NCBI RefSeq assembly: GCF_900459225.1
Contig: NZ_UHFH01000003.1
Location: 1,270,501-1,334,500, forward strand
DNA length: 64,000 nucleotides
Direction of reading: 5' to 3'
From: Streptococcus dysgalactiae subsp. dysgalactiae
GTDB lineage: Bacteria > Bacillota > Bacilli > Lactobacillales > Streptococcaceae
The translations under genes and the position numbers were made by a program. Below, piece by piece: positions 1-64,000 of the stretch (the stretch's first letter is position 1; each line of letters begins with the position of its first letter). The notes beneath the pieces are model-generated. The model worked only from the letters and a program-made list of their open reading frames with translations, was not told the origin of the DNA and did no database searches.

Positions 1-352
1 TAGTTACAGCGGATAATCCTTGAGCAGCTGGCGTGGCAATCCCAATCACCAAATCATTTCCTGATTGCGTTAATTGGCGACTCATGGTTTGAATTTTACT
101 TTGATCCCCTTCGGCATTCATGAGTGTAATGATCACTTTTTTCCCTTTTGGGATATGCTTGCTCAGTTGATCCTCAATGCCTTGCTCAATATCGTCTAGG
201 GCTTCGTGGGTAACCAGTTGTAAGATACCAATTTTAATATTTTGTTGGTTAGCTAAATCACGGTTTGCCTGTGATACTCCTTTTGATAATAGAGAGCCTA
301 TCACCATGACTGTCAGCAAGATTAGCGTCGCTATTAAACTCTTGTTTTTCAT
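1..352 (-). CDS. trpX: Tryptophan-type ABC transporter substrate-binding protein, N-terminal part (trpX-like)
   Basis: The gene runs off the left edge, so only the first 117 codons are present. The start ATG at 350-352 follows a GAGG Shine-Dalgarno six bases upstream. The protein opens with MKNKSL and one hydrophobic segment (signal peptide or anchor). It continues into a periplasmic-binding-like fold with IKIGILQLVTHEALD and VIGIATPAAQGLS, which are typical of the ABC_sub_bind (PF04392) family. Streptococcal members of this family are known as TrpX, the binding protein of a tryptophan uptake system. Here that role is independently supported by the Trp-codon leader peptides just upstream. The permease and ATPase genes would lie beyond the window. 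Lack of the C-terminus prevents checking the full domain. Confidence 0.8.
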   Translation of the reverse strand, partial: MKNKSLIATLILLTVMVIGSLLSKGVSQANRDLANQQNIKIGILQLVTHEALDDIEQGIEDQLSKHIPKGKKVIITLMNAEGDQSKIQTMSRQLTQSGNDLVIGIATPAAQGLSAVT

Positions 353-407
353 CTTGTTCCTCACATTTCATCTTCATATCGTTAACAGATTGATGAGAAT
401 ACTTTTT

Positions 408-443
408 AAAAGAAAAAGCACTTAGTAATGACTACTAGGCGCT
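408..443 (-). terminator. Attenuator terminator in the trpX leader
   Basis: Minus-strand RNA forms AGCGCCTAGTA / TACTAAGTGCT (one G-U, one mismatch) around a five-base loop, followed by TTTTTCTTTT. It lies about 55 bases before the trpX start and after the leader peptides. The 5' arm (AGCGC, 439-443) can pair instead with GCGCT at 468-472, a natural antiterminator. The arrangement is that of a transcription attenuator. The structure was read by eye, not folded by software. Confidence 0.75.
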
Positions 444-495
444 CTTGTGAAATCCAATCTTAGCCTTAGCGCACAGATATCTTTTTAGAAGTACT

Positions 496-522
496 CTAAA
501 AGTCGTATCTATGCCAATCCAT
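496..522 (-). CDS. Second Trp-containing leader peptide (8 aa)
   Basis: The predicted peptide is MDWHRYDF and it starts 10 bases after the stop of leader peptide 1. It lacks a strong Shine-Dalgarno of its own, so any translation probably depends on ribosomes finishing peptide 1. Its TTGGCATAGATA sequence repeats the end of peptide 1 almost exactly, so both encode Trp-His-Arg. GCATAGATA at 506-514 can pair with TATCTGTGC at 471-479, just ahead of the antiterminator arm. Translation is inferred only from position and the repeated Trp codon context. Confidence 0.45.
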   Translation of the reverse strand: MDWHRYDF

Positions 523-531
523 AAACACAAC

Positions 532-579
532 TTATCTATGCCAGCTTTGCCAATTAGTTAGATGTTGTGTTTGGGCCAT
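532..579 (-). CDS. Trp leader peptide (15 aa) of the trpX attenuator
   Basis: A short reading frame encodes MAQTQHLTNWQSWHR with Trp at positions 10 and 13. AAAGGAAG lies eight bases upstream of its ATG. It sits between a sigma-A promoter (609-636) and an attenuator terminator (408-443), all on the minus strand in front of trpX. ACACAAC inside the frame can pair with GTTGTGT just after its stop, a classical 1:2 leader hairpin. Ribosome stalling on Trp codons when tryptophan is scarce would favour antitermination. No T-box motif is visible, so this looks like peptide attenuation rather than T-box control. Confidence 0.7.
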   Translation of the reverse strand: MAQTQHLTNWQSWHR

Positions 580-608
580 TGCAGGACTTCCTTTCTTGTT
601 TTTTTAAC

Positions 609-636
609 ATTATAACCTAAATTGAGGAAATTGCAA
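609..636 (-). promoter_or_regulatory. Sigma-A promoter of the trpX leader transcript
   Basis: TTGCAA (631-636) and a perfect TATAAT (609-614) are separated by 16 bases on the minus strand. The start point would fall near 600-603, about 25 bases before the first leader peptide. The ICE end lies 17 bases upstream of the -35 box, so the promoter core is intact but everything further upstream is ICE DNA. Confidence 0.8.
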
Positions 637-643
637 GCACTTT

Positions 644-653
644 CGTCCATATT
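644..653. repeat. Left 10-bp target-site duplication of the ICE
   Basis: CGTCCATATT occurs here and again, in direct orientation, at 32860-32869. The two copies directly abut the terminal inverted repeats at 654 and 32859. This is the expected footprint of DDE-transposase insertion. Confidence 0.92.
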
Positions 654-690
654 GTATGTGTCTCAATTTTTGTGAAAATTAAATTTATCC
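654..690 (+). repeat. Left terminal inverted repeat of the ICE
   Basis: Reading inward the end starts GTATGTGTCTCAATTTTTG. The right end, read inward on the minus strand from 32859, starts GTAAGTGTCTAGAGTTTTG. Twenty of the first 24 positions agree, and similarity continues weakly into an A/T-rich stretch. Confidence 0.9.
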
Positions 691-724
691 CTTATCACTC
701 AAGAAAACAAGCCTACTTTTTATG

Positions 725-880
725 AAAAAAGACTGAAACAAGCCATTTTCCCCTTGCTTCAGTCTTGACGTTATCGTGTATGTTATAGTACAATAAGGTT
801 CGACTGATTAAGTCAAGGGACAACTTGCTTAATCGGTGGTGTAGGAGTTCGTCGCTCCTACACCTTTTTTGTTTTTGACA
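725..880 (-). ncRNA. Candidate structured small RNA, about 150 nt, minus strand
   Basis: A promoter at 886-914 (TTGCAT, 17-bp spacer, TATAAT) would start a transcript near 880. It runs through a perfect 10-bp hairpin (838-864), a bulged 11-bp hairpin (806-834) and an intrinsic terminator with 13 of 14 arm bases paired (729-766) followed by TTTTTT. The only possible frame is a seven-codon one near the 5' end without a ribosome-binding site. It overlaps a plus-strand RNA candidate (801-870) completely. I do not recognise an Rfam family. Expression is inferred from signals only. Confidence 0.5.
801..870 (+). ncRNA. Candidate 70-nt antisense RNA, plus strand
   Basis: TTGACG (765-770) and TACAAT (789-794) with an 18-bp spacer predict a start near 801. 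The transcript would contain the hairpin GATTAAG/CTTAATC (806-834) and end at a textbook terminator: GGTGTAGGAG, seven-base loop, CTCCTACACC, then six T (838-870). It is fully complementary to the minus-strand RNA candidate, as in plasmid copy-control or type I antitoxin pairs. No coding capacity is visible. Confidence 0.45.
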
Positions 881-885
881 TTGTT

Positions 886-914
886 ATTATAGCATTCTTA
901 TAGACTAAATGCAA
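886..914 (-). promoter_or_regulatory. Promoter of the minus-strand small RNA near the ICE left end
   Basis: TTGCAT at 909-914 and a perfect TATAAT at 886-891 are separated by exactly 17 bases on the minus strand. It points toward the ICE left end and trpX, but the terminator at 725-766 should stop it before leaving the element. Confidence 0.65.
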
Positions 915-928
915 GTGAATACACGACA

Positions 929-961
929 AAAAAGCCCTAAAAATCAACTTTTTAGCGGTTT
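929..961 (-). terminator. Weak terminator downstream of the transposase
   Basis: CTAAAAA and TTTTTAG form a short stem followed on the minus strand by GGGCTTTTTT, 25 bases after the transposase stop. The stem is AT-rich, so termination may be partial. Confidence 0.5.
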
Positions 962-985
962 TTCCTGGTTCGCATCTTCTCGTAT

Positions 986-2266
986 CTAATGCTTAATAAT
1001 GACTGCCCCATGGGGATAATGATCAACTAAATGGCCTACTCCTAAACGTGTTCCTTTATATTCTTCGTACCGTTTGCGCCAATCACCAAAGAATAAATTT
1101 TCTAATTGATCGATTCTCTCCAAGAGGATTAACTTAGCCATCGCATAAGCCCCCTTAAGACTCCAATACATTCCTCGATGTTTCATACGATACGTGACTT
1201 TCCGATGTTGCGACTCCATAACACCAATTCCTCTTGACGCTAAACCTCTTAACTTAGCCGGCTTAGTATCCTTAAAGTTCCTAAAGAGTTTTTGTTTAAA
1301 GGCAATCAAACGCTCATACTCTTCTTCACTCGTAACCAGTGATTCTGTTGTATCAAAAACAGTTCGTAATAATGATTTTCGATGTGTTTCGATAGCCTTA
1401 AACGCTAAATCTCTTAATAGTTTAGGATAGGGTTTAAAAAACTGTTTTAGACTATCATTTAGGTGATAACTATCCCAAAAATGTTCATGATGTTTAATTC
1501 CCAGTGCTTTCTTAATTTCCTGAAAGGCACGTCTCGTGTAACCTTTACCGTTATCTGAATTTGTCACAAGCAACGTTTGATCTGTTAGTTCAAAATGATT
1601 ATAGAGATAATCAAGCAGCTCTGACATTGCTTTATCGTAATTGGTATGAATAATCTCGTGCTTGTTTTGCAGGATGTAGCGGTTTTTGCCAACCTTTTTA
1701 GAGCCTGTATGGATAAGGAAATGGGCCAGGTCCGTATTATGTCGTTCATCTTTTCCTGAAGTTGTTTTTACCATCACACCATCCCCTTCAATACAGAATT
1801 GTTGTACCTTTAATTTATGTGGTGATTCTTTTTCAACAAAGAAGCGATAACGCTCTCGTTCAAAAAAGAGATTCTCGGCCATTTTAACAGCTTTTAAAAC
1901 CGTATCTTTAGTAATACTCAAGCGGTAAGTATCACGAACCGAACGACAAACTTCTCTGTAAGACATCTTAGAGGCTAGCTTAGCTAATTGAAATAGCAAC
2001 TCTGGAGAATAGCGCAGATACTTCTTTAAACCTAGCCATTCATCTACGGGATAACGTGTCTTTTTCCCTTTACACCATCTATTTCTTGAGAAAGTCATTT
2101 CTCCAAAAGTAAAAAGGACTGTTCGTTCTGGGGCGTCAATTCTTCGATATCCATTCATACGCATCGTTGATGCGACTTGCTTATCATAAGCTGCCACTTG
2201 CTTTAGAAAGGCTAGTTCACTTTGTCTATTACGCTCTACTAAAAAAGTTTTTTCATCAAATCTCAT
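986..2266 (-). CDS. DDE transposase, ISLre2/UPF0236 type (ICE recombinase)
   Basis: This 426-residue protein has the UPF0236/ISLre2 layout. There is a basic N-terminal region with RWCKGKKTRYPVDEWLGLKK, followed by acidic catalytic candidates in CIEGDGVMVK (about residue 158), in LLVTNSDNGKGYTRR (about 240) and in IGVMESQHRKVTYRMKHRG (about 350). These motifs match the DDE core of the Mutator-like superfamily. It is the only recombinase in the element and lies 0.33 kb from the left terminal repeat, so it very likely drives excision and insertion of the whole ICE rather than of a separate IS. No second pair of IS-like ends was found immediately around it. The Shine-Dalgarno is weak. Length is normal for the family and no frameshift is seen. 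Confidence 0.88.
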   Translation of the reverse strand: MRFDEKTFLVERNRQSELAFLKQVAAYDKQVASTMRMNGYRRIDAPERTVLFTFGEMTFSRNRWCKGKKTRYPVDEWLGLKKYLRYSPELLFQLAKLASKMSYREVCRSVRDTYRLSITKDTVLKAVKMAENLFFERERYRFFVEKESPHKLKVQQFCIEGDGVMVKTTSGKDERHNTDLAHFLIHTGSKKVGKNRYILQNKHEIIHTNYDKAMSELLDYLYNHFELTDQTLLVTNSDNGKGYTRRAFQEIKKALGIKHHEHFWDSYHLNDSLKQFFKPYPKLLRDLAFKAIETHRKSLLRTVFDTTESLVTSEEEYERLIAFKQKLFRNFKDTKPAKLRGLASRGIGVMESQHRKVTYRMKHRGMYWSLKGAYAMAKLILLERIDQLENLFFGDWRKRYEEYKGTRLGVGHLVDHYPHGAVIIKH

Positions 2267-2489
2267 AAGTCTATTTTAACTTAAATCAAACATTTTGACA
2301 TCTTACATAAAAAAAGCGATTACATCTATACTGTTTTTTAAAATTGTTATATAATAAAATTATGAATCTGTTATGTATGTGCTGTTATTTTAAATTTTTC
2401 TATAATAAAATTAGTAACCAATCACCTAATTAGTAAGAAGGGGGGTCTAAGCGTTAATAAGGTGAGCTATTATAAAAAGGAGAAACTCC
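2267..2489. other. AT-rich divergent promoter region between transposase and cargo genes
   Basis: This 223-bp gap separates the minus-strand transposase from the plus-strand secreted-protein genes. TATAATAAAATTA occurs twice (2350-2362 and 2401-2413). The second copy provides a TATAAT -10 for the cargo genes with a poor -35 (TGTGCT, 17-bp spacer). The 51-bp spacing of the two copies might mark regulator binding, but nothing more can be proved. Confidence 0.35.
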
Positions 2490-3134
2490 ATGAAGGCAAA
2501 ATCTCTTATCGTATCAATTACATCACTTTTCCTATTAGGAGCCTGCGCCACTGTCTCTGCGGCTGAATATCAGTCAACCACTCCAGATTTATTATCTCCA
2601 GTTATCAATGATAATCAAATTGTAGAAGCTTTACCAGAGGGCGGATTTATTTACAATCTCAATGGAAGCTCGACATTTGATCCTACTATTGTTACAAATA
2701 ATCAAGGGAAGCTAATGTCTTATAAGCAGTACAAAGATACAGAAATTCCTAATAAAGGCATGGTTGACTATATAAACCCTCCAATTTTAGTCAGGTCTGC
2801 CTCTCCTTATAGAGCTACCAATAATCCTAAGATTCTTCCTTTAGGACAAAGCTATCGTTCTCAAGCTTTCTCAGGGTCAGGTTGGCGTTTTTCAGAACTT
2901 AAATTTGAGGCTGCACCGGGAACTGGAACTTGGTTATTTTGGGAATCTGTTGGAGACAGCGGATTAGTTGGAAATGAATATGAAGCTTACCGTACTTATG
3001 AATCTAAAAAACCTGTTTCTAGAGCAGTCATTGAAAACGGTCAAGGAAAGTATGTTAACGGCGAAGGTTCTTGGCTATTCTTCTATACTCATAATCCAGT
3101 TAATGGTTCTTGGTATAGAGTCACTAATAAATAA
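2490..3134 (+). CDS. Secreted protein of unknown function (ICE cargo 1)
   Basis: The 214-residue product starts after a strong AAAGGAG site. It has a clear signal peptide (MKAKSLIV, then a hydrophobic core). The core ends in LLGAC, so lipid modification at Cys19 or cleavage after the later Ala-Ala are both possible. The mature part has no transmembrane segment. It contains aromatic-rich stretches such as SGSGWRFSEL and GTWLFWESVGD, and ends in GSWYRVTNK, suggesting a compact beta-rich domain. I do not recognise a family. It is followed 12 bp later by a second secreted protein, and together they form the only plus-strand cargo operon of the ICE. RD2 elements also carry two adjacent secreted proteins, by my recollection. 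Confidence 0.75.
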   Translation: MKAKSLIVSITSLFLLGACATVSAAEYQSTTPDLLSPVINDNQIVEALPEGGFIYNLNGSSTFDPTIVTNNQGKLMSYKQYKDTEIPNKGMVDYINPPILVRSASPYRATNNPKILPLGQSYRSQAFSGSGWRFSELKFEAAPGTGTWLFWESVGDSGLVGNEYEAYRTYESKKPVSRAVIENGQGKYVNGEGSWLFFYTHNPVNGSWYRVTNK

Positions 3135-3146
3135 GGATATATAATT

Positions 3147-3659
3147 ATGAAAAATAAGATTTCTTTAGGCTTAGGAGTAGGATTACTATTGTGTCCTCTG
3201 GTTATTTCTCAACAGACTTTCGCCTCAACTGAACAACAAGTAACACAAGAAACCACAGCAGTAGAAAAAAATCTCCCAAAAGAAGGGACACTTACAAGAA
3301 GCTTTGAAATCCCCCTAACTAAAAAAATGACGGTCAAGGATGTCTATAAAGTGGACCTTAATAATCGATCCGTAAAAAATTTAAAGAAAAAAGCTAAAAA
3401 AGACCCTTACTTGATTAATTCTTTTCTTGCTCATCCAGATACAGTATGGGTCATTTGTCATGGTGGTGGAATAGACTTCAGCTATGATATGCGTACTAAA
3501 TTCGGCATTGAAAAAGTTAATTTGGCAGATGGAAAAGTCATTGACAGGGATGATGAACCAATCACAGTTGGTGCAGTCAAAAAATTATTAATGGATCTTG
3601 ATAATCAAATTATTGATTATTCTAAAGTTGTTCCATCAGATAACACATTGGTTTATTAA
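3147..3659 (+). CDS. Secreted protein of unknown function (ICE cargo 2)
   Basis: The 170-residue product begins with an N-terminal signal peptide (MKNKISLGLGVGLLL) that probably ends after QQTFAS. A Thr/Glu-rich linker follows, then a basic, soluble C-terminal domain with NRSVKNLKKKAKKDPY and DTVWVICHGGGIDFSYDM. Cys, His and acidic residues are close together there, but no catalytic signature is certain. It is co-transcribed with the preceding secreted protein and ends at an intrinsic terminator. The ribosome site is weak (AAGGATAT), suggesting coupling to the upstream gene. No homologous family is recognised. Being secreted and ICE-borne, it could act on host or competitor, but that is speculation. 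Confidence 0.72.
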   Translation: MKNKISLGLGVGLLLCPLVISQQTFASTEQQVTQETTAVEKNLPKEGTLTRSFEIPLTKKMTVKDVYKVDLNNRSVKNLKKKAKKDPYLINSFLAHPDTVWVICHGGGIDFSYDMRTKFGIEKVNLADGKVIDRDDEPITVGAVKKLLMDLDNQIIDYSKVVPSDNTLVY

Positions 3660-3697
3660 CCGTTATTCCTTTTATTGAATAGATATATTGAATAGAG

Positions 3698-3737
3698 ACC
3701 GTCAAATTGTGATTAATCATAGATTTTGACGGTTTTT
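3698..3737 (+). terminator. Terminator of the secreted cargo operon
   Basis: ACCGTCAAA (3698-3706) pairs with TTTGACGGT (3725-3733) around an 18-base loop that contains its own short dyad, and TTTT follows. It lies 38 bp after the second cargo gene. Confidence 0.8.
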
Positions 3738-3756
3738 CCTTTGCTTTTAAAACAAG

Positions 3757-3924
3757 TTAATGACTATCTCCTTCAATAAGGATATCATTCTAATTAATAG
3801 CGATTGTATTATTACACAAATTCTTAATAGATTCTTTGATTTGGTCAATTTGGTATTAAAAATGTTTTTTCGCATCGCTCTCATAGGGAGTGATGTCAGA
3901 TAATACCAAAGTTTCAATGTGCAT
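3757..3924 (-). pseudogene. Remnant of a ParB-like N-terminal domain gene
   Basis: An ATG at 3922-3924 with AAGGAG upstream opens MHIETLVLSDITPYESDAKK, then meets TAA. The same frame continues as YQIDQIKESIKN, another stop, and NDILIEGDSH. This is recognisably the start of a ParB/Srx-type domain (DI.PYE..AKKH, QI..I..SI, and I.EG.GR, with the last residue changed). At least two in-frame stops and the missing remainder show decay. It begins 11 bases after the relaxase stop, so it was once the last gene of the mobilisation operon. The intact relatives are often fused to a DNA methyltransferase. Confidence 0.6.
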
Positions 3925-3935
3925 AGTGACTCCTT

Positions 3936-5567
3936 TTATCGTTGACGAGTTTTTGATTGGTGATACTTATGGTCATAGCGTTCCTCCATTTCGTTCGCAA
4001 AATCGTAGTCCGTCACAATACGATTACGACGTTCCAACAGAGTTTCACGTTCAATTTGTAGTTCTTTAATCTCTTTACGTATCAGATGACGCTCAGTTGC
4101 ACTGCTAACTTTAGCTTTTTCTAAAATAGCCATAGTGACTACAGACGGGATTAATTCATCCTGATAATCGGACAAGGCACCTAGTACTTTATTTAGATAG
4201 GCGATCTTATCATCCAACGCTGTCAAGGTTTTATCCGTTGCTTCTAGTTGCTCTAAAAAGCGTTCTTGCATTTCCTGAAACTGTTTGGAATTAGTAACCT
4301 TGTTAATGGCTAAGAAATTAAATTCTTCAACTAATTGATCTAATTTGGAAATTTGGCTATTTTTAGTTAGAATGACTTCTCCATTTTGACTAGCTAATTG
4401 TTTGATTAGAGTTGTTCCTTTGATAAAACGGTTTTGTTCCGAGTGATCCGCATTCAAAAAGTAAAAGAAATCATTTTTCTTTAGATAAGCCGTAAAGGTT
4501 CCATCTTCATTTTGGTCTAGCATACGAGCTGAAATAGAAACTGTTCCTTGTCGGTCTAAGCCAAAAGTGATTGGGACATGAATAGATTTTGTCGTTAAGC
4601 GGGAAATTTGCCAGGGCTCAATAATAACTTTCATTTCAAAGTCTTCTGCTTTCTTAGCCTGTTCTTCATTGTACTTTTCTTTGATATTATCCAAGTTATA
4701 AACTACTTCATTAAATGACAATCTCTCTTCAACTTTTTCAAGACTGTACTTGCCTTTTTTAGACAGCGTTCTATCTCTGACTGGCCGCTGTTGAGGCTGA
4801 TCAGCTAATCGATAAGTGACGTACTTACCATTGGTATCTATTTGTAAGTTCAAAGCTTTAGCTTTTTGTAAGAGGTCTTGCTTATCAAGTGAATGTCTTA
4901 TCAGAAAATCTAAGCGTTCCTTTATCTCAAAACGGAAATTATGTTGACGCCGCCAAGCAGAATAATCAGTATAAGAATTTCTTAGTTTGGGTTCTAAAAT
5001 TTTAGCCCCGTACAATTCCGCATATTTATCTGAAATATGTTCTAAACTTTTCTTCGTACCTTTTTGCCAACGAAATTTTTTTAGGGTTACTTCATTGGTT
5101 GTATTAAAAATAATATGATTGTGTAAAAAACCTTTATCGACGTGTGTCGCTACAACAAATTGGTAATCTCCTCCTGTAAATTCTAAGGCTGTTTTTCGAC
5201 CAATTTCATTCACTTCTTCAGGTGTCAAATTGTCATCTGGTGAAAAGGATTGAACGATATGATGCGCCAAGACACGATTATCATTTTTCAAATCTGACAA
5301 GGTGTCATTATCATAGAGGTCATCAACTGACTGTTTCAATAAAATGAAATCATCATAAATGGCATCACGGTCGCTTGAGTCAATGAGGTGATGGCCTGAA
5401 ATCAATTTCTTGTGAACCTCACCATCTACCGTTAGCGTATAATCAAAAGCATCATCTTCATCATGTTGCTCAACTTTCATAAGAGTCGCATCATCACGTG
5501 TGATATAATCAATGGCTCGTTTTAAGTTTTTAGTTTGTTTGATTTGAAAGACTTTGGTCACTACCAT
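3936..5567 (-). CDS. Relaxase (MobA/VirD2 family, PcfG-like)
   Basis: The 543-residue product would nick oriT and pilot the strand through the T4SS. The ATG at 5565-5567 (MVVTKVFQIKQTKN) is preferred over one 13 codons upstream, because AAAGGAGG precedes it and relaxases of this family usually begin this way. The family motif THVDKGFLHNHIIF is near residue 140. Its paired histidines bind the metal, and the nucleophilic Tyr is probably one of the Tyr residues in the N-terminal 30. The C-terminal half is helical and charged. The gene overlaps mobC by 38 bp, the usual pcfF-pcfG arrangement. It is followed by the ParB-like remnant. Confidence 0.92.
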   Translation of the reverse strand: MVVTKVFQIKQTKNLKRAIDYITRDDATLMKVEQHDEDDAFDYTLTVDGEVHKKLISGHHLIDSSDRDAIYDDFILLKQSVDDLYDNDTLSDLKNDNRVLAHHIVQSFSPDDNLTPEEVNEIGRKTALEFTGGDYQFVVATHVDKGFLHNHIIFNTTNEVTLKKFRWQKGTKKSLEHISDKYAELYGAKILEPKLRNSYTDYSAWRRQHNFRFEIKERLDFLIRHSLDKQDLLQKAKALNLQIDTNGKYVTYRLADQPQQRPVRDRTLSKKGKYSLEKVEERLSFNEVVYNLDNIKEKYNEEQAKKAEDFEMKVIIEPWQISRLTTKSIHVPITFGLDRQGTVSISARMLDQNEDGTFTAYLKKNDFFYFLNADHSEQNRFIKGTTLIKQLASQNGEVILTKNSQISKLDQLVEEFNFLAINKVTNSKQFQEMQERFLEQLEATDKTLTALDDKIAYLNKVLGALSDYQDELIPSVVTMAILEKAKVSSATERHLIRKEIKELQIERETLLERRNRIVTDYDFANEMEERYDHKYHQSKTRQR

Positions 5568-5913
5568 GTTGTTTGGCAACCTCCTTTGTTTTAAATTCTT
5601 GGACAATCATCTGTTGGAGTTCTTTGACTTCTTCTTGTAAAGCTTTAAATAGCTCCTGGTCAATTTCCTCAAAAGTGTTCACGTAACGAACCAGCTGGTT
5701 GATATTTTGACCAATGCGATTGACTTCAATCCGTAGTTGACGCAATTCAGAATAGTCATACCTTTCAATTTTACCCTCAAGTAACATCTTTAAAGCGTAA
5801 GCTTGAAAGGTTTTCTTTCCTGATAACGTAATCCGATGACGTAACTTATCAGCTTCACTATAGTTCGTTGAAAACTTGAAAACAATAGGCCTAGTTCTCT
5901 TCTTTTGTTCCAT
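5530..5913 (-). CDS. Relaxosome accessory protein (MobC family, PcfF-like)
   Basis: The start at MEQKKRTR is chosen for the AGGAAG site just before it, giving 127 residues. The N-terminal half resembles ribbon-helix-helix oriT-binding proteins (RPIVFKFSTNYSEADKLRHR, then a helix). The C-terminal half contains the MobC signature region with LRQLRIEVNRIGQNINQLVR, then acidic coiled coil. Such proteins recruit the relaxase to the origin of transfer. The gene lies directly downstream of the candidate oriT and overlaps the relaxase gene. Its own promoter should be in the oriT region, because a terminator separates it from the T4SS operon. Confidence 0.88.
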   Translation of the reverse strand: MEQKKRTRPIVFKFSTNYSEADKLRHRITLSGKKTFQAYALKMLLEGKIERYDYSELRQLRIEVNRIGQNINQLVRYVNTFEEIDQELFKALQEEVKELQQMIVQEFKTKEVAKQHGSDQSLSNQTN

Positions 5914-5934
5914 CTTCCTTCTTCCTTTCCTCAT

Positions 5935-6220
5935 TTCTACTTATTCGTCCTTACTAGGGACTTGACAGTTTTCTCAGAGCCCAGTAGGCTTATTCTCTGG
6001 CAAGCGTAGCACGTGTGGCCACACATGCGTAAATAAAAAGGGCGACAAGCCTATTTGCGGGTATCCCACAATTAGACTTTTGCCTTTTTCAGTTTTGGGG
6101 AAATCCCCAATCCCCTTTTTTGCACGACGTGTACTTTGTAATGTTACACTTTTTTCCGATCCTGCATTTTGATCAATGGCACAGCTTTTAAAAGTGTCAT
6201 TTTTGAAAAATGCACGCAGT
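5935..6220. other. Candidate origin of transfer (oriT) region
   Basis: This non-coding stretch upstream of mobC-relaxase is dense in dyads: TAGGCTT/AAGCCTA (5985-5991, 6047-6053) flanking the perfect palindrome GTGTGGCCACAC (6013-6024), TTGGGG/CCCCAA (6095-6110), and CATTTTTGAAAAATG (6198-6212). ATCCTGC at 6159-6165 matches six of the IncP-type nick consensus positions, with the cut expected between 6164 and 6165. Its place next to the relaxosome genes is the usual oriT place. The nick site is inference. Confidence 0.6.
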
Positions 6221-6248
6221 AAAAAACGGACAATCGTTACATTGTCCG
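6221..6248 (-). terminator. Terminator ending the T4SS operon before oriT
   Basis: On the minus strand CGGACAAT, six-base loop, ATTGTCCG is followed by TTTTTT, 15 bases after the stop of the small acidic gene. It separates the long transfer operon from mobC and the relaxase. Confidence 0.8.
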
Positions 6249-6262
6249 CTTCTTATGTTGTG

Positions 6263-6562
6263 TCAATCAACATGTATTGTGGTTGGCTCCCAAGACAACA
6301 TGTCTAATGTCATTTTTTGAAATTGGGCTTCAGACAGAGTTTCTAGCACTGTAAGTGTTATCTGTAGGTCTTCTTCATAATCTGTGACTTGGTCAGCTTG
6401 AAGCATTATCAAATCGTTTTTAATGACAGTTACGAGCTCCTCTTTTGTCAGTTGTGCCTGTTGTTGCTGGATGACTTTCTTGTCTTTGAGCCACTCATCT
6501 ATCTCAAATAAGTAGGTCATTAGAATCACTTCAGTTGTCGTCATCATCTCTTCGGTTATCAT
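6263..6562 (-). CDS. Small acidic protein of the transfer operon (PcfE position)
   Basis: The 99-residue, acidic, predicted helical protein has Gln- and Leu-rich segments (IQQQQAQLTKEEL) and no signal peptide or membrane segment. AGGAGG lies seven bases before the start. It occupies the place of pcfE in the Enterococcus pCF10 order pcfC-pcfD-pcfE-pcfF-pcfG, between the primase-like gene and mobC. I recognise no domain. It is the last gene before an intrinsic terminator. A relaxosome or regulatory role is only positional inference. Confidence 0.7.
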   Translation of the reverse strand: MITEEMMTTTEVILMTYLFEIDEWLKDKKVIQQQQAQLTKEELVTVIKNDLIMLQADQVTDYEEDLQITLTVLETLSEAQFQKMTLDMLSWEPTTIHVD

Positions 6563-6613
6563 ATCTTTGTCCTCCTGATAGTGTTATTGCTTTCTGTGAT
6601 GACCTACGTTGCA

Positions 6614-9600
6614 CTACGGCATCGTAGGTCGATTGTCTTTTTTTACGCTTGATTCCTTTTCTTGAATGGCAGTTTGTGTTCTTGATGTTTTAGCGGCTGC
6701 TAAACTTTGGTAAAAGGGATGAGACTGCTTTTTCATTTCTTGTTTAGTCAATTGTTGGCCTTCTTTATTCAGTGTTACTGTTTGATATTGACTTAACTGT
6801 TGATCAATCCGTTCCATTAAGCTTTTGGCTTCTTCTTGCACGATTTCCAATTGTGCTGTTAAGTTGGCAAGTCCGTCTTTTTCTTTTGACCAGGACGCTA
6901 AATAAGGAAATGACTCTTGACTGGTATCGAATCCTAGATAGTTCGACACAACGTAAGCAATGGATTCTGCTTGAAGTTCTTTCGAACTAATCGTTAGTTT
7001 ACCATCAAAGCGTTCGCTCAAACTTTTTTTATTGTGTAATTCCGAATGAGCCATTTCATGAATCAGCGTTGATAAAGTTCGTTCATAAGACATTCCTCTT
7101 TTAATAACGATTTCATTTGTCTGTGGACTATAGAATCCATCTTCTTGTCCAAGTTCTCTAAATCGAATGGGAACGTTATTGTTATTCTGAGAAATATCTC
7201 TTAAGCTACGATAGACATTTTGGTAGTAGTCTTTATCCAATTGTTCTGGAATAGTTCCCATGGCTTTAGGGAGATTGAGTTTTTTTCCTTCTTGGGGAGA
7301 AACCTGTTTAATGTCAAAGACAGGGACAGGTTTAAAGTAAGTGATGGTCTCCTTTTCTCCCGTTTCGGGATTAAGAATAGGTTTCCCATTCTTATCTTTT
7401 TGAATGACAGATACAGGCGCTTGAATGTAGATTGCTTTTTCACCTTTATTGACAGAGCCATTACGCTTCTTCCACTCTTGGAAAGACGCAACCATTGATG
7501 CTTCTGGAAACTGTGACATAATCAATTGAATATTTCGTGGCGAGTAGTTATTGAAGTGGGCCATCCCTTCTAGGTATTGCTTATAGGTATCACTATCAAA
7601 ATACTGTTTTATGCCGTCTTGCAAGTGTTGATTCAGCGCTGCGGTATTTTTGGCTTTAATCATTTCTGACAAAGTGAAGTCACGTTTATTGGCTTCTTGT
7701 TGCCTTGTCACCTCATTATCAGAAACGTTGGTTGGGTCTGTACCATTTGCCTTTTCGACATTATCTGGAGTCCCATCACCATCACTATCAGAACTAAAGG
7801 GATTGGTGCCTAGAGTGATTTCTTCATCATCGGTTAACCCGTCTCCATCCGAATCTTTAGGATAATTAGTCTTTTGGTTGCCTTTTTCTTGTAAGTTTTC
7901 TGTTTGTATTGGTTCGAGTTCTCGGTTTACAATCATATCTTTTAAGGCCTGTCCGCCGTCCGTAATGTATTGATTGTTAATAGAGAGAATATTAACCTGA
8001 CCATCTTTTTCACTAACGACACCAAGAATAGCCTTATTTGAAGCAACTGACAAATCTGACTCAAGTTTATGTGTCACTTTCATTAATGATGCTGGGAAGA
8101 ATTCACCGTCAACATTCCTAAAAGCAATTAAGACATCACGATCTTCTGTTCGAATCGCCTTAGCTAAATCAAGACGATTCATCCGTTCAACCTCTGATAG
8201 ATCATCAAAAATAAAACTGTTAGCATCTATAACAGCTTTAAAATCAGGTAAAACTTGAATTTTACTAAAGGTCGCTCCTCTGTTAGCAATCATAATATTT
8301 TGATAGCTCCCCTTACCTTCAACAAGGTCAGTAAGTGTTTTGGCAGCAGTTTGGTTTTCATTAATGGCAAACAATCCAATCAAATGAGGGTAGTGTTCCG
8401 GCTTAAAGGAAATTTGAAGAGCTTGTAATTGATTCTCATTTTTGTAAAAATAGGTCACTTGACTGTCTGCTAGCTCTGATTGATACCAGGAGGCATTTTC
8501 CTGGATTTGTGATGCATAACGATTCAATTTATTCAACTCTTTCGTGCTAATTGGGTGATAGCCTTGCTTATAAATTGACTTTTCAGTCTCAGAAATGGTA
8601 AAATGAAGTAAAGATTGAGACTGAGTTTGAGTCGGTGACGGCTCATTCAAAGAACGCTTTAACTGAGCGTTAGGTAGGGGTGCTGCCTCCTGAGACTTCT
8701 CAGGTAAATCCCCGATTGGGTTCTCAGTCTTTTTTGTTTGCCCTTGAATAGTATCAGGGGCTTTTTGTGTATCCTCAGTTTGTAACATTGTTCTTAGTCC
8801 TTTCTTTTGTTTCAAATAATCATTCCAATCCATTTTACTCTGGTATTCTTTCCGTGGTGGGAGGTCTACGGTAATTGGAATGCCATCTTCCTGTAACTCC
8901 TTAATAAAGTTTCGACCTGACTCGTCATTATCAACGGCAATGGTAATCAGATTGGGATTATTTTTAAGGATTTTGGTCGTTTGGTTAATGGCATCTATCG
9001 CTCCTCTAATCGACTCTCTGGGCATAGTTTGAGAATACTGACCACCAGTTAGTAAATCTGCTGTATAGCGACTAATAATCCCTTTTTTGATTCCGTCCAT
9101 AGCCACTAAGCGGACATCCTGTAAACTCTCCTTATGCAGTTCATAATAAGAGAGAAGGTCAATAGGAGCTTCCGTAAATACGAGACGTTTAGGTGTTCCA
9201 ACGTCCAAATGAAAACCTGCTAGACCGTCTGAATGCTTCATGATTTGTTTGAGACGGCCACGTTCAGGATGCTGGACTTTATTTTCAACGATCCCCTGAA
9301 GGCTACCGCCGATCATTCGACCGTCTTCCGCAAAACTTTTAAAGATAATAACAGGTTCAAAATAATCACCCTTTTTCAATGTCGCAGAGCTCATACTACC
9401 TGATGCGAAAACAAATTCAATGGTCTCATCAGATAGTCCCCGTTCTTCTTTTAAATACTGTCGTCCTAAGTCAAAATCGTGATATTCATAAGGGGCGAGG
9501 TAATGCTTAAAGGGTTCTCTAACGTTTGGTGTTACCGTAACCGATTCAAATTGCCCTGTTTCTAAGAAATTGACAGTTTCTCGAAAGCTAGGTTTCTTTC

Positions 9601-9850
9601 CTGTTAGCTCTTCTTGAATGATTTGGACTAAATCAATGGTATTGGTACCCACGCTTCTTGACCACCAACGAAAGGTGTTAGTTTGGGGATAAATATGAAA
9701 ACTGTCGTGTTCGTCCCAATAGAGATGCCCACCTGAACCTTGTTTCAAGTTAATTCCTAGTGAACTCGCAACGGCCACAATATCTATAGCGATGAGTTTC
9801 TGACGTTGCGATTCAAAACGCTGAGATAATAAATCTCTTGTATTTGCCAT
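6614..9850 (-). CDS. ltrC: Multidomain Toprim primase-like / PBECR4 / ArdC metallopeptidase protein (LtrC/PcfD-like)
   Basis: The 1078-residue protein combines several parts. A primase-like N-terminal domain covers about 1-110. A Toprim domain has TEAPIDLLSYY near 225 and AVDNDESG near 305. A middle region (about 410-620) resembles PBECR4, with LDLAKAIRTEDRDVLIAF. A short block of thrombospondin type 3 repeats (about 660-705, SDGDGLTDDEE and SDSDGDGTPDNVE) follows. The C-terminal ArdC/LtrC-like region has a single-stranded DNA-binding module (about 745-860) and a zinc-peptidase motif, LIHEMAHSE, near 932. In pCF10 the equivalent place is pcfD. It may prime the transferred strand in the recipient and counter restriction. 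The calcium-type repeats are unexpected in a cytosolic protein. PBECR4 assignment is from memory. Confidence 0.85.
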   Translation of the reverse strand: MANTRDLLSQRFESQRQKLIAIDIVAVASSLGINLKQGSGGHLYWDEHDSFHIYPQTNTFRWWSRSVGTNTIDLVQIIQEELTGKKPSFRETVNFLETGQFESVTVTPNVREPFKHYLAPYEYHDFDLGRQYLKEERGLSDETIEFVFASGSMSSATLKKGDYFEPVIIFKSFAEDGRMIGGSLQGIVENKVQHPERGRLKQIMKHSDGLAGFHLDVGTPKRLVFTEAPIDLLSYYELHKESLQDVRLVAMDGIKKGIISRYTADLLTGGQYSQTMPRESIRGAIDAINQTTKILKNNPNLITIAVDNDESGRNFIKELQEDGIPITVDLPPRKEYQSKMDWNDYLKQKKGLRTMLQTEDTQKAPDTIQGQTKKTENPIGDLPEKSQEAAPLPNAQLKRSLNEPSPTQTQSQSLLHFTISETEKSIYKQGYHPISTKELNKLNRYASQIQENASWYQSELADSQVTYFYKNENQLQALQISFKPEHYPHLIGLFAINENQTAAKTLTDLVEGKGSYQNIMIANRGATFSKIQVLPDFKAVIDANSFIFDDLSEVERMNRLDLAKAIRTEDRDVLIAFRNVDGEFFPASLMKVTHKLESDLSVASNKAILGVVSEKDGQVNILSINNQYITDGGQALKDMIVNRELEPIQTENLQEKGNQKTNYPKDSDGDGLTDDEEITLGTNPFSSDSDGDGTPDNVEKANGTDPTNVSDNEVTRQQEANKRDFTLSEMIKAKNTAALNQHLQDGIKQYFDSDTYKQYLEGMAHFNNYSPRNIQLIMSQFPEASMVASFQEWKKRNGSVNKGEKAIYIQAPVSVIQKDKNGKPILNPETGEKETITYFKPVPVFDIKQVSPQEGKKLNLPKAMGTIPEQLDKDYYQNVYRSLRDISQNNNNVPIRFRELGQEDGFYSPQTNEIVIKRGMSYERTLSTLIHEMAHSELHNKKSLSERFDGKLTISSKELQAESIAYVVSNYLGFDTSQESFPYLASWSKEKDGLANLTAQLEIVQEEAKSLMERIDQQLSQYQTVTLNKEGQQLTKQEMKKQSHPFYQSLAAAKTSRTQTAIQEKESSVKKDNRPTMP

Positions 9851-9888
9851 AGGTTTTCCTTTCTGCTAAAACAAAAAGAATGGAAGCC

Positions 9889-11934
9889 TTAAACCTCCAC
9901 TCGTTGATCCTCAAATGAAATCTCTCCGAAATCTTCTCGGTCTTCAGGGGGAAGTTCAAAAATCTCTCCAGTACCCATATCCACTAGTTTTTTAGAGGTT
10001 TCTGGTGTCTGAGAGGAGCTTTCTGAAGGCATTTCAGGATTAGTTACAGGGACTTGGTCATTAACTGACGTCTCAGGAGCTGATTGACGTGTGTTGTCAA
10101 AGCCGTTTTCTACTAAGAAGGCTTGGTAGTTAGACATATCAGGAGCCCAAATGTGGTCTTCTGGAATTTGTCCTGTCATGACAGCATCAATAAATTCCGC
10201 ACCTTCTTCCATAAAGCGTTTATAGTGATACCATGTTTTATCCTGATAGTGATTAGCTAACCAATCTTTCATAGGATGATTTGATACCATGGCTTTCTTA
10301 TCACGAAAAACATTTTGTTTGGAGATAAAGACTAAGGCTTCATCGACACCGATACGAGCAATCTCATCTGGGGTCATAAGATCCCGTTGATGCGCTTGTC
10401 TACTGGTCGTCCCTGTTCTTCGCTGTCCCCGTTGTTCCGAATAACTGGTCTGGGTAATGGTTTGTTTACCTGCACGCATCGAAAAATACTTCATGGTATC
10501 TTCATCATTGGTTCCTAAAAATAAAAGCGTTGCACAGTTATTAATCATCGATTTTCTAGCAGGTACACCATATAGGCTGTCTAGTTGACTAATGGCTTGA
10601 ATGATGATTTTAATAGACATCTCACGGCTACGAATAGAGGCTAGGACTTCGTTAAAGTGTGGCATCTTACCACAATTGGCAAATTCATCGAAGTAGAATT
10701 GCACGTGTAATAAATCTTTCAGTTCATAGCCTTTCTTCTGACCTTGGATAATAGCATCTGCACTATGAGTCAATTGGTCAAAAACAACTGTAAAGAATGT
10801 GGAAGCCAAGAAGCTATAAGCCTTATTAGTTTCTGAAATGGCCACAAAGACTGCTGTCTTTTCGGTATTCCAAGTATCCATCTCCATCGTATCAGTCTTA
10901 ATGAGATTTGTTACAGCATCATGATCAAAAATGGAGTACTGAGTGGCCACAATAGCTAAGACACTAGTCCTGGTTTCTGCCTCAAAGTTACTGTTAAAGA
11001 GTTCCCACTGTCGACAGGCATAGTTACCTGGTAATTTTTCTTCCAATTGCTTAAACATCTTCTCAACTGCACTGAGTTCCTTTTCATTGGGGCGTTTCAA
11101 ATTTCTAAGTAAATCTGCCACCATTGATAAGTTCGGTTCATAATGTCTCACCTGGCTATCAAAATAAAGATAGCCAAGTAAAGCACGGTTCAAAAGAAGC
11201 TTGGCCTGATTCCAGAAGTCCTCTCCTTCTCGATCTCCCTTTTTTGTCCCTTCGACAATGGCTTCTGTAATGCGATCAATATCCAATTCTGATCTCATAT
11301 ACCTAAAGGGGTTAAACATATCCGAATTGGCTAAGTTAACCAGATCAAAGATTTTGATTTGATAGCCATTTTCTTTTAACATTGTTCCTACTTCTCGGAC
11401 AAGCAACCCTTTAGGGTCCGTTACGATAAAAGAGGAATTCATTTGCATGAGATTTGGCTTTACATAGGTGTAGGTTTTTCCATCTCCAGGCAGACCTACA
11501 ACTAAGACATTTTTATTGAGTTGCCGCTCAAACGGCAAGCGCTTATTAAAGAGTCCCATTTGAGCTTCTCTCGAGAAAATCATATTATTTCTTGGTTCTT
11601 CATCTTGAAAACCTTTTAATTCTTGGGCTGTTGCCATACGAGCTGAACCCGATTCTTCTCCATGCCGATAATTACCATCTAATCTAATCTTTAGATAGAA
11701 AAATAAGCCAACAAAAAAGCCCACTAGTGCAGAAAGAATTGCTAGTGGGCTAGTATTCCAATAAAAGTAAGGTGGTTCCGTTATCTTTTCAAAAACATAG
11801 GTATAGGGGGCAAAGAGATTAGTCATATCTGTCTGTGGTGCCATACAATAAAGGATATAAGCACGATGTGTCAGGTAGGCTATAAGCAAACTGAGCAGAA
11901 GATAGGGAAGCAATCGTTTACGTTTTAGTTCCAT
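9889..11934 (-). CDS. Type IV coupling protein (VirD4/TcpA family, PcfC-like)
   Basis: The 681-residue protein has two N-terminal membrane helices (about 10-28 and 62-82). A RecA-like ATPase domain follows, with Walker A GLPGDGKT near 146 and a Walker B-type VQFYFDEFANCGKMP near 410. The acidic, Ser/Pro-rich tail varies between members. Coupling proteins bring the relaxase-DNA complex to the secretion channel. The start overlaps the stop of the preceding DUF3801 gene by one base, the same pair as pcfB-pcfC in pCF10. All motifs look intact. Confidence 0.94.
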   Translation of the reverse strand: MELKRKRLLPYLLLSLLIAYLTHRAYILYCMAPQTDMTNLFAPYTYVFEKITEPPYFYWNTSPLAILSALVGFFVGLFFYLKIRLDGNYRHGEESGSARMATAQELKGFQDEEPRNNMIFSREAQMGLFNKRLPFERQLNKNVLVVGLPGDGKTYTYVKPNLMQMNSSFIVTDPKGLLVREVGTMLKENGYQIKIFDLVNLANSDMFNPFRYMRSELDIDRITEAIVEGTKKGDREGEDFWNQAKLLLNRALLGYLYFDSQVRHYEPNLSMVADLLRNLKRPNEKELSAVEKMFKQLEEKLPGNYACRQWELFNSNFEAETRTSVLAIVATQYSIFDHDAVTNLIKTDTMEMDTWNTEKTAVFVAISETNKAYSFLASTFFTVVFDQLTHSADAIIQGQKKGYELKDLLHVQFYFDEFANCGKMPHFNEVLASIRSREMSIKIIIQAISQLDSLYGVPARKSMINNCATLLFLGTNDEDTMKYFSMRAGKQTITQTSYSEQRGQRRTGTTSRQAHQRDLMTPDEIARIGVDEALVFISKQNVFRDKKAMVSNHPMKDWLANHYQDKTWYHYKRFMEEGAEFIDAVMTGQIPEDHIWAPDMSNYQAFLVENGFDNTRQSAPETSVNDQVPVTNPEMPSESSSQTPETSKKLVDMGTGEIFELPPEDREDFGEISFEDQRVEV

Positions 11935-12425
11935 CAGATCCCCTTTCCTTTCTTCTTGTTTTTTACGGCTTCCGTTGATTTCTTAGAGGTTTTCTTGAGG
12001 TTTTCAATCTGTTGTTTAGGGGTTAATTCATGAGATTTCTTCATGTATTTATCTAGTGCTTCTTTTGGATTAGACACAATTTCCTGATTGATTTTCCTGA
12101 GAGCTTCTTGAATGACCTGTTGATTAGTAGCTTCAAACCAGACTTGCTTGGTGCCATCTCCATTCTTTTTAAAGTGAAAGTTAACCCCTGACTTTTTGAG
12201 TTCTTTTCTTAATTTTTCAAGATTAACCTCAGCCTCTTCAAAGTCGATATGATCTTTTGTTCGGGGTAACTGATTGAAATCCTTCCAGGACATCTCCCCT
12301 GATTGTTTGTGCTCTTTATAAGTCTTAGCTCCTTGGCTAACAGCATAAGCTAAAAACTGAAATAAGTGCTTCCCTGTATCCAAGGTGACTCGTGACCCTT
12401 TTTCCATAACTCGTTCTTGATCCAT
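11934..12425 (-). CDS. DUF3801 conjugation protein (PcfB-like)
   Basis: The soluble, basic 163-residue protein has a DUF3801-type core: DTGKHLFQFLAYAVSQGAK, then FHFKKNGDGTKQVWFEA. It ends in a lysine-rich tail, ATEAVKNKKKGKGI-like in composition. No membrane segment is seen. In pCF10 and many Gram-positive ICEs the DUF3801 gene directly precedes the coupling protein, as here with a one-base overlap. Its exact function is unsettled. It may help substrate loading. Start ATG at 12425 is the first in frame and follows AAGGAGACG. Confidence 0.82.
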   Translation of the reverse strand: MDQERVMEKGSRVTLDTGKHLFQFLAYAVSQGAKTYKEHKQSGEMSWKDFNQLPRTKDHIDFEEAEVNLEKLRKELKKSGVNFHFKKNGDGTKQVWFEATNQQVIQEALRKINQEIVSNPKEALDKYMKKSHELTPKQQIENLKKTSKKSTEAVKNKKKGKGI

Positions 12426-12446
12426 ATGCTTCGTCTCCTTTCTTCA

Positions 12447-13229
12447 TTAGGGGTAAGTGGTTAGTCTTGGCTTTTTGATAACAAGATAGCCATACTGAGC
12501 CTTCTTATCAGCCCTGACGGCTAGTGTTAGGCGCTTACTTGATACATGATCTTGTGCTTTTTTGATATTAACTACATAAGTCACAAGGGTTGTATCCCCT
12601 TTTGTTTCCTGACTTTCCAGTAAGACGCTGACTGGTATGACTTTCTCTGTTTTAAAATCTTCTTTAGGAAGTTTCTCTGATAAGTAATCTTCTAAATTGA
12701 GACTTTGAGAGAAGTAACTGCTAATGAAATAGCGACAAAAGACATCTGCCTTTTGATTGGTCACTACCGTCTCTCCTTTGGGAGTCACCTGCGGTTGTGT
12801 CTTAACTAACTGCAAGGTCTCCAAGGACAAGTAGATACTCGCTATCGATAGTACCATCGGCAGCAACCACATCAGCCCTTTTACTAACTTGAAGACGCCC
12901 GTTTTAGATTGGGAATCATTGGAATTTGAACTATTAATAGCTTGTGGTTGTTGTTTTGATTCGGAACGTTTCCAGAACGGCTTCTTAGCATCCCCCTTTC
13001 GTCCAAATTCACCGATTAATTCCTGAACTTCTTTGTCTTCTTGAGATGGGATGGTTATTTCCATTGATTCCATAATCTCTTCGTTTTTATCCAGATGAAA
13101 CAGATAAAAGCTAGTCCTCATATTTAACTGCAAGCACCGTTTTTCCTCTCCTTCTAGTGAATATAGAAGAGCTGCCAGATTCTGAAATTCCTGTTCCTTC
13201 CCATCAGATTGATTCTGAATGCGAAACAT
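12447..13229 (-). CDS. Membrane-anchored conjugation protein (possible VirB8/TcpC-like)
   Basis: The 260-residue protein has a soluble N-terminal domain (about 1-90), a Ser/Gln/Asn-rich linker, one membrane helix (about 117-140, LVKGLMWLLPMVLSIASIY) and an outside C-terminal domain. That domain has the FCRYFISSYFSQ and KLPKEDF pattern seen in NTF2-like VirB8/TcpC proteins. It lies in the T4SS operon and its start overlaps the stop of the preceding gene. A scaffold role at the cell membrane is likely. The family call rests on topology and a few residues, so it is moderate. Confidence 0.65.
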   Translation of the reverse strand: MFRIQNQSDGKEQEFQNLAALLYSLEGEEKRCLQLNMRTSFYLFHLDKNEEIMESMEITIPSQEDKEVQELIGEFGRKGDAKKPFWKRSESKQQPQAINSSNSNDSQSKTGVFKLVKGLMWLLPMVLSIASIYLSLETLQLVKTQPQVTPKGETVVTNQKADVFCRYFISSYFSQSLNLEDYLSEKLPKEDFKTEKVIPVSVLLESQETKGDTTLVTYVVNIKKAQDHVSSKRLTLAVRADKKAQYGYLVIKKPRLTTYP

Positions 13230-13501
13230 TACCCTTCACCTCCAAATTCTTCTTTGTGAGTGGCTAAAATAGCTTCTAAGCCGTGTAAATCAATACCATA
13301 TTCGGCCATAATTTCCTGTTGGCGTTTGCTTTCTAAGATGGCAATATCATCTTTTAGCGTTTTGATTTTCTTTTGAAGAGCGTCTTGACTTTCTTGTGCT
13401 TTTTCTAGCTGTTTTATCTTATCCTCTAAACGTTCTTGAGTGGATTTCTGACGACGGCTTTTTGATGAACTGGTTTGATTAATATATTCTTCATTTGTCA
13501 T
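13229..13501 (-). CDS. Small coiled-coil T4SS operon protein
   Basis: The start MTNEEYINQ at 13499-13501 is chosen because AAAGGAG precedes it. A more upstream Met would overlap the preceding gene without a site. The 90-residue product is charged and almost entirely helical, with a heptad-rich middle (DKIKQLEKAQESQDALQKK). It is soluble. Similar small coiled-coil proteins occur in this place in pCF10-like transfer operons (PrgM-like position). No function is known to me. Confidence 0.72.
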   Translation of the reverse strand: MTNEEYINQTSSSKSRRQKSTQERLEDKIKQLEKAQESQDALQKKIKTLKDDIAILESKRQQEIMAEYGIDLHGLEAILATHKEEFGGEG

Positions 13502-13523
13502 GTTCTTATCTCCTTTACTTTCT

Positions 13524-14126
13524 TTAGTCTGTTTCTGAAGGCGTAATTGCTCCATAAGCTTCTTCGCTTTCTGTTAAGTCAGATGAATCTGTTAATAGTA
13601 AGGTGCTCATGTGATTCACTAAAAAGTTACCATGAACTTTTGCATAATCTAATTGAATGGTTGTATGATTGACAACTCCCTTTTGTGCCCCTTCTGAATT
13701 ATTCTTTTCCTTTAAAAGATCGTTTGTATAAATGACCTTGCAAATGACTTGATGATTGATGTGATCAATATAGATTTGTGCTGATTCAAAAGCGTAATTA
13801 ATAATATAACCTTTATACGTTTGACTCTGAGCCTTATTTTCTTCTGAGACTGTCGCATTATAAAGCCCTTCGGTCATATACTCTTTATACCGCTGACGAT
13901 TTTCTTCTAAATCTTTCTTCGTATAATAAGCAATTAGAAACTTCTTGACTAATGATTCATTCAGCCGCTTATCATCAGACTTATTTGTCGTTGATACTTT
14001 TGTTTCTGAACTATCTTGACTATTTTTACCCATTTGGCCAAATCCAAATCCTATACAGAATATTAGAATAAGACAAACGATCCCAATCGCTCGTTTAAAA
14101 TAGGTTACTTTTACTGTATCAATCAT
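13524..14126 (-). CDS. VirB8-like conjugation protein (PrgL-like)
   Basis: The 200-residue product has one membrane helix near the N-terminus (about 13-31). An extracellular domain follows, with VKKFLIAYYTKKDLEENRQR and TYKGYIINYAFESAQIYI. This topology and sequence pattern fit VirB8-like PrgL proteins that scaffold the channel. GAAGGAG precedes the ATG. It lies immediately downstream of the peptidoglycan hydrolase gene, as prgL follows prgK in pCF10. The acidic Ser/Thr-rich tail is unremarkable. Confidence 0.75.
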   Translation of the reverse strand: MIDTVKVTYFKRAIGIVCLILIFCIGFGFGQMGKNSQDSSETKVSTTNKSDDKRLNESLVKKFLIAYYTKKDLEENRQRYKEYMTEGLYNATVSEENKAQSQTYKGYIINYAFESAQIYIDHINHQVICKVIYTNDLLKEKNNSEGAQKGVVNHTTIQLDYAKVHGNFLVNHMSTLLLTDSSDLTESEEAYGAITPSETD

Positions 14127-14149
14127 GATTACTTCTCCTTCTTGTTTTA

Positions 14150-16846
14150 TTATTTAGGTGTCGCAAAGCTATAAAAAGGAGCTGGGCGACAGACTCGATA
14201 GTGAATTTTATGTTGAATCCCCCCATAATTGAGTTCAGACACTAAAAATGAGCCATCTGGGTTAACCACTTCTACAATCCCAACATGGCCCCATTGTGGA
14301 AATGTCCCATCAAAACCGCCCGCCGTTGAAACAACAGCTCCCTTGATGGGAGTTGGACTATATCGCCAGCCTTTAGCAACCAAAGATGCCACCCAATTTT
14401 GGCCATTACCTAAATAGCCATAAGAACCTGATAAATCGGTAATACTACCTAGCTCCACTAGACGATTGTAGCTATACCAAGTACACTGTCCTACAGGATA
14501 ACCATTACCAGCCTGTGTCGTCATCGCTCTTTGGGTTGGTGGGTTAGGAAACCTAGAACGATACTCTTCTGGGAAGTTATACGATGAAGCAAGCGTACCT
14601 CCACCTACAATATTAGGGTATTTAAACCAAGAAAGTGCTTGCTTGGCAATAGCTTGTCTCTGAGCTAATTTATTACCAGGTACACCTTCCCATTTGGCTA
14701 AGAACTCGGCTGTTAAACTATTCAGATCACTGTGCCCAGTCGCAATCTGTTTAAAGATGTTAATGTAGTAAGGATTATCCCCTTCCAACATAAATTGAAC
14801 TTGTAACTCTAGACTATACCACTTTTTACCTTTACGTTTAGCGTAGGCTCGTAATAACGTATTACGATTCGCACCGTCAGAGGTATCTGTCCATTGTCCT
14901 AAACCGAGTCCTCGATGAAGGATATTCGGATAGCCACCGCCATAAATGGCCGGGCCACCTAACGTTAACCAGGACTCGTCATCCCAAGAAGAGTCAGAAG
15001 CGCCTACTGGCGGGCTGAGGTAGTCCCCTTCAGCTCGCTTAGGGTTGATGCCAGACTCTACTCCAAAGCAACCTACAATAGCTGCAATTCCATTATCGGT
15101 TGCCTGGGGCAAATATTTTTTAACCAAATCATAGAATTGCTTGGCTCGACCACCCATTTCAGATGGGGTTTGAGTCACAATAGTTGTTTCTGCATACTTC
15201 ACAAAGGGAAAATAAAAGCCTGGGTTGGTGAGTACCCAAACTTCTTTCTTATCCTTCTTTGTTTGTATCGTATAGCCGTAAGGAACCTCTCTATCCCTAA
15301 TATTTTTTAACCATGCGGCATCTTTATCATCTACTTCCCCGTAGCACTTAGCATACGCTATTTTTTGGGTGCTTCCTGAAACCGTAGCTAATTCTTGACC
15401 CGTTTCAACCCTATCTCCTGTCTTCACTCGACTATTTGAGACATCATAATAGATAAAGCGGGCCTCCTTATCTTCAATAATGAGGTTAGTGGTTTTCGTT
15501 TTTTCACCCTTTAAGTCTTTTGTGGTAACAGTTATTTTACCATCCATAACCGCATACAACTTTTGACTGGCTTTTGCTTGAAGTGTCGTCGTTGGATCAA
15601 TGGTAGCTTGATCAGTATAGCCATAGCGTTTTGCCACAGTCAAGTATTCTGAATCTGCTTTGTCATCATTAGATGAATAGAAGGGGTTAGAAAGTTCTTG
15701 ATAAGCTAAGAATTTGCCCGTTTCGGCTTGACTATCTAGAATCTCCTTATATTCCTCAAGATCATCTTTTGAGAACTTGATCCACTCTTTCCCATTGGTA
15801 TAGAGTTCAGCCATGGTTTTTAGGTGATCAATATCTTGGTTTTCTTCCTTCCAAATATCATCTAGGGCATCTGAGAAGTGATTGAAACCTAAAGCACCTG
15901 TGACTTTTCCACCAAAGCCATCGTCCCACCTGGCATCAGGTTCCCACTCTCCACCATAGCGGTAATTCATATAGAGTAAGATGGAATCAATATCGGTATA
16001 GTAATCCACCTTATCAGAAGACTTCTGACGGTCTACCTTTGAAATATGAAGCCAGGACTGATTGAGAGTAAATTCATTTTGTTGGACCACATTACTCGAA
16101 AAGACCGAAGATACCAGGATAACGATTAACAAAAGCAAGCTGATGACTCCAGTCACAACCCAGGTTATCGGATTAGCAATAATGGGCGTAATGGCGCTCA
16201 CTAATGCTTTTGAAGTAGCCACAAGAGTTTGAGTGGTTTTAGAAGCCACTTTAACCGTTTCTTGAGTAGCTTTTACGCTTCCTTTTCGTGTTTGATGATA
16301 GGCGTACTTAGTTCCTTTAGCTCCTAGTTTTACCGTTCCCTTGGCACTACGATAGGTCAATTTGATACCTTTACCGGTTGCACGTCCTGCTTGTTTAGCC
16401 ATCGCTTGGGTTTGACGAATCTGATGCTTAGCTCTCACCAAATCAGATAAAGTATCATCTTGTTCTAACCCCATTTCTAGGATTTCTTGACCTGTTCGTT
16501 TAGTGATACGCCTACCTGTCTGTCTGGCTTTTTGACTAAGAGTTGGATTGGTTTTGCGTACTTTCTTTTTGACTTTTTTAGCATCCTTGTACTTAGCTTT
16601 AGCTTGTTTTAGCTTCTCCTGAGCTTTTTTAAGCGCTTCGTCGTCTATTATTCCAGCCCTAAAGTCTGTTTGTGCTTTTTGATAGGCTTCTCTAGCTTCT
16701 TTTAACTCTTTAGTGGCTACTTGAAGCTCTCCTTTCGCTGCTTTTTGAGCCTTTCTAGCGGAAGACTGGTTATGCCTGTGGACACTTGCTTTAATCTGAC
16801 GTTTTCTTACAACTCGACTTCTAAGGTCTTGTTTTTCTTCTGTCAC
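14150..16846 (-). CDS. T4SS peptidoglycan hydrolase with lysozyme-like and CHAP domains (PrgK/VirB1-like)
   Basis: The 898-residue protein starts at GTG after AGGAGG. Residues 1-210 are highly basic and helical. A membrane helix follows (about 218-245). The extracellular part holds an insertion region (about 250-560), a phage-tail-lysozyme-like domain (about 570-745, with GCFGVESGINP and GLGLGQWTD) and a C-terminal CHAP domain (about 770-898). CHAP residues include Cys in GYPVGQCTWYSYN and His in WGHVGIVE. PrgK-type hydrolases open the cell wall for the channel. Both catalytic Cys and His of CHAP are visible. It sits between virB4 and the VirB8-like gene. Confidence 0.92.
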   Translation of the reverse strand: MTEEKQDLRSRVVRKRQIKASVHRHNQSSARKAQKAAKGELQVATKELKEAREAYQKAQTDFRAGIIDDEALKKAQEKLKQAKAKYKDAKKVKKKVRKTNPTLSQKARQTGRRITKRTGQEILEMGLEQDDTLSDLVRAKHQIRQTQAMAKQAGRATGKGIKLTYRSAKGTVKLGAKGTKYAYHQTRKGSVKATQETVKVASKTTQTLVATSKALVSAITPIIANPITWVVTGVISLLLLIVILVSSVFSSNVVQQNEFTLNQSWLHISKVDRQKSSDKVDYYTDIDSILLYMNYRYGGEWEPDARWDDGFGGKVTGALGFNHFSDALDDIWKEENQDIDHLKTMAELYTNGKEWIKFSKDDLEEYKEILDSQAETGKFLAYQELSNPFYSSNDDKADSEYLTVAKRYGYTDQATIDPTTTLQAKASQKLYAVMDGKITVTTKDLKGEKTKTTNLIIEDKEARFIYYDVSNSRVKTGDRVETGQELATVSGSTQKIAYAKCYGEVDDKDAAWLKNIRDREVPYGYTIQTKKDKKEVWVLTNPGFYFPFVKYAETTIVTQTPSEMGGRAKQFYDLVKKYLPQATDNGIAAIVGCFGVESGINPKRAEGDYLSPPVGASDSSWDDESWLTLGGPAIYGGGYPNILHRGLGLGQWTDTSDGANRNTLLRAYAKRKGKKWYSLELQVQFMLEGDNPYYINIFKQIATGHSDLNSLTAEFLAKWEGVPGNKLAQRQAIAKQALSWFKYPNIVGGGTLASSYNFPEEYRSRFPNPPTQRAMTTQAGNGYPVGQCTWYSYNRLVELGSITDLSGSYGYLGNGQNWVASLVAKGWRYSPTPIKGAVVSTAGGFDGTFPQWGHVGIVEVVNPDGSFLVSELNYGGIQHKIHYRVCRPAPFYSFATPK

Positions 16847-16885
16847 GGTTGCCTCCTTTCATATTGATTAACGTCCTAATTATTC

Positions 16886-19225
16886 TTACTCCATTTTTCG
16901 ATAAGCATCGGTTGCGACTAAGCGAAATAATTCTGTATCCTCAGGAATAGGATTTTCAAATGGGACAGTTGTTGTACCTGCAATAATTAAGCCCGTTCCA
17001 ATCGCTTTTGGCTTTTCAATATAGCGAACGAGAGCATCGGTTAGATTAATGGTTTTTAGTAAGTAGGGAATGGTCGTTTTCTTTTGTTTTAAGAGCACGA
17101 GGAACTCACTATTATATAGTAAGTTGCGACCTTCTTTCCGAGAAAGCAATGTTTCCACATTCTGCGTAATCCCTGTTGGGATTGACCCGTATTTACGGAT
17201 ACGTGCATACATTTTAGAAAAGAAAGCTGCCTGGTCATCTGTTTCAAATTGATTCTGCATCTCATCAAAGTAAACCCTAGTCACAAACTCATCTTTGTGA
17301 TCAACGACGTGTTGCCAAATATAATCCTGAATGACCATCATGGCAAAGGGTTTTAATTTCCCAGATAGTTTTTTCAAGTTAAAAATAACAACTTGGTTAT
17401 TGAGGTCTACATTCGTTTCATAAGCAAAAATATCTTGAGATCCTTTGGTATAGGATTCTGATTTTAGAGCGAGACTTTGCGCTTCCTCTTCAGGCTGTTC
17501 CAAGAGAATATCATGCCAATCCTTTAGGGTTGGGATGCGATCGGTAATCTGTTCATAACAAAGGCGAGTGACACGGTCAATAAGTGACACATCATCGTCA
17601 GTCACTTCTTGAAGGATATTTTCAAAGAGTCCCATGATAAGAGATGCTTTTTGCCCTACAAAATCTTTATCTTCATCTCGAAGCTTATCCAGATCAGGAA
17701 TATCCATGAGATTAAAATGGGTTTTCGTTCCTGGATAGATATCAATAACCTGAGCACCAAAGGCATGGCCAATGTCCACGTACTCTTCCTCGGGATCGAC
17801 TATGATGACCCGATCGTTTGGAAAACGTAAAATAGCTGGAATGACTTCGTTTATTTTAACAAAAACAGACTTCCCTGACCCAGAAGACCCAAGAATAACA
17901 CCTGAAGACGTATATAAATCCCGTTGTCGGTCAAGAGAAATAATATTATTAGAAATTTGATTTTGACCATAGTAATTAGCTAGTGGACTTTGAGATTGTA
18001 AGTCTGTATTAGTGAATGGAATTTGGGTAGCTATATTGGTTGTCGTCATATCTCGCATAAAGCGACGTTTAACATCGATATAAGTCTTTCCAATCGGTAG
18101 CATACTATTGAGCGCTTCCTCTTGGTGATAATAAGTTTCCTCAAATTCTATCACGTGTTTGCGTCCAGCCTGTTTGATGCGACTTGTGTAGTCTGCCAAT
18201 TCTTCAGCACTATCAGCTTTTACCATAACCAAAAAAACACCAGAAAACATTTTCTGATCGTTGTCATTGATTTCTGCTTTCCATTTTTCAGCTTCATCTG
18301 CCGTATCTTGAGCAACACTAGAAACTGCTAAATTACTAGAAATCCCTTTTTGAGCAGCAGACACTTGAGATTTAACCATGTCCATTTTCACACCTGCCTC
18401 AGCTGTATTGACTTTTTTCACCGCTTCAGCAACGTCATAAGGCTGGGCATGAATGGAAATAGCTAATTCAATCCCAATGTCTGTTAAGGATTTAATGAGT
18501 CGGTCATTAAGGAAGGCTGGGAAAGTTCTGGCAAAGAGAATCTTACAATATTTCTTATCCATCATAAACTGGTCAGGTTGAAACCAAAGACGACCAGGAG
18601 CGATGAAGGATTTAGTGCTCAGACCTGAAATTCTCACATCCTTATAGTCCACATCGAGGTAAGGATTCCCTCTCAGCAAATCCGCAAAGATATTGAGCCT
18701 TTCTGTCCCATCTAACGACTTGAGAAGGACATCAACTAATTGAAACTGTGTTGTAAAATGGGTATCAACATCATTTAACTTACGGTAAGCTTGTTTCCGA
18801 TCTTTAGCCCTTGTCGAGACCGTCACAAATTTTTCCACTTTAAAGTTATTTTGATCTTTTGCAAAGCGAGAACGGATAATATTATTGTATTCTTTCCGAA
18901 AGACATCTCGCTCATCACCTTCTAAGTCATAGGTAATCTGATCCAGTAAGGTTGTAGGGACAGGACGATTAAGAATCGTCAACTGATAGGTATTTTCACT
19001 ATCTAGACCATTTAAAGCATCAACATAGTATTCAATAATATCTAGTTTTTCGTCTTCACTACCTGTGATGTAATTCGTATCGCCTAATTGCCAAGACTTG
19101 GAATAGGTTTCATCAACAATGTGCATGAGTCCATCTTCAAAGAGAGAGGTGTACTGAATTGTATTTTGTGTACTAGCCTTCAGAGCTCTCTGTAATTGTT
19201 TTGCTCGTTCTTTTTCAGTTTTCAT
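16886..19225 (-). CDS. T4SS ATPase VirB4 family (PrgJ-like)
   Basis: The start ATG at 19223-19225 is preferred because it overlaps the stop of the VirB3-like gene (ATGAAAACTGA), giving 779 residues. An ATG three codons earlier is also possible. The N-terminal TraC-like domain leads to a RecA-like ATPase with Walker A GSSGSGKS near residue 445 and Walker B RVYFDEMQNQF near 660. The protein powers secretion-channel assembly and substrate transfer. VirB3-VirB4 neighbours are typical of this system. It is full length and intact. Confidence 0.93.
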   Translation of the reverse strand: MKTEKERAKQLQRALKASTQNTIQYTSLFEDGLMHIVDETYSKSWQLGDTNYITGSEDEKLDIIEYYVDALNGLDSENTYQLTILNRPVPTTLLDQITYDLEGDERDVFRKEYNNIIRSRFAKDQNNFKVEKFVTVSTRAKDRKQAYRKLNDVDTHFTTQFQLVDVLLKSLDGTERLNIFADLLRGNPYLDVDYKDVRISGLSTKSFIAPGRLWFQPDQFMMDKKYCKILFARTFPAFLNDRLIKSLTDIGIELAISIHAQPYDVAEAVKKVNTAEAGVKMDMVKSQVSAAQKGISSNLAVSSVAQDTADEAEKWKAEINDNDQKMFSGVFLVMVKADSAEELADYTSRIKQAGRKHVIEFEETYYHQEEALNSMLPIGKTYIDVKRRFMRDMTTTNIATQIPFTNTDLQSQSPLANYYGQNQISNNIISLDRQRDLYTSSGVILGSSGSGKSVFVKINEVIPAILRFPNDRVIIVDPEEEYVDIGHAFGAQVIDIYPGTKTHFNLMDIPDLDKLRDEDKDFVGQKASLIMGLFENILQEVTDDDVSLIDRVTRLCYEQITDRIPTLKDWHDILLEQPEEEAQSLALKSESYTKGSQDIFAYETNVDLNNQVVIFNLKKLSGKLKPFAMMVIQDYIWQHVVDHKDEFVTRVYFDEMQNQFETDDQAAFFSKMYARIRKYGSIPTGITQNVETLLSRKEGRNLLYNSEFLVLLKQKKTTIPYLLKTINLTDALVRYIEKPKAIGTGLIIAGTTTVPFENPIPEDTELFRLVATDAYRKME

Positions 19226-19574
19226 TAGGGTCATTCCATTCTTGGACACCCTTTTGGGGAATAAACGCACCATGAATTTCCTCACTTTCATATTCGGTTT
19301 GGTAGGCTCTTTCTTGCACCTTGAGCCTAAAGGTAATCACTTCTTTGATGTGTTCATCTTTTTTGATGCCATAGATAAAGGCCGGTGGCACGGTTAAAAC
19401 TAGCGAGAGGTAAAAGAGAATGCTTGGCAGCTGCAGCAATGAGATAACTGTCGCAAATCCAACCCCCAAGACAATTCCCACAAACATCAGAATTTGTCTC
19501 CAGGTAAAACTTCCGATAATGCCTCGCTCAAATTGATCTATGGCCTTAAAAAATTCACTTCCTAGTTTGTTCAT
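19215..19574 (-). CDS. VirB3-like membrane protein (PrgI family)
   Basis: MNKLGSEFFKAIDQFERGII begins after AAAGGAG, so ATG 19572-19574 is preferred to an upstream Met without a site. The 119-residue protein has two close membrane helices (about 28-75) and a charged cytosolic tail with DEHIKEVITFRLKVQERAY. PrgI/VirB3 proteins pair with VirB4, whose gene overlaps this one by 11 bases. Position, size and topology all agree. Confidence 0.85.
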   Translation of the reverse strand: MNKLGSEFFKAIDQFERGIIGSFTWRQILMFVGIVLGVGFATVISLLQLPSILFYLSLVLTVPPAFIYGIKKDEHIKEVITFRLKVQERAYQTEYESEEIHGAFIPQKGVQEWNDPNEN

Positions 19575-19635
19575 TGGTCTCCTTTCTTCAAGTGGTATAA
19601 TATCCATAATATCTATGGAATGGAGAAAAAGGTAC

Positions 19636-20151
19636 ATGTTCAAATTTTCAGCAAATTCGCTTCAAATCATCCCAACTTTACAACCTTTATTTTTAGTTTT
19701 GTTCATAACGGCTATTATCATGCCTGAAACATTTCAAATGGTCATAACTGTTTTCACCTCTTATATGCCTGTTATCCCGTTTGGGATAATGGAGCTGGTA
19801 TTCAGTTATAAGCTATTGACCATGTTATACCTAGGGGCTAAATTGATTGATGATATCTTATCCTTCAATAACAAAATGGCAATACCAGTACTGTATGGTA
19901 TTTGGAATATCACCACATTCATCGTCTTATACCATGCTTGGACGAAGCCCGAGGGAGTTTTCCTGCTATTTTGGCAATCAAAAGAGAATCTCCTAGAAGT
20001 ATCAATTCTCCTTTTGGGGTTCCTGCTATTTCTTTTTGATAAATTAGAAACTATCACAGCTCTCTACGTAAACTCCCATAATCCGTATAAAAAGATAATT
20101 ACCATTTGTGGTTCTATCATAACTGTCCTATTTTATTTGATAAAACTATAG
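19636..20151 (+). CDS. Multi-pass membrane protein encoded antisense within the T4SS operon
   Basis: The frame begins at ATG 19636 (MFKFSANSLQ) with AAAAGG just upstream and an extended -10 (TGGTATAAT, -10 at 19595-19600) in front. The 171-residue product has five or six hydrophobic segments and few charged residues. It is read opposite to the whole transfer operon. Its 3' end overlaps the tail of the neighbouring minus-strand gene by 19 bp, and its 5' end is close to the VirB3-like start. I recognise no family. An independently expressed membrane protein here could mediate entry exclusion or immunity, but no direct evidence shows this. Confidence 0.6.
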   Translation: MFKFSANSLQIIPTLQPLFLVLFITAIIMPETFQMVITVFTSYMPVIPFGIMELVFSYKLLTMLYLGAKLIDDILSFNNKMAIPVLYGIWNITTFIVLYHAWTKPEGVFLLFWQSKENLLEVSILLLGFLLFLFDKLETITALYVNSHNPYKKIITICGSIITVLFYLIKL

Positions 20152-20444
20152 CACTTAACAAAAATGATTAAGCAATAGAGTATCGCAACAATCCAACAAC
20201 ATACAAATTCAATGTAGGCAAATACCAGTCTATACTTATATTCCAATAGTCCTACCTGTTCGGGACGTTCAAAGCCTTTGGCATCCCAATGAGACGGAGG
20301 TATTTTCTCGGCAATATAATCCACCTTCTTGCTTTTAATCACTTTTATGGCTATGCGACTTAACCAAAGGAATATGACTATCAGCAGTGGTTCATAGATT
20401 CTTATCGGATAGTTAAACATATAGTTATAGAGTCTTTCAAACAT
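20133..20444 (-). CDS. Two-helix membrane protein of the T4SS operon
   Basis: Start ATG 20442-20444 (MFERLYNYMFNYPIRIYE) follows AAAGGAG, giving 103 residues. Two membrane helices lie at about 18-36 and 75-98, with a cytosolic loop containing DYIAEKIPPSHWDAKGFERP. No domain is recognised. It overlaps the upstream coiled-coil gene by eight bases, so the two are probably translated together. It overlaps the antisense membrane gene at its 3' end. A structural or assembly role in the channel is inferred from the operon. Confidence 0.7.
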   Translation of the reverse strand: MFERLYNYMFNYPIRIYEPLLIVIFLWLSRIAIKVIKSKKVDYIAEKIPPSHWDAKGFERPEQVGLLEYKYRLVFAYIEFVCCWIVAILYCLIIFVKCYSFIK

Positions 20445-20688
20445 TGGGCTCCTTTCTGTCATAGTTGGTTTGATTATCTGATGATTGAGTAGATAACCCA
20501 TAAAAAGAATCAACAATTCCAGCAGTACGCATAGCTGATTGCATAGCAGAGCGAGCGAGTTCTGAAGCAGCGATACTTCTGACTTTCAGCTCCCACAGCT
20601 CTTCTTCTTTTTCCTTGATGAGACCGTCCATCCATTCATTATCTCGGGTAAGTTCGTCTCGTCTTTGTTTCAGTTGTTCTAATTCCAT
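20437..20688 (-). CDS. Small coiled-coil T4SS operon protein
   Basis: The 83-residue protein starts after GAAAGGAT. The first 45 residues are a charged coiled coil (MELEQLKQRRDELTRDNEW), followed by an Ala/Ser-rich helix and a polar tail. No signal peptide or membrane helix is seen. It lies between the VirB6-like gene and the two-helix membrane protein, whose start it overlaps. Function unknown. Confidence 0.7.
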   Translation of the reverse strand: MELEQLKQRRDELTRDNEWMDGLIKEKEEELWELKVRSIAASELARSAMQSAMRTAGIVDSFYGLSTQSSDNQTNYDRKEPNV

Positions 20689-20724
20689 TAGACTATCCTT
20701 TCATATATCATAGAGCTTGGTCTA

Positions 20725-21477
20725 TCATGAAACCTGTAATAACTGCTTGGCTTTGCGCTGAGAACCAAATAACAAAATTAAAAAGATAACACACTTACCT
20801 ATGTAACTGATCGCTGGTGCATACGTCCCTAACCAATTATTCTTATCCAACTGTATTGCAGTATCAATCTTAAAACCTTGCCAAATTAAAAGAAACAATA
20901 CTATAACAGCTCCTTGAAGAGCAACGGCTCCGAAGGTTTTAAGAAAATTTTTAGCAATAGGTCTAGTATCATCTCCCATCCAAAAAGCAACGATAACTGG
21001 AGCAATTGCTTTATAGAAATAGAGTTCAATAAAACGAAGTAATACCATAACTTTTATAGACATAGTAGCTGCCGCTCCAATTAGATATGCTAGGAAGTTA
21101 AGACCTGTTCGTATTCCATAAGCTCCTTTTTTCAAGGCTTTAAATTCAAATAAATTACTTCCACTTAAATCTATACCAATAATTTTGGTCACACCGTTTG
21201 TAAACCATAAAATGGCATTGAGGATAGCTCCTGATTGGGAAACTAAAAAGTAGGCTATGAAGTATTTAACAGCCACTTCTAAGAATAGTTTCCACGTCAT
21301 CTCTCCCCCCTGGTTACGAATAAAACGATACCAAGATAACAGCTCAATTAAAAATAAAATGGATACTAAAATGTATCCAATGGCCATGAGGGATTTATTA
21401 ACGGCAGTCATGGAATTATTTACTGAGGAATTGTAGCTTCCTAGTCCCTTGGTTAGCTCTGAAAGTATATCTTTCAT
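20725..21477 (-). CDS. VirB6-like polytopic membrane protein (PrgH-like)
   Basis: The start MKDILSELTKGLG at 21475-21477 has AAAGGAG in front. An upstream in-frame Met lacks one. The 250-residue product has about five or six membrane helices, with GYILVSILFLIELLSWY and VALQGAVIVLFLLIWQGF among them. The layout fits VirB6/TrbL-like channel proteins, PrgH in pCF10. It follows the smaller membrane genes at the start of the T4SS cluster. A channel role in the membrane is well supported by topology and place. Confidence 0.8.
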   Translation of the reverse strand: MKDILSELTKGLGSYNSSVNNSMTAVNKSLMAIGYILVSILFLIELLSWYRFIRNQGGEMTWKLFLEVAVKYFIAYFLVSQSGAILNAILWFTNGVTKIIGIDLSGSNLFEFKALKKGAYGIRTGLNFLAYLIGAAATMSIKVMVLLRFIELYFYKAIAPVIVAFWMGDDTRPIAKNFLKTFGAVALQGAVIVLFLLIWQGFKIDTAIQLDKNNWLGTYAPAISYIGKCVIFLILLFGSQRKAKQLLQVS

Positions 21478-21527
21478 CGGTCTCCTTTCTGTCAAAAATA
21501 AAAAGAACCTCGAAAGGTTCTTAAGTA

Positions 21528-22073
21528 TTAAGCTTCTGTTTTTGAAAAAGTGGTTACTAATGCTACGAATAGTGTAAGAATAATACAGATTATGATGTCA
21601 ATTTCAGTAAAATAAATTGGCTCTAGGGCATTCGTCATAAAATCCTGTGCGAAAAAACGAAGCAGAGCTGGCGCTTGCATCAAGGTATTTATATTGCGCC
21701 AAGTTAAAAACTCAGCCAGCAAAACTCCAACAATACCTTTTGTCACAACACACATAACTACTACAGCAAAAGCAGATTTAATCAGATTAAAAAAGAAGAG
21801 GGTGAGATAGACTGGTGATTGAATAAGAATGAGGAGAGCTCTAAAGAAATTTCGTGTCACAAAGCTGAGCCCTGTTTTTAAGCGTTCCCATAAGCTTGGT
21901 CTGTAGGAAGCATTGATACGCTCAATCTCAGCTTGTGTTTCTTCTGGTGTATGAAACGCGACAATTCCTTCCCAAAGATCAATCCCTTGTTCAAGTTCTT
22001 CAGCTGTTGGTGGACGACCGTGTCGCTTTTCAAAGTCCTTGGCAAATGCCACATAATCAAAGCTTTCAGACAT
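21528..22073 (-). CDS. Conjugation membrane protein with cytosolic N-terminus
   Basis: The 181-residue protein has a soluble acidic N-terminal part (about 1-65, with FEKRHGRPPTAEELEQGIDL). Three hydrophobic segments follow (about 75-120, and 150-172). GAGGAAGG precedes the ATG. It sits between the small pilin-like protein and the VirB6-like protein, so it probably belongs to the inner-membrane part of the secretion channel (PrgG-like position). I recognise no named domain. Confidence 0.7.
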   Translation of the reverse strand: MSESFDYVAFAKDFEKRHGRPPTAEELEQGIDLWEGIVAFHTPEETQAEIERINASYRPSLWERLKTGLSFVTRNFFRALLILIQSPVYLTLFFFNLIKSAFAVVVMCVVTKGIVGVLLAEFLTWRNINTLMQAPALLRFFAQDFMTNALEPIYFTEIDIIICIILTLFVALVTTFSKTEA

Positions 22074-22177
22074 CTTCTTCCCTTCCTCTCGTTCTACTTT
22101 ATTATCTCTATTATACCATATTTTAGGTCAATGGATGATCCATTTTCGTTTCTTTAGCCACATTTTCTAAACTAGGT

Positions 22178-22405
22178 TTAAAATGAAATAGCTCGCATAG
22201 CAGCTACAATCGCAGCTGCTACACCAGCAGCAATTACCGCCAAGGCACCTCCTGAAATCATAGAAGTAAACCCCTGGTCCATCATCTGAGGACTTCCGTT
22301 TTTACGACCTGCAAAATAATCAAAAGCTCCTGTCAAGATCCATCCCAGTCCGACAATCGCAAGTATTGCTCCCATAGCGGTGACAACACGTACAGCTGTA
22401 TCCAT
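22178..22405 (-). CDS. Small two-helix protein, possible VirB2-type pilin/PrgF-like
   Basis: MDTAVRVVTAMGAI at 22403-22405 is taken as the start for its AAAGGATT site, giving 75 residues. Two Gly/Ala-rich membrane helices flank a short polar loop (GRKNGSPQMMDQG). Size, composition and first place in the T4SS block recall VirB2-like subunits. The sequence alone does not prove it. It is the first gene after the terminator that separates the T4SS block from the adhesin genes. Confidence 0.65.
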   Translation of the reverse strand: MDTAVRVVTAMGAILAIVGLGWILTGAFDYFAGRKNGSPQMMDQGFTSMISGGALAVIAAGVAAAIVAAMRAISF

Positions 22406-22432
22406 TTTTATCAATCCTTTCTTCATAAAAAT

Positions 22433-22456
22433 CAAGGCTAGAAGGTTCTAGCCTTG
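22433..22456 (-). terminator. Terminator between adhesin genes and the T4SS block
   Basis: A perfect 11-bp stem CAAGGCTAGAA/TTCTAGCCTTG with a two-base loop centre is followed by ATTTTT on the minus strand. It would limit read-through from the antigen I/II gene into the transfer genes, or attenuate it. Confidence 0.7.
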
Positions 22457-22700
22457 AACAAACCAGGAAGCCTTATGTCTCATCTTTTTTTTAGTTCTCC
22501 TGGTTACTTAGTTTTATGACTTTTCGGTCACTACTCTAGTGATAAACCAAAATCTATCCACTCACCCTAACAAGTAACTAAGAGTAAACTTTTTCGGCTA
22601 ATTTTTGAAGGGAAAGGAGATCTCCCCTAATAGTCACTTGCTAGAGAGAATGGATAGACCCAAAGCAACTTGCTTTGATGGCTTATCCATTAACTGCTTA
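22457..22700. other. Gene-free region 5' of the T4SS block with several dyads
   Basis: No credible gene is present. Dyads include ATGGATA/TATCCAT with an inner CAAAGC/GCTTTG stem (22650-22693), a GGAGATCTCC palindrome and CACTAGAGTAGTG. The first lies just after the adhesin stop but lacks a T tract. A leader or regulatory region before the T4SS genes is possible. I could not pick a convincing promoter. Confidence 0.4.
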
Positions 22701-25700
22701 CTATTGACGCTTTTTAAGTCCCACAAGGCCTAAAAGTGATAGTAAACCTGCTCCAAGAACCGTTAGTACAGATACCCCTTGCTCTCCTGTGGATGGTAAA
22801 GCTGGTGCTTTAGGTGTCACAGGTTGAGGTGGTTCTGCCGTATGAGTGGTGACTTTATTAGACTTCACAGGATTACCGTTGACATACAAAGTGTACTCAT
22901 TTGTCACATCACCTGCTTTGATGCGTTTAACAACCACAAAAGCATCTGCACCAAATTCGCTAGAACGAACGACTTTAGCTAAGAAGTCTTGCTTGAACGC
23001 TAATTCATATTGTCCTGTTTCTTTGTTATATACTGTTTCTGTATATTGAGCGAGATCAGAACCTTTTGAAATTACCATGCCATCTGATAAAGTAATATCA
23101 ACTGTCGCAAGGACCTTGTCTTTCTGGTAGAGGTCATGCGTGTGCTGAAGATGATCCACAAATTTATATTCTGTTAGGTCATAGCCACGACCTGCTGGGA
23201 TGACCCAACCTTCCAATTTATAAGTTACTTCATCACCGATTTTCACTGTGCCATTTTGGATAGACTTACCATCTTGGTCAAGCACTTCTTTATGAACAGT
23301 TAATTCAGGCAGGTGGTTAACCACAACGTTGCCGTAATAGCCATTGCCCATATCTAATTGATAGGTTTGGTTAGTAATGTCACCTTTCTTGAATTCCTGC
23401 TTAAGTTTAAAGGACAAGTTGTAGGTAATGTCTAACCCTTTTTGAACATAAGCTTTGTAAAAGGCTGCTGGGTCTTTAGCTACCCACATGTAAAATTCAC
23501 CGACTGGAGAAATGCCTGATGCCTTGATGAGTGCTTTTAGCTTATCGTCAAGCGTATCTTGAGACAACACATGGCGCATCTCTAAGAGATTGGTCACATC
23601 ATCTCCGTTAGCGGCATTAATTGAATTCACAACGAGTGAATGACCATCTATCGCTTCATCCTTGTAATCATCGACATAGATAAAGCCTTTCATGACACTT
23701 TCTTTGGCAGCTGTCATCCCTTTGTACTGATCAAAATCTTGCTTAGCCAGGTAAGTCAGCGTGCTGTTTGGCAAGACAGACTTCCCATCAATGGACTGAC
23801 CCTTGTCATCCACAATGGTTTTAGTTGGCTGAATCAGATTATCATGCGGTGTTGGATTATCTCCTCCTGGGTTACGAGGTGTTTTCGGATCGTTCCCTGG
23901 TGTATAAATCACTGGTGTGTTAGAGGTTACCATATAGCTACCAGTTGGAGTAGTGACCACCGTCTTAAAGGTATTGTGATAAGTTCCTGCATCATTCAGT
24001 AAACGACCAACCAATGATACCTTAGGGACTTCTGCTTCTTGGTCACGTTTAGCATTGAAGTGCTCCAAAAGGGTTTGCGAAGCCTTAAGACTAACCTTCC
24101 CTGCTTCATCCGTTGTTATCACCCAATCAGGAGAAAAGGTTTGTGTGGCGGTAACATCTAACTCAAAACCATCTGGTAGTGGATCAGTTAGTTCATAGCT
24201 TGTGATGTCCTGACGACCAGCTTTGAGAGAAGTATTAACAAGCTCCCACGTTACCGTTGATCCTTTTGGTACCAGTTGTCCATCGATATTAACCTGATCA
24301 CTATTAGTAACAGACTTAACATTTGTTGGCGTTTGTTTCACTTGAACAGGATGAACCATAACCTCATAGACGACCTTTTCAGGAACGGTGACATGGGGTT
24401 TCACAACTGGTTTAATCGGATTATAAATCTCTGGCGTAAAGCTCTTGAGATCTGGCTTAACCGTTTCAGGTTTAACTGGAGTTGGTGGGACTGGTTTTTC
24501 CTTCTCTAAGTTTGGAACATCATCTGTTGGCTTTTGAGGAGCTTCTGGGACTGGTTTTTCTTGTTCTAAAACAGGTTTAACTGCCTCTGGTTTAACTGGG
24601 GTTGGTGGGACCGGCTTTTCCTTCTCTAAGTTTGGAACATCATCTGTTGGCTTTTGAGGAGCCTCTGGGACTGGTTTTTCTTGCTCTAAAGCGGGTTTAA
24701 CTGCCTCTGGTTTAACTGGGGTTGGAGGAACAGGCTTTTCCTTCTCTAAGTTTGGAACACCATCTGTTGGCTTTTGAGGAGCCTCTGGGACTGGTTTTTC
24801 TTGCTCAACTTTTGGTGTAACTATATCAGGCTGTACTGGCTTGTCTGGTACCTCTACATGTGGCACAGCATCATTGTTATTAGTATAAGAAACTAAAGCA
24901 GAACCATGTGTATCATGTACCCAGTCATCATGCAATTGAAATACTTTGATATCTTTTACAGCTTCATGCGGTTTTAGTTGGTAAGTTAACTTAAGAGACA
25001 CTGTCTTATTTAAAGTTTCACTAAAAGTTTTATCACCATCATGGGCTTTGACAAATAATTCTTGACCTGTGGCACTTAAAATACGAAAAGCAATATTTTT
25101 ATCAACTGCGTCATTTTTAGCTACATTTTGATATTCATACTTATCAAATGTTACACTATCAATATAAGCTGTAATGCTACCATCTTTATTAGCCTCATAA
25201 TGATGATTAATTTTACCCGTTAAAGTCCCATGCCCAATTGTTTTAACACCATCGATCATGTCATGCTTAAAAACAAAAGTACCATCTGGTTGCGTTGTAA
25301 CAGTCATGATTGAATTACCATATTCTGCATTATCAACACCGTTGGCTTTTGCATCAATTCCAAAGACAACCTGATCGATAGCTTTGTTTTCAGCTTCTTT
25401 TTTAGCCTGTAGTGCTTGTTGGTAGGCTGATAATTGAGCTTCATAAGCTGCTTGGAGCGCTTGGGTTTGACGCTCTGCTTCTTGTCGAGCTTTAGCATTA
25501 CGATCACGGATAGCGGCATTTTCGGCTTTGATGCGCTCAATCTCCGCTAATTTTTGTTGGTATTCTGCTTGTGCTACTTGATTGGTTTGATTCGTTGCTT
25601 GACCTGCTTGTTCATTACGTTTACGGATAGCTTCATTTTCGGCTTCAATCTGCTTGATTTCTGCTAATTTTGCTTCATAAGCTGCTTGGAGCGCTTGGGT

Positions 25701-26984
25701 TTGACGCTCTGCTTCTTGTCGAGCTTTAGCATTACGATCACGGATAGCGGCATTTTCGGCTTTGATGCGCTCAATCTCCGCTAATTTTTGTTGGTATTCT
25801 GCTTGTGCTACTTGATTGGTTTGATTCGTTGCTTGACCTGCTTGTTCATTACGTTTACGGATAGCTTCATTTTCGGCTTCAATCTGCTTGATTTCTGCTA
25901 ATTTTGCTTCATAAGCTGCTTGGAGCGCTTGGGTTTGACGCTCTGCTTCTTGTCGAGCTTTAGCATTACGATCACGGATAGCGGCATTTTCGGCTTTGAT
26001 GCGCTCAATCTCTGCTAATTTTTGTTGGTATTCTGCTTGTGCTGCTTGATTGGTTTGATTCGTTGCTTGACCTGCTTGTTCATTACGTTTACGGATAGCT
26101 TCATTTTCAGCTTCAATCTGCTTGATTTCTGCCAATTTTGCTTCATAAGCTGCTTGGAGCACTTGGGTTTGACGTTCTGCTTCTTGTTGGGCCTTAGCAT
26201 TACGATCACGAATGGCAGCATTTCCAGCTTTAATGCGCTCAATCTCTGCTAACTTTTCTTGATAGGTAGCTTGTGCTGCTTGATTAGCTTGATGAGTTGC
26301 TTGATTAGCTTGTTGGTTGCGCTGACGGATAGCTTCATTTTCAGCCTTGATTCGCTCGATTTCAGTTAACTTGGCCTCATAGTCTGCCTTTAATTGGGCA
26401 TTCATAGTATCAGCCGCTTCTTGGGCTTGTTTATTTTGCGCATCTACTTGAGCTTGACCCGCTTCATTTTTTGCCTTAGTATCCGCTTCTCCTTTAGTAT
26501 TAAGAGCGTCAACTCTAGCTTTTTCGTCACGATTAGCTTGATCAATAGCTTTATTTTCCGAAACTGCTTGATTAATAGCAGTTGTATTAGCTTCTTGCTT
26601 AGTTGTAGCTTCTGTTACAGCTTTAGTTTGTTTCTCTAAATCGGCTTGCGCAGATGATAAGCTATCATGCGTGACCTTCTCAGACTGTTTTACAGCAACA
26701 CCTGCTTCCTGAGCTGTTGTGACAGCATTGTCCCATTCAGTGTCGCTCACATCTGATACTAACTCACCTGACTGATGGCCAGCTTGATGAGCTAGCTGTG
26801 TTTGATCAGCTCTTGGAGGTGTTTGTAGCGTTGTTAAGTTAGTCGCTGGGTTTAAAGAAGTTACATCATCCGCAAAAGCTGTCGATCCCAACGTCAAAGC
26901 CCCTGCTAAAACAATACCACAAACAAGACCATAGGCCTTTGTTTTTCTAAAATAGCCATAACCCTTAGTTTCCATTTGTTTCAT
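22701..26984 (-). CDS. Antigen I/II family cell-wall-anchored adhesin (AspA/BspA-like)
   Basis: The 1427-residue surface protein has a YSIRK-like signal peptide (KGYGYFRKTKAYGLVCG). An Ala-rich helical region carries 78-residue repeats (to about 535). A V region follows (about 538-710) that is short for the classical family. A Pro-rich region has 40-residue repeats (about 711-850), then C-terminal domains with the antigen I/II isopeptide-type pattern (about 866-1390). It ends in LPSTG at 1396-1400 with a hydrophobic tail and KKRQ. Antigen I/II proteins bind salivary and host glycoproteins and other bacteria. In conjugative elements the related PrgB promotes mating aggregates. Neighbouring LPXTG genes and the T4SS below suggest that double role. 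No frameshift. Confidence 0.93.
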   Translation of the reverse strand: MKQMETKGYGYFRKTKAYGLVCGIVLAGALTLGSTAFADDVTSLNPATNLTTLQTPPRADQTQLAHQAGHQSGELVSDVSDTEWDNAVTTAQEAGVAVKQSEKVTHDSLSSAQADLEKQTKAVTEATTKQEANTTAINQAVSENKAIDQANRDEKARVDALNTKGEADTKAKNEAGQAQVDAQNKQAQEAADTMNAQLKADYEAKLTEIERIKAENEAIRQRNQQANQATHQANQAAQATYQEKLAEIERIKAGNAAIRDRNAKAQQEAERQTQVLQAAYEAKLAEIKQIEAENEAIRKRNEQAGQATNQTNQAAQAEYQQKLAEIERIKAENAAIRDRNAKARQEAERQTQALQAAYEAKLAEIKQIEAENEAIRKRNEQAGQATNQTNQVAQAEYQQKLAEIERIKAENAAIRDRNAKARQEAERQTQALQAAYEAKLAEIKQIEAENEAIRKRNEQAGQATNQTNQVAQAEYQQKLAEIERIKAENAAIRDRNAKARQEAERQTQALQAAYEAQLSAYQQALQAKKEAENKAIDQVVFGIDAKANGVDNAEYGNSIMTVTTQPDGTFVFKHDMIDGVKTIGHGTLTGKINHHYEANKDGSITAYIDSVTFDKYEYQNVAKNDAVDKNIAFRILSATGQELFVKAHDGDKTFSETLNKTVSLKLTYQLKPHEAVKDIKVFQLHDDWVHDTHGSALVSYTNNNDAVPHVEVPDKPVQPDIVTPKVEQEKPVPEAPQKPTDGVPNLEKEKPVPPTPVKPEAVKPALEQEKPVPEAPQKPTDDVPNLEKEKPVPPTPVKPEAVKPVLEQEKPVPEAPQKPTDDVPNLEKEKPVPPTPVKPETVKPDLKSFTPEIYNPIKPVVKPHVTVPEKVVYEVMVHPVQVKQTPTNVKSVTNSDQVNIDGQLVPKGSTVTWELVNTSLKAGRQDITSYELTDPLPDGFELDVTATQTFSPDWVITTDEAGKVSLKASQTLLEHFNAKRDQEAEVPKVSLVGRLLNDAGTYHNTFKTVVTTPTGSYMVTSNTPVIYTPGNDPKTPRNPGGDNPTPHDNLIQPTKTIVDDKGQSIDGKSVLPNSTLTYLAKQDFDQYKGMTAAKESVMKGFIYVDDYKDEAIDGHSLVVNSINAANGDDVTNLLEMRHVLSQDTLDDKLKALIKASGISPVGEFYMWVAKDPAAFYKAYVQKGLDITYNLSFKLKQEFKKGDITNQTYQLDMGNGYYGNVVVNHLPELTVHKEVLDQDGKSIQNGTVKIGDEVTYKLEGWVIPAGRGYDLTEYKFVDHLQHTHDLYQKDKVLATVDITLSDGMVISKGSDLAQYTETVYNKETGQYELAFKQDFLAKVVRSSEFGADAFVVVKRIKAGDVTNEYTLYVNGNPVKSNKVTTHTAEPPQPVTPKAPALPSTGEQGVSVLTVLGAGLLSLLGLVGLKKRQ
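24481..24840 (-). repeat. Three 120-bp repeats coding for the proline-rich region of the adhesin
   Basis: Units start near 24481, 24601 and 24721 and each encode about 40 residues around EKEKPVPPTPVKPEAVK and EQEKPVPEAPQKPTDDVPN. Copies differ by few substitutions. The exact period permits gain or loss of units by recombination. Confidence 0.85.
25439..26376 (-). repeat. Tandem 234-bp repeats of the Ala-rich stalk of the adhesin
   Basis: The same phase marker occurs at 25441, 25675, 25909 and 26143, giving an exact 234-bp (78-codon) period. The first two full units look identical and the third differs slightly. A more diverged copy lies beyond 26143. Each unit contains KLAEIKQIEAENEAIRKRNE and KLAEIERIKAENAAIRDRN. 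Near identity suggests recent recombination. Confidence 0.88.
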
Positions 26985-27040
26985 GTTATTTTCTCATCTC
27001 TCTTCTAGGTTGCTTTTTGTGACATTCCCAGGTCATGTGA

Positions 27041-27739
27041 TTAGTGCGATACTTTTTTCTTGACAGCGTAGCCTAAAACCGAAATTAACATCATACCCAA
27101 GTAACCAAGCACGCTTTGTTTATCACCTGTCTTTGGTAGCGTCTTTTCAGCACCTGTAGCGTCTTTAAGTGTAACGGTACCATTAGGATTAACGTAGCCA
27201 CCAAGGCTCTCAGGGGTAACGACTTGTGTACGGCCTGCTTGGTCACGAATAATCACCTGACTGTCCTTAGTACCGATAACTGTTTTGTCTGGTGTGACTG
27301 GAATCGGTTTAAAGACCACTTCACCTGTCGTGGTATCCACCTTTTCAATAATGTCTTTTGAGACATTATCTGGGACAAGCTCTTCTTTTTTCTTGTCTTC
27401 ACTAGACTTAGGAGTTTCAGGTTTTACTTCTTCTTTAGGCTTTGTTTCCTCTTTAGGCGTTTCAGCCTGACCTGGGACAGTTTCTGGCTTGTCCTCTTTA
27501 CCAGCTGATGGGGTGGTCGGATCCACAGGAACTGGTCGTTCTTCTCTTGGAGTTTCTGGCTCTTCTGGTTTTAAGGTGTCTAGTAGTTTTTCAGGTTGAG
27601 CAGGCGCAGGAGTGACCACTTCCGTTGAAGGAGCAGTCGGATCCACTGGCACTGGGGTCTCATCTGCGTAAGCAAGAGAGGTTGTGAGTAGGGCCACTGT
27701 GGTCGCTGTGAGGACACTAAGTAATTGTTTTTTTGTCAT
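27041..27739 (-). CDS. Short LPXTG surface protein (PrgC-like position)
   Basis: The 232-residue protein has an N-terminal signal peptide (MTKKQLLSVLTATTVALLTT, cleavage after AYA). A Pro/Glu/Lys-rich region has a repeated PVPVDPTAPS/PVPVDPTTPS motif. A small domain with VVFKPIPVTPDKTVIGTKDS follows, then an LPKTG sorting signal and basic tail. Sortase should link it to the cell wall. It lies just upstream of the antigen I/II gene, as prgC lies near prgB in pCF10. RD2 also has a similar-sized anchored protein here, by recollection. Ligand unknown. Confidence 0.85.
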   Translation of the reverse strand: MTKKQLLSVLTATTVALLTTSLAYADETPVPVDPTAPSTEVVTPAPAQPEKLLDTLKPEEPETPREERPVPVDPTTPSAGKEDKPETVPGQAETPKEETKPKEEVKPETPKSSEDKKKEELVPDNVSKDIIEKVDTTTGEVVFKPIPVTPDKTVIGTKDSQVIIRDQAGRTQVVTPESLGGYVNPNGTVTLKDATGAEKTLPKTGDKQSVLGYLGMMLISVLGYAVKKKVSH

Positions 27740-27744
27740 AAACG

Positions 27745-28050
27745 TTATTCCTTTCCTTTTCGGTGATACCCCCTACCGGTTAAACGTAGTGGGCTTTGTC
27801 GGTTGATTCTACGAGCCACTAAAGTATTTTGGGATTTGATGGTTCGTATCTGGTTTAAAATCTTTGGGTAAGGGATAATGACATCAATCTCTTTGAGGAT
27901 GCCGTCCACATACCCTTTTGTCCTTCGAGTCGCATGTCTTGCTCTTAGAGTGATCAGTGTCCCATCTTCTAAGAGCGCGGTAGCGCCTCCTTGTTTTCCT
28001 AACTGTTTTAAGTCACTTAGGGTGACTACTGTTTCATTTTCATCAATCAT
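27745..28050 (-). CDS. Small basic cytosolic protein of unknown function
   Basis: MIDENETVVTLSDLKQLG starts at 28048-28050 after CAAGGAG. A GTG-started longer version would have no such site. The 101-residue product has KQGGATALLEDGTLITLRAR and a strongly basic C-terminus (LVARRINRQSP). The basic tail suggests nucleic-acid binding, but no fold is recognised. It lies five bases before the short LPXTG gene and after a long leader, so it could regulate the surface-protein operon. That is inference only. Confidence 0.65.
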   Translation of the reverse strand: MIDENETVVTLSDLKQLGKQGGATALLEDGTLITLRARHATRRTKGYVDGILKEIDVIIPYPKILNQIRTIKSQNTLVARRINRQSPLRLTGRGYHRKGKE

Positions 28051-28417
28051 TGGTTTCTCCTTGATGTTAGAAGGCTGAAATGAACAGCCATGCTGGAAGA
28101 GGTCTGTCACCTCTTCTCGGTAGTTTTGACACACGGTTTTTAGTCTAGGTACCGCAAACTCCTTCGCCTTAGAGGACAGGTCAAACTCTGGCTTTACGTT
28201 AAGTGGTCAGCACTAGCTATCCTTTTCTAGTTACAAACACCGCCCCCTTTTTTCTTTTATGCTTAGACCACGCTGATCAGGACAGTGGGGGTATTTAGTT
28301 GACAAAGGACTATGAGCTCGTTTACCCGCTCGAAGCAACAACTGTAGGCGAAGACTAAGGGATAAATCCACTCTAACAGTTGCTGGTTGGAGCAGATAAA
28401 CTGCTCAGTTCATTAGC
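28051..28417. other. Structured gene-free region between the C39 surface protein and downstream genes
   Basis: No convincing gene is present. On the minus strand there are GAGCAGTTTATCTGCTC (about 28388-28408), CAACTGT/ACAGTTG (about 28340-28383), a GAGCGGGTAAACGAGCTC element (about 28315-28333) and a perfect GAAGAGGT/ACCTCTTC stem (28096-28116) shortly before the next ribosome site. The number of stems suggests an mRNA leader or intergenic regulator. Not identified. Confidence 0.4.
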
Positions 28418-30763
28418 TTACTCGGCTTTCTTTTTAACAGAGACTAGGCCAAGGAGCGAGATGATAGTCATTCCTAATAGGCTTAAAAGTGATAAGGATT
28501 GCTCACCTGTCTGAGGAAGGCTACTTTGTGAAGTAGCGACAGTATCAAGAACCTTTTGATGGCCTTGCTTGACCATCGGTTGTGCACTAACAGAGGAAGT
28601 GTTCATTGTCTGTGATGATGTTTCTTCTGTTCTCACTGCTACAGCATCAGCCAACTGTGTTGTCCCAGACACGTAATCTGTTACATGTCCTACTTCATTG
28701 ACCACAGGAACAGCTTCTTCTCCTTTAGCGTTAAAAGCATCAACCCTAGCTTTTTCATCACGATTGACTTGAGCAATAGCTTTGTTTTCTGCCATCGCTT
28801 GATCAATAGCTGTTGTGTTAGCTTCTTGTTTGGTTGTCGCTTCTATGACAGCTTGATAGGCTTTAAAGATGGCTTGATACTGTGCTGTTAGGTCAGCCTC
28901 TTTGGCTTGCAAGGTTTTTAAGGTCTCAAGTTCTTGTTCTAAACGAGCACTTGCTTCACTGAGAACCGCCTTAGCTTGGTTTACTTTGTCTTGACTGTCT
29001 TGTCTCAGTTTTGTCACTTGCTTAAGATTCGTCACATAAGCCTGTTTTTGGGTGAAGTCAGCCTTAGCCTGTTCAACTGCTTTTGTCGCACGGCCAAGAT
29101 TTTCTTGAGCTACTGAAAGCACTTGAGTTAACTGTTCTAAGCTTTTCTCTTGAGTTGCTAGCTCCGTTTGAGCTTTAGCTAGGTCATCTTGTTTAAGGGT
29201 TAGATGTTCTTGAGCTTGCTTAAGATTAGCTGTTTTCGTTTCTAGGTCTTGTTCTGCTAATTTAGCCGTTTGTTTAGCCTTATCCAACATATCTTTGGCT
29301 GTGACTAAGTTAGCCTTAGCTGCAGCTAATTGTTCTTTGGCTTGTGAGGTTTGAGCAACAACTTGTTCTAAGGCTTCTACATTCGCTTCTGCTTGTTTAA
29401 CAGCTTGCTTAGCTTCATCTAAGCCTTCATTAGCTACTGCTTTTGCCCTTTCGAGCTGTGCCATTTTTTGAGTTGTTATTTTAAAGAAAGGTACTCCAAC
29501 CTCTGCTGTGTCAATAGCATCACGACTTTGTTCATTCCAAAGGTTAGCTACAGGATACCAACCAATATTTGCTTTTTCATATGGATCGTAGACATAAGTA
29601 TTTCCATTTGAGTACCCACGCAAGACAATTTCATGACTATATTGTGGTCCCCAAGGACTAAATTTATTATTCTGTACTGCGGCCAAAACATGATGACCTG
29701 CTTGTAAAGCTGCAATAATAGTTGATTGACTATCTAAATGTGTTGAAGCAAAGCCATAATGATTAGTAGCAGCTACAAGTCCTTTACCGCTCGTGCCTCC
29801 ATAATGTTTATTAAACTCATCTGTGTTATGCCATAAGTAATCAGCAATCTCAGTCGGTGTCACCTCTCTTTTAGCCAGCTCTGAAAAAACCATAGCCAAA
29901 GCACTAGGTACACAACCAGTTGCTGCAAAGGTTTGATTACCATAAGCTTTTTGCCACTCGTTATCTCTTTGGTTAAAGTAAGTGCCATTTTCAACAGGTT
30001 TGGTCAGACGCTCTGCTTCAATCGCAGCCATGACTTGTTCTAGAGTTGTTTGTTTTTCTGCTAACTCTTGTGACTTAAGGTCAAGCTCTTCTTTAGCATG
30101 ACTCACATCAGACTCATGTTTTGCATCTGCTTCCTGAGCCTGAGAAACTTGTGTTTCTGCTTTCGTAACCGCTTCTTGAGCCTCTAACACTTTTTCTTCC
30201 GCTGCACTGACATCAACGGCTTGATTAGTTGTCGTGAAAGCTGCCTTAGCATGATCAACAGCTTGAGTAGCACTTGTCACTGCAGCTTCTTTCTCAACAA
30301 CTGCTTGAGACGCTTTGACAACTGTTTCTTTTTGATGGTCAACTGCTGTTTGGGCTTTTGATTCAGCCTCTTGAACTGCTTCAAGTTGTGCTTGTGCATC
30401 AGTAACAGCATTTTGACTAGCCTCAGCCTCTTCTTGGGCTTTTGTTAGACCTTCTGGCGTTGCTTCACTGGCTAGTTTTTCGGCATCATTAACTGCTATT
30501 GTCGCATCAACTAAAGATTGTTGGGCTTGAGTTTTTTCTGCTTCAGCAGCTTTCACTGTAACTTCCTGATCCTTAACGGCTTGAGTGGCCTCATCAGCTT
30601 TTGCTTTGACATCAGCTACTTGATTTTCTGTCACTTCCGTATGTGTCACAACTTCAGCTGCTTTAGCTGGTCTTGTATTTGATAAATCATCTGCCTGCAC
30701 AAGACCTGTGCCTGTCGATAAAGCTGCGACTGCTATTCCTGTTAATACTTTTGTTTGTTTCAT
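28418..30763 (-). CDS. LPXTG-anchored coiled-coil protein with C39-type cysteine peptidase domain
   Basis: The 781-residue surface protein has a signal peptide (MKQTKVLTGIAVAALSTG). A long Ala/Glu/Lys coiled coil follows, then a peptidase C39-like domain at about 255-430. It continues with a second long coiled coil and an LPQTG signal at 749. The catalytic set is visible: Cys in AATGCVPSALAM (about 282), His in YSHEIVLRGY (about 378), Asp in YVYDPYEKA. Topology equals that of PrgA of pCF10, a surface-exclusion protein that also trims the adhesin, but with a different enzyme domain. About 42 residues near 640-680 match the N-terminus of the neighbouring adhesin. AAAGGAG precedes the ATG. Confidence 0.85.
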   Translation of the reverse strand: MKQTKVLTGIAVAALSTGTGLVQADDLSNTRPAKAAEVVTHTEVTENQVADVKAKADEATQAVKDQEVTVKAAEAEKTQAQQSLVDATIAVNDAEKLASEATPEGLTKAQEEAEASQNAVTDAQAQLEAVQEAESKAQTAVDHQKETVVKASQAVVEKEAAVTSATQAVDHAKAAFTTTNQAVDVSAAEEKVLEAQEAVTKAETQVSQAQEADAKHESDVSHAKEELDLKSQELAEKQTTLEQVMAAIEAERLTKPVENGTYFNQRDNEWQKAYGNQTFAATGCVPSALAMVFSELAKREVTPTEIADYLWHNTDEFNKHYGGTSGKGLVAATNHYGFASTHLDSQSTIIAALQAGHHVLAAVQNNKFSPWGPQYSHEIVLRGYSNGNTYVYDPYEKANIGWYPVANLWNEQSRDAIDTAEVGVPFFKITTQKMAQLERAKAVANEGLDEAKQAVKQAEANVEALEQVVAQTSQAKEQLAAAKANLVTAKDMLDKAKQTAKLAEQDLETKTANLKQAQEHLTLKQDDLAKAQTELATQEKSLEQLTQVLSVAQENLGRATKAVEQAKADFTQKQAYVTNLKQVTKLRQDSQDKVNQAKAVLSEASARLEQELETLKTLQAKEADLTAQYQAIFKAYQAVIEATTKQEANTTAIDQAMAENKAIAQVNRDEKARVDAFNAKGEEAVPVVNEVGHVTDYVSGTTQLADAVAVRTEETSSQTMNTSSVSAQPMVKQGHQKVLDTVATSQSSLPQTGEQSLSLLSLLGMTIISLLGLVSVKKKAE

Positions 30764-30800
30764 TATTGTCTCCTTTAGTTTTGATTATTCTGATGTGTGA

Positions 30801-31127
30801 TTAATTGTCAGTAACTGGCTTTGATAAGACTTGGAAAAAGGTTGACCAAACCTCCATGACAAAGTGCTTTTGACCATCTTTTTCGTAGTTGCGAGTTCGT
30901 AGCTCACCTTCAAGACTCATCAGAGTTCCTTTGTCGGTCCAACTAACAAGATTTTCAGCAGCTTTTCCCCAAATGATACAGGGAATGAAATCTGCCTCAC
31001 TTCCTGACCCGCCTGCTTTCTTTTTACGGTTAATCGCTAGGGTAAAGCGAGCATAGGTTTTCTTATCAGGTGTTTGATAAAGTTCTGCTTTCTTGGTCAG
31101 TCGTCCAATTAAGTTTGTGTTATTCAT
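30801..31127 (-). CDS. ssb: Single-stranded DNA-binding protein, short form
   Basis: The 108-residue protein is an SSB OB-fold: MNNTNLIGRLTKKAELYQT, FTLAINRKKK, FIPCIIWGKAAENL and GTLMSLEGELRTRNYE. It lacks the disordered linker and acidic DDDIPF-type tail of housekeeping SSB. ICE-borne SSB proteins protect the transferred or replicating strand. It lies between repA and the surface-protein genes, as prgE lies among the pCF10 surface genes. AAAGGAG precedes the start. Confidence 0.9.
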   Translation of the reverse strand: MNNTNLIGRLTKKAELYQTPDKKTYARFTLAINRKKKAGGSGSEADFIPCIIWGKAAENLVSWTDKGTLMSLEGELRTRNYEKDGQKHFVMEVWSTFFQVLSKPVTDN

Positions 31128-31138
31128 TGGCTTCTCCT

Positions 31139-32110
31139 TTAGTTTCCATAAAGCATTTCAGCTTGTTTATGCGCTACGATTTTAGCCTCCAATCGCCGTT
31201 CTTCCTTGAGGTTTTCAAGCATCTTCATGAGATAAGCTAGAGGATGATCACAGTCATAAGGTACTCGCTCAATCATATCGATCACTTCATGACTTGTGAT
31301 ATACTCTTGTGTCAAGTACTGACCAATCATCATTTTTTGCTTATGCGTTAAACTATAATTTTGAGAATCTCCTGTAAAGAGGTCAATCTGACAAAACTTG
31401 CCGTTATACCTGTCCGCAATAACTTGTAAGAGGGAATAATATTTAGGCGGAACATACGTCACAGAATTTGCTTGAGAAGAGGTGTTATCAGTTTCAGTAG
31501 GTTGTGGCCATTCATCAGAATTGGGCACAGCCTTTCTAGAACTATTATTATCTTTACTAGAGTTAGTATTACTAGTATTAATATAATTCGGGTCAATATT
31601 TTTGACTGGCCCCGTCAATTTTTTTGACCCCCCCGGTAAACTATTTTTACTGGGGGTCTTTTGACGTTGTTCTTGTCTTTTTTGAAAGGCTTTCTCTTGG
31701 CGTTCAATACGTTCTTGTTTGTATTTTTCAGCATCATAGGTCATGACATTGCCTACATAAATACGATTAGCCACTTGTCCGTCCGCATTAGAATACTGAT
31801 TAACTTCATAGATTAAGCCATAGTCCGCTAGAGCGTTTTTTAGCTTGATTGCTTTGGGTTTGGAGCAATTAAAATAACGTTGAATCTCCGCATTTGAAAA
31901 CTGAATATAAACACGTCCTACTTCATCTACCCAACCATTCTTAGCAGAGAGTTCTAAACGATTCTTCATCATGCCATAAAGCGTTTTGCCATCTGATACC
32001 AAGTTTTGGTAATGAGTATCTTCCCAAAGTACCCAAGGCATCCTAAAAAAACTTTCAGATGTTTGCATTTGTTCTAGCGTAATCGCTGAAAATTGATCTA
32101 AACCAGTCAT
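31139..32110 (-). CDS. repA: RepA_N family replication initiator
   Basis: The 323-residue protein has the RepA_N winged-helix domain in residues 15-115, with ESFFRMPWVLWED, LYGMMKNRLELSAKNGWVD, GRVYIQFSNAEIQRYF and NCSKPKAIKLKNAL. A central low-complexity region contains candidate iterons in the DNA. The C-terminal domain (about 215-323) resembles the species-linked part of these initiators. RepA_N proteins start theta replication of Gram-positive plasmids and are found in TnGBS elements, allowing the excised circle to replicate. It overlaps no other gene and starts after GAGGGGTGA. Confidence 0.9.
   Translation of the reverse strand: MTGLDQFSAITLEQMQTSESFFRMPWVLWEDTHYQNLVSDGKTLYGMMKNRLELSAKNGWVDEVGRVYIQFSNAEIQRYFNCSKPKAIKLKNALADYGLIYEVNQYSNADGQVANRIYVGNVMTYDAEKYKQERIERQEKAFQKRQEQRQKTPSKNSLPGGSKKLTGPVKNIDPNYINTSNTNSSKDNNSSRKAVPNSDEWPQPTETDNTSSQANSVTYVPPKYYSLLQVIADRYNGKFCQIDLFTGDSQNYSLTHKQKMMIGQYLTQEYITSHEVIDMIERVPYDCDHPLAYLMKMLENLKEERRLEAKIVAHKQAEMLYGN
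31592..31656. other. Candidate replication origin (iterons) inside repA
   Basis: Two near-identical dyads, GTCAATATTTTTGAC (31592-31606) and GTCAATTTTTTTGAC (31614-31628), lie 22 bp apart. A larger GGTAAACTATTTTTACTGG dyad follows, flanked by C7 and G5 runs (31628-31656). They lie in the linker-coding part of repA, the usual origin site in RepA_N replicons. Confidence 0.65.
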
Positions 32111-32114
32111 GGTG

Positions 32115-32294
32115 TCACCCCTCGAAAACTCTTAAATGAAAATTGCCATTACCAGAAAACTGAATCGTCTTTTCTACTTCTAGCCATTCTAAGGCTTTAA
32201 GGACTCTTTCTCTTGGCCAACCTGTTTGTTTCATGAGGTCGACGACCATCATATTTTTGGTTAATTGTGCCATCGAAGATTGTTTTGATGCCAT
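32115..32294 (-). CDS. Small helix-turn-helix-like protein upstream of repA
   Basis: MASKQSSMAQLTKNMMVVDL starts after AAGGAG (ATG 32292-32294), giving 59 residues. The middle, KQTGWPRERVLKALEWLEVE, looks like a winged-helix recognition segment, and IQFSGNGNFHLRVFE would be the wing. It is directly upstream of repA, so a role in repA expression or copy control is likely but not shown. Confidence 0.65.
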   Translation of the reverse strand: MASKQSSMAQLTKNMMVVDLMKQTGWPRERVLKALEWLEVEKTIQFSGNGNFHLRVFEG

Positions 32295-32361
32295 AAATTC
32301 TCCTTCCCTTTCAACTCTCACCTTAGTATTCACATACTATTTTCTAATTGATTTACTTCTC

Positions 32362-32652
32362 TCAGGTTCCGTCTCTAGCATGTTGGTAGTATGGGTAAGT
32401 GCCGTGTTTATTTTTAGGACTCCGTTCATGAATGACTCCATCTCTCTCTACTTCTAAAAGCAAACTGGAGGAATTGTAATAATAGCCACTACACAGCCAA
32501 ACTCTATTTAGGTCATCATACGGTGATTCTTTTACTTCTTCAGTAAAATCCTTAGTATCTTTAGCTACTACTTCTTCCTCGTTATCAAGATCTATTACTT
32601 CAAATATTTCTAAGGTGTCTATATCCATAACTATTTCTAAATTGTTTGACAT
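32362..32652 (-). CDS. Acidic protein of unknown function at the start of the ICE operon
   Basis: The 96-residue protein is very acidic in its first half (IDTLEIFEVIDLDNEEEV). Its second half is aromatic with WLCSGYYYNSSSLLLEVER. It has no signal peptide. GAAAGGT precedes the ATG. It is the first gene of the long minus-strand ICE transcript. A promoter-like TTGACC with a poor -10 lies at about 32690-32710. Acidic proteins in this place can be DNA-mimic antirestriction factors, but similarity was not recognised. Confidence 0.6.
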   Translation of the reverse strand: MSNNLEIVMDIDTLEIFEVIDLDNEEEVVAKDTKDFTEEVKESPYDDLNRVWLCSGYYYNSSSLLLEVERDGVIHERSPKNKHGTYPYYQHARDGT

Positions 32653-32784
32653 TCATTAATACCTTTCTACTCGTTTAAAGCATAACTGCTCAAATTAGGG
32701 GTCAAGTGGTTACAAGTTTATCAATTGAGGCATTACTGAGAGAAATCACTTTATCCTTGGTTTCAATAATTATGACAAACGAAA
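32653..32784. other. Non-coding stretch before the first minus-strand ICE gene
   Basis: No gene is present. It should hold the main promoter of the repA-transfer operon. The best candidate on the minus strand is TTGACC with TATGCT 15-16 bases downstream, which is weak. Confidence 0.35.
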
Positions 32785-32808
32785 AAGAGAACGATTTCTC
32801 GTTCTCTT
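32785..32808 (-). terminator. Terminator just inside the ICE right end
   Basis: A perfect 10-bp stem AAGAGAACGA/TCGTTCTCTT with a four-base loop is followed by TTTTTC on the minus strand. It would stop transcription entering the ICE from the rqcH side. Confidence 0.75.
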
Positions 32809-32822
32809 AAGCTATAAGGATA

Positions 32823-32859
32823 TTTAATTTTTTCGTTTCACAAAACTCTAGACACTTAC
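32823..32859 (-). repeat. Right terminal inverted repeat of the ICE
   Basis: Read inward on the minus strand it starts GTAAGTGTCTAGAGTTTTG, matching the left end at 654 in 20 of 24 positions. The exact 10-bp duplication follows immediately at 32860. Confidence 0.9.
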
Positions 32860-32869
32860 CGTCCATATT
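32860..32869. repeat. Right 10-bp target-site duplication of the ICE
   Basis: CGTCCATATT, identical and in direct orientation to 644-653. It overlaps the -35 region of the rqcH promoter, so that region is regenerated by the duplication. Confidence 0.92.
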
Positions 32870-32894
32870 TTTAGTCAAGCATTTGTGGTATAAT
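32866..32894 (+). promoter_or_regulatory. Promoter of rqcH
   Basis: A perfect TATAAT (32889-32894) is preceded by TG one base upstream (TGGTATAAT), an extended -10. The -35 (TATTTT) is weak and partly within the target duplication. Confidence 0.7.
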
Positions 32895-32924
32895 GAAGAG
32901 ATTAGAATTCAGAAAGGAGAAACC

Positions 32925-34577
32925 ATGTCTTTTGACGGCTTTTTCTTACACCATTTAACCAAAGAATTAAAAGAGAGCTTGCTTTACGGGCGTATTCAAA
33001 AGGTCAATCAACCCTTTGAGCGCGAACTGGTTTTAACTATTCGTAACCACCGCCAAAATTATAAATTGTTATTGTCTGCTCATCCCGTTTTTGGAAGGGT
33101 ACAAATCACCCAAGCAGACTTTCAAAACCCCCAAGTCCCAAATACCTTTACCATGATTATGCGCAAGTACCTTCAGGGTGCAGTCATTGAGCAGTTAGAA
33201 CAGATTGAAAATGACCGTATTATTGAGCTTAAAGTGTCCAACAAAAATGAAATTGGCGATGCTATTCAAGCCACGTTAATTATTGAAATCATGGGGAAAC
33301 ACAGTAATATCATCCTAGTGGACCGTTCGGAAAATAAAATCATCGAATCCATTAAGCATGTTGGCTTTTCACAAAACTCTTACCGTACCATTTTACCAGG
33401 CTCTACCTATATTGAGCCTCCTAAAACAGGTGCTGTCAATCCTTTTACGATTTCTGATATGCCTTTATTTGAAATCCTTCAAACACAAGATCTATCTGTT
33501 AAAAGCTTACAACACTATTTTCAAGGATTAGGGCGAGACACTGCAAAAGAATTGGTTGAACTTCTGACAACAGATAAATTAAAACGGTTCCGTGAGTTTT
33601 TTGCTAGACCTACTCAAGCAAGTTTAACCAATACCTCTTTTGCACCAGTTCTTTTCTCAGAGAGCCAAGCAACGTTTGAGACTTTATCAGAGATGCTTGA
33701 TCACTTTTATCAAGATAAAGCTGAGCGTGACCGTATCAATCAGCAAGCGAGTGACTTGATTCACCGTGTACAAAATGAACTAGAAAAAAATCGCAACAAA
33801 CTAAGAAAACAAGAAGCTGAACTTTTGGCTACGGAAAACGCTGAGTTGTTCCGCCAAAAAGGTGAGCTGTTAACCACTTACCTCAGTATGGTTCCTAATA
33901 ACCAGGACTCCGTGGTGTTAGACAATTATTACACAGGCGAAAAGATTGAGATTGCCTTAGACAAGGCACTAACACCCAATCAAAATGCTCAACGTTATTT
34001 TAAAAAATACCAAAAGCTAAAAGAAGCTGTCAAACACTTATCTGGATTGATTACCGATACCAAGCAAAGTATTGCGTATTTTGAGAGTGTGGACTACAAT
34101 TTGTCCCAAGTAAGTATCGAAGATATTGAAGATATTCGGGAAGAGTTATATCAAGCTGGCTTTTTGAAAAGTCGCCACCGTGACAAACGACACAAACGTA
34201 AAAAGCCTGAGCAATACCTAGCTACAGATGGGAAAACCATTCTCATGGTTGGGCGTAACAACCTTCAAAATGAGGAGCTGACCTTTAAGATGGCTAAAAA
34301 AGGGGAACTCTGGTTTCATGCCAAGGATATCCCTGGAAGTCACGTCCTTATTAAGGACAACCTTGATCCAAGCGACGAGGTTAAAACGGACGCTGCCGAA
34401 TTAGCAGCCTATTACTCTAAAGCCAGATTATCAAACCTCGTTCAGGTCGATATGATTGAAGCTAAAAAACTTCACAAACCAAGTGGCGCACAACCAGGAT
34501 TTGTGACTTATACTGGACAAAGAACCTTGCGCGTAACACCTGACGAGGATAAAATCCTCTCCATGAAATTACAATAA
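32925..34577 (+). CDS. rqcH: RqcH/NFACT-family protein (Fbp54/PavA-type fibronectin-binding protein)
   Basis: ATG 32925 after AAAGGAG gives 550 residues beginning MSFDGFFLHHLTKELKE. The N-terminal NFACT-N domain, the central coiled-coil (about 275-400) and the C-terminal NFACT-R domain with GRNNLQNEELTFKMAKKGE and WFHAKDIPGSHV are all present. RqcH binds stalled 50S subunits and adds alanine tails. Streptococcal homologues (Fbp54, PavA) were described as fibronectin-binding adhesins. It diverges from the ICE and its promoter abuts the ICE right end. Confidence 0.93.
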   Translation: MSFDGFFLHHLTKELKESLLYGRIQKVNQPFERELVLTIRNHRQNYKLLLSAHPVFGRVQITQADFQNPQVPNTFTMIMRKYLQGAVIEQLEQIENDRIIELKVSNKNEIGDAIQATLIIEIMGKHSNIILVDRSENKIIESIKHVGFSQNSYRTILPGSTYIEPPKTGAVNPFTISDMPLFEILQTQDLSVKSLQHYFQGLGRDTAKELVELLTTDKLKRFREFFARPTQASLTNTSFAPVLFSESQATFETLSEMLDHFYQDKAERDRINQQASDLIHRVQNELEKNRNKLRKQEAELLATENAELFRQKGELLTTYLSMVPNNQDSVVLDNYYTGEKIEIALDKALTPNQNAQRYFKKYQKLKEAVKHLSGLITDTKQSIAYFESVDYNLSQVSIEDIEDIREELYQAGFLKSRHRDKRHKRKKPEQYLATDGKTILMVGRNNLQNEELTFKMAKKGELWFHAKDIPGSHVLIKDNLDPSDEVKTDAAELAAYYSKARLSNLVQVDMIEAKKLHKPSGAQPGFVTYTGQRTLRVTPDEDKILSMKLQ

Positions 34578-34591
34578 GGCTTAACAGACTA

Positions 34592-34640
34592 AAAACAGTC
34601 CTCTGATGGGAAATGACTCCCAGATAGAGGACTGTTTTGT
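34592..34640. terminator. Bidirectional terminator between rqcH and the TPR gene
   Basis: AAAACAGTCCTCT pairs with AGAGGACTGTTTT around a hairpin loop. Downstream T runs occur on the plus strand and A runs serve the minus strand, so it ends both converging genes. Confidence 0.85.
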
Positions 34641-35887
34641 TATTCTAATAATTGATCATTTAGATGGTCTAAAAATGCTTGCATATTGACATCATCAGGC
34701 ACCTGATTGAGATAATGGGTAGTCACCTTAACTGACTTAGTCAGCTCACCGAATTCTCTCAATAGATAAGCATAGTCTTGTAAAAATTCCGGATTTTCTG
34801 CTAAATCTTCCGCAATTTCCTTATAGAGAGACAAGGTTTTTTCTTCTTGCTCCAAGGCATGATAAGCTTTGGCAATCGTCCATTTAGTCAAAACATTGTC
34901 AATAGTATCATAGTCAAGCGCAACAACGTCTTCAAAACGATTCGCTTCAAAATAAAGCGTGGCCAGTCGCATCAGAATCTCTTCATCATCATCTGCTACT
35001 TCATTAGCTTGAAGAAGATAACGTTCAGCATTTTGACTATCATGTAGCTCATAAGACAATTGTGACGCTAACAATAATAAGTGACTGTCAAATGCATTTT
35101 TGCGAAGTCCTTGTTGGGCCAAACGCAAGGCATCTTGTGTTTTATGTTCCTCATGAAGGCTCAAGGCATAACCATATTCATAACCAGGAAAATCAGGGTT
35201 AATGGTCTCCAACTGTTTGAAATATAAGTTAGCTTTTTGGTAATTCTCTTGATCATATAAGAGGGTAGCCAGTTCAAAAACAGCTTCATCTTTATACTCA
35301 ATCGCTACTGCTTTTTCTAAAAATTCGATGGCTACCTCAAATTTACCTAAACTGGCATAGGCTCGTCCAATGCGTTGGTAAGTAGAAATGCCTGTCAATT
35401 CAAGAATATGACGATTATCTAACTGCGCATAGTAATCAATAGCTTCCTTAAAATACTGTAAGGACATGTCAATTTCTGCCAAGCCAAAAATAATCAATGG
35501 CTCTGGGCTGATCGCTGCTGCTTGAAGTAATTTCTCGCGCGCCACATCTGTCAACCCTTCCATATCATAGAGGTCAGCCATGACTAAAAGAGCTGACAAA
35601 TAATCGGGACTGTCTTTTGGAATCTTGTCCAAATAGAGAAAAGCTTCTTCCATAGCATCATCTTCAGCAGCGATTTGCGCCAAATTAATATTAAGTTCAG
35701 GATAGTCATCAGCCAATTGTAGGTAAAGACGTTTGGCATGTGGCAAAAAACCAATACTTTCTAAATATTCTCCGAGTGCAATCAAGGTTTCCTCATCATC
35801 TTCTTTCAAAGCCTTTTGAAAATATTTCTCCGCATGTGCTAAGTCTTGTTGGTCCAAGGAAGCAATCATTTTTTCACTACTCAACAT
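34640..35887 (-). CDS. Tetratricopeptide repeat protein
   Basis: The start ATG at 35885-35887 (MLSSEKMIASLDQQDL) is preferred over an upstream TTG. GAGGAGG lies nine bases before it. The 415-residue cytosolic protein consists of about ten helix-turn-helix repeats with the TPR pattern (ALGEYLESIGFLPHAKRLY, AYASLGKFEVAIEFLEKA). TPR proteins serve as scaffolds and no enzyme is linked here. It overlaps the end of the AI-2E-family gene by 11 bases, so it is in that operon. Confidence 0.87.
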   Translation of the reverse strand: MLSSEKMIASLDQQDLAHAEKYFQKALKEDDEETLIALGEYLESIGFLPHAKRLYLQLADDYPELNINLAQIAAEDDAMEEAFLYLDKIPKDSPDYLSALLVMADLYDMEGLTDVAREKLLQAAAISPEPLIIFGLAEIDMSLQYFKEAIDYYAQLDNRHILELTGISTYQRIGRAYASLGKFEVAIEFLEKAVAIEYKDEAVFELATLLYDQENYQKANLYFKQLETINPDFPGYEYGYALSLHEEHKTQDALRLAQQGLRKNAFDSHLLLLASQLSYELHDSQNAERYLLQANEVADDDEEILMRLATLYFEANRFEDVVALDYDTIDNVLTKWTIAKAYHALEQEEKTLSLYKEIAEDLAENPEFLQDYAYLLREFGELTKSVKVTTHYLNQVPDDVNMQAFLDHLNDQLLE

Positions 35888-37058
35888 GGTCAGTAACCTC
35901 CTCAACCACTAGGACTTCTTCATCATACAGGCCGCTAACTTTTTGATACCAGTCAAACAATTCTTTCACCACAACCTTGACAGAAGCATAAATCGGAATG
36001 ACTAAGAAGACACCCCAAACGCCAAACATTGATCCTGCAGTCAACAATAAGAACATGATCGTAATCGGATGAATGCTCAGCTTATTTCCAAGAACAAGCG
36101 GTGCCACAAAACGGCCTTCAATGGTTTGCTCAATCATAAAAATCACAAGAACTTTGACTAACATCAACGGCCCCTGCACCATAGCCATAATAATGACAGG
36201 AATCATGGCTAGAAAACTCCCTAAGTAGGGAATCATATTGAGAAAGCCTGCGATGATCCCGAACGTAATGGAATATTTAAGACCTACAAGACTAAACATG
36301 ATAGAAAACATAAAGCCGACAACAATAGCCACCGTTACTTGTCCTTGAACATAGCCTGATAATTGCTTGTTAATATCCCCCAATACCCGGGCCATAGGCA
36401 CACGTAATTTAATTGGTAAAACATTAACCAAACCATTTTTCATCTTGCCACTATCTCGTAAAAAATAAAAAAGAATAAAAGGTGAAATAATGATGGCAAC
36501 GGTAATTCGAGCAATGGCACCTGCAAAATTACCAGCCCAGTCAATGGCATTTTTTGAAAAGCTTTGCGCATAATCAAGAGCTTTTTGGCTGGTATTAGCA
36601 AGCATATCCTGTAACTGAGGCTTGTAGCTAACTAGCCATTCATTTTCAAGAAGTTTATTAGCTTCGTTGTTGACCTTACCAACATATTTTGGGAGATCTT
36701 CAATAAAGCTGGTAAGTTGAGTCTGTACCATTGGCACAAACCCTGAAATCGCCCAGACAAAGAGTAAAATGATTAAGCCAAATACAATAAATATAGAGGT
36801 TGTCCGACTAGGACCCAAACGATTAATCAAGTCAACGAGGGGCTTGGTTAAATAATACAGAATGGTTGAAATGACCAAGGGTAACATGATGACCGCAAAA
36901 AAAGAAATCACTGGAGTAAACAAAAACGAAATTTTCGTAAAGACAAAAATCGTTAGAAAAACTAAAAGGGTGATTACAAGGGCCATCACTGCTTGATTAT
37001 TTAAAATCCACTTATAAAACAAACTATCTGTTTTAGAGGTGTTGGGTGTTAAGGGCAT
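35877..37058 (-). CDS. AI-2E family transporter (PerM/YdbI-like membrane protein)
   Basis: The 393-residue membrane protein has paired N-terminal helices, a soluble loop of about 90 residues, and five further helices with GLKYSITFGIIAGFLNMIPY and the typical motif GSFLAMIPVIIMAM. Family members move AI-2-like compounds or sodium/protons; substrates are uncertain in streptococci. GAAAGGAACC precedes the ATG. It overlaps the TPR gene. Confidence 0.88.
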   Translation of the reverse strand: MPLTPNTSKTDSLFYKWILNNQAVMALVITLLVFLTIFVFTKISFLFTPVISFFAVIMLPLVISTILYYLTKPLVDLINRLGPSRTTSIFIVFGLIILLFVWAISGFVPMVQTQLTSFIEDLPKYVGKVNNEANKLLENEWLVSYKPQLQDMLANTSQKALDYAQSFSKNAIDWAGNFAGAIARITVAIIISPFILFYFLRDSGKMKNGLVNVLPIKLRVPMARVLGDINKQLSGYVQGQVTVAIVVGFMFSIMFSLVGLKYSITFGIIAGFLNMIPYLGSFLAMIPVIIMAMVQGPLMLVKVLVIFMIEQTIEGRFVAPLVLGNKLSIHPITIMFLLLTAGSMFGVWGVFLVIPIYASVKVVVKELFDWYQKVSGLYDEEVLVVEEVTDHVE

Positions 37059-37107
37059 TAAGATAAGGTTCCTTTCTGTTGAAAACTAAAGGGGATGTAA
37101 ACAGTAC

Positions 37108-37587
37108 TCAGTCATAAAAGGTGACGGATTTCTCAATAAGTTGGTTAGTTTCATTGTAGGTAAATTTGGCAGAAAAAAAGGGGCAATCCTCTAAAATCCA
37201 TTTAAAAATGTCATAATCCCCTTCCCATGTCGGTTTTTCCAATACTTGTTCGTAAGGCACCCATTCCAAGGTTCCCTCTCGTGAGTCAGCATCCGAAATA
37301 AGCTCCCCTTCAAATCCTGTTACTTTAAAAACATAGGTATACCAATCATGACCTGGTGTGAATTCTGGAAAAGTAATGATTCCTTTAAAAGCCATCTCTG
37401 TAACGGTCAAATGGGTTTCCTCTAGAATCTCACGACGGGCACACTCATCTGGAGTCTCCCCTGCTTCAAGCTTGCCTCCTACTGAAATCCACTTCCCTTC
37501 GTGGACATCATTTTCTTTTTTATTGCGGTGTAATAATAGCAAGGACTCGCCATTATCAATATAACAAATAGTTGCCAATTGGGTCAT
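37108..37587 (-). CDS. Nudix hydrolase (MutT-like)
   Basis: The 159-residue protein carries the Nudix box GKLEAGETPDECARREILEE with catalytic Glu residues (about 38-60). The N-terminus is MTQLATICYIDNGESLLLLH. Length and sequence fit 8-oxo-dGTP-type diphosphatases, but the substrate cannot be read from sequence. AAAGGAAAG precedes the start and TGGTATAAT, an extended -10, lies about 35 bases upstream. It stands alone after the AI-2E operon. Confidence 0.9.
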   Translation of the reverse strand: MTQLATICYIDNGESLLLLHRNKKENDVHEGKWISVGGKLEAGETPDECARREILEETHLTVTEMAFKGIITFPEFTPGHDWYTYVFKVTGFEGELISDADSREGTLEWVPYEQVLEKPTWEGDYDIFKWILEDCPFFSAKFTYNETNQLIEKSVTFYD

Positions 37588-37782
37588 CTGTCTCTTTCCT
37601 TTCCATCTTTGTTTCTATTATACCAATCTCTGAAAAATATGCTATTATTTTATGATTGGAACAAGCGTTGAATCAAGCAAGGTAACAGAGAGATGATGCC
37701 TTTCACTCTTTCAACGCAAACACTTGCTAAAAAAAGAGTCTTATGATTAAATGAAAGCAACTTAAGAAAGAGAGGAAAAGAA

Positions 37783-37974
37783 ATGAACCCACAAGAATTA
37801 TTTGAGCACATCAAGGAATTAATCGCTAAAAAAGATTTTGCAGCTGCTAAAACCTTTCTTGAGGACCATAAAGAAAAGTTAGGAGACTACTTTGACAAAG
37901 CCAAAACAATGCTGGAAGGCAATGATATGGTCAATGATGCTCTCAAGAAAGTAAAAGGCCTGTTTGGCAAATAA
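37783..37974 (+). CDS. Small helical protein of unknown function
   Basis: The 63-residue product (MNPQELFEHIKELIAKKDF) is charged, helical and soluble, with AGAGAGGAAAAG before the ATG. It is followed by a good terminator, so it is a stand-alone gene. The sequence recalls small streptococcal isoleucyl-tRNA-synthetase-neighbour proteins of unknown role, but I do not recognise a domain. Confidence 0.7.
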   Translation: MNPQELFEHIKELIAKKDFAAAKTFLEDHKEKLGDYFDKAKTMLEGNDMVNDALKKVKGLFGK

Positions 37975-37992
37975 GAAATCTTATTCAAAAAG

Positions 37993-38054
37993 AAAGAGGA
38001 AAAGAGCAGCCTCAAAAATCTCTGGTTTTTAAAGGCTAATCTTGCCTCTTTTTT
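37993..38054 (+). terminator. Terminator after the small helical protein gene
   Basis: AAAGAGG and CCTCTTT close a stem that includes AGCCT/AGGCT, followed by TTTT. Confidence 0.7.
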
Positions 38055-38060
38055 GATATC

Positions 38061-38790
38061 TTTATTTAACCATTCGCAATGAATAAAAGGGTAATAAGTT
38101 TGGTGACCACATGTATACTGATAGGGACTATTAAACGATTGGTTTTGTAGTAGGAATAAGCAAAAACAAGGCCACTTGCCATATATAAAAACTATGTATC
38201 CAACTCGTGGTGTAATGCATGCCTGCAAAAAGCCAAGCGGAAACTATTATTGCTACATATGGGTACTTAGGCAAGATATATCGCATCACTAACCCACGCA
38301 TGACAAGTTCTTCCAAAAATGGATTTAAGATAACATATACAAGAATCAATTGGGGCTAGGAAGTTTGAAAAAGACTTTGATTTAAGAGGACTTGATTAGC
38401 AGTTTCTCCAATTGGTAACCATTCTGACACCATTTGAATAACTTGGTTGGCGACAAGTCCTGCTAATAGCACCCAGATAAATGACTTCTGCCATTTTCCT
38501 TCAGTGAAAAAACGCATGCCACAGGCATTAAAAATTCCGTAAACGCTGATTGCCCACAATACCTGCCCTATAATAAGAGGCAGCGAGGTTGTGTTTAAGA
38601 ATTCTTGGTAGGGCACCGTGCCAGGTTCCACATTTTGATAGACTATCGGTATAAGAGCCACTGCTAACTGATCAACAATAATCGTCACTATATGGTAAAA
38701 AATAAGTAATCCTAATCCAAAATACCATTTGATTGGAGAATCTTTTCCTCCTTGCCAACTTAACTCTTGTTCTAAAAGGTGTTTAAACAG
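38061..38790 (-). pseudogene. Decayed CPBP-family intramembrane protease gene
   Basis: The CPBP (CAAX protease/bacteriocin-processing) motif NPFLEELVMRGLVMRYIL and SAWLFAGMHYTTSW are readable. An in-frame TAG at 38356-38358 splits the frame after SLFQTS. A frameshift near 38185 moves the C-terminus, so YMASGLVFAYSYYKTNRLIV is in another frame. The upstream end has no proper start either. Three lesions make a functional product unlikely. Intact CPBP proteins are multi-pass membrane proteases, some giving bacteriocin immunity. Confidence 0.83.
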
Positions 38791-38921
38791 ACTCTCTCCT
38801 TCGCATTTTCCTCACTTCTAGAACTCTATTGTATCGTATTACTATTACAATAACAACGAACTACTACTATTCCCTTTTTACGATTGAGAAAGACTATTTG
38901 AGCTATGGAAAACAAAATAGC

Positions 38922-38962
38922 AAAACCCCTTAGCGATAGGGCTTCCCGCATCACTAAGGGGT
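38922..38962 (-). terminator. Terminator of the rfb operon
   Basis: ACCCCTTAG pairs with CTAAGGGGT and TTTTGC follows on the minus strand, about 15 bases after the rfbB stop. Confidence 0.85.
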
Positions 38963-38978
38963 ATGTTCTCTCTAAACC

Positions 38979-40266
<1,288 letters not shown>

Positions 40267-40860
40267 TTATAAGTCTTCTGGTTTCAGTGGTTTGACATCA
40301 CTAAGAAGAGGATGGTTTTTATCTGCTTCGGAAACTTCTGCAGCTGCTAGATTTTCCCAAGTAATCCCAAGACTTGGGTCAGCATAGTTTACAAAAGCAT
40401 ACTTAGGTTTCAAGTCAAGAGCCCAGTAGTCATTGACAAGATAACTGTAAGAGACAGTCTCTGAAAGAACTTGGAAGCCGTTAGCAACCCCTCTAGGAAC
40501 AAAAATTCCTTTCGAAGCATCAATCACTGTCTGGTAGACGTTTCCAAATGTGTCTCCCTCACGAAGATCAACCCAAGCTCCTAAAACCTTGCCATCATCA
40601 GCAACTGAGATGTATTTATCCCAAGGTTCAGCATGAAGTCCACGTAGCACATGCTGACGTGAAAAAGAAACGTTGTTTTGTAGTTTTCCTTCCTCAAAAA
40701 AATGTTCTGGAAAGCCAATTGGCAGCATTTTTTCTTTTTGGAAATTTTCTTTAAACCAGCCACGATTATCCCCACGAACAGGAATATCAAACTCTAATAA
40801 GCCTGGGATTTCTTTGATTTCTCGGCAAGCCAATGGTTTGTCAAAAAAAGTTTCTGTCAT
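40267..40860 (-). CDS. rfbC: dTDP-4-dehydrorhamnose 3,5-epimerase
   Basis: The 197-residue cupin enzyme makes the third intermediate of dTDP-rhamnose. Key stretches are PVRGDNRGWFKENFQ, HVLRGLHAEPWDKY with the active His, and SKGIFVPRGVANGFQVL. It overlaps the rfbA stop by one base, so translation is coupled. The enzyme acts in the cytosol between rfbA and rfbB. The final reductase gene, rfbD, is not here. In group A-type streptococci it lies in the group carbohydrate locus. Confidence 0.95.
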   Translation of the reverse strand: MTETFFDKPLACREIKEIPGLLEFDIPVRGDNRGWFKENFQKEKMLPIGFPEHFFEEGKLQNNVSFSRQHVLRGLHAEPWDKYISVADDGKVLGAWVDLREGDTFGNVYQTVIDASKGIFVPRGVANGFQVLSETVSYSYLVNDYWALDLKPKYAFVNYADPSLGITWENLAAAEVSEADKNHPLLSDVKPLKPEDL

Positions 40861-41729
40861 TAAGCTTCTCCAATCAAACGAAGCAAGTATTGCCCGTATT
40901 CGTTTTTCTTTAAAGACTGCGCCAATTCATGGACATCTTCTTTACTGATGTAACCCATGCGATAGGCAATTTCTTCCAGATTTGCCACTTGAGCGTTTTG
41001 CAAACGTTGAACTGTTTCAATATATTGAGCCGCTTCAAGAAGACTTTCATGCGTTCCAGTGTCTAGCCATGCAAAACCACGCCCCATCAATTCAACGGAG
41101 AGGTCACCACGATCCAAGTAAGCCTTGTTGACGTCTGTAATTTCCAACTCACCACGCGCACTTGGTTTAATGTTTTTAGCAATTTCTACCACGTCATTGT
41201 CATAGAAATAAAGTCCAGTCACTGCAAAGTGGGACTTAGGCACTTCTGGTTTTTCTTCGATAGAGATAGCATTCATCTTCTCATCAAATTCCACCACTCC
41301 AAAGCGCTCAGGGTCCTTCACTTGATAACCAAAAACGGTGGCTCCTTTTTCTTTGGCAGCTGCCTTTTGAAGCATTTTAGTGAGGCCATTACCATGGTAA
41401 ATATTATCTCCTAAAATAAGAGCAACACGGTCATCACCAATAAATTCCTCTCCAATAATGAAAGCTTGTGCTAAACCATCTGGGCTTGGCTGTTCCTTAT
41501 AGGATAAGTTAATGCCAAATTCTGACCCATCCCCTAGTAATTCTTCGAAACGAGGAAGATCTTGAGGGGTTGAAATGATTAAAATATCTTTAATCCCTGC
41601 CAACATCAAGGTTGACAATGGGTAATAAATCATTGGTTTGTCATAAATGGGCATCAACTGTTTAGATGCGGCACGAGTCAGTGGATACAAGCGTGTCCCT
41701 GAACCTCCTGCAAGAATAATACCTTTCAT
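40860..41729 (-). CDS. rfbA: Glucose-1-phosphate thymidylyltransferase
   Basis: RmlA joins glucose-1-phosphate to dTTP. The 289-residue protein starts [18 protein letters not shown], the nucleotide-binding signature, and has [12 protein letters not shown] and [20 protein letters not shown]. Length is standard. GGAGC precedes the ATG. It heads the rfbA-rfbC-rfbB cluster on the minus strand. The feedback-regulated tetramer is typical of the family. Confidence 0.95.
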
Positions 41730-41787
41730 ACGTAGTGCTCCTATTCTTCTATATACCCTATTATTCTATCATTTTTTGAAAGCAGTG

Positions 41788-42894
41788 TCACGCTTTACCA
41801 GTAGACCGCCAAAGGTAAGGATCAGGGGAATAGTCGCTAGCCGTTAAAAGTCCTTCGTATCCTAGCAATAATTGAGCTAATTCATAGCCAATCAAAGGTC
41901 CAACTGTTAATCCCGATGACCCTAAACCACTAGCTGTATAAAGGTTCTTCAATCCTGGAACCTGACCATAAAAAGGAGAATAATCACTGGTATAAGCTCT
42001 TATCCCTACACGACATGATTTTTGATTAGCTTCTTTTAATAACGGCAAATAAGCGAGAGCTTGCATTTCAAGTTTTTTTAAGACCTGCCAATCAGGCTCC
42101 AAATCATAACCTTTATCATTTTCATGACTCGCACCAACAGAAATCTTACCTTGATTAAAAGGAATAAGGTCTATTCCACCTTCTGGCATAACAACGGGAT
42201 AATTGTCGCTGATGACATGATGAACGCCATAATCCAAGAGTTGTCCCTTTTGTGGTCGCACATCAACCTGATAACCTAAAGGCATCAATAAGTCAGGTAA
42301 CCATGCTCCTGCTGCCAGAATGACCTGATCAAAATAATGACCAGCAATCTCATACCCACTTCCTTGCTGTTTCAGAGTGACTTTCTGCCGAATAACAGGG
42401 TAACCACTAGCCTTGAGTAACGTCTCACATAAAGTAGCCCCTTCAACCCTAGCAGCTCCTGAAGCGTACAGACAACTGTCAAAACCAACTAAGCCTGGAA
42501 ATGCCTCTTGTATCTCCTCACGTTTTTTTACTTCCAAATGACCGATTAAAGGAGATTCTTCTTGTCTACTTAAAGCTAATTGATAAAGATCTTTTAACTT
42601 CTCCTCTTGCTTTTTTAATAAGTAAATCCCATTTTGCTGGTAAAAATCCGTTGCAAAGCCATCAGTCTGTAAGTCGCTGACTAACTGTTGATAAAAATCG
42701 GCTCCTAAACGAGCCATGCGGTACCAAACTTTATTGCGACGCTTTGAAAACCAAGGACTAATAATACCAGCAGCAGCCTTAGTAGCTTGTCCTTGACCAT
42801 GGTCAAAAAGAGTAACTTCTTTTTGACCACTTTGTTGTAAATAATAAGCAGCGGTTGATCCTACAATCCCCGCCCCAATAATGGCTATTTTCAT
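41788..42894 (-). CDS. FAD-dependent amino-acid oxidase (DadA/DAO family)
   Basis: The 368-residue protein has an N-terminal Rossmann motif, IAIIGAGIVGSTAAYYL, and a DAO-type GIISPWFSKRRN stretch. It ends in GLGSSGLTVGPLIGYELAQL, which binds FAD. Similar streptococcal proteins are annotated as glycine or D-amino-acid oxidases. The substrate is not proved. It follows the broken ZIP gene by nine bases. Confidence 0.87.
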   Translation of the reverse strand: MKIAIIGAGIVGSTAAYYLQQSGQKEVTLFDHGQGQATKAAAGIISPWFSKRRNKVWYRMARLGADFYQQLVSDLQTDGFATDFYQQNGIYLLKKQEEKLKDLYQLALSRQEESPLIGHLEVKKREEIQEAFPGLVGFDSCLYASGAARVEGATLCETLLKASGYPVIRQKVTLKQQGSGYEIAGHYFDQVILAAGAWLPDLLMPLGYQVDVRPQKGQLLDYGVHHVISDNYPVVMPEGGIDLIPFNQGKISVGASHENDKGYDLEPDWQVLKKLEMQALAYLPLLKEANQKSCRVGIRAYTSDYSPFYGQVPGLKNLYTASGLGSSGLTVGPLIGYELAQLLLGYEGLLTASDYSPDPYLWRSTGKA

Positions 42895-42903
42895 CTGTTT
42901 ATC

Positions 42904-43725
42904 CTATCCTAATGCGACATCCATCACCATCATAATCACGAAACCTAGCATTAAACCTAGGGTTGCCACGTCTGTGTTACCGTTGGTTTGCGATTCTGGA
43001 ATCAATTCTTCCACCACCACAAAAATCATAGCCCCTGCTGCAAAAGATAGGGCATAAGGCAAAACCGAAAGCATCAACAAGACCAAGGCTGCTCCTACAA
43101 CAGCCCCAATTGGCTCCACAATAGCTGACATAGCACCTCAATAAAAAGCTTTTAAACGTGACTTGCCATCAGCACGAATAGGAATAGATAAAGCTGCACC
43201 TTCTGGGATGTTCTGCAACCCAATACCAATCGCTAATCCTAAAGCGCCTAACAAGGCTGATGTTAAGGCCTTACCATAAGCCAAGGCTCCAAAAGTCACC
43301 CCAACTGCCAAACCTTCTGGAATATTGTGAATCGTAATGGCTAAAAACAACAGAGCTGTCTTAGACAATTTTTTAGGTGGCTGCAAACCTTCCACATCTG
43401 AGACCTCTTTGTCGAGATGTAAATGCGGTACAATGGCGTCTATGGATCTAATAAAAAGACCACCAAGTAAAAAACCAAAAGCCGCTGGAAACCAAGACCA
43501 AATACTACCGTCAGCCTTTGCATAGGCAATAGATGGTTCTAAAAGCGACCAAAAAGATGCCGCAATCATGACACCAGCCGCAAAGCCCATCATAATATCT
43601 AATAATTTATGACTAATGTTCCTGAAAAAGAAGACGATAGCCGCTCCTAAAATAGTACAACCCCAAGTAAAAAGTCCGGCTAAAAATGCTAGTAATACTA
43701 GATTTTGTGATAATAGCCAATCCAT
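42904..43725 (-). pseudogene. ZIP family metal transporter broken by an in-frame TGA
   Basis: The frame reads as a complete ZIP transporter of 273 codons except for TGA at 43138-43140, where family members have Trp ([22 protein letters not shown]). The first part holds the signature HNIPEGLAVGVTFG and NIPEGAALSIPIR. The second carries the last membrane helices. The family moves zinc or other divalent metals across the membrane. Without read-through the product would lose its C-terminal three helices. A ATG three codons after the stop lets the tail be made, but it lacks a ribosome site. Confidence 0.85.
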
Positions 43726-43742
43726 CTTAATTCCTCAATCTC

Positions 43743-44531
43743 CTACAAATGGCTAAACGGATTGGTTGAAGCTTCACTTGAAATAATGCTGACATCCCAA
43801 TCGTTCTCTTCTTTCCAGCCTTGGAGTTTCTCCCTTATTTTCTCCGTAAACAGCACTTCAATGTGATGCCCCGGGTCAATTCCCATTACCCCTTCTGTCA
43901 GCATCTCCTGTGCTGTATGATAATAAATATCCCCTGTGATGTATACATCTGCACCTTTTTGTAAGGCAGCAGGATAAAAATCATCACCACTTCCACCACA
44001 AATGGCAACCTTTGACACCAAAGGATTTGCTTTATCGTAGCGCACGATCCGCACCGCATCTAAGTTAAAGATTCGTTTGACTTTACTTGCCAATTCTTCT
44101 AACGATTGCTGCTCAACAGTTCCGATACGACCGATGCCAAACCCCTCTTTTGTTTCAGATAGATCAGTCGTCTCCTTGATTTCGAGCAGATCACAAAACC
44201 AATCGTTTAGCCCACCTGGTACAATATCAATGTTGGTATGGCTGACATACACAGCAATATCATGCTTAACCAAATTTAGAAGAATATCACGCTGAGGTGA
44301 AGAGACAAGGTCTTTAACCCCTTTGTAAATCGGAGCATGCTTGGTAATGATTAAATCAACACCTTTGGCAATAGCCTCAGCTACGGTTTGTTCACGGATA
44401 TCTAAGGTAACCATAACTTTGTGGATATCCTTATCAAGACTACCAATTTGTAACCCACGCACATCCCCCTCCATCGAAAGATTTAAGGGACAAAAGGCTT
44501 CGTAGGCATCAATTAGGGTTCTAGCTTTCAT
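43743..44531 (-). CDS. Nif3-like dinuclear metal center protein (YqfO family)
   Basis: The 262-residue protein has the DUF34/Nif3 layout with metal ligands in [12 protein letters not shown] and [13 protein letters not shown], and a C-terminal [12 protein letters not shown]. It may act on GTP or be a metal chaperone, and the true reaction is unsettled. The start overlaps the end of trmK by 11 bases, the common trmK-nif3 pair in Firmicutes. Confidence 0.9.
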
Positions 44532-45207
44532 GTTTGATCACCTCTTCTATTTGGTTGATTTTTTGTTGAATAGCTGCGCGGTCATCCCGATTAGTTTCTG
44601 GAACACAGGACAAGGCGTAAGCTAACTTCTCCAGCTCTCGCTGCCATTTTCCAATAAAAACAGCCGATTGTTCACGACTTAAGAAGGGGCCGAATCGTAA
44701 GTCATTGGCTGATAGTTTCTGGCTGCCAGGCTCAGCTACGATAATTTCATAATATTTGTCATTTTCAGTCATAATCGTTTCGGCAACTATCCTAAAAGCG
44801 TTAGCTGATAACCAGGTCCGTAAATCATCCTCTCTGTTATTAGGTTGCAAAATCAGGCGTTCAATGCCCTGCAATTTTTCCTTACCTGCTTCTAAAATAT
44901 CAGCAATTAAACGCCCTCCCATACCACAAATGGTAATGGTTGTTACGTGGTCAACCTCTTCAAAAGCTGCTAATCCATTAGCTAAACGAACCTCAACCTG
45001 CTCGCAAAGACCTGACTGACTAACATTTTTAAGAGCAGACTCATATGGTCCTTTGACCACTTCACCAGCGATAGCTGCAGAAATCTGATTGCTCTCCACT
45101 AAAAATATAGGAAGGTAGGCATGGTCGCTGCCAACATCTAAAAGCTTGGCCCTTTTAGGAACATATGCTGCAACTTGGGCTAAACGGTTTGATAAATGAC
45201 TTTCCAT
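44521..45207 (-). CDS. trmK: tRNA (adenine-22-N1)-methyltransferase
   Basis: The 228-residue protein has a SAM-binding motif [18 protein letters not shown] and a second motif [16 protein letters not shown], followed by [16 protein letters not shown]. These are characteristic of TrmK, which methylates A22 of tRNA. The C-terminal helix bundle is present. It is linked to the Nif3-like gene, a conserved pairing. Confidence 0.93.
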
Positions 45208-45262
45208 CTTGACTTCTTTCTAAATTGTAATGCTTTTATTATAGCAAAATTCTCATCATAAC

Positions 45263-45293
45263 AAAAGAAAGCCCAAGATTAGGCTTTCTTTTT
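45263..45293 (-). terminator. Terminator overlapping the end of nth
   Basis: AAGAAAGCC pairs with GGCTTTCTT and a TTTTG run follows on the minus strand. It overlaps the last nth codons. Confidence 0.75.
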
Positions 45294-45935
45294 CCCATAA
45301 GTATCCTTATAGTATTTGCAATAAGTTTGGACGGGACAAATCGCACATTTTGGATTTTTAGCCAAGCAATGATAGCGACCAAAGAAAATCAAACGATGAT
45401 GCGTGATAATCCAATCTTTTTTAGGGATTTTAGCCATCAAATCTTGCTCAATCTCAGTCACATCTGCATTAGGAGCTGACACATTCAAGCGTTTGGCAAC
45501 CCTTGAGACATGAGTGTCTACTGCAATTGCTGGCACACCATATACTTCTGCCAAGACAACATTAGCGGTTTTACGACCGACTCCTGGCAAAGATTCTAGT
45601 TCTTTGTGTGTTTTTGGCACTTGACCACCAAAGTTGGTTAACATAGCTTGAGCTGTCTTAATGATATTTTTAGCTTTATTTTTATAGAGGCCGATGGTTC
45701 GCAGACAATTTTCAACATCAGTCACATTTGCAGAGGCTAAATCTTCTATTTCAGGATATCTAGCCCAAAGGGCTGGTGTGACTTTATTAACTGCTTTGTC
45801 AGTAGTCTGTGCTGATAGAATCACAGCAATTAAAAGTTGAAACGGAGTTTCCCAATCCAACTCCCCTTTAGCTTCCGGGAACATCTCAGCAATTAAGGCT
45901 AAAACTTTACGTAAGCGTTCCTTTCCTATTTTCAT
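45279..45935 (-). CDS. nth: Endonuclease III
   Basis: The 218-residue DNA glycosylase/AP lyase removes oxidised pyrimidines. The HhH motif LPGVGRKTANVVLAEVYG contains the catalytic Lys. Asp is in AIAVDTHVSR. The iron-sulphur cluster ligands C-X6-C-X2-C-X5-C appear in CLAKNPKCAICPVQTYC. All are intact. It overlaps dnaD by four bases, a conserved Firmicute pairing. Confidence 0.96.
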   Translation of the reverse strand: MKIGKERLRKVLALIAEMFPEAKGELDWETPFQLLIAVILSAQTTDKAVNKVTPALWARYPEIEDLASANVTDVENCLRTIGLYKNKAKNIIKTAQAMLTNFGGQVPKTHKELESLPGVGRKTANVVLAEVYGVPAIAVDTHVSRVAKRLNVSAPNADVTEIEQDLMAKIPKKDWIITHHRLIFFGRYHCLAKNPKCAICPVQTYCKYYKDTYGKKKA

Positions 45936-46615
45936 GAGTCACTCCAAAGGTTCATGGCTGCCAAAAAATCATCAGACACGTTTACTTGAGAAGCATTCTG
46001 ATCTTCTCTTGCCCGTTTACGCTCTTCTACTTGTCTAAGGTTAACAATGCCTTCTTTTCGCCAATTGCGTAAGATAGCTTGAATGTATTTCCAATTGGTT
46101 TTACCATTGAAAACAGCTTCTTTGAGGGCCTCTCGAATCAAGTCTGGATCTGTTTTAGCCTCACGAAGGGATTTTTCCAAATCTTCTAACTCGAAAGGAC
46201 TCAAAAAACGCCCTAATTCTCGTTCAAACTCATCAACTAACTGTTTGAAATGATTAGGTTCTGTTTGATGTTCAGAATTGGTAGAAGTTTGACTAGCCAA
46301 TAGTTGATCTAGTTTTGCCAAGACTGGACTAGCGTCAAAAATAATCTCAATCTCACCAGCCAACTCAATGGTTTTCATATCCAAGAGTTCTTGACTCGTC
46401 AAAGATGAAATGACCTTGTTAATGTCTGCAACTGATTTACCAAGGGCATTAGCAATCTGACTAGGCGCTAAATCATCACGCTTTGTCGTATTTTGCAAAT
46501 AGAAAAATTGCCAGACCAAAAAATCATCTGAGCTCTTAAAAATATCTTTGTAATGAAAAAGCAAGGCACTTGGAAGGACCAAGTTACCTGACTTATAATG
46601 TTCTAAAAAACTCAT
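45932..46615 (-). CDS. dnaD: DNA replication initiation protein DnaD
   Basis: The 227-residue protein has an N-terminal winged-helix domain (about 1-115, SALLFHYKDIFKSSDDFLVW) and a C-terminal DDBH2 domain with YIQAILRNWRKEGIVNLRQV. DnaD helps load the replicative helicase at oriC. Length is typical. GAGGAATT precedes the ATG. It is transcribed with nth. Confidence 0.93.
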   Translation of the reverse strand: MSFLEHYKSGNLVLPSALLFHYKDIFKSSDDFLVWQFFYLQNTTKRDDLAPSQIANALGKSVADINKVISSLTSQELLDMKTIELAGEIEIIFDASPVLAKLDQLLASQTSTNSEHQTEPNHFKQLVDEFERELGRFLSPFELEDLEKSLREAKTDPDLIREALKEAVFNGKTNWKYIQAILRNWRKEGIVNLRQVEERKRAREDQNASQVNVSDDFLAAMNLWSDS

Positions 46616-46831
46616 AATTCCTCTATCAAGAGACTAAGATAATCTCTGTATCGTTTGCTACTTCACTGATTTCAGAAACCTAAACTCGTTCAATTGACTA
46701 ATCTATTCTACTCGACTCGAAAAGAGCAAAGCCAATATGCTTATTTTGTAACAGGAAACTTTCTAAGTTGTCACTTTCATATCCCTTTACTACATGCTCT
46801 CTTCTAGTACTTTTTTGAGCCGTGTTTTTTA

Positions 46832-47350
46832 TTATCCAGGAAATTGCATTAAGACTTTGCAATCATAGTCGTCAATCGCATCACGGCCGTTTAAACCATC
46901 CAACTCAATAAGGAAAGCACAACCTGCAACCACACCACCAAGTTGTTCAATCATGTCGATAGTTGCTTTTACTGTCCCACCAGTTGCTAATAAATCATCA
47001 ACAATCATCACACGTTGACCTGGTTTGATAGCATCTGAGTGCATGGTTAAGGTATCAAGACCGTATTCTTTTTCATAATCAGCGGACACCACATCTCTTG
47101 GCAATTTACCCGGCTTACGAACAGGTGCAAATCCGATACCAAGTTCTACTGCTACAGGGCAACCTATGATAAAGCCACGCGCTTCTGGGCCGACAATCAT
47201 ATCAATGTCTTTGTCACAAGCATACTGAGCAATTTCACGAATAGCGTAGCTATATGCTTTCCCATCCGCCATTAAGGGGGAAATGTCACGGAAAGTGATA
47301 CCCTCTTTAGGGTAGTTTTCAATTGATGCAATGTAATTTGTTAAATCCAT
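46832..47350 (-). CDS. apt: Adenine phosphoribosyltransferase
   Basis: The 172-residue enzyme salvages adenine with PRPP to AMP. The PRPP-binding motif is [18 protein letters not shown] and the family motif [14 protein letters not shown] is upstream. The length is standard. A good promoter lies at 47397-47425. It stands between dnaD and recJ with gaps on both sides. Confidence 0.96.
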
Positions 47351-47396
47351 AATTAATTCTTTCTAGTGGCAAGCTGCCAAAAATAAAATACTCTTC

Positions 47397-47425
47397 ATTA
47401 TATCACGAAAACTTTTTTTCGTAAA
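47397..47425 (-). promoter_or_regulatory. Promoter of apt
   Basis: TTTACG (47420-47425) and TATAAT (47397-47402) are 17 bases apart on the minus strand. A short CGAAAA/TTTTCG dyad lies in the spacer. Confidence 0.7.
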
Positions 47426-47484
47426 ATAAGACTTTTACCTATTACCTTATTAACGCGTTAACTCTTATCTGAAGGCAGGTATGA

Positions 47485-49692
47485 TTATGGTTTCGAATTG
47501 ATTAAATAATCATACATTTCTTGAGGACTGGCCAAGGCCATGATTTCTTGGAACTTCACGAGTTCTTTTAGCTCTTGGTAGATACGACTCTCAGAAATAT
47601 CTCGCTTTTGCGCTTGCGGGTTAACTGTCATCAGGCCATCTTCAATCGTCACAAAAGCTAACTCTTCAAAAATCTGAATGAGCTTAATCAATAAAAGTTT
47701 GTCAATGTTTAAGTAGCGACTCAAGTCAGTCAATTTATGACGCACATCAAATTTTGGAAATTGGTAAATGGTTTTATAGAGTTTAGCAAACTGTTCACGA
47801 CTTCCAAAACCTGTTAGGTAATAGGGGTGCTTAATCTGATTTTTAAAATAAATGGCATCGAAGGTTCTATCAGCGAACTGATGACGCCAGTCTTTAAAAG
47901 ATTCCGGAAGCTCCTTAATAACAATAACTGTTGCATTGGGATCTTCCTCAATCGTCGGAATACCTTCGGGTAGTTTAGCTGTTTTTGACCGTAAATCAAG
48001 CAACTGCACTCCTTCAACACGGGCGTCAACCAACATTAGTTGAAGACTGGTATTGCCATTCCAGTGGTTGACGGATAAAGTTACCGCTAACTCTAAACCA
48101 GTAGCTTGTTGAAAGTCTTGTAGTTGGCTTCCTTGACCAAAAGCCAGAACATCAAAGGAGGTCTTACCCTGACTGACTTTGAATTTAAGATGACTCTGGT
48201 CTTGACCCATGGTACGCGCTTGACTAACTTTAATATCCTTAACATAAAAGATTGGCTTAGGATGATCCATCCCATAGGGGGCTAGTTTGTCCAAACTCTT
48301 TAAAGTATCAAGACTAAGATCCTCCAAAGACAGCCTTTCATCAATAGTTAACGTATTTTTAGCAGTCTGATCTAAGCCATGTTCTATCACAAACTGACAA
48401 AGCAAGTCCGATAAAGCTTCTAAATTATCCACGGGTAAAGTCATCCCAGCTGCACCAGCATGTCCACCGAAGGCTGTAAAAAGATCACGATTCCCACTCA
48501 AGGCTTCAAAAATATTAATGGCCTCTAAACTTCTGGCCGAGCCTTTCGCAAAACCGTTATCAATAGCTAAGACAATAACCGTCTGTCCAATGGCTTCCAT
48601 AATGCGACCCGCTACAATACCTAGCACACCTGGATGCCAACCAGCTTGAGCTAAGACTTGAACTGGTTTTTGAGGATCCACCATAGCCATCGCTTGATCA
48701 AAAATGTCTTGGACCAAAGCCTTACGCTCTTCATTTTTTTCCTTAATCATCAAGGCAATCGCTTGGGCTTCTTGATCATCAAAGCCCGTCAGTAGCTCGA
48801 TGGCTGGATTAGGATTATCTAAACGACCTAAGGCATTCAACTGGGGAGCAATCTGAAACCCAACAGCATCTTCCGTAAATTGGTCCAAATCAATAGGAGA
48901 CAAGGACATCAGTTCCTGCAACCCCACTCTTTCAGTGTGTTTTAGCATGGTCAAGCCATTTTTGACCAAGACACGGTTTTCACCTGTCAAGCTTACCATA
49001 TCAGCAATGGTTCCAATAGCTACTAAGTCTAGACAGTCTGTTGGCAAACTTTCTAGCAAAGCAGTTGCTAATTTAAAGGCAACGCCACAGCCAGCTAAGT
49101 GTTTAAAAGGATAGTCAGCATCGGGATGCTCAGGGTGAATGATAGCAAAGGCTTCTGGCAATTCTTCAGGCAGGCTATGATGGTCAGTTACAATGACATC
49201 AATTCCCTGTACCTGGGCATAGCTAATCGCTTCGTGCCCAGCTACTCCATTATCCACTGTTATAATTAAGGAGACAGCCTCCTGCTCAATAAAGTACTTA
49301 TAAACACTTTGGTTGGGGCCGTAGCCATCTGTAAAGCGGTTGGGAAGATAAACCAAAGGCTCTGCTCCCATCATGTCTAAGGCTTCTTTGACAATGGATG
49401 CCGACGTCATGCCATCAGCATCATAGTCGCCGTAAATCAAAATCTGCTCACCATCTTCAATGGCTTGACGAATCCTTAACACAGCTTTTTCCATATCATG
49501 TAGCAAATAAGGGTCATGCAGTTGAGATAAGTCCGCTGTTAAAAACTCATCTAAGGCTTCTTCAGTCCTTATCCCTCGCTCGTAAATCAACTGAGCGGCG
49601 GTCTGGGACAGGCCCTTTGCTTTTGCTAGCTTAAAGAAGCCATCATCTGGCTTCTTGTCTTCTATTTTCCAACTATATTTGGATTTAATCAT
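47485..49692 (-). CDS. recJ: Single-stranded-DNA-specific exonuclease RecJ
   Basis: The 735-residue exonuclease has the DHH motifs YGDYDADGMTSASIV, TVDNGV and VTDHHSLPE, and a DHHA1 motif, FGGHAGAAGMTL. An OB-fold and a streptococcal C-terminal extension (DUF1000-like; about 560-735) follow. It resects DNA in repair and recombination. The start overlaps the SDR stop by four bases. Confidence 0.95.
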   Translation of the reverse strand: MIKSKYSWKIEDKKPDDGFFKLAKAKGLSQTAAQLIYERGIRTEEALDEFLTADLSQLHDPYLLHDMEKAVLRIRQAIEDGEQILIYGDYDADGMTSASIVKEALDMMGAEPLVYLPNRFTDGYGPNQSVYKYFIEQEAVSLIITVDNGVAGHEAISYAQVQGIDVIVTDHHSLPEELPEAFAIIHPEHPDADYPFKHLAGCGVAFKLATALLESLPTDCLDLVAIGTIADMVSLTGENRVLVKNGLTMLKHTERVGLQELMSLSPIDLDQFTEDAVGFQIAPQLNALGRLDNPNPAIELLTGFDDQEAQAIALMIKEKNEERKALVQDIFDQAMAMVDPQKPVQVLAQAGWHPGVLGIVAGRIMEAIGQTVIVLAIDNGFAKGSARSLEAINIFEALSGNRDLFTAFGGHAGAAGMTLPVDNLEALSDLLCQFVIEHGLDQTAKNTLTIDERLSLEDLSLDTLKSLDKLAPYGMDHPKPIFYVKDIKVSQARTMGQDQSHLKFKVSQGKTSFDVLAFGQGSQLQDFQQATGLELAVTLSVNHWNGNTSLQLMLVDARVEGVQLLDLRSKTAKLPEGIPTIEEDPNATVIVIKELPESFKDWRHQFADRTFDAIYFKNQIKHPYYLTGFGSREQFAKLYKTIYQFPKFDVRHKLTDLSRYLNIDKLLLIKLIQIFEELAFVTIEDGLMTVNPQAQKRDISESRIYQELKELVKFQEIMALASPQEMYDYLINSKP

Positions 49693-50453
49693 TTATAATT
49701 AAATACCTTTCTTGCAAGATAATCGGAGAGTTTCGGGAAAAGAGTGTAGAATTGATGAGTTACCGCTAGAATAAAGGGCATATTCAATTCTCGTTTATTT
49801 TTCCCGATAATGGAAACCAAGCGCTTAGCCACTTGATTTGGTTGAAGAGTAAATTTACCAACGCTTTCCAAATAATGGCCAGACGGATCTGCTTGGTCAA
49901 AAAACTTGGTGGCAATGGGACCTGGATTAACGGTGGTCACGTAAACACCTTTATCCGCTAATTCTAAGCGAAGGGCATTGGAAAATCCGATAAGAGCAAA
50001 CTTAGTCGCCGAATAAATACTCGATTTAGCGGATGCAATCAAGCCTGCCATGGACACAATGTTAATAAGATGGCCTTGTCCCTGCTCTGCCATTTGCTGA
50101 CCAATCAAGCGAGCAAAGTGAATACTTGCTAGGGTGTTAACCTGAAACATATCAGCTATTTCTTGGGCGGGAAACTCTTCAAAACCTTTGAAAGCTCCAT
50201 AGCCAGCATTATTAATCAAAACATCCACACGGCCATAACGCCGGTAAATCTGGGCAACCATCTCCTCAATGGCTTCTGGAGAGGTAATGTCCACTTCAAG
50301 GCATTCTTTGTTGTCAATATACCTGTAACAATGTTCTAAGCGCTCTTTACTACGCCCTAAAAAAATCAATCCATCTTCTTTAGGCAACTGTTTAACAATT
50401 TCTTGAGCTAGTCCTCCTGAAGCTCCTGTCATAACAATAATTCTTTGTGCCAT
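49689..50453 (-). CDS. Short-chain dehydrogenase/reductase
   Basis: The 254-residue protein has the NAD(P) motif GASGGLAQEI, NNAGYG, catalytic Ser in NIVSMAGLIAS and YSATK. The Lys near the NNAG region is conserved. The substrate is not known. It lies between rnz and recJ with one- and four-base overlaps, so it is made in a tight operon. Confidence 0.92.
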   Translation of the reverse strand: MAQRIIVMTGASGGLAQEIVKQLPKEDGLIFLGRSKERLEHCYRYIDNKECLEVDITSPEAIEEMVAQIYRRYGRVDVLINNAGYGAFKGFEEFPAQEIADMFQVNTLASIHFARLIGQQMAEQGQGHLINIVSMAGLIASAKSSIYSATKFALIGFSNALRLELADKGVYVTTVNPGPIATKFFDQADPSGHYLESVGKFTLQPNQVAKRLVSIIGKNKRELNMPFILAVTHQFYTLFPKLSDYLARKVFNYK

Positions 50454-51382
50454 TAAATAATCACTTCCTCTAAATCTCTGACCACCTTAACAGGCTCAAA
50501 TATGGTTGCGGCATCCTTTTCCATTTGGCGACAATCACGTCCTAAAAAGCGGGCAGAGACGTGATTAAGTAGGAGGCGTTTAGCGCCTGCTTCATGAGCG
50601 ATTTGCGCTGCCTGCATGTTAGTGGAATGGCCATGGTTTCTAGCGATACGCTCGTCACCCTTACCATAGGTTGATTCGTGAACCAAAACATCCGCATCTT
50701 TAGCGAGTTTAACACTAGCAGACGTTTTTCGCGTATCACCAATAATGGTAATAATTTTACCTTTTTTAGGGGCTGAAATAAAATCTTTAGCACAAATCAG
50801 ACGACCGTCTTCGAGCTCAACATCCTGTCCATTTTTAATCTTGCCAAACAAGGGTCCAAAAGGAACACCTGCTGCCTTTAAGGCTTCAGCATCCAAGGTA
50901 CCTTCTAAGTCTTTTTGAACCACTCGATAGCCCATGCAAAAGATAGTGTGTGCCAGGCGCTCTGCATAAACTTCAAACTTATCTGTTTCCATAATTTTGC
51001 CAAGAGATTTCTCATCAAATTCATGAAAGTGTATGATGTAGGGAAGGCGAGACCCTGACATTTTCAAACTGGTCAGGACATAGGTTTTGATACCCACAGG
51101 GCCGTAAATATCAAGATCTGTTTGCTCTTCACTAGCCTGAAACGCACGGCTGGACAAGAATCCTGGTAAGCCAAAAATATGATCGCCATGCAAGTGGGTG
51201 ATAAAAATCTTTTTAATTTTGCGAGGTTTGATGGTCGTCTCTAAAATTTGTCTTTGGGTTCCTTCACCACAATCAAACATCCAAACTTCATTGATTTCGT
51301 CTAAGAGTTTCAATACTAGACTTGACACATTGCGCTGTTTGGCAGGTTGACCGGCTCCGGTTCCTAAAAATTGTAATTCCAT
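50453..51382 (-). CDS. rnz: Ribonuclease Z
   Basis: The 309-residue enzyme processes tRNA 3' ends. The metal-binding motif [15 protein letters not shown] and later motifs [15 protein letters not shown] and LLNHVSARF are present. It is typical of the short RNase Z form. It overlaps the SDR gene by one base and follows the uncharacterised gene by 14 bases. Confidence 0.95.
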
Positions 51383-51396
51383 TCAGTCTATTCTTT

Positions 51397-52032
51397 CTAT
51401 TGGGTAATGTAAATCATAAATTCTCGTTGGGCAAAGTCATAATAACGTTGACCAGTAAAAGCTTGACTAAGGGTACAGAGTTCATCTACATTAAAGCCTT
51501 TAAGCAAGACAACATCATTTTTTAGATGGTAAATCTTCGTCAAGAGTGCGTCATCGGGCGTAATGTCTTCACATTGTCCTTGGTCAAACTGCTTGGCCTG
51601 CATTTTAAGTTGGCCTTTATCTTCATAAACCATGTATTGTGGAAAAATTTGTGTTAATTCAAAAAGGATGTTGGGATCCTTAGGCTCTGCTTTTTCAGAA
51701 AAAACAAGGGCTACTTCTTTGTCATTCTGATAGGCAAATCCGTAAGCTTTTCCAGATAAATTGAGGCGTACAAAAGGCTTGATTTCCTCAAAGGAAGGGT
51801 GGTCAGCAAAGAGCCCTAGAGCCTTCGAAAGCGTAAAATAATAATCAGTCGCAGCCTGCGGCGACTGTTTTTGATATATTTCAGCAAAGTAAGCATTGAT
51901 AACACTGGGTGGTGGGGTAATAAAAGCTAGTTTTTGCTGATCTGTTAATCCAGCTAGTTGATGGTTCAAATAGTTAGCATCTAGATTGGTAAAGCCACCA
52001 TATGTTTTAGCTAAGTCAATATAATCACTCAT
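51397..52032 (-). CDS. Conserved streptococcal cytosolic protein of unknown function
   Basis: ATG 52030-52032 (MSDYIDLAKTYGGFTNLD) overlaps the hflX stop in ATGAGTGA and is preferred to an upstream start inside hflX. The 211-residue product is soluble and mixed alpha/beta, with LAFITPPPSVINAYFAEIYQ and QAFTGQRYYDFAQREFMIY. No domain recognised. It is kept in the hflX-rnz gene order of this genus by my knowledge. Role unknown. Confidence 0.75.
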   Translation of the reverse strand: MSDYIDLAKTYGGFTNLDANYLNHQLAGLTDQQKLAFITPPPSVINAYFAEIYQKQSPQAATDYYFTLSKALGLFADHPSFEEIKPFVRLNLSGKAYGFAYQNDKEVALVFSEKAEPKDPNILFELTQIFPQYMVYEDKGQLKMQAKQFDQGQCEDITPDDALLTKIYHLKNDVVLLKGFNVDELCTLSQAFTGQRYYDFAQREFMIYITQ

Positions 52033-53263
52033 AAAAATCGTCAAGTCTCCATTGCTGTTTTTTGGAAATATAGCCAGATATCTCTTCGGTTTCTTGGTCA
52101 AACGTGTAGTGGTCTAAAAGGGCTACCCGATTCAAGTCGTACAGCTTATAAGCCTTGTCTTGATGCACTTTGATAGTAAAAGGAACAAACTGATCTCGAA
52201 TTTGGTTAATGATTAAGCGTCTCAAGAGAAGTTTACTGTCTTTTGAACGCGCTGAAACCCTAACGTTTGGAAATACGGTAGCTCTTAACTGCTCTGCCAT
52301 ATCCATTTTGTTGTAAACAGCTAATCGTGGAATATCTAGCATGTCCAACTCTTTGAGGAGATCTAAAACTACCTTTTCTTGCTCGCTATGATTGGAATCA
52401 CTCGCATCAATCACATGTAAGAGCAAATCCACATGTTTGCTTTCTTCCAAGGTTGATTTAAAGGCAGCCACCAATTCTGTTGGCAAATCTTGGATAAACC
52501 CTACGGTGTCCGTTAAGGTTGCTTGAAATTGATTTTCTAAGTAGAGTTGCTTTGTGGTCGCATCCAAGGTAGCAAACAACTCATTGGCTTCATAATGACT
52601 ATCATCTGTCAACAAGTTCATAATGGTTGATTTTCCAGCATTGGTGTAGCCAATCAAGCCAATTTTAAAGGTATCTGATCCCACCCGACGATCTCTAATG
52701 GTTTGGCGATTTTTCTCTACCTGAGTTAATTGGCGTTCAATATCAGCAATCTGATGACGAATCGAACGGCGGTTTAATTCTAATTGGCTTTCACCTGGTC
52801 CACGGCTCCCAATACCACCTGCTTGACGACTTAACATGATACCCTGTCCAACCAAGCGAGGTAACATATACTTCAATTGGGCAAGGTGTACTTGTAATTT
52901 GCCCTCATGGCTTCTGGCACGCATGGCAAAAATATCTAAGATTAACTGCATACGATCAATAACTTTAACCTCTAAAACAGTTTCTAGATTAGCATTTTGT
53001 CTAGCAGTCAAACGATTGTTGACAATGACTGTATCAATCTCATCTGCTTCCACAATCGCCTTAATCTCATCCAATTTTCCTGAACCGATAAAAGTTTTGC
53101 TATCGTAGCGCTCCCGCTTTTGGGTAAAACTTCCAACAACTTCTGCCCCGGCAGTCTTGGCCAGATTAGCTAACTCAGTCATTGACATGTCAAAATGTTC
53201 TGTTGTCTGCAGTTCGACTCCTAAAAGAATCACTCTCTCCTGCTGACGTTTTGTCTCAATCAT
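52025..53263 (-). CDS. hflX: GTPase HflX
   Basis: The start ATG at 53261-53263 (MIETKRQQERVILLGV) gives 412 residues, the usual size. The glycine-rich HflX N-terminal domain (GTP-independent, with GSFTQKRERYDSKTFIGSGK) leads to a GTPase domain with GYTNAGKST (G1), DTVGFIQDLP (G3) and NKMD (G4). HflX splits stalled or stress-inactivated ribosomes. It follows miaA and precedes the uncharacterised gene. An extended -10 TGTTATAAT occurs about 30 bases upstream. Confidence 0.95.
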   Translation of the reverse strand: MIETKRQQERVILLGVELQTTEHFDMSMTELANLAKTAGAEVVGSFTQKRERYDSKTFIGSGKLDEIKAIVEADEIDTVIVNNRLTARQNANLETVLEVKVIDRMQLILDIFAMRARSHEGKLQVHLAQLKYMLPRLVGQGIMLSRQAGGIGSRGPGESQLELNRRSIRHQIADIERQLTQVEKNRQTIRDRRVGSDTFKIGLIGYTNAGKSTIMNLLTDDSHYEANELFATLDATTKQLYLENQFQATLTDTVGFIQDLPTELVAAFKSTLEESKHVDLLLHVIDASDSNHSEQEKVVLDLLKELDMLDIPRLAVYNKMDMAEQLRATVFPNVRVSARSKDSKLLLRRLIINQIRDQFVPFTIKVHQDKAYKLYDLNRVALLDHYTFDQETEEISGYISKKQQWRLDDFYE

Positions 53264-53344
53264 TACCTTTACCAATCCTCCAAATTCCGTAAACTTTATT
53301 ATAACACACCTTCACTAGTTTCTGCTAATCTTACTCTAGAGGTT

Positions 53345-54235
53345 TTATCCTTGCTCAAGGAAATGTTTGACCTTGTCATAGACGACTTTTGGGTAATCAG
53401 AGGCAGTTATCGTCTCAAAATGGACAGACATTCGATTACGGAACCAGGTTAATTGGCGCTTAGCAAAGCGTCTGGTGTTTTGTTTTAACTGATCACTAGC
53501 TTCTGCCAAAGTCATTTCACCTGCAAAATAGGGGAATAATTCCTTATAACCTATGCCACGAATAGCCTGAACAGTCGGGTAATGCTCATATAACCATTTT
53601 GCTTCTTTCAACAAGCCGTTTTCAAGCATACGATCCACGCGCTGATTGATACGGTCATAGATCACTTGACGGTCATCATTCAAGCCGATAATAAGCGGCT
53701 CATAAGCCGTCTCGGCATTCTCTAATTTATCAGCAAACTGAGCCAATTCAAGGGCTCGAATCGCCCGCCTGCGATTCACCTGCTCAATAGTAATATTATT
53801 GACTTGCAAGCGTTCATACAAGTCTTGGTCGGATAATTGCTCTAACTCATTCCGATAGGCTTTTACAGCCTCTTGGTCTACTGTTCCTCCTAAGTGGTAA
53901 CCTTCTAGTAAACTTTGAAGGTAGAGACCAGTTCCCCCCACAATAATCGGTAATTTCCCACGACTAACAATGTCTGAAATAGCTTTTTGGGCATCTTGAA
54001 CAAAATCGTAAGCCGAATAAGACTCAGTCACCTCACGAATATCAATTAAGTGATGAACTGCTGCTGCTTGCTCTACCGCGGTAGCTTTGGCGGTACCAAT
54101 ATCCAATTGTCGGTAGACCTGTTGACTATCTCCTGAAATAATCTCACCATTAAACTCCTGAGCTAAGGCAATCCCAAGTGCTGTTTTTCCCACTGCTGTC
54201 GGACCAACAATCACAACTACTTTTATTTTTGTCAT
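53345..54235 (-). CDS. miaA: tRNA dimethylallyltransferase
   Basis: The 296-residue enzyme adds isopentenyl groups to A37 of tRNA. It starts with the P-loop [18 protein letters not shown] and has [20 protein letters not shown], a family signature. It ends the operon-like cluster with hflX. AAGGAAATG precedes the start. Intact and of normal length. Confidence 0.96.
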
Positions 54236-54367
54236 TTCCTTGTCTTTCTATTAGAAAAGCGTCCAAAAAACGCCTTTTACTTGAAAAATAGCTTATTTTT
54301 CGCTACCATATATTATAACATAAGATTAAGGACCACTGAGGTCCTTCACTAGAAATGGAGAATAATC

Positions 54368-54544
54368 ATGGTTAAGAAATATCAATTTGTTAAGGGTCTT
54401 GTGACTGGTGTTTTAGCAACTGCTGCTACCGTTGCTGGTGCTGTCTTTGCTGTTAAAAAAACAATTATTGATCCTGAAGAAGAAAAAGCGGCTTTTGTTG
54501 AAGAAAACCGCAAAAAAGCAGCGCGTCGTCGTGTTGCTCGTTAA
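54368..54544 (+). CDS. DUF3042 family small membrane protein
   Basis: The 58-residue protein begins MVKKYQFVKGLVTGVLATAA with TGGAG seven bases before the ATG. One membrane helix lies at about 10-30, followed by a charged helix (PEEEKAAFVEENRKKAARRR). The sequence pattern matches the DUF3042 family of lactobacilli and streptococci. Function unknown. It diverges from miaA and is closed by a terminator. Confidence 0.85.
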   Translation: MVKKYQFVKGLVTGVLATAATVAGAVFAVKKTIIDPEEEKAAFVEENRKKAARRRVAR

Positions 54545-54562
54545 TCAGATTGACAATAATCA

Positions 54563-54600
54563 AAAAAAGCTAGCCTATCACTGTGCTAGCCTTTTTCTTT
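54563..54600 (+). terminator. Terminator after the DUF3042 gene
   Basis: AAGCTAGC and GCTAGCCTT form a stem followed by TTTTTCTTT. Confidence 0.8.
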
Positions 54601-54649
54601 ATCTTAATGAGTTTTTAAGAAATAACTTACATATGTTACAGTACTTCTG

Positions 54650-55567
54650 TCATCTATTTTTCTTGCAGCCAAATAGGAAGTTCAAGTAAGCTCCGTAAAC
54701 ATAACTGACTAAGGCTGTTGCCAACAAGACTTCAGCAAACAAGAGCCCTTGCCATAACCAACCAATCCATCCTAAAAAAGTTAAAGCCATTTTCAAAGAA
54801 GTAGCGCTAATCACAAAAGGAAAGGTAAAAGCGGAAAAGCCGGGATTAAAGGGACGATTGAGTAAACGAGGCAGTTGCAAAACCACAAAAGCATATAATA
54901 CCTGTGAACTGATGAGAAGAAAGAGAATCATTCCTTCTTGCGGCTTGGAAAAGGCTACTAAGTAAGAAGCTGACAGCAAGGACAAAGGAGCACAGAACGT
55001 TGAAATATTGGGCATTGCCGCTTCAGCCAGACCAATTTTATAAGCCTTTGTTGCCATAAAGGGTAAAAGCACACCTGTTAAAGACAGGCATACCCAAAAA
55101 ACCACTTGTCCTAACAGAAACTGCTTGCTAGCAGGAGCCGTCAGTGCTGCCATAGCAATTCCTACAAAGAGAACTGACCATGACGGAAAGACATTATCCC
55201 ACGAAAAAGGGAAAACAAACCGATACTGATAATAGACAATCAGAATAAAATTTCCTAAAAAGAATAACCACCAAGCCAGATAACCTAACCACTCCCCACC
55301 CGTTGCCTTTAGATAGAGAGATGCCAACAACATTCCTGTCATAAAAAACGTTGGAAAAACAGAAGCAATTAGAGGTTGTCGTAACTGCATTTTCGTCTCG
55401 TGAGGGTTTCTGACCATACCGACCAGCAAGATCCCATAGATAAATAGGGAGGCTGAGAGGCCTAGATAACCAAATAGGGGGAAATAGGTTGCCAAGAGAT
55501 TGCCTAAGGAAAGGGTTCCTAATGCCAATCCCGACATTACTAAAGGAGGATTCTTCCAAGGTGTCAT
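54650..55567 (-). CDS. TDT family transporter (tellurite-resistance/dicarboxylate type)
   Basis: The 305-residue protein has about ten membrane helices and begins MTPWKNPPLVMSGLALGTLS, the TDT/SLAC1-like family pattern (PPLVMSGLALG). Such proteins export small anions or tellurite-related compounds. The exact substrate is unknown. It is a single gene and ends converging with the DUF3042 gene. AAAGGAC precedes the start. Confidence 0.88.
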   Translation of the reverse strand: MTPWKNPPLVMSGLALGTLSLGNLLATYFPLFGYLGLSASLFIYGILLVGMVRNPHETKMQLRQPLIASVFPTFFMTGMLLASLYLKATGGEWLGYLAWWLFFLGNFILIVYYQYRFVFPFSWDNVFPSWSVLFVGIAMAALTAPASKQFLLGQVVFWVCLSLTGVLLPFMATKAYKIGLAEAAMPNISTFCAPLSLLSASYLVAFSKPQEGMILFLLISSQVLYAFVVLQLPRLLNRPFNPGFSAFTFPFVISATSLKMALTFLGWIGWLWQGLLFAEVLLATALVSYVYGAYLNFLFGCKKNR

Positions 55568-55707
55568 AATAGTCCTTTTCTTGTCTATTAATAAGTCTTT
55601 ATGAGTAGCCTCATCTTGTCTATTTTAACATATCAGAGTTACTTTTAACATCCAAAATCTACAAATGCTCCACTATCTCAGAGAGGGTTTTCAGTGTTAA
55701 AGACTAC

Positions 55708-55738
55708 AAAAAGGAGTAAGAAACCAATTCCTACTCCT
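55708..55738 (-). terminator. Terminator after the GST gene
   Basis: AGGAGTAGGAA pairs with TTCTTACTCCT with one mismatch, followed by TTTTTG on the minus strand. Confidence 0.75.
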
Positions 55739-55749
55739 ATATCGTTTTA

Positions 55750-56358
55750 TTAGTGAGCCGCAGCAGTCACTTTCTTAACAGCTGCATCCTCTATCATTTT
55801 TGCCATAAAAGCAGCTAAATGTGGGTAATTTTCATATGATTTAGGTGTTTTTTGCGACCATAAAGCCATGACATAAGCATAAGCATCTGCAATAGTTCTC
55901 TGATCGTGATAAACATGCCGACTATCTCCAATAAGACCATCTAAATGCGTCATAGCAATATCAATCCGCTTGTAAGAAGCTTGTTTGACTTCTTCAAGCG
56001 CTTGATTCTCTTGAGAAATAGTGTAGCGATGAGGGCTAAACATTGGCCAAAAAGCAGGGTGAAATTCACCTGTTAAGAAGTCCATGATTTCGTTGAATCG
56101 ACTTTCTGCCAAAAGATTGTCTTGGGGAATGAGCTGAGCTCTAGAAGCTTGTTTCGCTATAAAGGTCAAGATGGTACCTGCCTGTGTGATAATTTGACCA
56201 TCTTCAATCTGTAAAGCTGGCACCATCCCAAAAGGATTGATGTTAAGGTATTCTTCAGAACCTAGTTTTACCTTCTCTACCTCGTAATCCAATTGTGCCC
56301 ATTCCATAGCTATCCAACAGGCTAAGGCACAAGTTCCAGGAGCATAATAAAGTTTCAT
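55750..56358 (-). CDS. Glutathione S-transferase family protein
   Basis: The 202-residue protein has an N-terminal thioredoxin-like domain (MKLYYAPGTCALACWIAMEW, then INPFGMVPALQIEDGQIITQ) and a helical C-terminal domain (AYAYVMALWSQKTPKSYENY). The family conjugates or reduces compounds through glutathione. Streptococci of this group import glutathione or make little, so its physiological thiol is unclear. Stand-alone gene with its own terminator. Confidence 0.87.
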   Translation of the reverse strand: MKLYYAPGTCALACWIAMEWAQLDYEVEKVKLGSEEYLNINPFGMVPALQIEDGQIITQAGTILTFIAKQASRAQLIPQDNLLAESRFNEIMDFLTGEFHPAFWPMFSPHRYTISQENQALEEVKQASYKRIDIAMTHLDGLIGDSRHVYHDQRTIADAYAYVMALWSQKTPKSYENYPHLAAFMAKMIEDAAVKKVTAAAH

Positions 56359-56437
56359 CGCAACTTTCTCACTAATTAGTATTAAATTAAGTATAACACT
56401 TTTTTAAAAACCTTTTCAGGGATGAAGTATCCTTGTC

Positions 56438-57067
56438 TCATGTTTTTCTTTCTAATAGGCACTTATTTTGAGACTGGTTCAGCAGAAACTCACAATTCTT
56501 TTGAAAAGGTTCTAAGTAGAGTTGGTATTGACGTCTTCGGTGTTGACGGCTCTGTATGACAAAATGAGCTTGGCGTCCACGTTCACTAGTATCTCGTTGC
56601 AAACGCCTCTGCAATTCGGTCTCATTATCTGTATAGCAAAAAATAGAAAGATCAAACAATTCTTTTTCCAAGAAAGTAGATGACATCCCCTCAACAATCA
56701 ACAGTTTACCCTGCCCTGAAATGATTTGACTAGGTGACCATGACGTATCAATCGTCAACAAATCCATTCCTTTTCGAAACATGAGGATATCTCTTTTGAG
56801 ACTGGCTAACTCATGCCTAGCAGGATGGCAGGCAGTCATCTGATAACAGCCTTCTACACCTTTTAAATCATAGGTCACTTGAACACCTGAACTGTTACTT
56901 ATAATATAGGCATCTGTTTCCAATAAATATGTGCTGTCTTTTGGTAAAACTTGATACAATCGTTTGGCTAAGGTCGTTTTCCCAGATGCCCCATGCCCAC
57001 AAATACGAATAACTGTTTTCTCTTGCTCCTCAATACTATCCAAAATTGCTTGAATAACTCTTTCCAT
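56438..57067 (-). CDS. Uridine kinase-like P-loop protein
   Basis: ATG 57065-57067 (MERVIQAILDSIEEQEK) follows GAGGTGG and gives 209 residues. An upstream start would lack a site. It has a Walker A motif, ICGHGASGKTTLAKRLY, and a catalytic LLETDAYI. LLIVEGMSSTF resembles uridine kinase. The lid region is basic (DTSERGRQAHFV). Annotators often call these uridine kinase, but substrate identity is uncertain. It stands alone between GST and trhO. Confidence 0.75.
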   Translation of the reverse strand: MERVIQAILDSIEEQEKTVIRICGHGASGKTTLAKRLYQVLPKDSTYLLETDAYIISNSSGVQVTYDLKGVEGCYQMTACHPARHELASLKRDILMFRKGMDLLTIDTSWSPSQIISGQGKLLIVEGMSSTFLEKELFDLSIFCYTDNETELQRRLQRDTSERGRQAHFVIQSRQHRRRQYQLYLEPFQKNCEFLLNQSQNKCLLERKT

Positions 57068-57142
57068 ATGCCACCTCTTCTCTATTGTTGATAGCATTAG
57101 TATAACAAAAAACAAACCAGTTTCCTGATTTGCTTTGAGATA

Positions 57143-58129
57143 TTAGGCACCTACAAATTCTGGTAAGGTTTCGCCAATTGCTTCAAGACGAGCTGCCCAT
57201 TCTTGACGGCTCAAGCCATTTTCTGCCACATAACGGTTACGGTCATGGGCACGACATTCTGGTGAACACCCACGCACATATTTGTCTTCGTTTTCTTCAG
57301 AAGTGAAGATTTGTTTGTTACAGAATGGATTGGCACAATTAACGTAACGTTCACATGGTGTGCCATCGAAATGGTCACGTCCGATTACGGTTGGATCAAC
57401 ATGGTTGATTGGAACTGAAATACGTTCATCAAAGACATACATTGCTCCATCCCAGAGTTCCCCTTGAACTTCAGGGTCTTTACCATAGGTTGCAATACCG
57501 CCATGAAGCTGACCAACATCTTTAAAGCCTTCACGAACCATCCAACCAGAGAATTTCTCACAGCGAACACCACCCGTACAGTAAACAACAACACGTTTTT
57601 CCATAAACTTGTCCTTGTTGTCTCGCACCCATTGTGGCAATTCACGGAAGTTACGAATATCTGGTCGAATAGCACCGCGGAAATGACCAAGGTCGTATTC
57701 ATAGTCATTACGCGTATCTAAAACCACTGTATCTTCATCAAGCAGTGCTTCTTTAAATTCCTTGGGTGATAGGTAAGCACCTGTTGTTTCAAGCGGGTTA
57801 ATGTCGTTATCAAAGTCATTATCTTCCAAACCAAGATGAACAATTTCTTTTTTGTAACGGACAAACATTTTCTTGAAAGCTTGCTCATCTTCTTCGTCCA
57901 TTTTGAACCAAAGATCTGCAAAGCGCTCATCGCTATGCACCCAATCCATGTATTTTTGAGTTGTTTCATAGTCACCTGAAACCGTACCATTGATGCCTTC
58001 GTCCGCAATCAAGATACGACCTTTAAGACCAATTGACTTACAAAAAGCCAGATGCTCAGCAGCATAGGCTTTAGCATTTTCAATAGGGACATATTTATAG
58101 TAGAGTAAAACTCGAATCTTATCTGACAT
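57143..58129 (-). CDS. trhO: tRNA uridine(34) hydroxylase, rhodanese-fold
   Basis: The 328-residue TrhO (YceA family) enzyme makes 5-hydroxyuridine in tRNA. It has an N-terminal acylphosphatase-like part ([20 protein letters not shown]), a rhodanese domain with active Cys in [17 protein letters not shown], and a C-terminal Cys-rich zinc module ([21 protein letters not shown]). All features are intact. GAAGGAG precedes the ATG. Confidence 0.93.
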
Positions 58130-58218
58130 GTGTTCTCCTTCGTCATCATTTCAATTATTCTCCATTATAACTTGTCAAAAAAGGTCTAAGCAAACCATTT
58201 GCTTGTCTCTTTTGTCAC

Positions 58219-58244
58219 AAAAAACTTAACTATCTAAGTTTTTT
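58219..58244. terminator. AT-rich hairpin between trhO and the small plus-strand gene
   Basis: AAAAAACTTA pairs with TAAGTTTTTT around a six-base loop. It lies upstream of both divergent genes, so it may be a relic terminator rather than act on either. Confidence 0.5.
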
Positions 58245-58324
58245 CATCCCGTCATGAAGGTTAAACAAATGATTAGAAGCTTTCAATGTAAAGTGCTAAG
58301 ATAGGAGCATGGAGGTTATGAGCA

Positions 58325-58627
58325 ATGACTTACGAACTTTGTTTAGAATATGGAACTTATCCACTGTCTCTTGTGGATGCTACTTTAGGAGAGGATCAAA
58401 ATCCACCAGAATTTATCCAAGATGATCAGGTGCTTCTTAATAAACTTGACATCATGAATCAGCTTTTTCATGACTTATTTGCAACCATTGAGTCGCAATT
58501 TCACTACATTGGCTTTAGCATGCCGGAAAAGAGAGCTCAGATTCGAGAACTCTACGATGAAGTGGTTACTATTTTGGAAACGAAGTACAAGGATTATCCT
58601 ATCGTTATTGAAAAATTCCTCCTCTAA
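58325..58627 (+). CDS. Conserved hypothetical cytosolic protein
   Basis: The 100-residue acidic protein (MTYELCLEYGTYPLSLVDA) has ATGGAGGT before its ATG with nine-base spacing. The C-terminal part is helical (RAQIRELYDEVVTILETKY). No domain is recognised. The terminator behind it shows that it is a single gene. A broad role cannot be inferred. Confidence 0.7.
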   Translation: MTYELCLEYGTYPLSLVDATLGEDQNPPEFIQDDQVLLNKLDIMNQLFHDLFATIESQFHYIGFSMPEKRAQIRELYDEVVTILETKYKDYPIVIEKFLL

Positions 58628-58641
58628 TCCTGATAAAAAAC

Positions 58642-58673
58642 AAAAAGCTAGAAACTTCTGTTTCTAGCTTTTT
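58642..58673. terminator. Bidirectional terminator between the small gene and FMN reductase gene
   Basis: AAAAAGCTAGAAA pairs with TTTCTAGCTTTTT in both directions. Confidence 0.85.
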
Positions 58674-58692
58674 GAGTAATATCAAGCGCCGC

Positions 58693-59247
58693 TTAAGATT
58701 CAAATCGCTTTGCAAAATCAAGAAAAGCTTGTACTGAATCTGTTAAAAATTGCGCAGCAGTGGAATCTATGAAGTTCCCCTGTGCATTCACAATGGTATG
58801 AATGTGTGCTAAATAAATTTCTGGTTGTGGCATGACAGGAACATTTAAAAAGACCAAACTCTGTCTCAAATGATGGTTTGCACCAAATCCTGCCAAACTC
58901 CCATTAGATTGTGAAATAATCATTGCAGGTTTACCGCTAAAAGCTACCTGTTGATAGGGTCTGGAACCAATTTCGATGGCATTTTTCAAAGCTGCTGGTA
59001 TGGTGCGATTGTATTCTGGTGTGATAAATAAAAGGGCATCTTGTTCTTTAATAGCCTGTCTAAAGCGTTCGTAAGAATCAGGTCTACGTCCTTCTTTATC
59101 AATATCTGGGTTAAACAATGGAAGATTTTCGATACGGATGAAGGATACCTCAACACTTTCAGGAAAAAGCGGCAACATTGCCTTAGCCAAAGATTTAGAA
59201 GATGACTTCTCTTTGATACTTCCTAAAATAATACCTAATTTCCTCAT
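58693..59247 (-). CDS. NADPH-dependent FMN reductase family flavoprotein
   Basis: The 184-residue flavodoxin-like protein starts with LGIILGSIKEKSSSKSLAKA, a phosphate-binding loop for FMN. It has LLFITPEYNRTIPAALKNAI, the signature of this family. It probably reduces quinones or azo compounds in the cytosol, but the substrate is unknown. AAGGAGG precedes the start. The gene ends at a bidirectional terminator. Confidence 0.9.
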   Translation of the reverse strand: MRKLGIILGSIKEKSSSKSLAKAMLPLFPESVEVSFIRIENLPLFNPDIDKEGRRPDSYERFRQAIKEQDALLFITPEYNRTIPAALKNAIEIGSRPYQQVAFSGKPAMIISQSNGSLAGFGANHHLRQSLVFLNVPVMPQPEIYLAHIHTIVNAQGNFIDSTAAQFLTDSVQAFLDFAKRFES

Positions 59248-59456
59248 TATTACCTCCTTCTCATGTTTTGTGTTGTTATTAAGGATACTTTATTATCATA
59301 CCGCTTCTTAGCGATAATTAGTAATATTTTTTTCGAATGCATATTTTCGATTCAAGTATAGTTTAAAACTATACCTTAAATGCTATTACTCTAAAAACCT
59401 TCAAAAGTCTCTTAACCACGTTTGCTAATCACCTATTTCTCCTTTTAAAGACACCA

Positions 59457-59482
59457 AAAAAAGCGGAAAATCCGCTTTTTAG
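59457..59482 (-). terminator. Terminator of the malQ-glgP operon
   Basis: AAAAAGCGGA/TCCGCTTTTT with a three- to four-base loop and a T run on the minus strand, nine bases after the phosphorylase stop. Confidence 0.88.
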
Positions 59483-59490
59483 GTAGGTGT

Positions 59491-61755
59491 TTAGTTTGAA
59501 TGCCAGATATCTTCGTTGTACTGTTCAATGGTGCGGTCAGATGAGAAGAATCCAGCTTTGGCAATGTTGTGAACCACTTTTGTCATCCACAAATCTTGGG
59601 CTTCGTAGTCTGCCAACATTTTTTCTTTAACTTCAATGTACTCTTCAAGGTCAATCAAGGTCATGAACCAGTCTTTTGAAATCAATTCTTTATAAAGACG
59701 GTCAAGACGTTCTTCATTACCAAATGCTAGTAATTCTGGACTGATAATAAAGTTCACTGCTGCTTTAATAGCAGGGTGGTTATCATAGTAATCTTTTGCT
59801 ACATAAGAAGCAGTTGCATAAAGGTTGATGATGGTGTCAGAATCTTTACCAAAGGTGTAGATATTCTCCATGCCTGCAAGCTCAGCGATCTCTACGTTAG
59901 CACCGTCCATTGTACCAAGTGTTAAAGCACCGTTAAGCATGAATTTCATATTACCAGTCCCAGAAGCTTCTTTAGATGCTAGTGAAATTTGTTCAGAAAT
60001 ATCGGTTGCAGGAATCAAGTGCTCTGCTACTGTCACATTGTAATTTTCAACAAGATGCACATTAAGGTATGGGCTTACTTCAGGGTCATTGTTAATCAAT
60101 TCAGACAAGCAAAGGATTAAGTGAATGATGTCTTGAGCAATGATGTAAGCAGGCGCTGCTTTACCACCAAAAATAACAGTGATTTTACGTTTTGGAAGGT
60201 TGCCTTTTTTAATTTCCAAATATTTGTGAATCACATAAAGAGCATTCATCTGTTGACGTTTGTACTCGTGGAAACGTTTGATTTGGGTATCAATAATAGA
60301 ATGTTCATCAAGCTCAATGCCTTTATTGTCTTTAAGGTAACGTTTAAGGGCTAATTTGTTGTTGAATTTGATTTCAGCCAATTTAGCATGAACAGCTTTA
60401 TCATCTGCAAAGGCCATCAATTTTTCTAATTTTGTTGCGTCAGTCAAGTACTCATCGCCAATAAGTTCTTTAATATAATCAGCCAAGTCTTGGTTAGCAA
60501 ATTCTAGCCAACGACGGAAAGTAATCCCGTTAGTTTTATTGTTGAATTTTTCTGGGTAAAGGTCATAGAAAGCTTTTAATTCACTGTTTTTCAAGATTTC
60601 TGTATGCAGCGCAGCTACCCCATTGACACTTGTTGCAAAATGAATATCCATATGGGCCATGTGCACACGACCAGTTTCATCAATAATTTGAACAGCTGGG
60701 TCAGACACTTCTGAACGAACAAGAGCATCCAATTTTTCAATGATGGTTACCAAGTGTGGCACTACTTCGTTTAAGTAATCTGTTGGCCATTTTTCAAGCG
60801 CTTCCGCAAGGATAGTGTGGTTAGTGTAACCAACCATGTCCTTCACAACAGATACCGCTTCATCAAAGTCAAAGCCATGTTTTTCTGTCAACAGACGAAT
60901 CAATTCAGGAATAACCATTGATGGATGCGTGTCATTGATTTGCACGTAAGCGTAGTCTGCAAGATCATGAAGGTTAGAGCCACGTTCAATAGCTTCGTCA
61001 ATCAACAGTTGAGCTGCATTTGACACCATAAAGTACTGTTGGTAAATACGAAGCAATTCTCCGTTTTTATCAGAGTCATCTGGGTAAAGGAACAAGGTTA
61101 AGTTTTTAGCAATTTCAGTTTTATCAAATGAAATACCGTCTTTGATTAATCCGTAATCAACGCCCTCGATATCAAACAAGTTAAGGTAGTTTTTAGTGTC
61201 GCGTTTGTAACCCAAAACATCAATACGATCAAGACGAGATTTCAAGGTGAAGTTCTTAAAAGGCACATCGTAAGAAATGTCTGTTGGAACCAACCATGAG
61301 TCATCTTCAATCCAGAAGTTTGGCTCTGCTTCTTGTTCATTGTGTTTGAAAACTTGTTTGAACAACCCACAATGATAATTCAAGCCAACCCCTTCACCAT
61401 TAATACCAAGAGATGAAATAGAGTCAATGAAACATGAAGCAAGACGTCCTAAACCACCATTACCTAGTGATGGTTCTAATTCAACATCTTCGACTTCTGC
61501 GATAGATTTGCCAGCAGCTGCCAATTCTTCTTTGATGTCTTTGTAAATTCCTAGGTTAATCAGGTTGTTTGATAGTAATTTACCAATCAAAAACTCTGCC
61601 GAAATATAGTAAACTTTGCGTTTGACAGAATTTTTAGCCTTGTGGCTAGCTTCTTCTTTGACAAAGTTTAATAATGATAGATAAATCTCTTCATTGCTGG
61701 CCTGCGTAAGCGATTTTCCTAATTTAGTTTCAGCATATTCTGTAAAGCGTGTCAT
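59491..61755 (-). CDS. glgP: Maltodextrin/glycogen phosphorylase
   Basis: The 754-residue enzyme releases glucose-1-phosphate from alpha-1,4-glucans. It has the N-terminal [12 protein letters not shown] stretch, [15 protein letters not shown], and the PLP-binding [15 protein letters not shown] with its Lys. Length fits bacterial maltodextrin phosphorylases (malP). It is the second gene after malQ (spacing 30 bp), and the pair degrades maltodextrins in the cytosol. Confidence 0.95.
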
Positions 61756-61785
61756 GTCTTCCTCTTTTCTATTGTTCTCTTATCA

Positions 61786-63282
61786 TTAGTGATTGACGCG
61801 ATCGTATAATTCTGTCAAATGTATCAAGTAGGCTTTGTGCTCTTCAGTGATATCTCCTTCAAGCATCCGCCATTGCCAATTACCACCCACGGTATTTGGC
61901 ATGTTCATGCGGCTATCTGCCCCCTTATCAAGCAAGTCTTGCATGCACAAGATAGCCGTATCACTAACTGTTGCGAAAATCGTGCGCAACATGGCTTGTG
62001 TAATACTTTCATCTGCACCTTTGTGGAGGTAGTCGTTCACAAAAGCAACTTGTTCTTCCGTAAGGTTTGCATACCAACCATTAACCACTTCGTTATCATG
62101 CGTACCAGTATAAACCACACAGTTACGATCATAATGATGGGGTAAATCACTGCTTTGACTAGTAATGTCAAAAAGGCCAAATTCTAAAATCTTCATTCCT
62201 GGAAAGGCTGTTGAGGCTAATAGCTGCTCTGCCTTTTCATCAATATAACCAAGATTTTCTGCGATGATAGGCAGTTCTCCTAAAGCCTCACGAACTGCAG
62301 CAAACAAAGCAAGTCCCGGAGCTGATTCCCAATGTCCATTTCGAGCAGTTGTGTCGCCACCAGGAATTTCCCAGAAATCTGAAAAGCCTTTAAAGTGGTC
62401 AATTCTCAAATAGTCATATAATTTGAAACTTTCTTGAATACGGTAAATCCACCAAGCAAAGTTGGATGCTTCATGGGCTGCCCAATTGTAAATCGGATTG
62501 CCCCAAAGTTGACCATCTTCACTAAAGCCATCTGCAGGAACTCCAGCGATAAAGAGTGGGTTTTTATCCTCATCCACTTTAAACAAGTCTGGCATTGTCC
62601 AAACTTCCACACTATCTGCAGAAACATAGATTGGCATATCACCAATAATCTCAATACCGTTATCATTGGCATATGCTTTTAAGGCCAACCATTGTTGGTA
62701 GAAGAAATATTGACAAACTTTATGGTAGTGAACGCTTTCAGCAAGTAACTCACGGTAATGATATAAGGCTGCTTCTTCGCGTTTTACAATTGCTCTGTCA
62801 TCCCATTCTTGTAGGGCCTTATTTTGAAAGTGTTCTTTCAATGACATGAACTCGGCAAAGTCACCCAACCAGCTCGCTTCTGCTTCAAAAGCTGCCAATT
62901 CTTTGACGCCTTCTTTAGTTGCAAGAAAGGCTTGGACCGCTTTTTCTAATAAGGGACGTCTTGCTTGAAAAATTTGAGCATAGTCAACCACCTCAGGGTC
63001 AGAACCAAAATCAACGCCAACGAGATCAGCTTCCTGCAAGTAGCCGTCTGCAACAAGTAATTCAAGATCGATAAAATGAGTATTACCTGCAATGGCTGAA
63101 AATGATTGATAAGGTGAATCACCATAACTTGTTGTTGTTAAAGGTAGGATCTGCCAATAAGTTTGTTTGGTTTCTTTTAGGAAATCAACAAAGTCAAAAG
63201 CTGCCTTCCCGAAAGTTCCAATTCCGGTCTTACCAGGAAGGGAACTAATATGCATTAAGATACCGCTTGCACGTTTATTCAT
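61786..63282 (-). CDS. malQ: 4-alpha-glucanotransferase (amylomaltase)
   Basis: The 498-residue GH77 enzyme disproportionates maltodextrins. It begins NKRASGILMHISSLPGKTGI, with SSLPG diagnostic of the family. GDMPIYVSADSVEVW, LRIDHFKGF with the catalytic Asp, and IAENLGYI with the acid/base Glu are present. GAGGAGAAAAAATG provides the site, and the ATG at 63282 is the second of two closely spaced. It heads malQ-glgP under a MalR-controlled promoter. Confidence 0.95.
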   Translation of the reverse strand: MNKRASGILMHISSLPGKTGIGTFGKAAFDFVDFLKETKQTYWQILPLTTTSYGDSPYQSFSAIAGNTHFIDLELLVADGYLQEADLVGVDFGSDPEVVDYAQIFQARRPLLEKAVQAFLATKEGVKELAAFEAEASWLGDFAEFMSLKEHFQNKALQEWDDRAIVKREEAALYHYRELLAESVHYHKVCQYFFYQQWLALKAYANDNGIEIIGDMPIYVSADSVEVWTMPDLFKVDEDKNPLFIAGVPADGFSEDGQLWGNPIYNWAAHEASNFAWWIYRIQESFKLYDYLRIDHFKGFSDFWEIPGGDTTARNGHWESAPGLALFAAVREALGELPIIAENLGYIDEKAEQLLASTAFPGMKILEFGLFDITSQSSDLPHHYDRNCVVYTGTHDNEVVNGWYANLTEEQVAFVNDYLHKGADESITQAMLRTIFATVSDTAILCMQDLLDKGADSRMNMPNTVGGNWQWRMLEGDITEEHKAYLIHLTELYDRVNH

Positions 63283-63318
63283 TCATTTTTTCTCCTCATG
63301 AAATCTAGTTATGATGAA

Positions 63319-63347
63319 ATTATAACGCAACCGTTTGCGTAAGTCAA
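63319..63347 (-). promoter_or_regulatory. malQ promoter with a MalR operator in its spacer
   Basis: TTGACT (63342-63347) and TATAAT (63319-63324) are 17 bases apart on the minus strand. The spacer is almost wholly the dyad ACGCAAACGGTTGCGT (63325-63340), a LacI/MalR-type operator. Repressor binding would block RNA polymerase directly. Confidence 0.88.
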
Positions 63348-63356
63348 CCTCTTTCG

Positions 63357-63388
63357 TAAAAAAGTAGCATTTCTAAGAAATGCTACTG
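63357..63388 (-). terminator. Terminator of malR
   Basis: AGTAGCATTTC/GAAATGCTACT with a three-base loop is followed by TTTTTT on the minus strand, 13 bases after the malR stop. Confidence 0.87.
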
Positions 63389-63400
63389 GTCGTTTATACC

Positions 63401-64000
63401 TTATTCATTAATATTACGGACACTCTCACGCTTTTTCAAGGTAAAAGGAACAAAGATTTTTTGGCTAAGGCTCTGCTCTTTCGAATTGATGATATCTAGC
63501 AGCTGCTTAAAGGATGTTTTACCAAGATTGTCAACATTGATGTCAAAGGTAGTTAAATAAGGGTGAATCAACTTGGCATAGCTTGAATTATTAAAGGTAA
63601 TGATGGAAACATCATCGGGTACCTTAATGCCATAAAAAGATAATAATTGAACCATGCGCACTGATAAGACATCTCCAATAACAACTAAAGCTGTCGCCTT
63701 AAAGTCACGAATACCCTCGATAACATTTTGCACACTAACAGGATCTTTTCGGTCAAATAAAAGCATTGGTTTAGTCTCTAATGACAATTTTAAGCAACCT
63801 TTTAAATAACCGATGTAACGCTCTGATGCAACCTCGGAGACAAGATCATCTGTGATAAACAAAATCTGACGATGCCCTTTTTGATAGAGGTGATCTACTG
63901 CGGTTTTAGCCATTAATTGATTATCATTGTCAATATAGGTAATTTTATTGGCATCTCCTTCTGGAGCTCCTACAATAACAAAAGGAATTTTATTGGTCAT
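63401..64000 (-). CDS. malR: Maltose operon repressor MalR, C-terminal part
   Basis: The gene runs off the right edge, so about 199 C-terminal codons are present and the N-terminal helix-turn-helix is missing. The visible part is a LacI-type sugar-binding domain, with PFVIVGAPEGDANKITYIDN, VDHLYQKGHRQILFITDD, and VPDDVSIITFNNS. The first Met shown is internal. MalR represses malQ-glgP through the operator in its promoter, and its own terminator separates it from malQ. Binding of maltose or a maltodextrin would release it. Confidence 0.9.
   Translation of the reverse strand: MTNKIPFVIVGAPEGDANKITYIDNDNQLMAKTAVDHLYQKGHRQILFITDDLVSEVASERYIGYLKGCLKLSLETKPMLLFDRKDPVSVQNVIEGIRDFKATALVVIGDVLSVRMVQLLSFYGIKVPDDVSIITFNNSSYAKLIHPYLTTFDINVDNLGKTSFKQLLDIINSKEQSLSQKIFVPFTLKKRESVRNINE

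Follow-up and report, generated by a model that had tools for sequence, protein, structure and literature searches.

Insertion site and gene content of the element

The window, the 64-kb stretch of DNA analyzed here, carries a 32,206 bp element (positions 654-32859) inserted between the divergent promoters of two genes, trpX and rqcH, with its transposase end facing trpX. The first gene (1..352, − strand, truncated by the window edge) encodes an ABC substrate-binding protein that we take to be TrpX; the name comes from an earlier, sequence-only reading of this DNA, and the domain match gives only PF04392. Its promoter, also on the − strand, consists of a −35 (TTGCAA, 631..636) and a −10 (TATAAT, 609..614) with a spacer of 16, and between this promoter and the gene is a trpB leader motif (RF04312, 406..515, − strand) scoring 59.2 bits against a gathering threshold of 59. 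Past the right end is an rqcH-like (NFACT) gene (32925..34577, + strand, ATG at 32925; PF05833), and the extended −10 of its promoter (TGGTATAAT, 32889..32894, + strand), as read from the sequence, is intact. The element end lies 17 bp upstream of the trpX −35 and the edge of the flanking duplication 7 bp from it, and the insertion spares both promoter boxes of trpX as well as the rqcH −10. Both the position and the orientation agree with those published for the TnGBS family, which inserts 15-17 bp upstream of a sigma-A −35 with its IRr end next to the promoter. This distance has reportedly been known since 2009.

Just inside the transposase-side end is a promoter with a two-hairpin RNA-like unit and terminator (765..870, + strand) that is kept in relatives, followed by a DDE transposase of the ISLre2/p-MULT3 family (986..2266, − strand; PF06782) that scores 227 bits against the NCBIfam ISLre2 model NF033529 (cut-off 200) and has a proposed catalytic triad of D162, D238 and E351 conserved at at least 98% across 73 aligned rows. 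This protein is 92% identical to protein P0013, named S. dysgalactiae, and it also matches the rve integrase-core domain weakly, below the cut-off. Together with the relatives that have the empty site, the match to P0013 points to a pyogenic-group Streptococcus as the host; the Cas9 model TIGR01865 had no match in the genome. The cargo includes two small proteins predicted to be secreted (2490-3134 and 3147-3659, + strand), neither with a family match in Pfam or NCBIfam; their homologues are few (12 and 2), and neither was found in the 15 related stretches compared.

The remaining assigned genes are on the − strand. These are a MobP-type relaxase (3936..5606; PF03432, PF20874, PF11083), and, by domain match, a MobC/NikA-like auxiliary protein (5530..5934), a large protein with Toprim, PBECR4, ArdC-N and metallopeptidase-like domains (6614..9850), a VirD4-type coupling protein (9889..11934; PF02534), a DUF3801 protein (11934..12425; PF12687), a VirB1-like cell-wall hydrolase with lysozyme2 and CHAP domains (14150..16846), a VirB4-like ATPase (16886..19291; PF01935, PF19044) and a PrgI-like protein (19215..19643) whose match is slightly below the Pfam cut-off. 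They are followed by an LPXTG surface protein of the antigen I/II (BspA-like) type (22701..26984; PF18220, PF17998, PF16364 and TIGR04228 above cut-off, NF033804 below), an LPXTG protein with a C39-like peptidase domain (28418..30763), a single-strand binding protein (30801..31127; PF00436) and a RepA_N replication initiator (31139..32110; PF06970, 3.3e-25). The sequence-only reading had proposed an element with a DDE transposase, RepA_N, relaxase and conjugation genes and without an integrase; each of these genes has its domain match, and the 28 element ORFs chosen for a Pfam scan gave no match to integrase or resolvase families other than the weak rve match of the transposase.

Ends, target-site duplication and empty sites

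The element is flanked by a directly repeated 10-mer, CGTCCATATT, found only twice in the window (644..653 and 32860..32869, both + strand, the two copies identical) and twice in 0 of 100 shuffles of the window. When the window's 63,027 pairs of directly repeated 8-mers more than 500 bp apart were compared, the best flanking inverted repeat belonged to a pair within the CGTCCATATT repeat (19 of 24 positions when so shifted; the runner-up had 17). Flush with the 10-mer, the inner ends are inverted repeats that match at 20 of 24 positions: the transposase-side repeat (654..677, + strand; IRr of the family) and the distal repeat (32836..32859, − strand; IRl), which reads GTAAGTGTCTAGAGTTTTGTGAAA inward and was identified by comparison with the other end and with relatives. 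A terminal GTATGTGTC or GTTTGTGTC is present at the transposase-side end in 20 of 26 related loci by hand count, and 654 and 32859 are the termini of the family.

Two related genomes have the target in single copy. In G044 (locus L029) one copy of the 10-mer is present, and the site differs from the predicted CACTTTCGTCCATATTTTTA by one substitution outside the 10-mer; in G091 (locus L030) the site reads CGTTCATATT, its copy of the 10-mer carrying one substitution. The repeat and inverted ends described in the sequence-only reading were exact to the base.

The duplication of 10 bp is longer than the 8 or 9 bp published for the TnGBS family in the available text of two reports (PMC3942029; PMC4701971), a difference that the sequence-only reading does not mention. 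We do not take this length to exclude the family, since five of 62 family elements have 10 bp and one has 7 bp. Published circular forms of such elements retain 6-10 bp of flank between their ends (PMC3942029, section 11), and in a circle of this element 654 and 32859 may likewise be separated by some flank. The element would presumably excise, circularize and transfer.

Spacing between the duplication and the promoter

Clean duplications were available for 62 streptococcal elements (7 bp in one, 8 bp in nine, 9 bp in 47 and 10 bp in five), and for these we measured the distance between the duplication and the −35. In 57 of the 62, the outer edge of the duplication falls 7 bp upstream of the −35 (34.1 expected by permutation; reached in 0 of 200,000 permutations), including all 15 elements whose duplication is other than 9 bp, and the five exceptions are at 8 bp (four) and 6 bp (one). 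All five elements with 10 bp, the one in the window included, have their −35 at 17 bp. The first set, window included, gave 33 of 35 at 7 bp (0/200,000 permutations), or 30 of 31 when the window was left out and each target counted once (1/200,000), and the later set, with an unchanged promoter scan, gave 24 of 27 (13.7 expected; 1/200,000). With one element per target across all sets the count is 53 of 57 (31.5 expected; 0/200,000).

Clean duplications were obtained from part of the loci. Both ends were flush with the duplication in 18 of 24 related elements, and no duplication was obtained in the other six, in 8 of 13 further loci and in 21 of the 51 loci of the later set; an intermediate search left 15 of 28 distal ends unpaired. 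Before counting we dropped G516 (the same element as in G107), one 7-bp pair in G506 that represents two head-to-tail elements 7 bp apart, and three pairs of the later set already in the first. The later set, in which pairs were matched by duplication identity under slightly widened criteria, is partly dependent on the first, as some of its elements come from genomes that had already contributed and some of its loci had earlier lacked the other end. By hand count, 15 of its 27 pairs have both ends on one contig, and 14 of these 15 obey the 7-bp spacing; the other 12 do not have both ends on one contig, and two of them, both from genome G099, are crosswise pairs.

The same signal appears without the scan. 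With targets aligned on the outer edge, a TTGACA-like hexamer is found at +7 with 6.64 bits; alignment on the inner joint gives 4.56 bits, and none of 2,000 permutations exceeded 4.51. The targets are whole promoters, 58 of 62 scoring 4 or more for a −10 (background 0.031; AT-rich background 0.071). The −10 was considered as the anchor in place of the −35 and rejected, as its distance to the outer edge varies more (sd 0.67 vs. 0.28, in a scan that itself permits spacers of 15-19). In the first three cases the 10-bp duplication also seemed tied to a promoter spacer of 16 bp, but the next two have a spacer of 17, and this link was dropped.

ISLre2 insertion sequences (23 usable of 38 loci scanned, with locus L157 dropped for a duplication below 8 bp) show the spacing less clearly than the ICEs, with 15 of 23 at 7 bp by the same scan. 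Of the 23, 14 combine a duplication of 9 bp with a −35 at 16 bp, and the three with an 8-bp duplication have their outer edge at 7, 8 and −2.

Proposed targeting and alternative explanations

These distances suggest that the transposase places one of its cuts about 7 bases from the promoter and the other at a variable position. We think it probable that TnGBS/ISLre2 transposases fix only one target-strand joint, that of the distal end, 7 bp upstream of the −35 of a complete sigma-A promoter, probably through docking on promoter-bound RNA polymerase or sigma-A, and that the other joint floats 7-10 bp away, which would make duplication length and the 15-17 bp insertion distance one variable. Since the outer edge is at 7 bp in 57 of 62 elements, the published spread in distance looks like variation in duplication length. 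In the proposed sequence of events, the transposase complex would first dock on a sigma-A promoter. IRl would then attack, with its 3′ end, the template strand of the promoter 7 bp upstream of the −35, and IRr, also with its 3′ end, the opposite strand another 7 to 10 bp upstream. A duplication length of 7-10 would thereby set the spacing of IRr from the −35 at 14-17. We infer the strand attacked by each end from standard DDE chemistry; docking on the promoter or RNA polymerase, a circular intermediate and transfer are likewise presumed steps.

At issue is the way in which a bacterial transposase locates promoters while sparing genes. The authors of PMC3942029, in the portion of the article available, liken promoter targeting to the Ty3 integrase and its transcription factors. 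A rule that names the positioned end, the base and the promoter element makes docking testable, and one end plus the promoter would predict the duplication length. It also widens the annotation rule for the TnGBS ICE family to duplications of 7-10 bp, with 9 bp in 47 of 62. We found no earlier statement of a one-fixed-joint spacing rule in the available portions of the literature searched, a body of text to which Brochet 2009 and Guerillot 2013 do not belong.

Several other explanations bear on this reading. For the window taken alone, the real duplication could be 9 bp, the family norm (47 of 62 elements), followed by one extra terminal base that equals the target base by chance, leaving the 10-bp length without meaning. 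Such a match has a probability of about 1 in 4, and the spacing would also be compatible with an additional base on just the transposase side. With that said, 654 and 32859 are family termini, four other flush 10-bp duplications exist, and in all five the −35 is 17 bp away, the distance expected from a true 10-bp stagger, so we regard the extra base as quite unlikely. It is very improbable that distance and duplication length covary only through kinship of elements and targets. The elements are related, five of them sit in one and the same promoter type, and all five 10-bp cases have the distal-end type GTAAGTGTCTAGAG while the single 7-bp case has the other of the two types; however, the spacing persists with one element per target (53 of 57, 0/200,000 permutations), and duplications of 8 and 9 bp occur with both end types and keep the rule in both apart from the five exceptions.

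Two further possibilities concern the element itself. Several small ORFs without assignment and the lack of a ParA match could point to a decayed, immobile remnant of a TnGBS-type element, but this seems unlikely given that the reading frames of the transposase, relaxase, VirD4, VirB4 and RepA_N are uninterrupted, with full length indicated by domain coverage or by matches in relatives, and that both duplication copies are identical. Direct repeats also flank integrase ICEs, and the 10-bp repeat could in principle be a chance repeat or the site-specific att core of such an element. We give this next to no credence, as there is no integrase family among the ORFs scanned, terminal inverted repeats and family ends are present, and the empty site has one copy and lies upstream of a promoter rather than in a gene end.

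Comparison with known elements

The element is very likely a complete-looking TnGBS2-type ICE moved by an ISLre2/p-MULT3 DDE transposase, with the proposed one-fixed-joint targeting. The TnGBS2 family is said to have been described from Streptococcus agalactiae by Brochet 2009, Guerillot 2013 and Ambroset 2016. The sequence-only reading had likewise placed the element among TnGBS-family ICEs, and this agrees with its ends and duplication, the class of its transposase, RepA_N, the conjugation genes, the target upstream of a promoter, the orientation and the empty sites; the promoter spacing and the significance of the 10-bp length had escaped that reading. It has in common with the family the ISLre2/p-MULT3 transposase, MobP relaxase, VirD4, VirB4, RepA_N, a short flush duplication, and the site upstream of a sigma-A −35 with IRr beside the promoter. 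It differs in its 10-bp duplication and in its own cargo, the BspA/antigen I/II-type protein and the two secreted proteins without known family. Between 3936 and 22435, 15 of 17 ORFs are matched in both G113 (39-92% identity) and G012 (38-85%); the latter element, probably from S. agalactiae ATCC 13813, served as the TnGBS2-type comparison in place of the NEM316 TnGBS2. The VirB4-like ATPase is 92% identical in G113 and 81% identical over 63% of its length in G012, and the relaxase and VirD4 are 71% and 73% identical to those of G012. A ParA-related protein is reported in TnGBS1 and TnGBS2 in the available text of PMC4701971, whereas the 28 ORFs of our element gave no ParA match in Pfam, which a distant partition protein could escape.

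A Tn5252-family ICE with a tyrosine or serine integrase was rejected, there being no such family in the 28 ORFs, and the published ICE of the S. canis genome, integrase-borne in the part of its description available, is a different element. ISLre2 insertion sequences share the transposase family with the element but are mostly about 1.6 kb and are not known to carry conjugation or replication genes. RD2 of S. pyogenes, an ICE of a related pyogenic species that also carries antigen I/II-type cargo, was rejected as the identity of the element because the integration site differs from the ABC-protein gene/rqcH interval with its 10-bp repeat. In the sections available of PMC3083328, RD2 of S. pyogenes M28 sits in a tRNA-Thr gene, its repeats are imperfect and 16 bp long, and its transfer module is ICESt1/3-like. 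The Mycoplasma ICEs (p-MULT5) are also driven by a DDE transposase and have a circular form (PMC3942029, section 11), but insertion of ICEA of M. agalactiae is likely random (PMC3942029, section 12).

Element ends and gene content

A search of the whole window found two copies of CGTCCATATT, at 644–653 and 32860–32869, and the terminal inverted repeats just inside them (IRr on the transposase side, 654–677, and IRl at the distal terminus, 32836–32859) match at 20 of 24 positions. This confirms the exact ends and 10-bp target duplication claimed in the sequence-only reading, for an element of 32,206 bp (654–32859) between trpX (− strand) and rqcH (+ strand). Compared against all 8-mer direct repeats in the window more than 500 bp apart (63,027 pairs), the best flanking inverted repeat belonged to a pair within the CGTCCATATT repeat (19/24 when so shifted), and the runner-up reached 17.

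The transposase matches PF06782, scores above the NCBI cut-off for ISLre2-family transposases and was found in one copy in the host genome. Across an alignment of 73 rows (the window protein, one partial self-copy at L028 and 71 relatives), D162, D238 and E351 each show conservation of at least 98%, and we propose them as the DDE triad. Pfam also recognised a relaxase, a MobC/NikA-like protein, VirD4, a VirB4-like ATPase, a VirB1-like hydrolase, a PrgI-like protein, SSB and RepA_N, while 28 chosen element ORFs gave no integrase, resolvase or ParA family match, the sole exception being the transposase against rve, below cut-off. The transposase family, the relaxase, VirD4, VirB4-like and RepA_N genes, and the ends all support the interpretation as a TnGBS-family ICE.

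In a comparison with 15 related stretches, the closest counterparts of the transfer module were those in the streptococcal genomes G113 (VirB4 92%, VirD4 80% and relaxase 71% identity) and G012 (VirB4 81% over 63% of length, VirD4 73%, relaxase 71%). Four of the 15 (G110, G072, G009 and G013) have almost none of the compared genes in common with the element, so the same kind of transposase serves elements with other transfer modules.

The element also encodes two large LPXTG surface proteins on the − strand, one BspA/antigen I/II-like (22701–26984) and one with a C39-like peptidase domain (28418–30763). Between transposase and relaxase, 2490–3659 (+) holds two adjoining small proteins with starts that by eye resemble signal peptides; neither matched Pfam or NCBIfam or turned up in any of the 15 related stretches, and homologues numbered 12 for the first protein (one, named S. 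suis, at 52%) and 2 for the second. Just inside the transposase-side end and convergent with the transposase gene, 765–870 (+) carries a sigma-A-like promoter (TTGACG at 765, TACAAT at 789), then a ~70-nt two-hairpin RNA-like unit and a terminator, with no Rfam family at threshold. The loci examined contained 20 distinct versions, the window's own included, and 4 of 25 consensus pairs changed on both sides, with the collecting motif fixing parts of both hairpins so that columns there were unable to vary.

Target site

The trpX promoter (TTGCAA-16-TATAAT) lies 17 bp from the transposase-side end, which faces it, and its -35 and -10 as well as the rqcH extended -10 are intact after insertion. 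A trpB leader motif (RF04312, 406–515, −), barely above gathering score, precedes the ABC-protein gene.

With 300 bp of left flank as query, 26 of 118 streptococcal genomes gave a match, host included, and both flanks (queries of 653 bp left and 641 bp right) matched at 16 of 25 non-host loci. The empty site that had been offered as testable was found in the two available close relatives, and the claim passes the refuting check set for it there: in G044 the flanks join with an overlap of exactly 10 bp and CGTCCATATT in single copy, and G091 reads CGTTCATATT, its right-flank similarity ending after 61 bp. At four more distant aligned loci both flanks are still together and the intervening sequence has diverged.

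Duplication length and promoter spacing

Published target duplications are 8 or 9 bp (PMC3942029), with 8 bp in a passage of PMC4701971. Since the 10 bp seen here falls outside these lengths, relatives were measured, a length being accepted only when the duplication touched both element ends, which fixes it. Some elements are short (~8–10 kb between ends, e.g. G084), so the set was defined by transposase and ends rather than by a complete ICE. The first 24 elements gave 18 flush duplications (9 bp in 16, 8 bp in the other 2), and the first set of 35, window included, had 8 bp in 5, 9 bp in 27 and 10 bp in 3. A later set of 27 had 7 bp in 1, 8 bp in 4, 9 bp in 20 and 10 bp in 2. The partner end was lacking at many loci (6/24 elements, 15/28 distal ends, 8/13 further loci and 21/51 transposase loci).

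Using a generic sigma-A promoter scan blind to the duplication, the -35 in the first set lay at 15 bp in 5/5 8-bp cases, 16 bp in 25/27 9-bp cases and 17 bp in 3/3 10-bp cases, placing the outer duplication edge, that nearest the promoter, 7 bp upstream of the -35 in these 33 of 35. The later set was drawn after this pattern was spotted by eye, with the scan unchanged: the 7-bp case had 14 bp, 8-bp cases 15 bp (4/4), 10-bp cases 17 bp (2/2), and 9-bp cases 16 bp in 17, 17 bp in 2 and 15 bp in 1. Here 24 of 27 follow the rule against 13.7 expected by permutation (1 of 200,000 as high); 12 of the 27 pairs were matched by duplication identity because assemblies were draft, and 14 of the 15 with both ends on a single contig follow it (counted by hand). 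Overall it holds for 57 of 62 elements, none of 200,000 permutations being as high; the expectation reaches 34.1 because 47 have 9 bp. Every duplication other than 9 bp follows it (15/15), as do 53/57 counting one element per target. The rule-breakers are G102, G512, G596 and G641 (outer edge 8 bp from the -35) and G606 (6 bp from it). ISLre2 insertion sequences were less clean, with 15/23 at 7 bp and several flanks scoring low as promoters.

The rule also appears independently of the scan. With 57 targets (one per insertion) aligned on the outer edge, positions +7 to +12 read T 95%, T 96%, G 75%, A 68%, C 60%, A 67%; this hexamer holds 6.64 bits against 4.56 on the inner joint and a maximum of 4.51 in 2,000 length permutations. 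When only the 14 targets whose duplication is not 9 bp long are aligned, the values are 8.10 and 3.76 bits. Outer-edge distance varies less to the -35 (sd 0.28) than to the -10 (sd 0.67), and 58/62 targets reach a -10 score of 4 or more, against a fraction of 0.031 among 70,602 background -35-like hexamers and 0.071 among 11,734 AT-rich hexamers of this kind. With a -10 in most targets and fixed -35 spacing, the target is a whole promoter, the joint lying at a set distance from its -35.

Five elements (G067, L009, L018, L058 and G574), whose duplications are 9 or 10 bp long, sit at a recurrent target, a single promoter type in which TAACAT is combined with either TTGCCA or TTGATA. In G506 (L023/L195) two TnGBS-type ends stand head to tail 7 bp apart, as in a circle junction or tandem. 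In the draft genome G099 the duplications of two elements (L058/L251 and L149/L354) pair crosswise across two contigs, which points to recombination of the elements with each other or to misassembly.

Proposed mechanism and comparison with known elements

In the usual DDE chemistry, the target is cut with a stagger and its 5′ ends are joined to the 3′ ends of the element. On this chemistry, the fixed edge would be the joining site of IRl, on the promoter's template strand, and the floating edge that of IRr; the transposase may dock on sigma-A or RNA polymerase.

Passages from the literature give the insertion distance as 15–16 or 15–17 bp and make no link to duplication length; the rule may already stand in Guerillot 2013 or Brochet 2009. 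The element described here joins the TnGBS2 type as a new member; its 10-bp duplication is unusual, and this oddity exposes a simple, testable rule for transposase positioning at promoters. In length the duplication departs from the 8 or 9 bp published for the TnGBS family. The orientation of the insertion is shared: family elements insert with IRr adjoining the promoter (PMC3942029), and here too the transposase-side end is towards the promoter, that of trpX.
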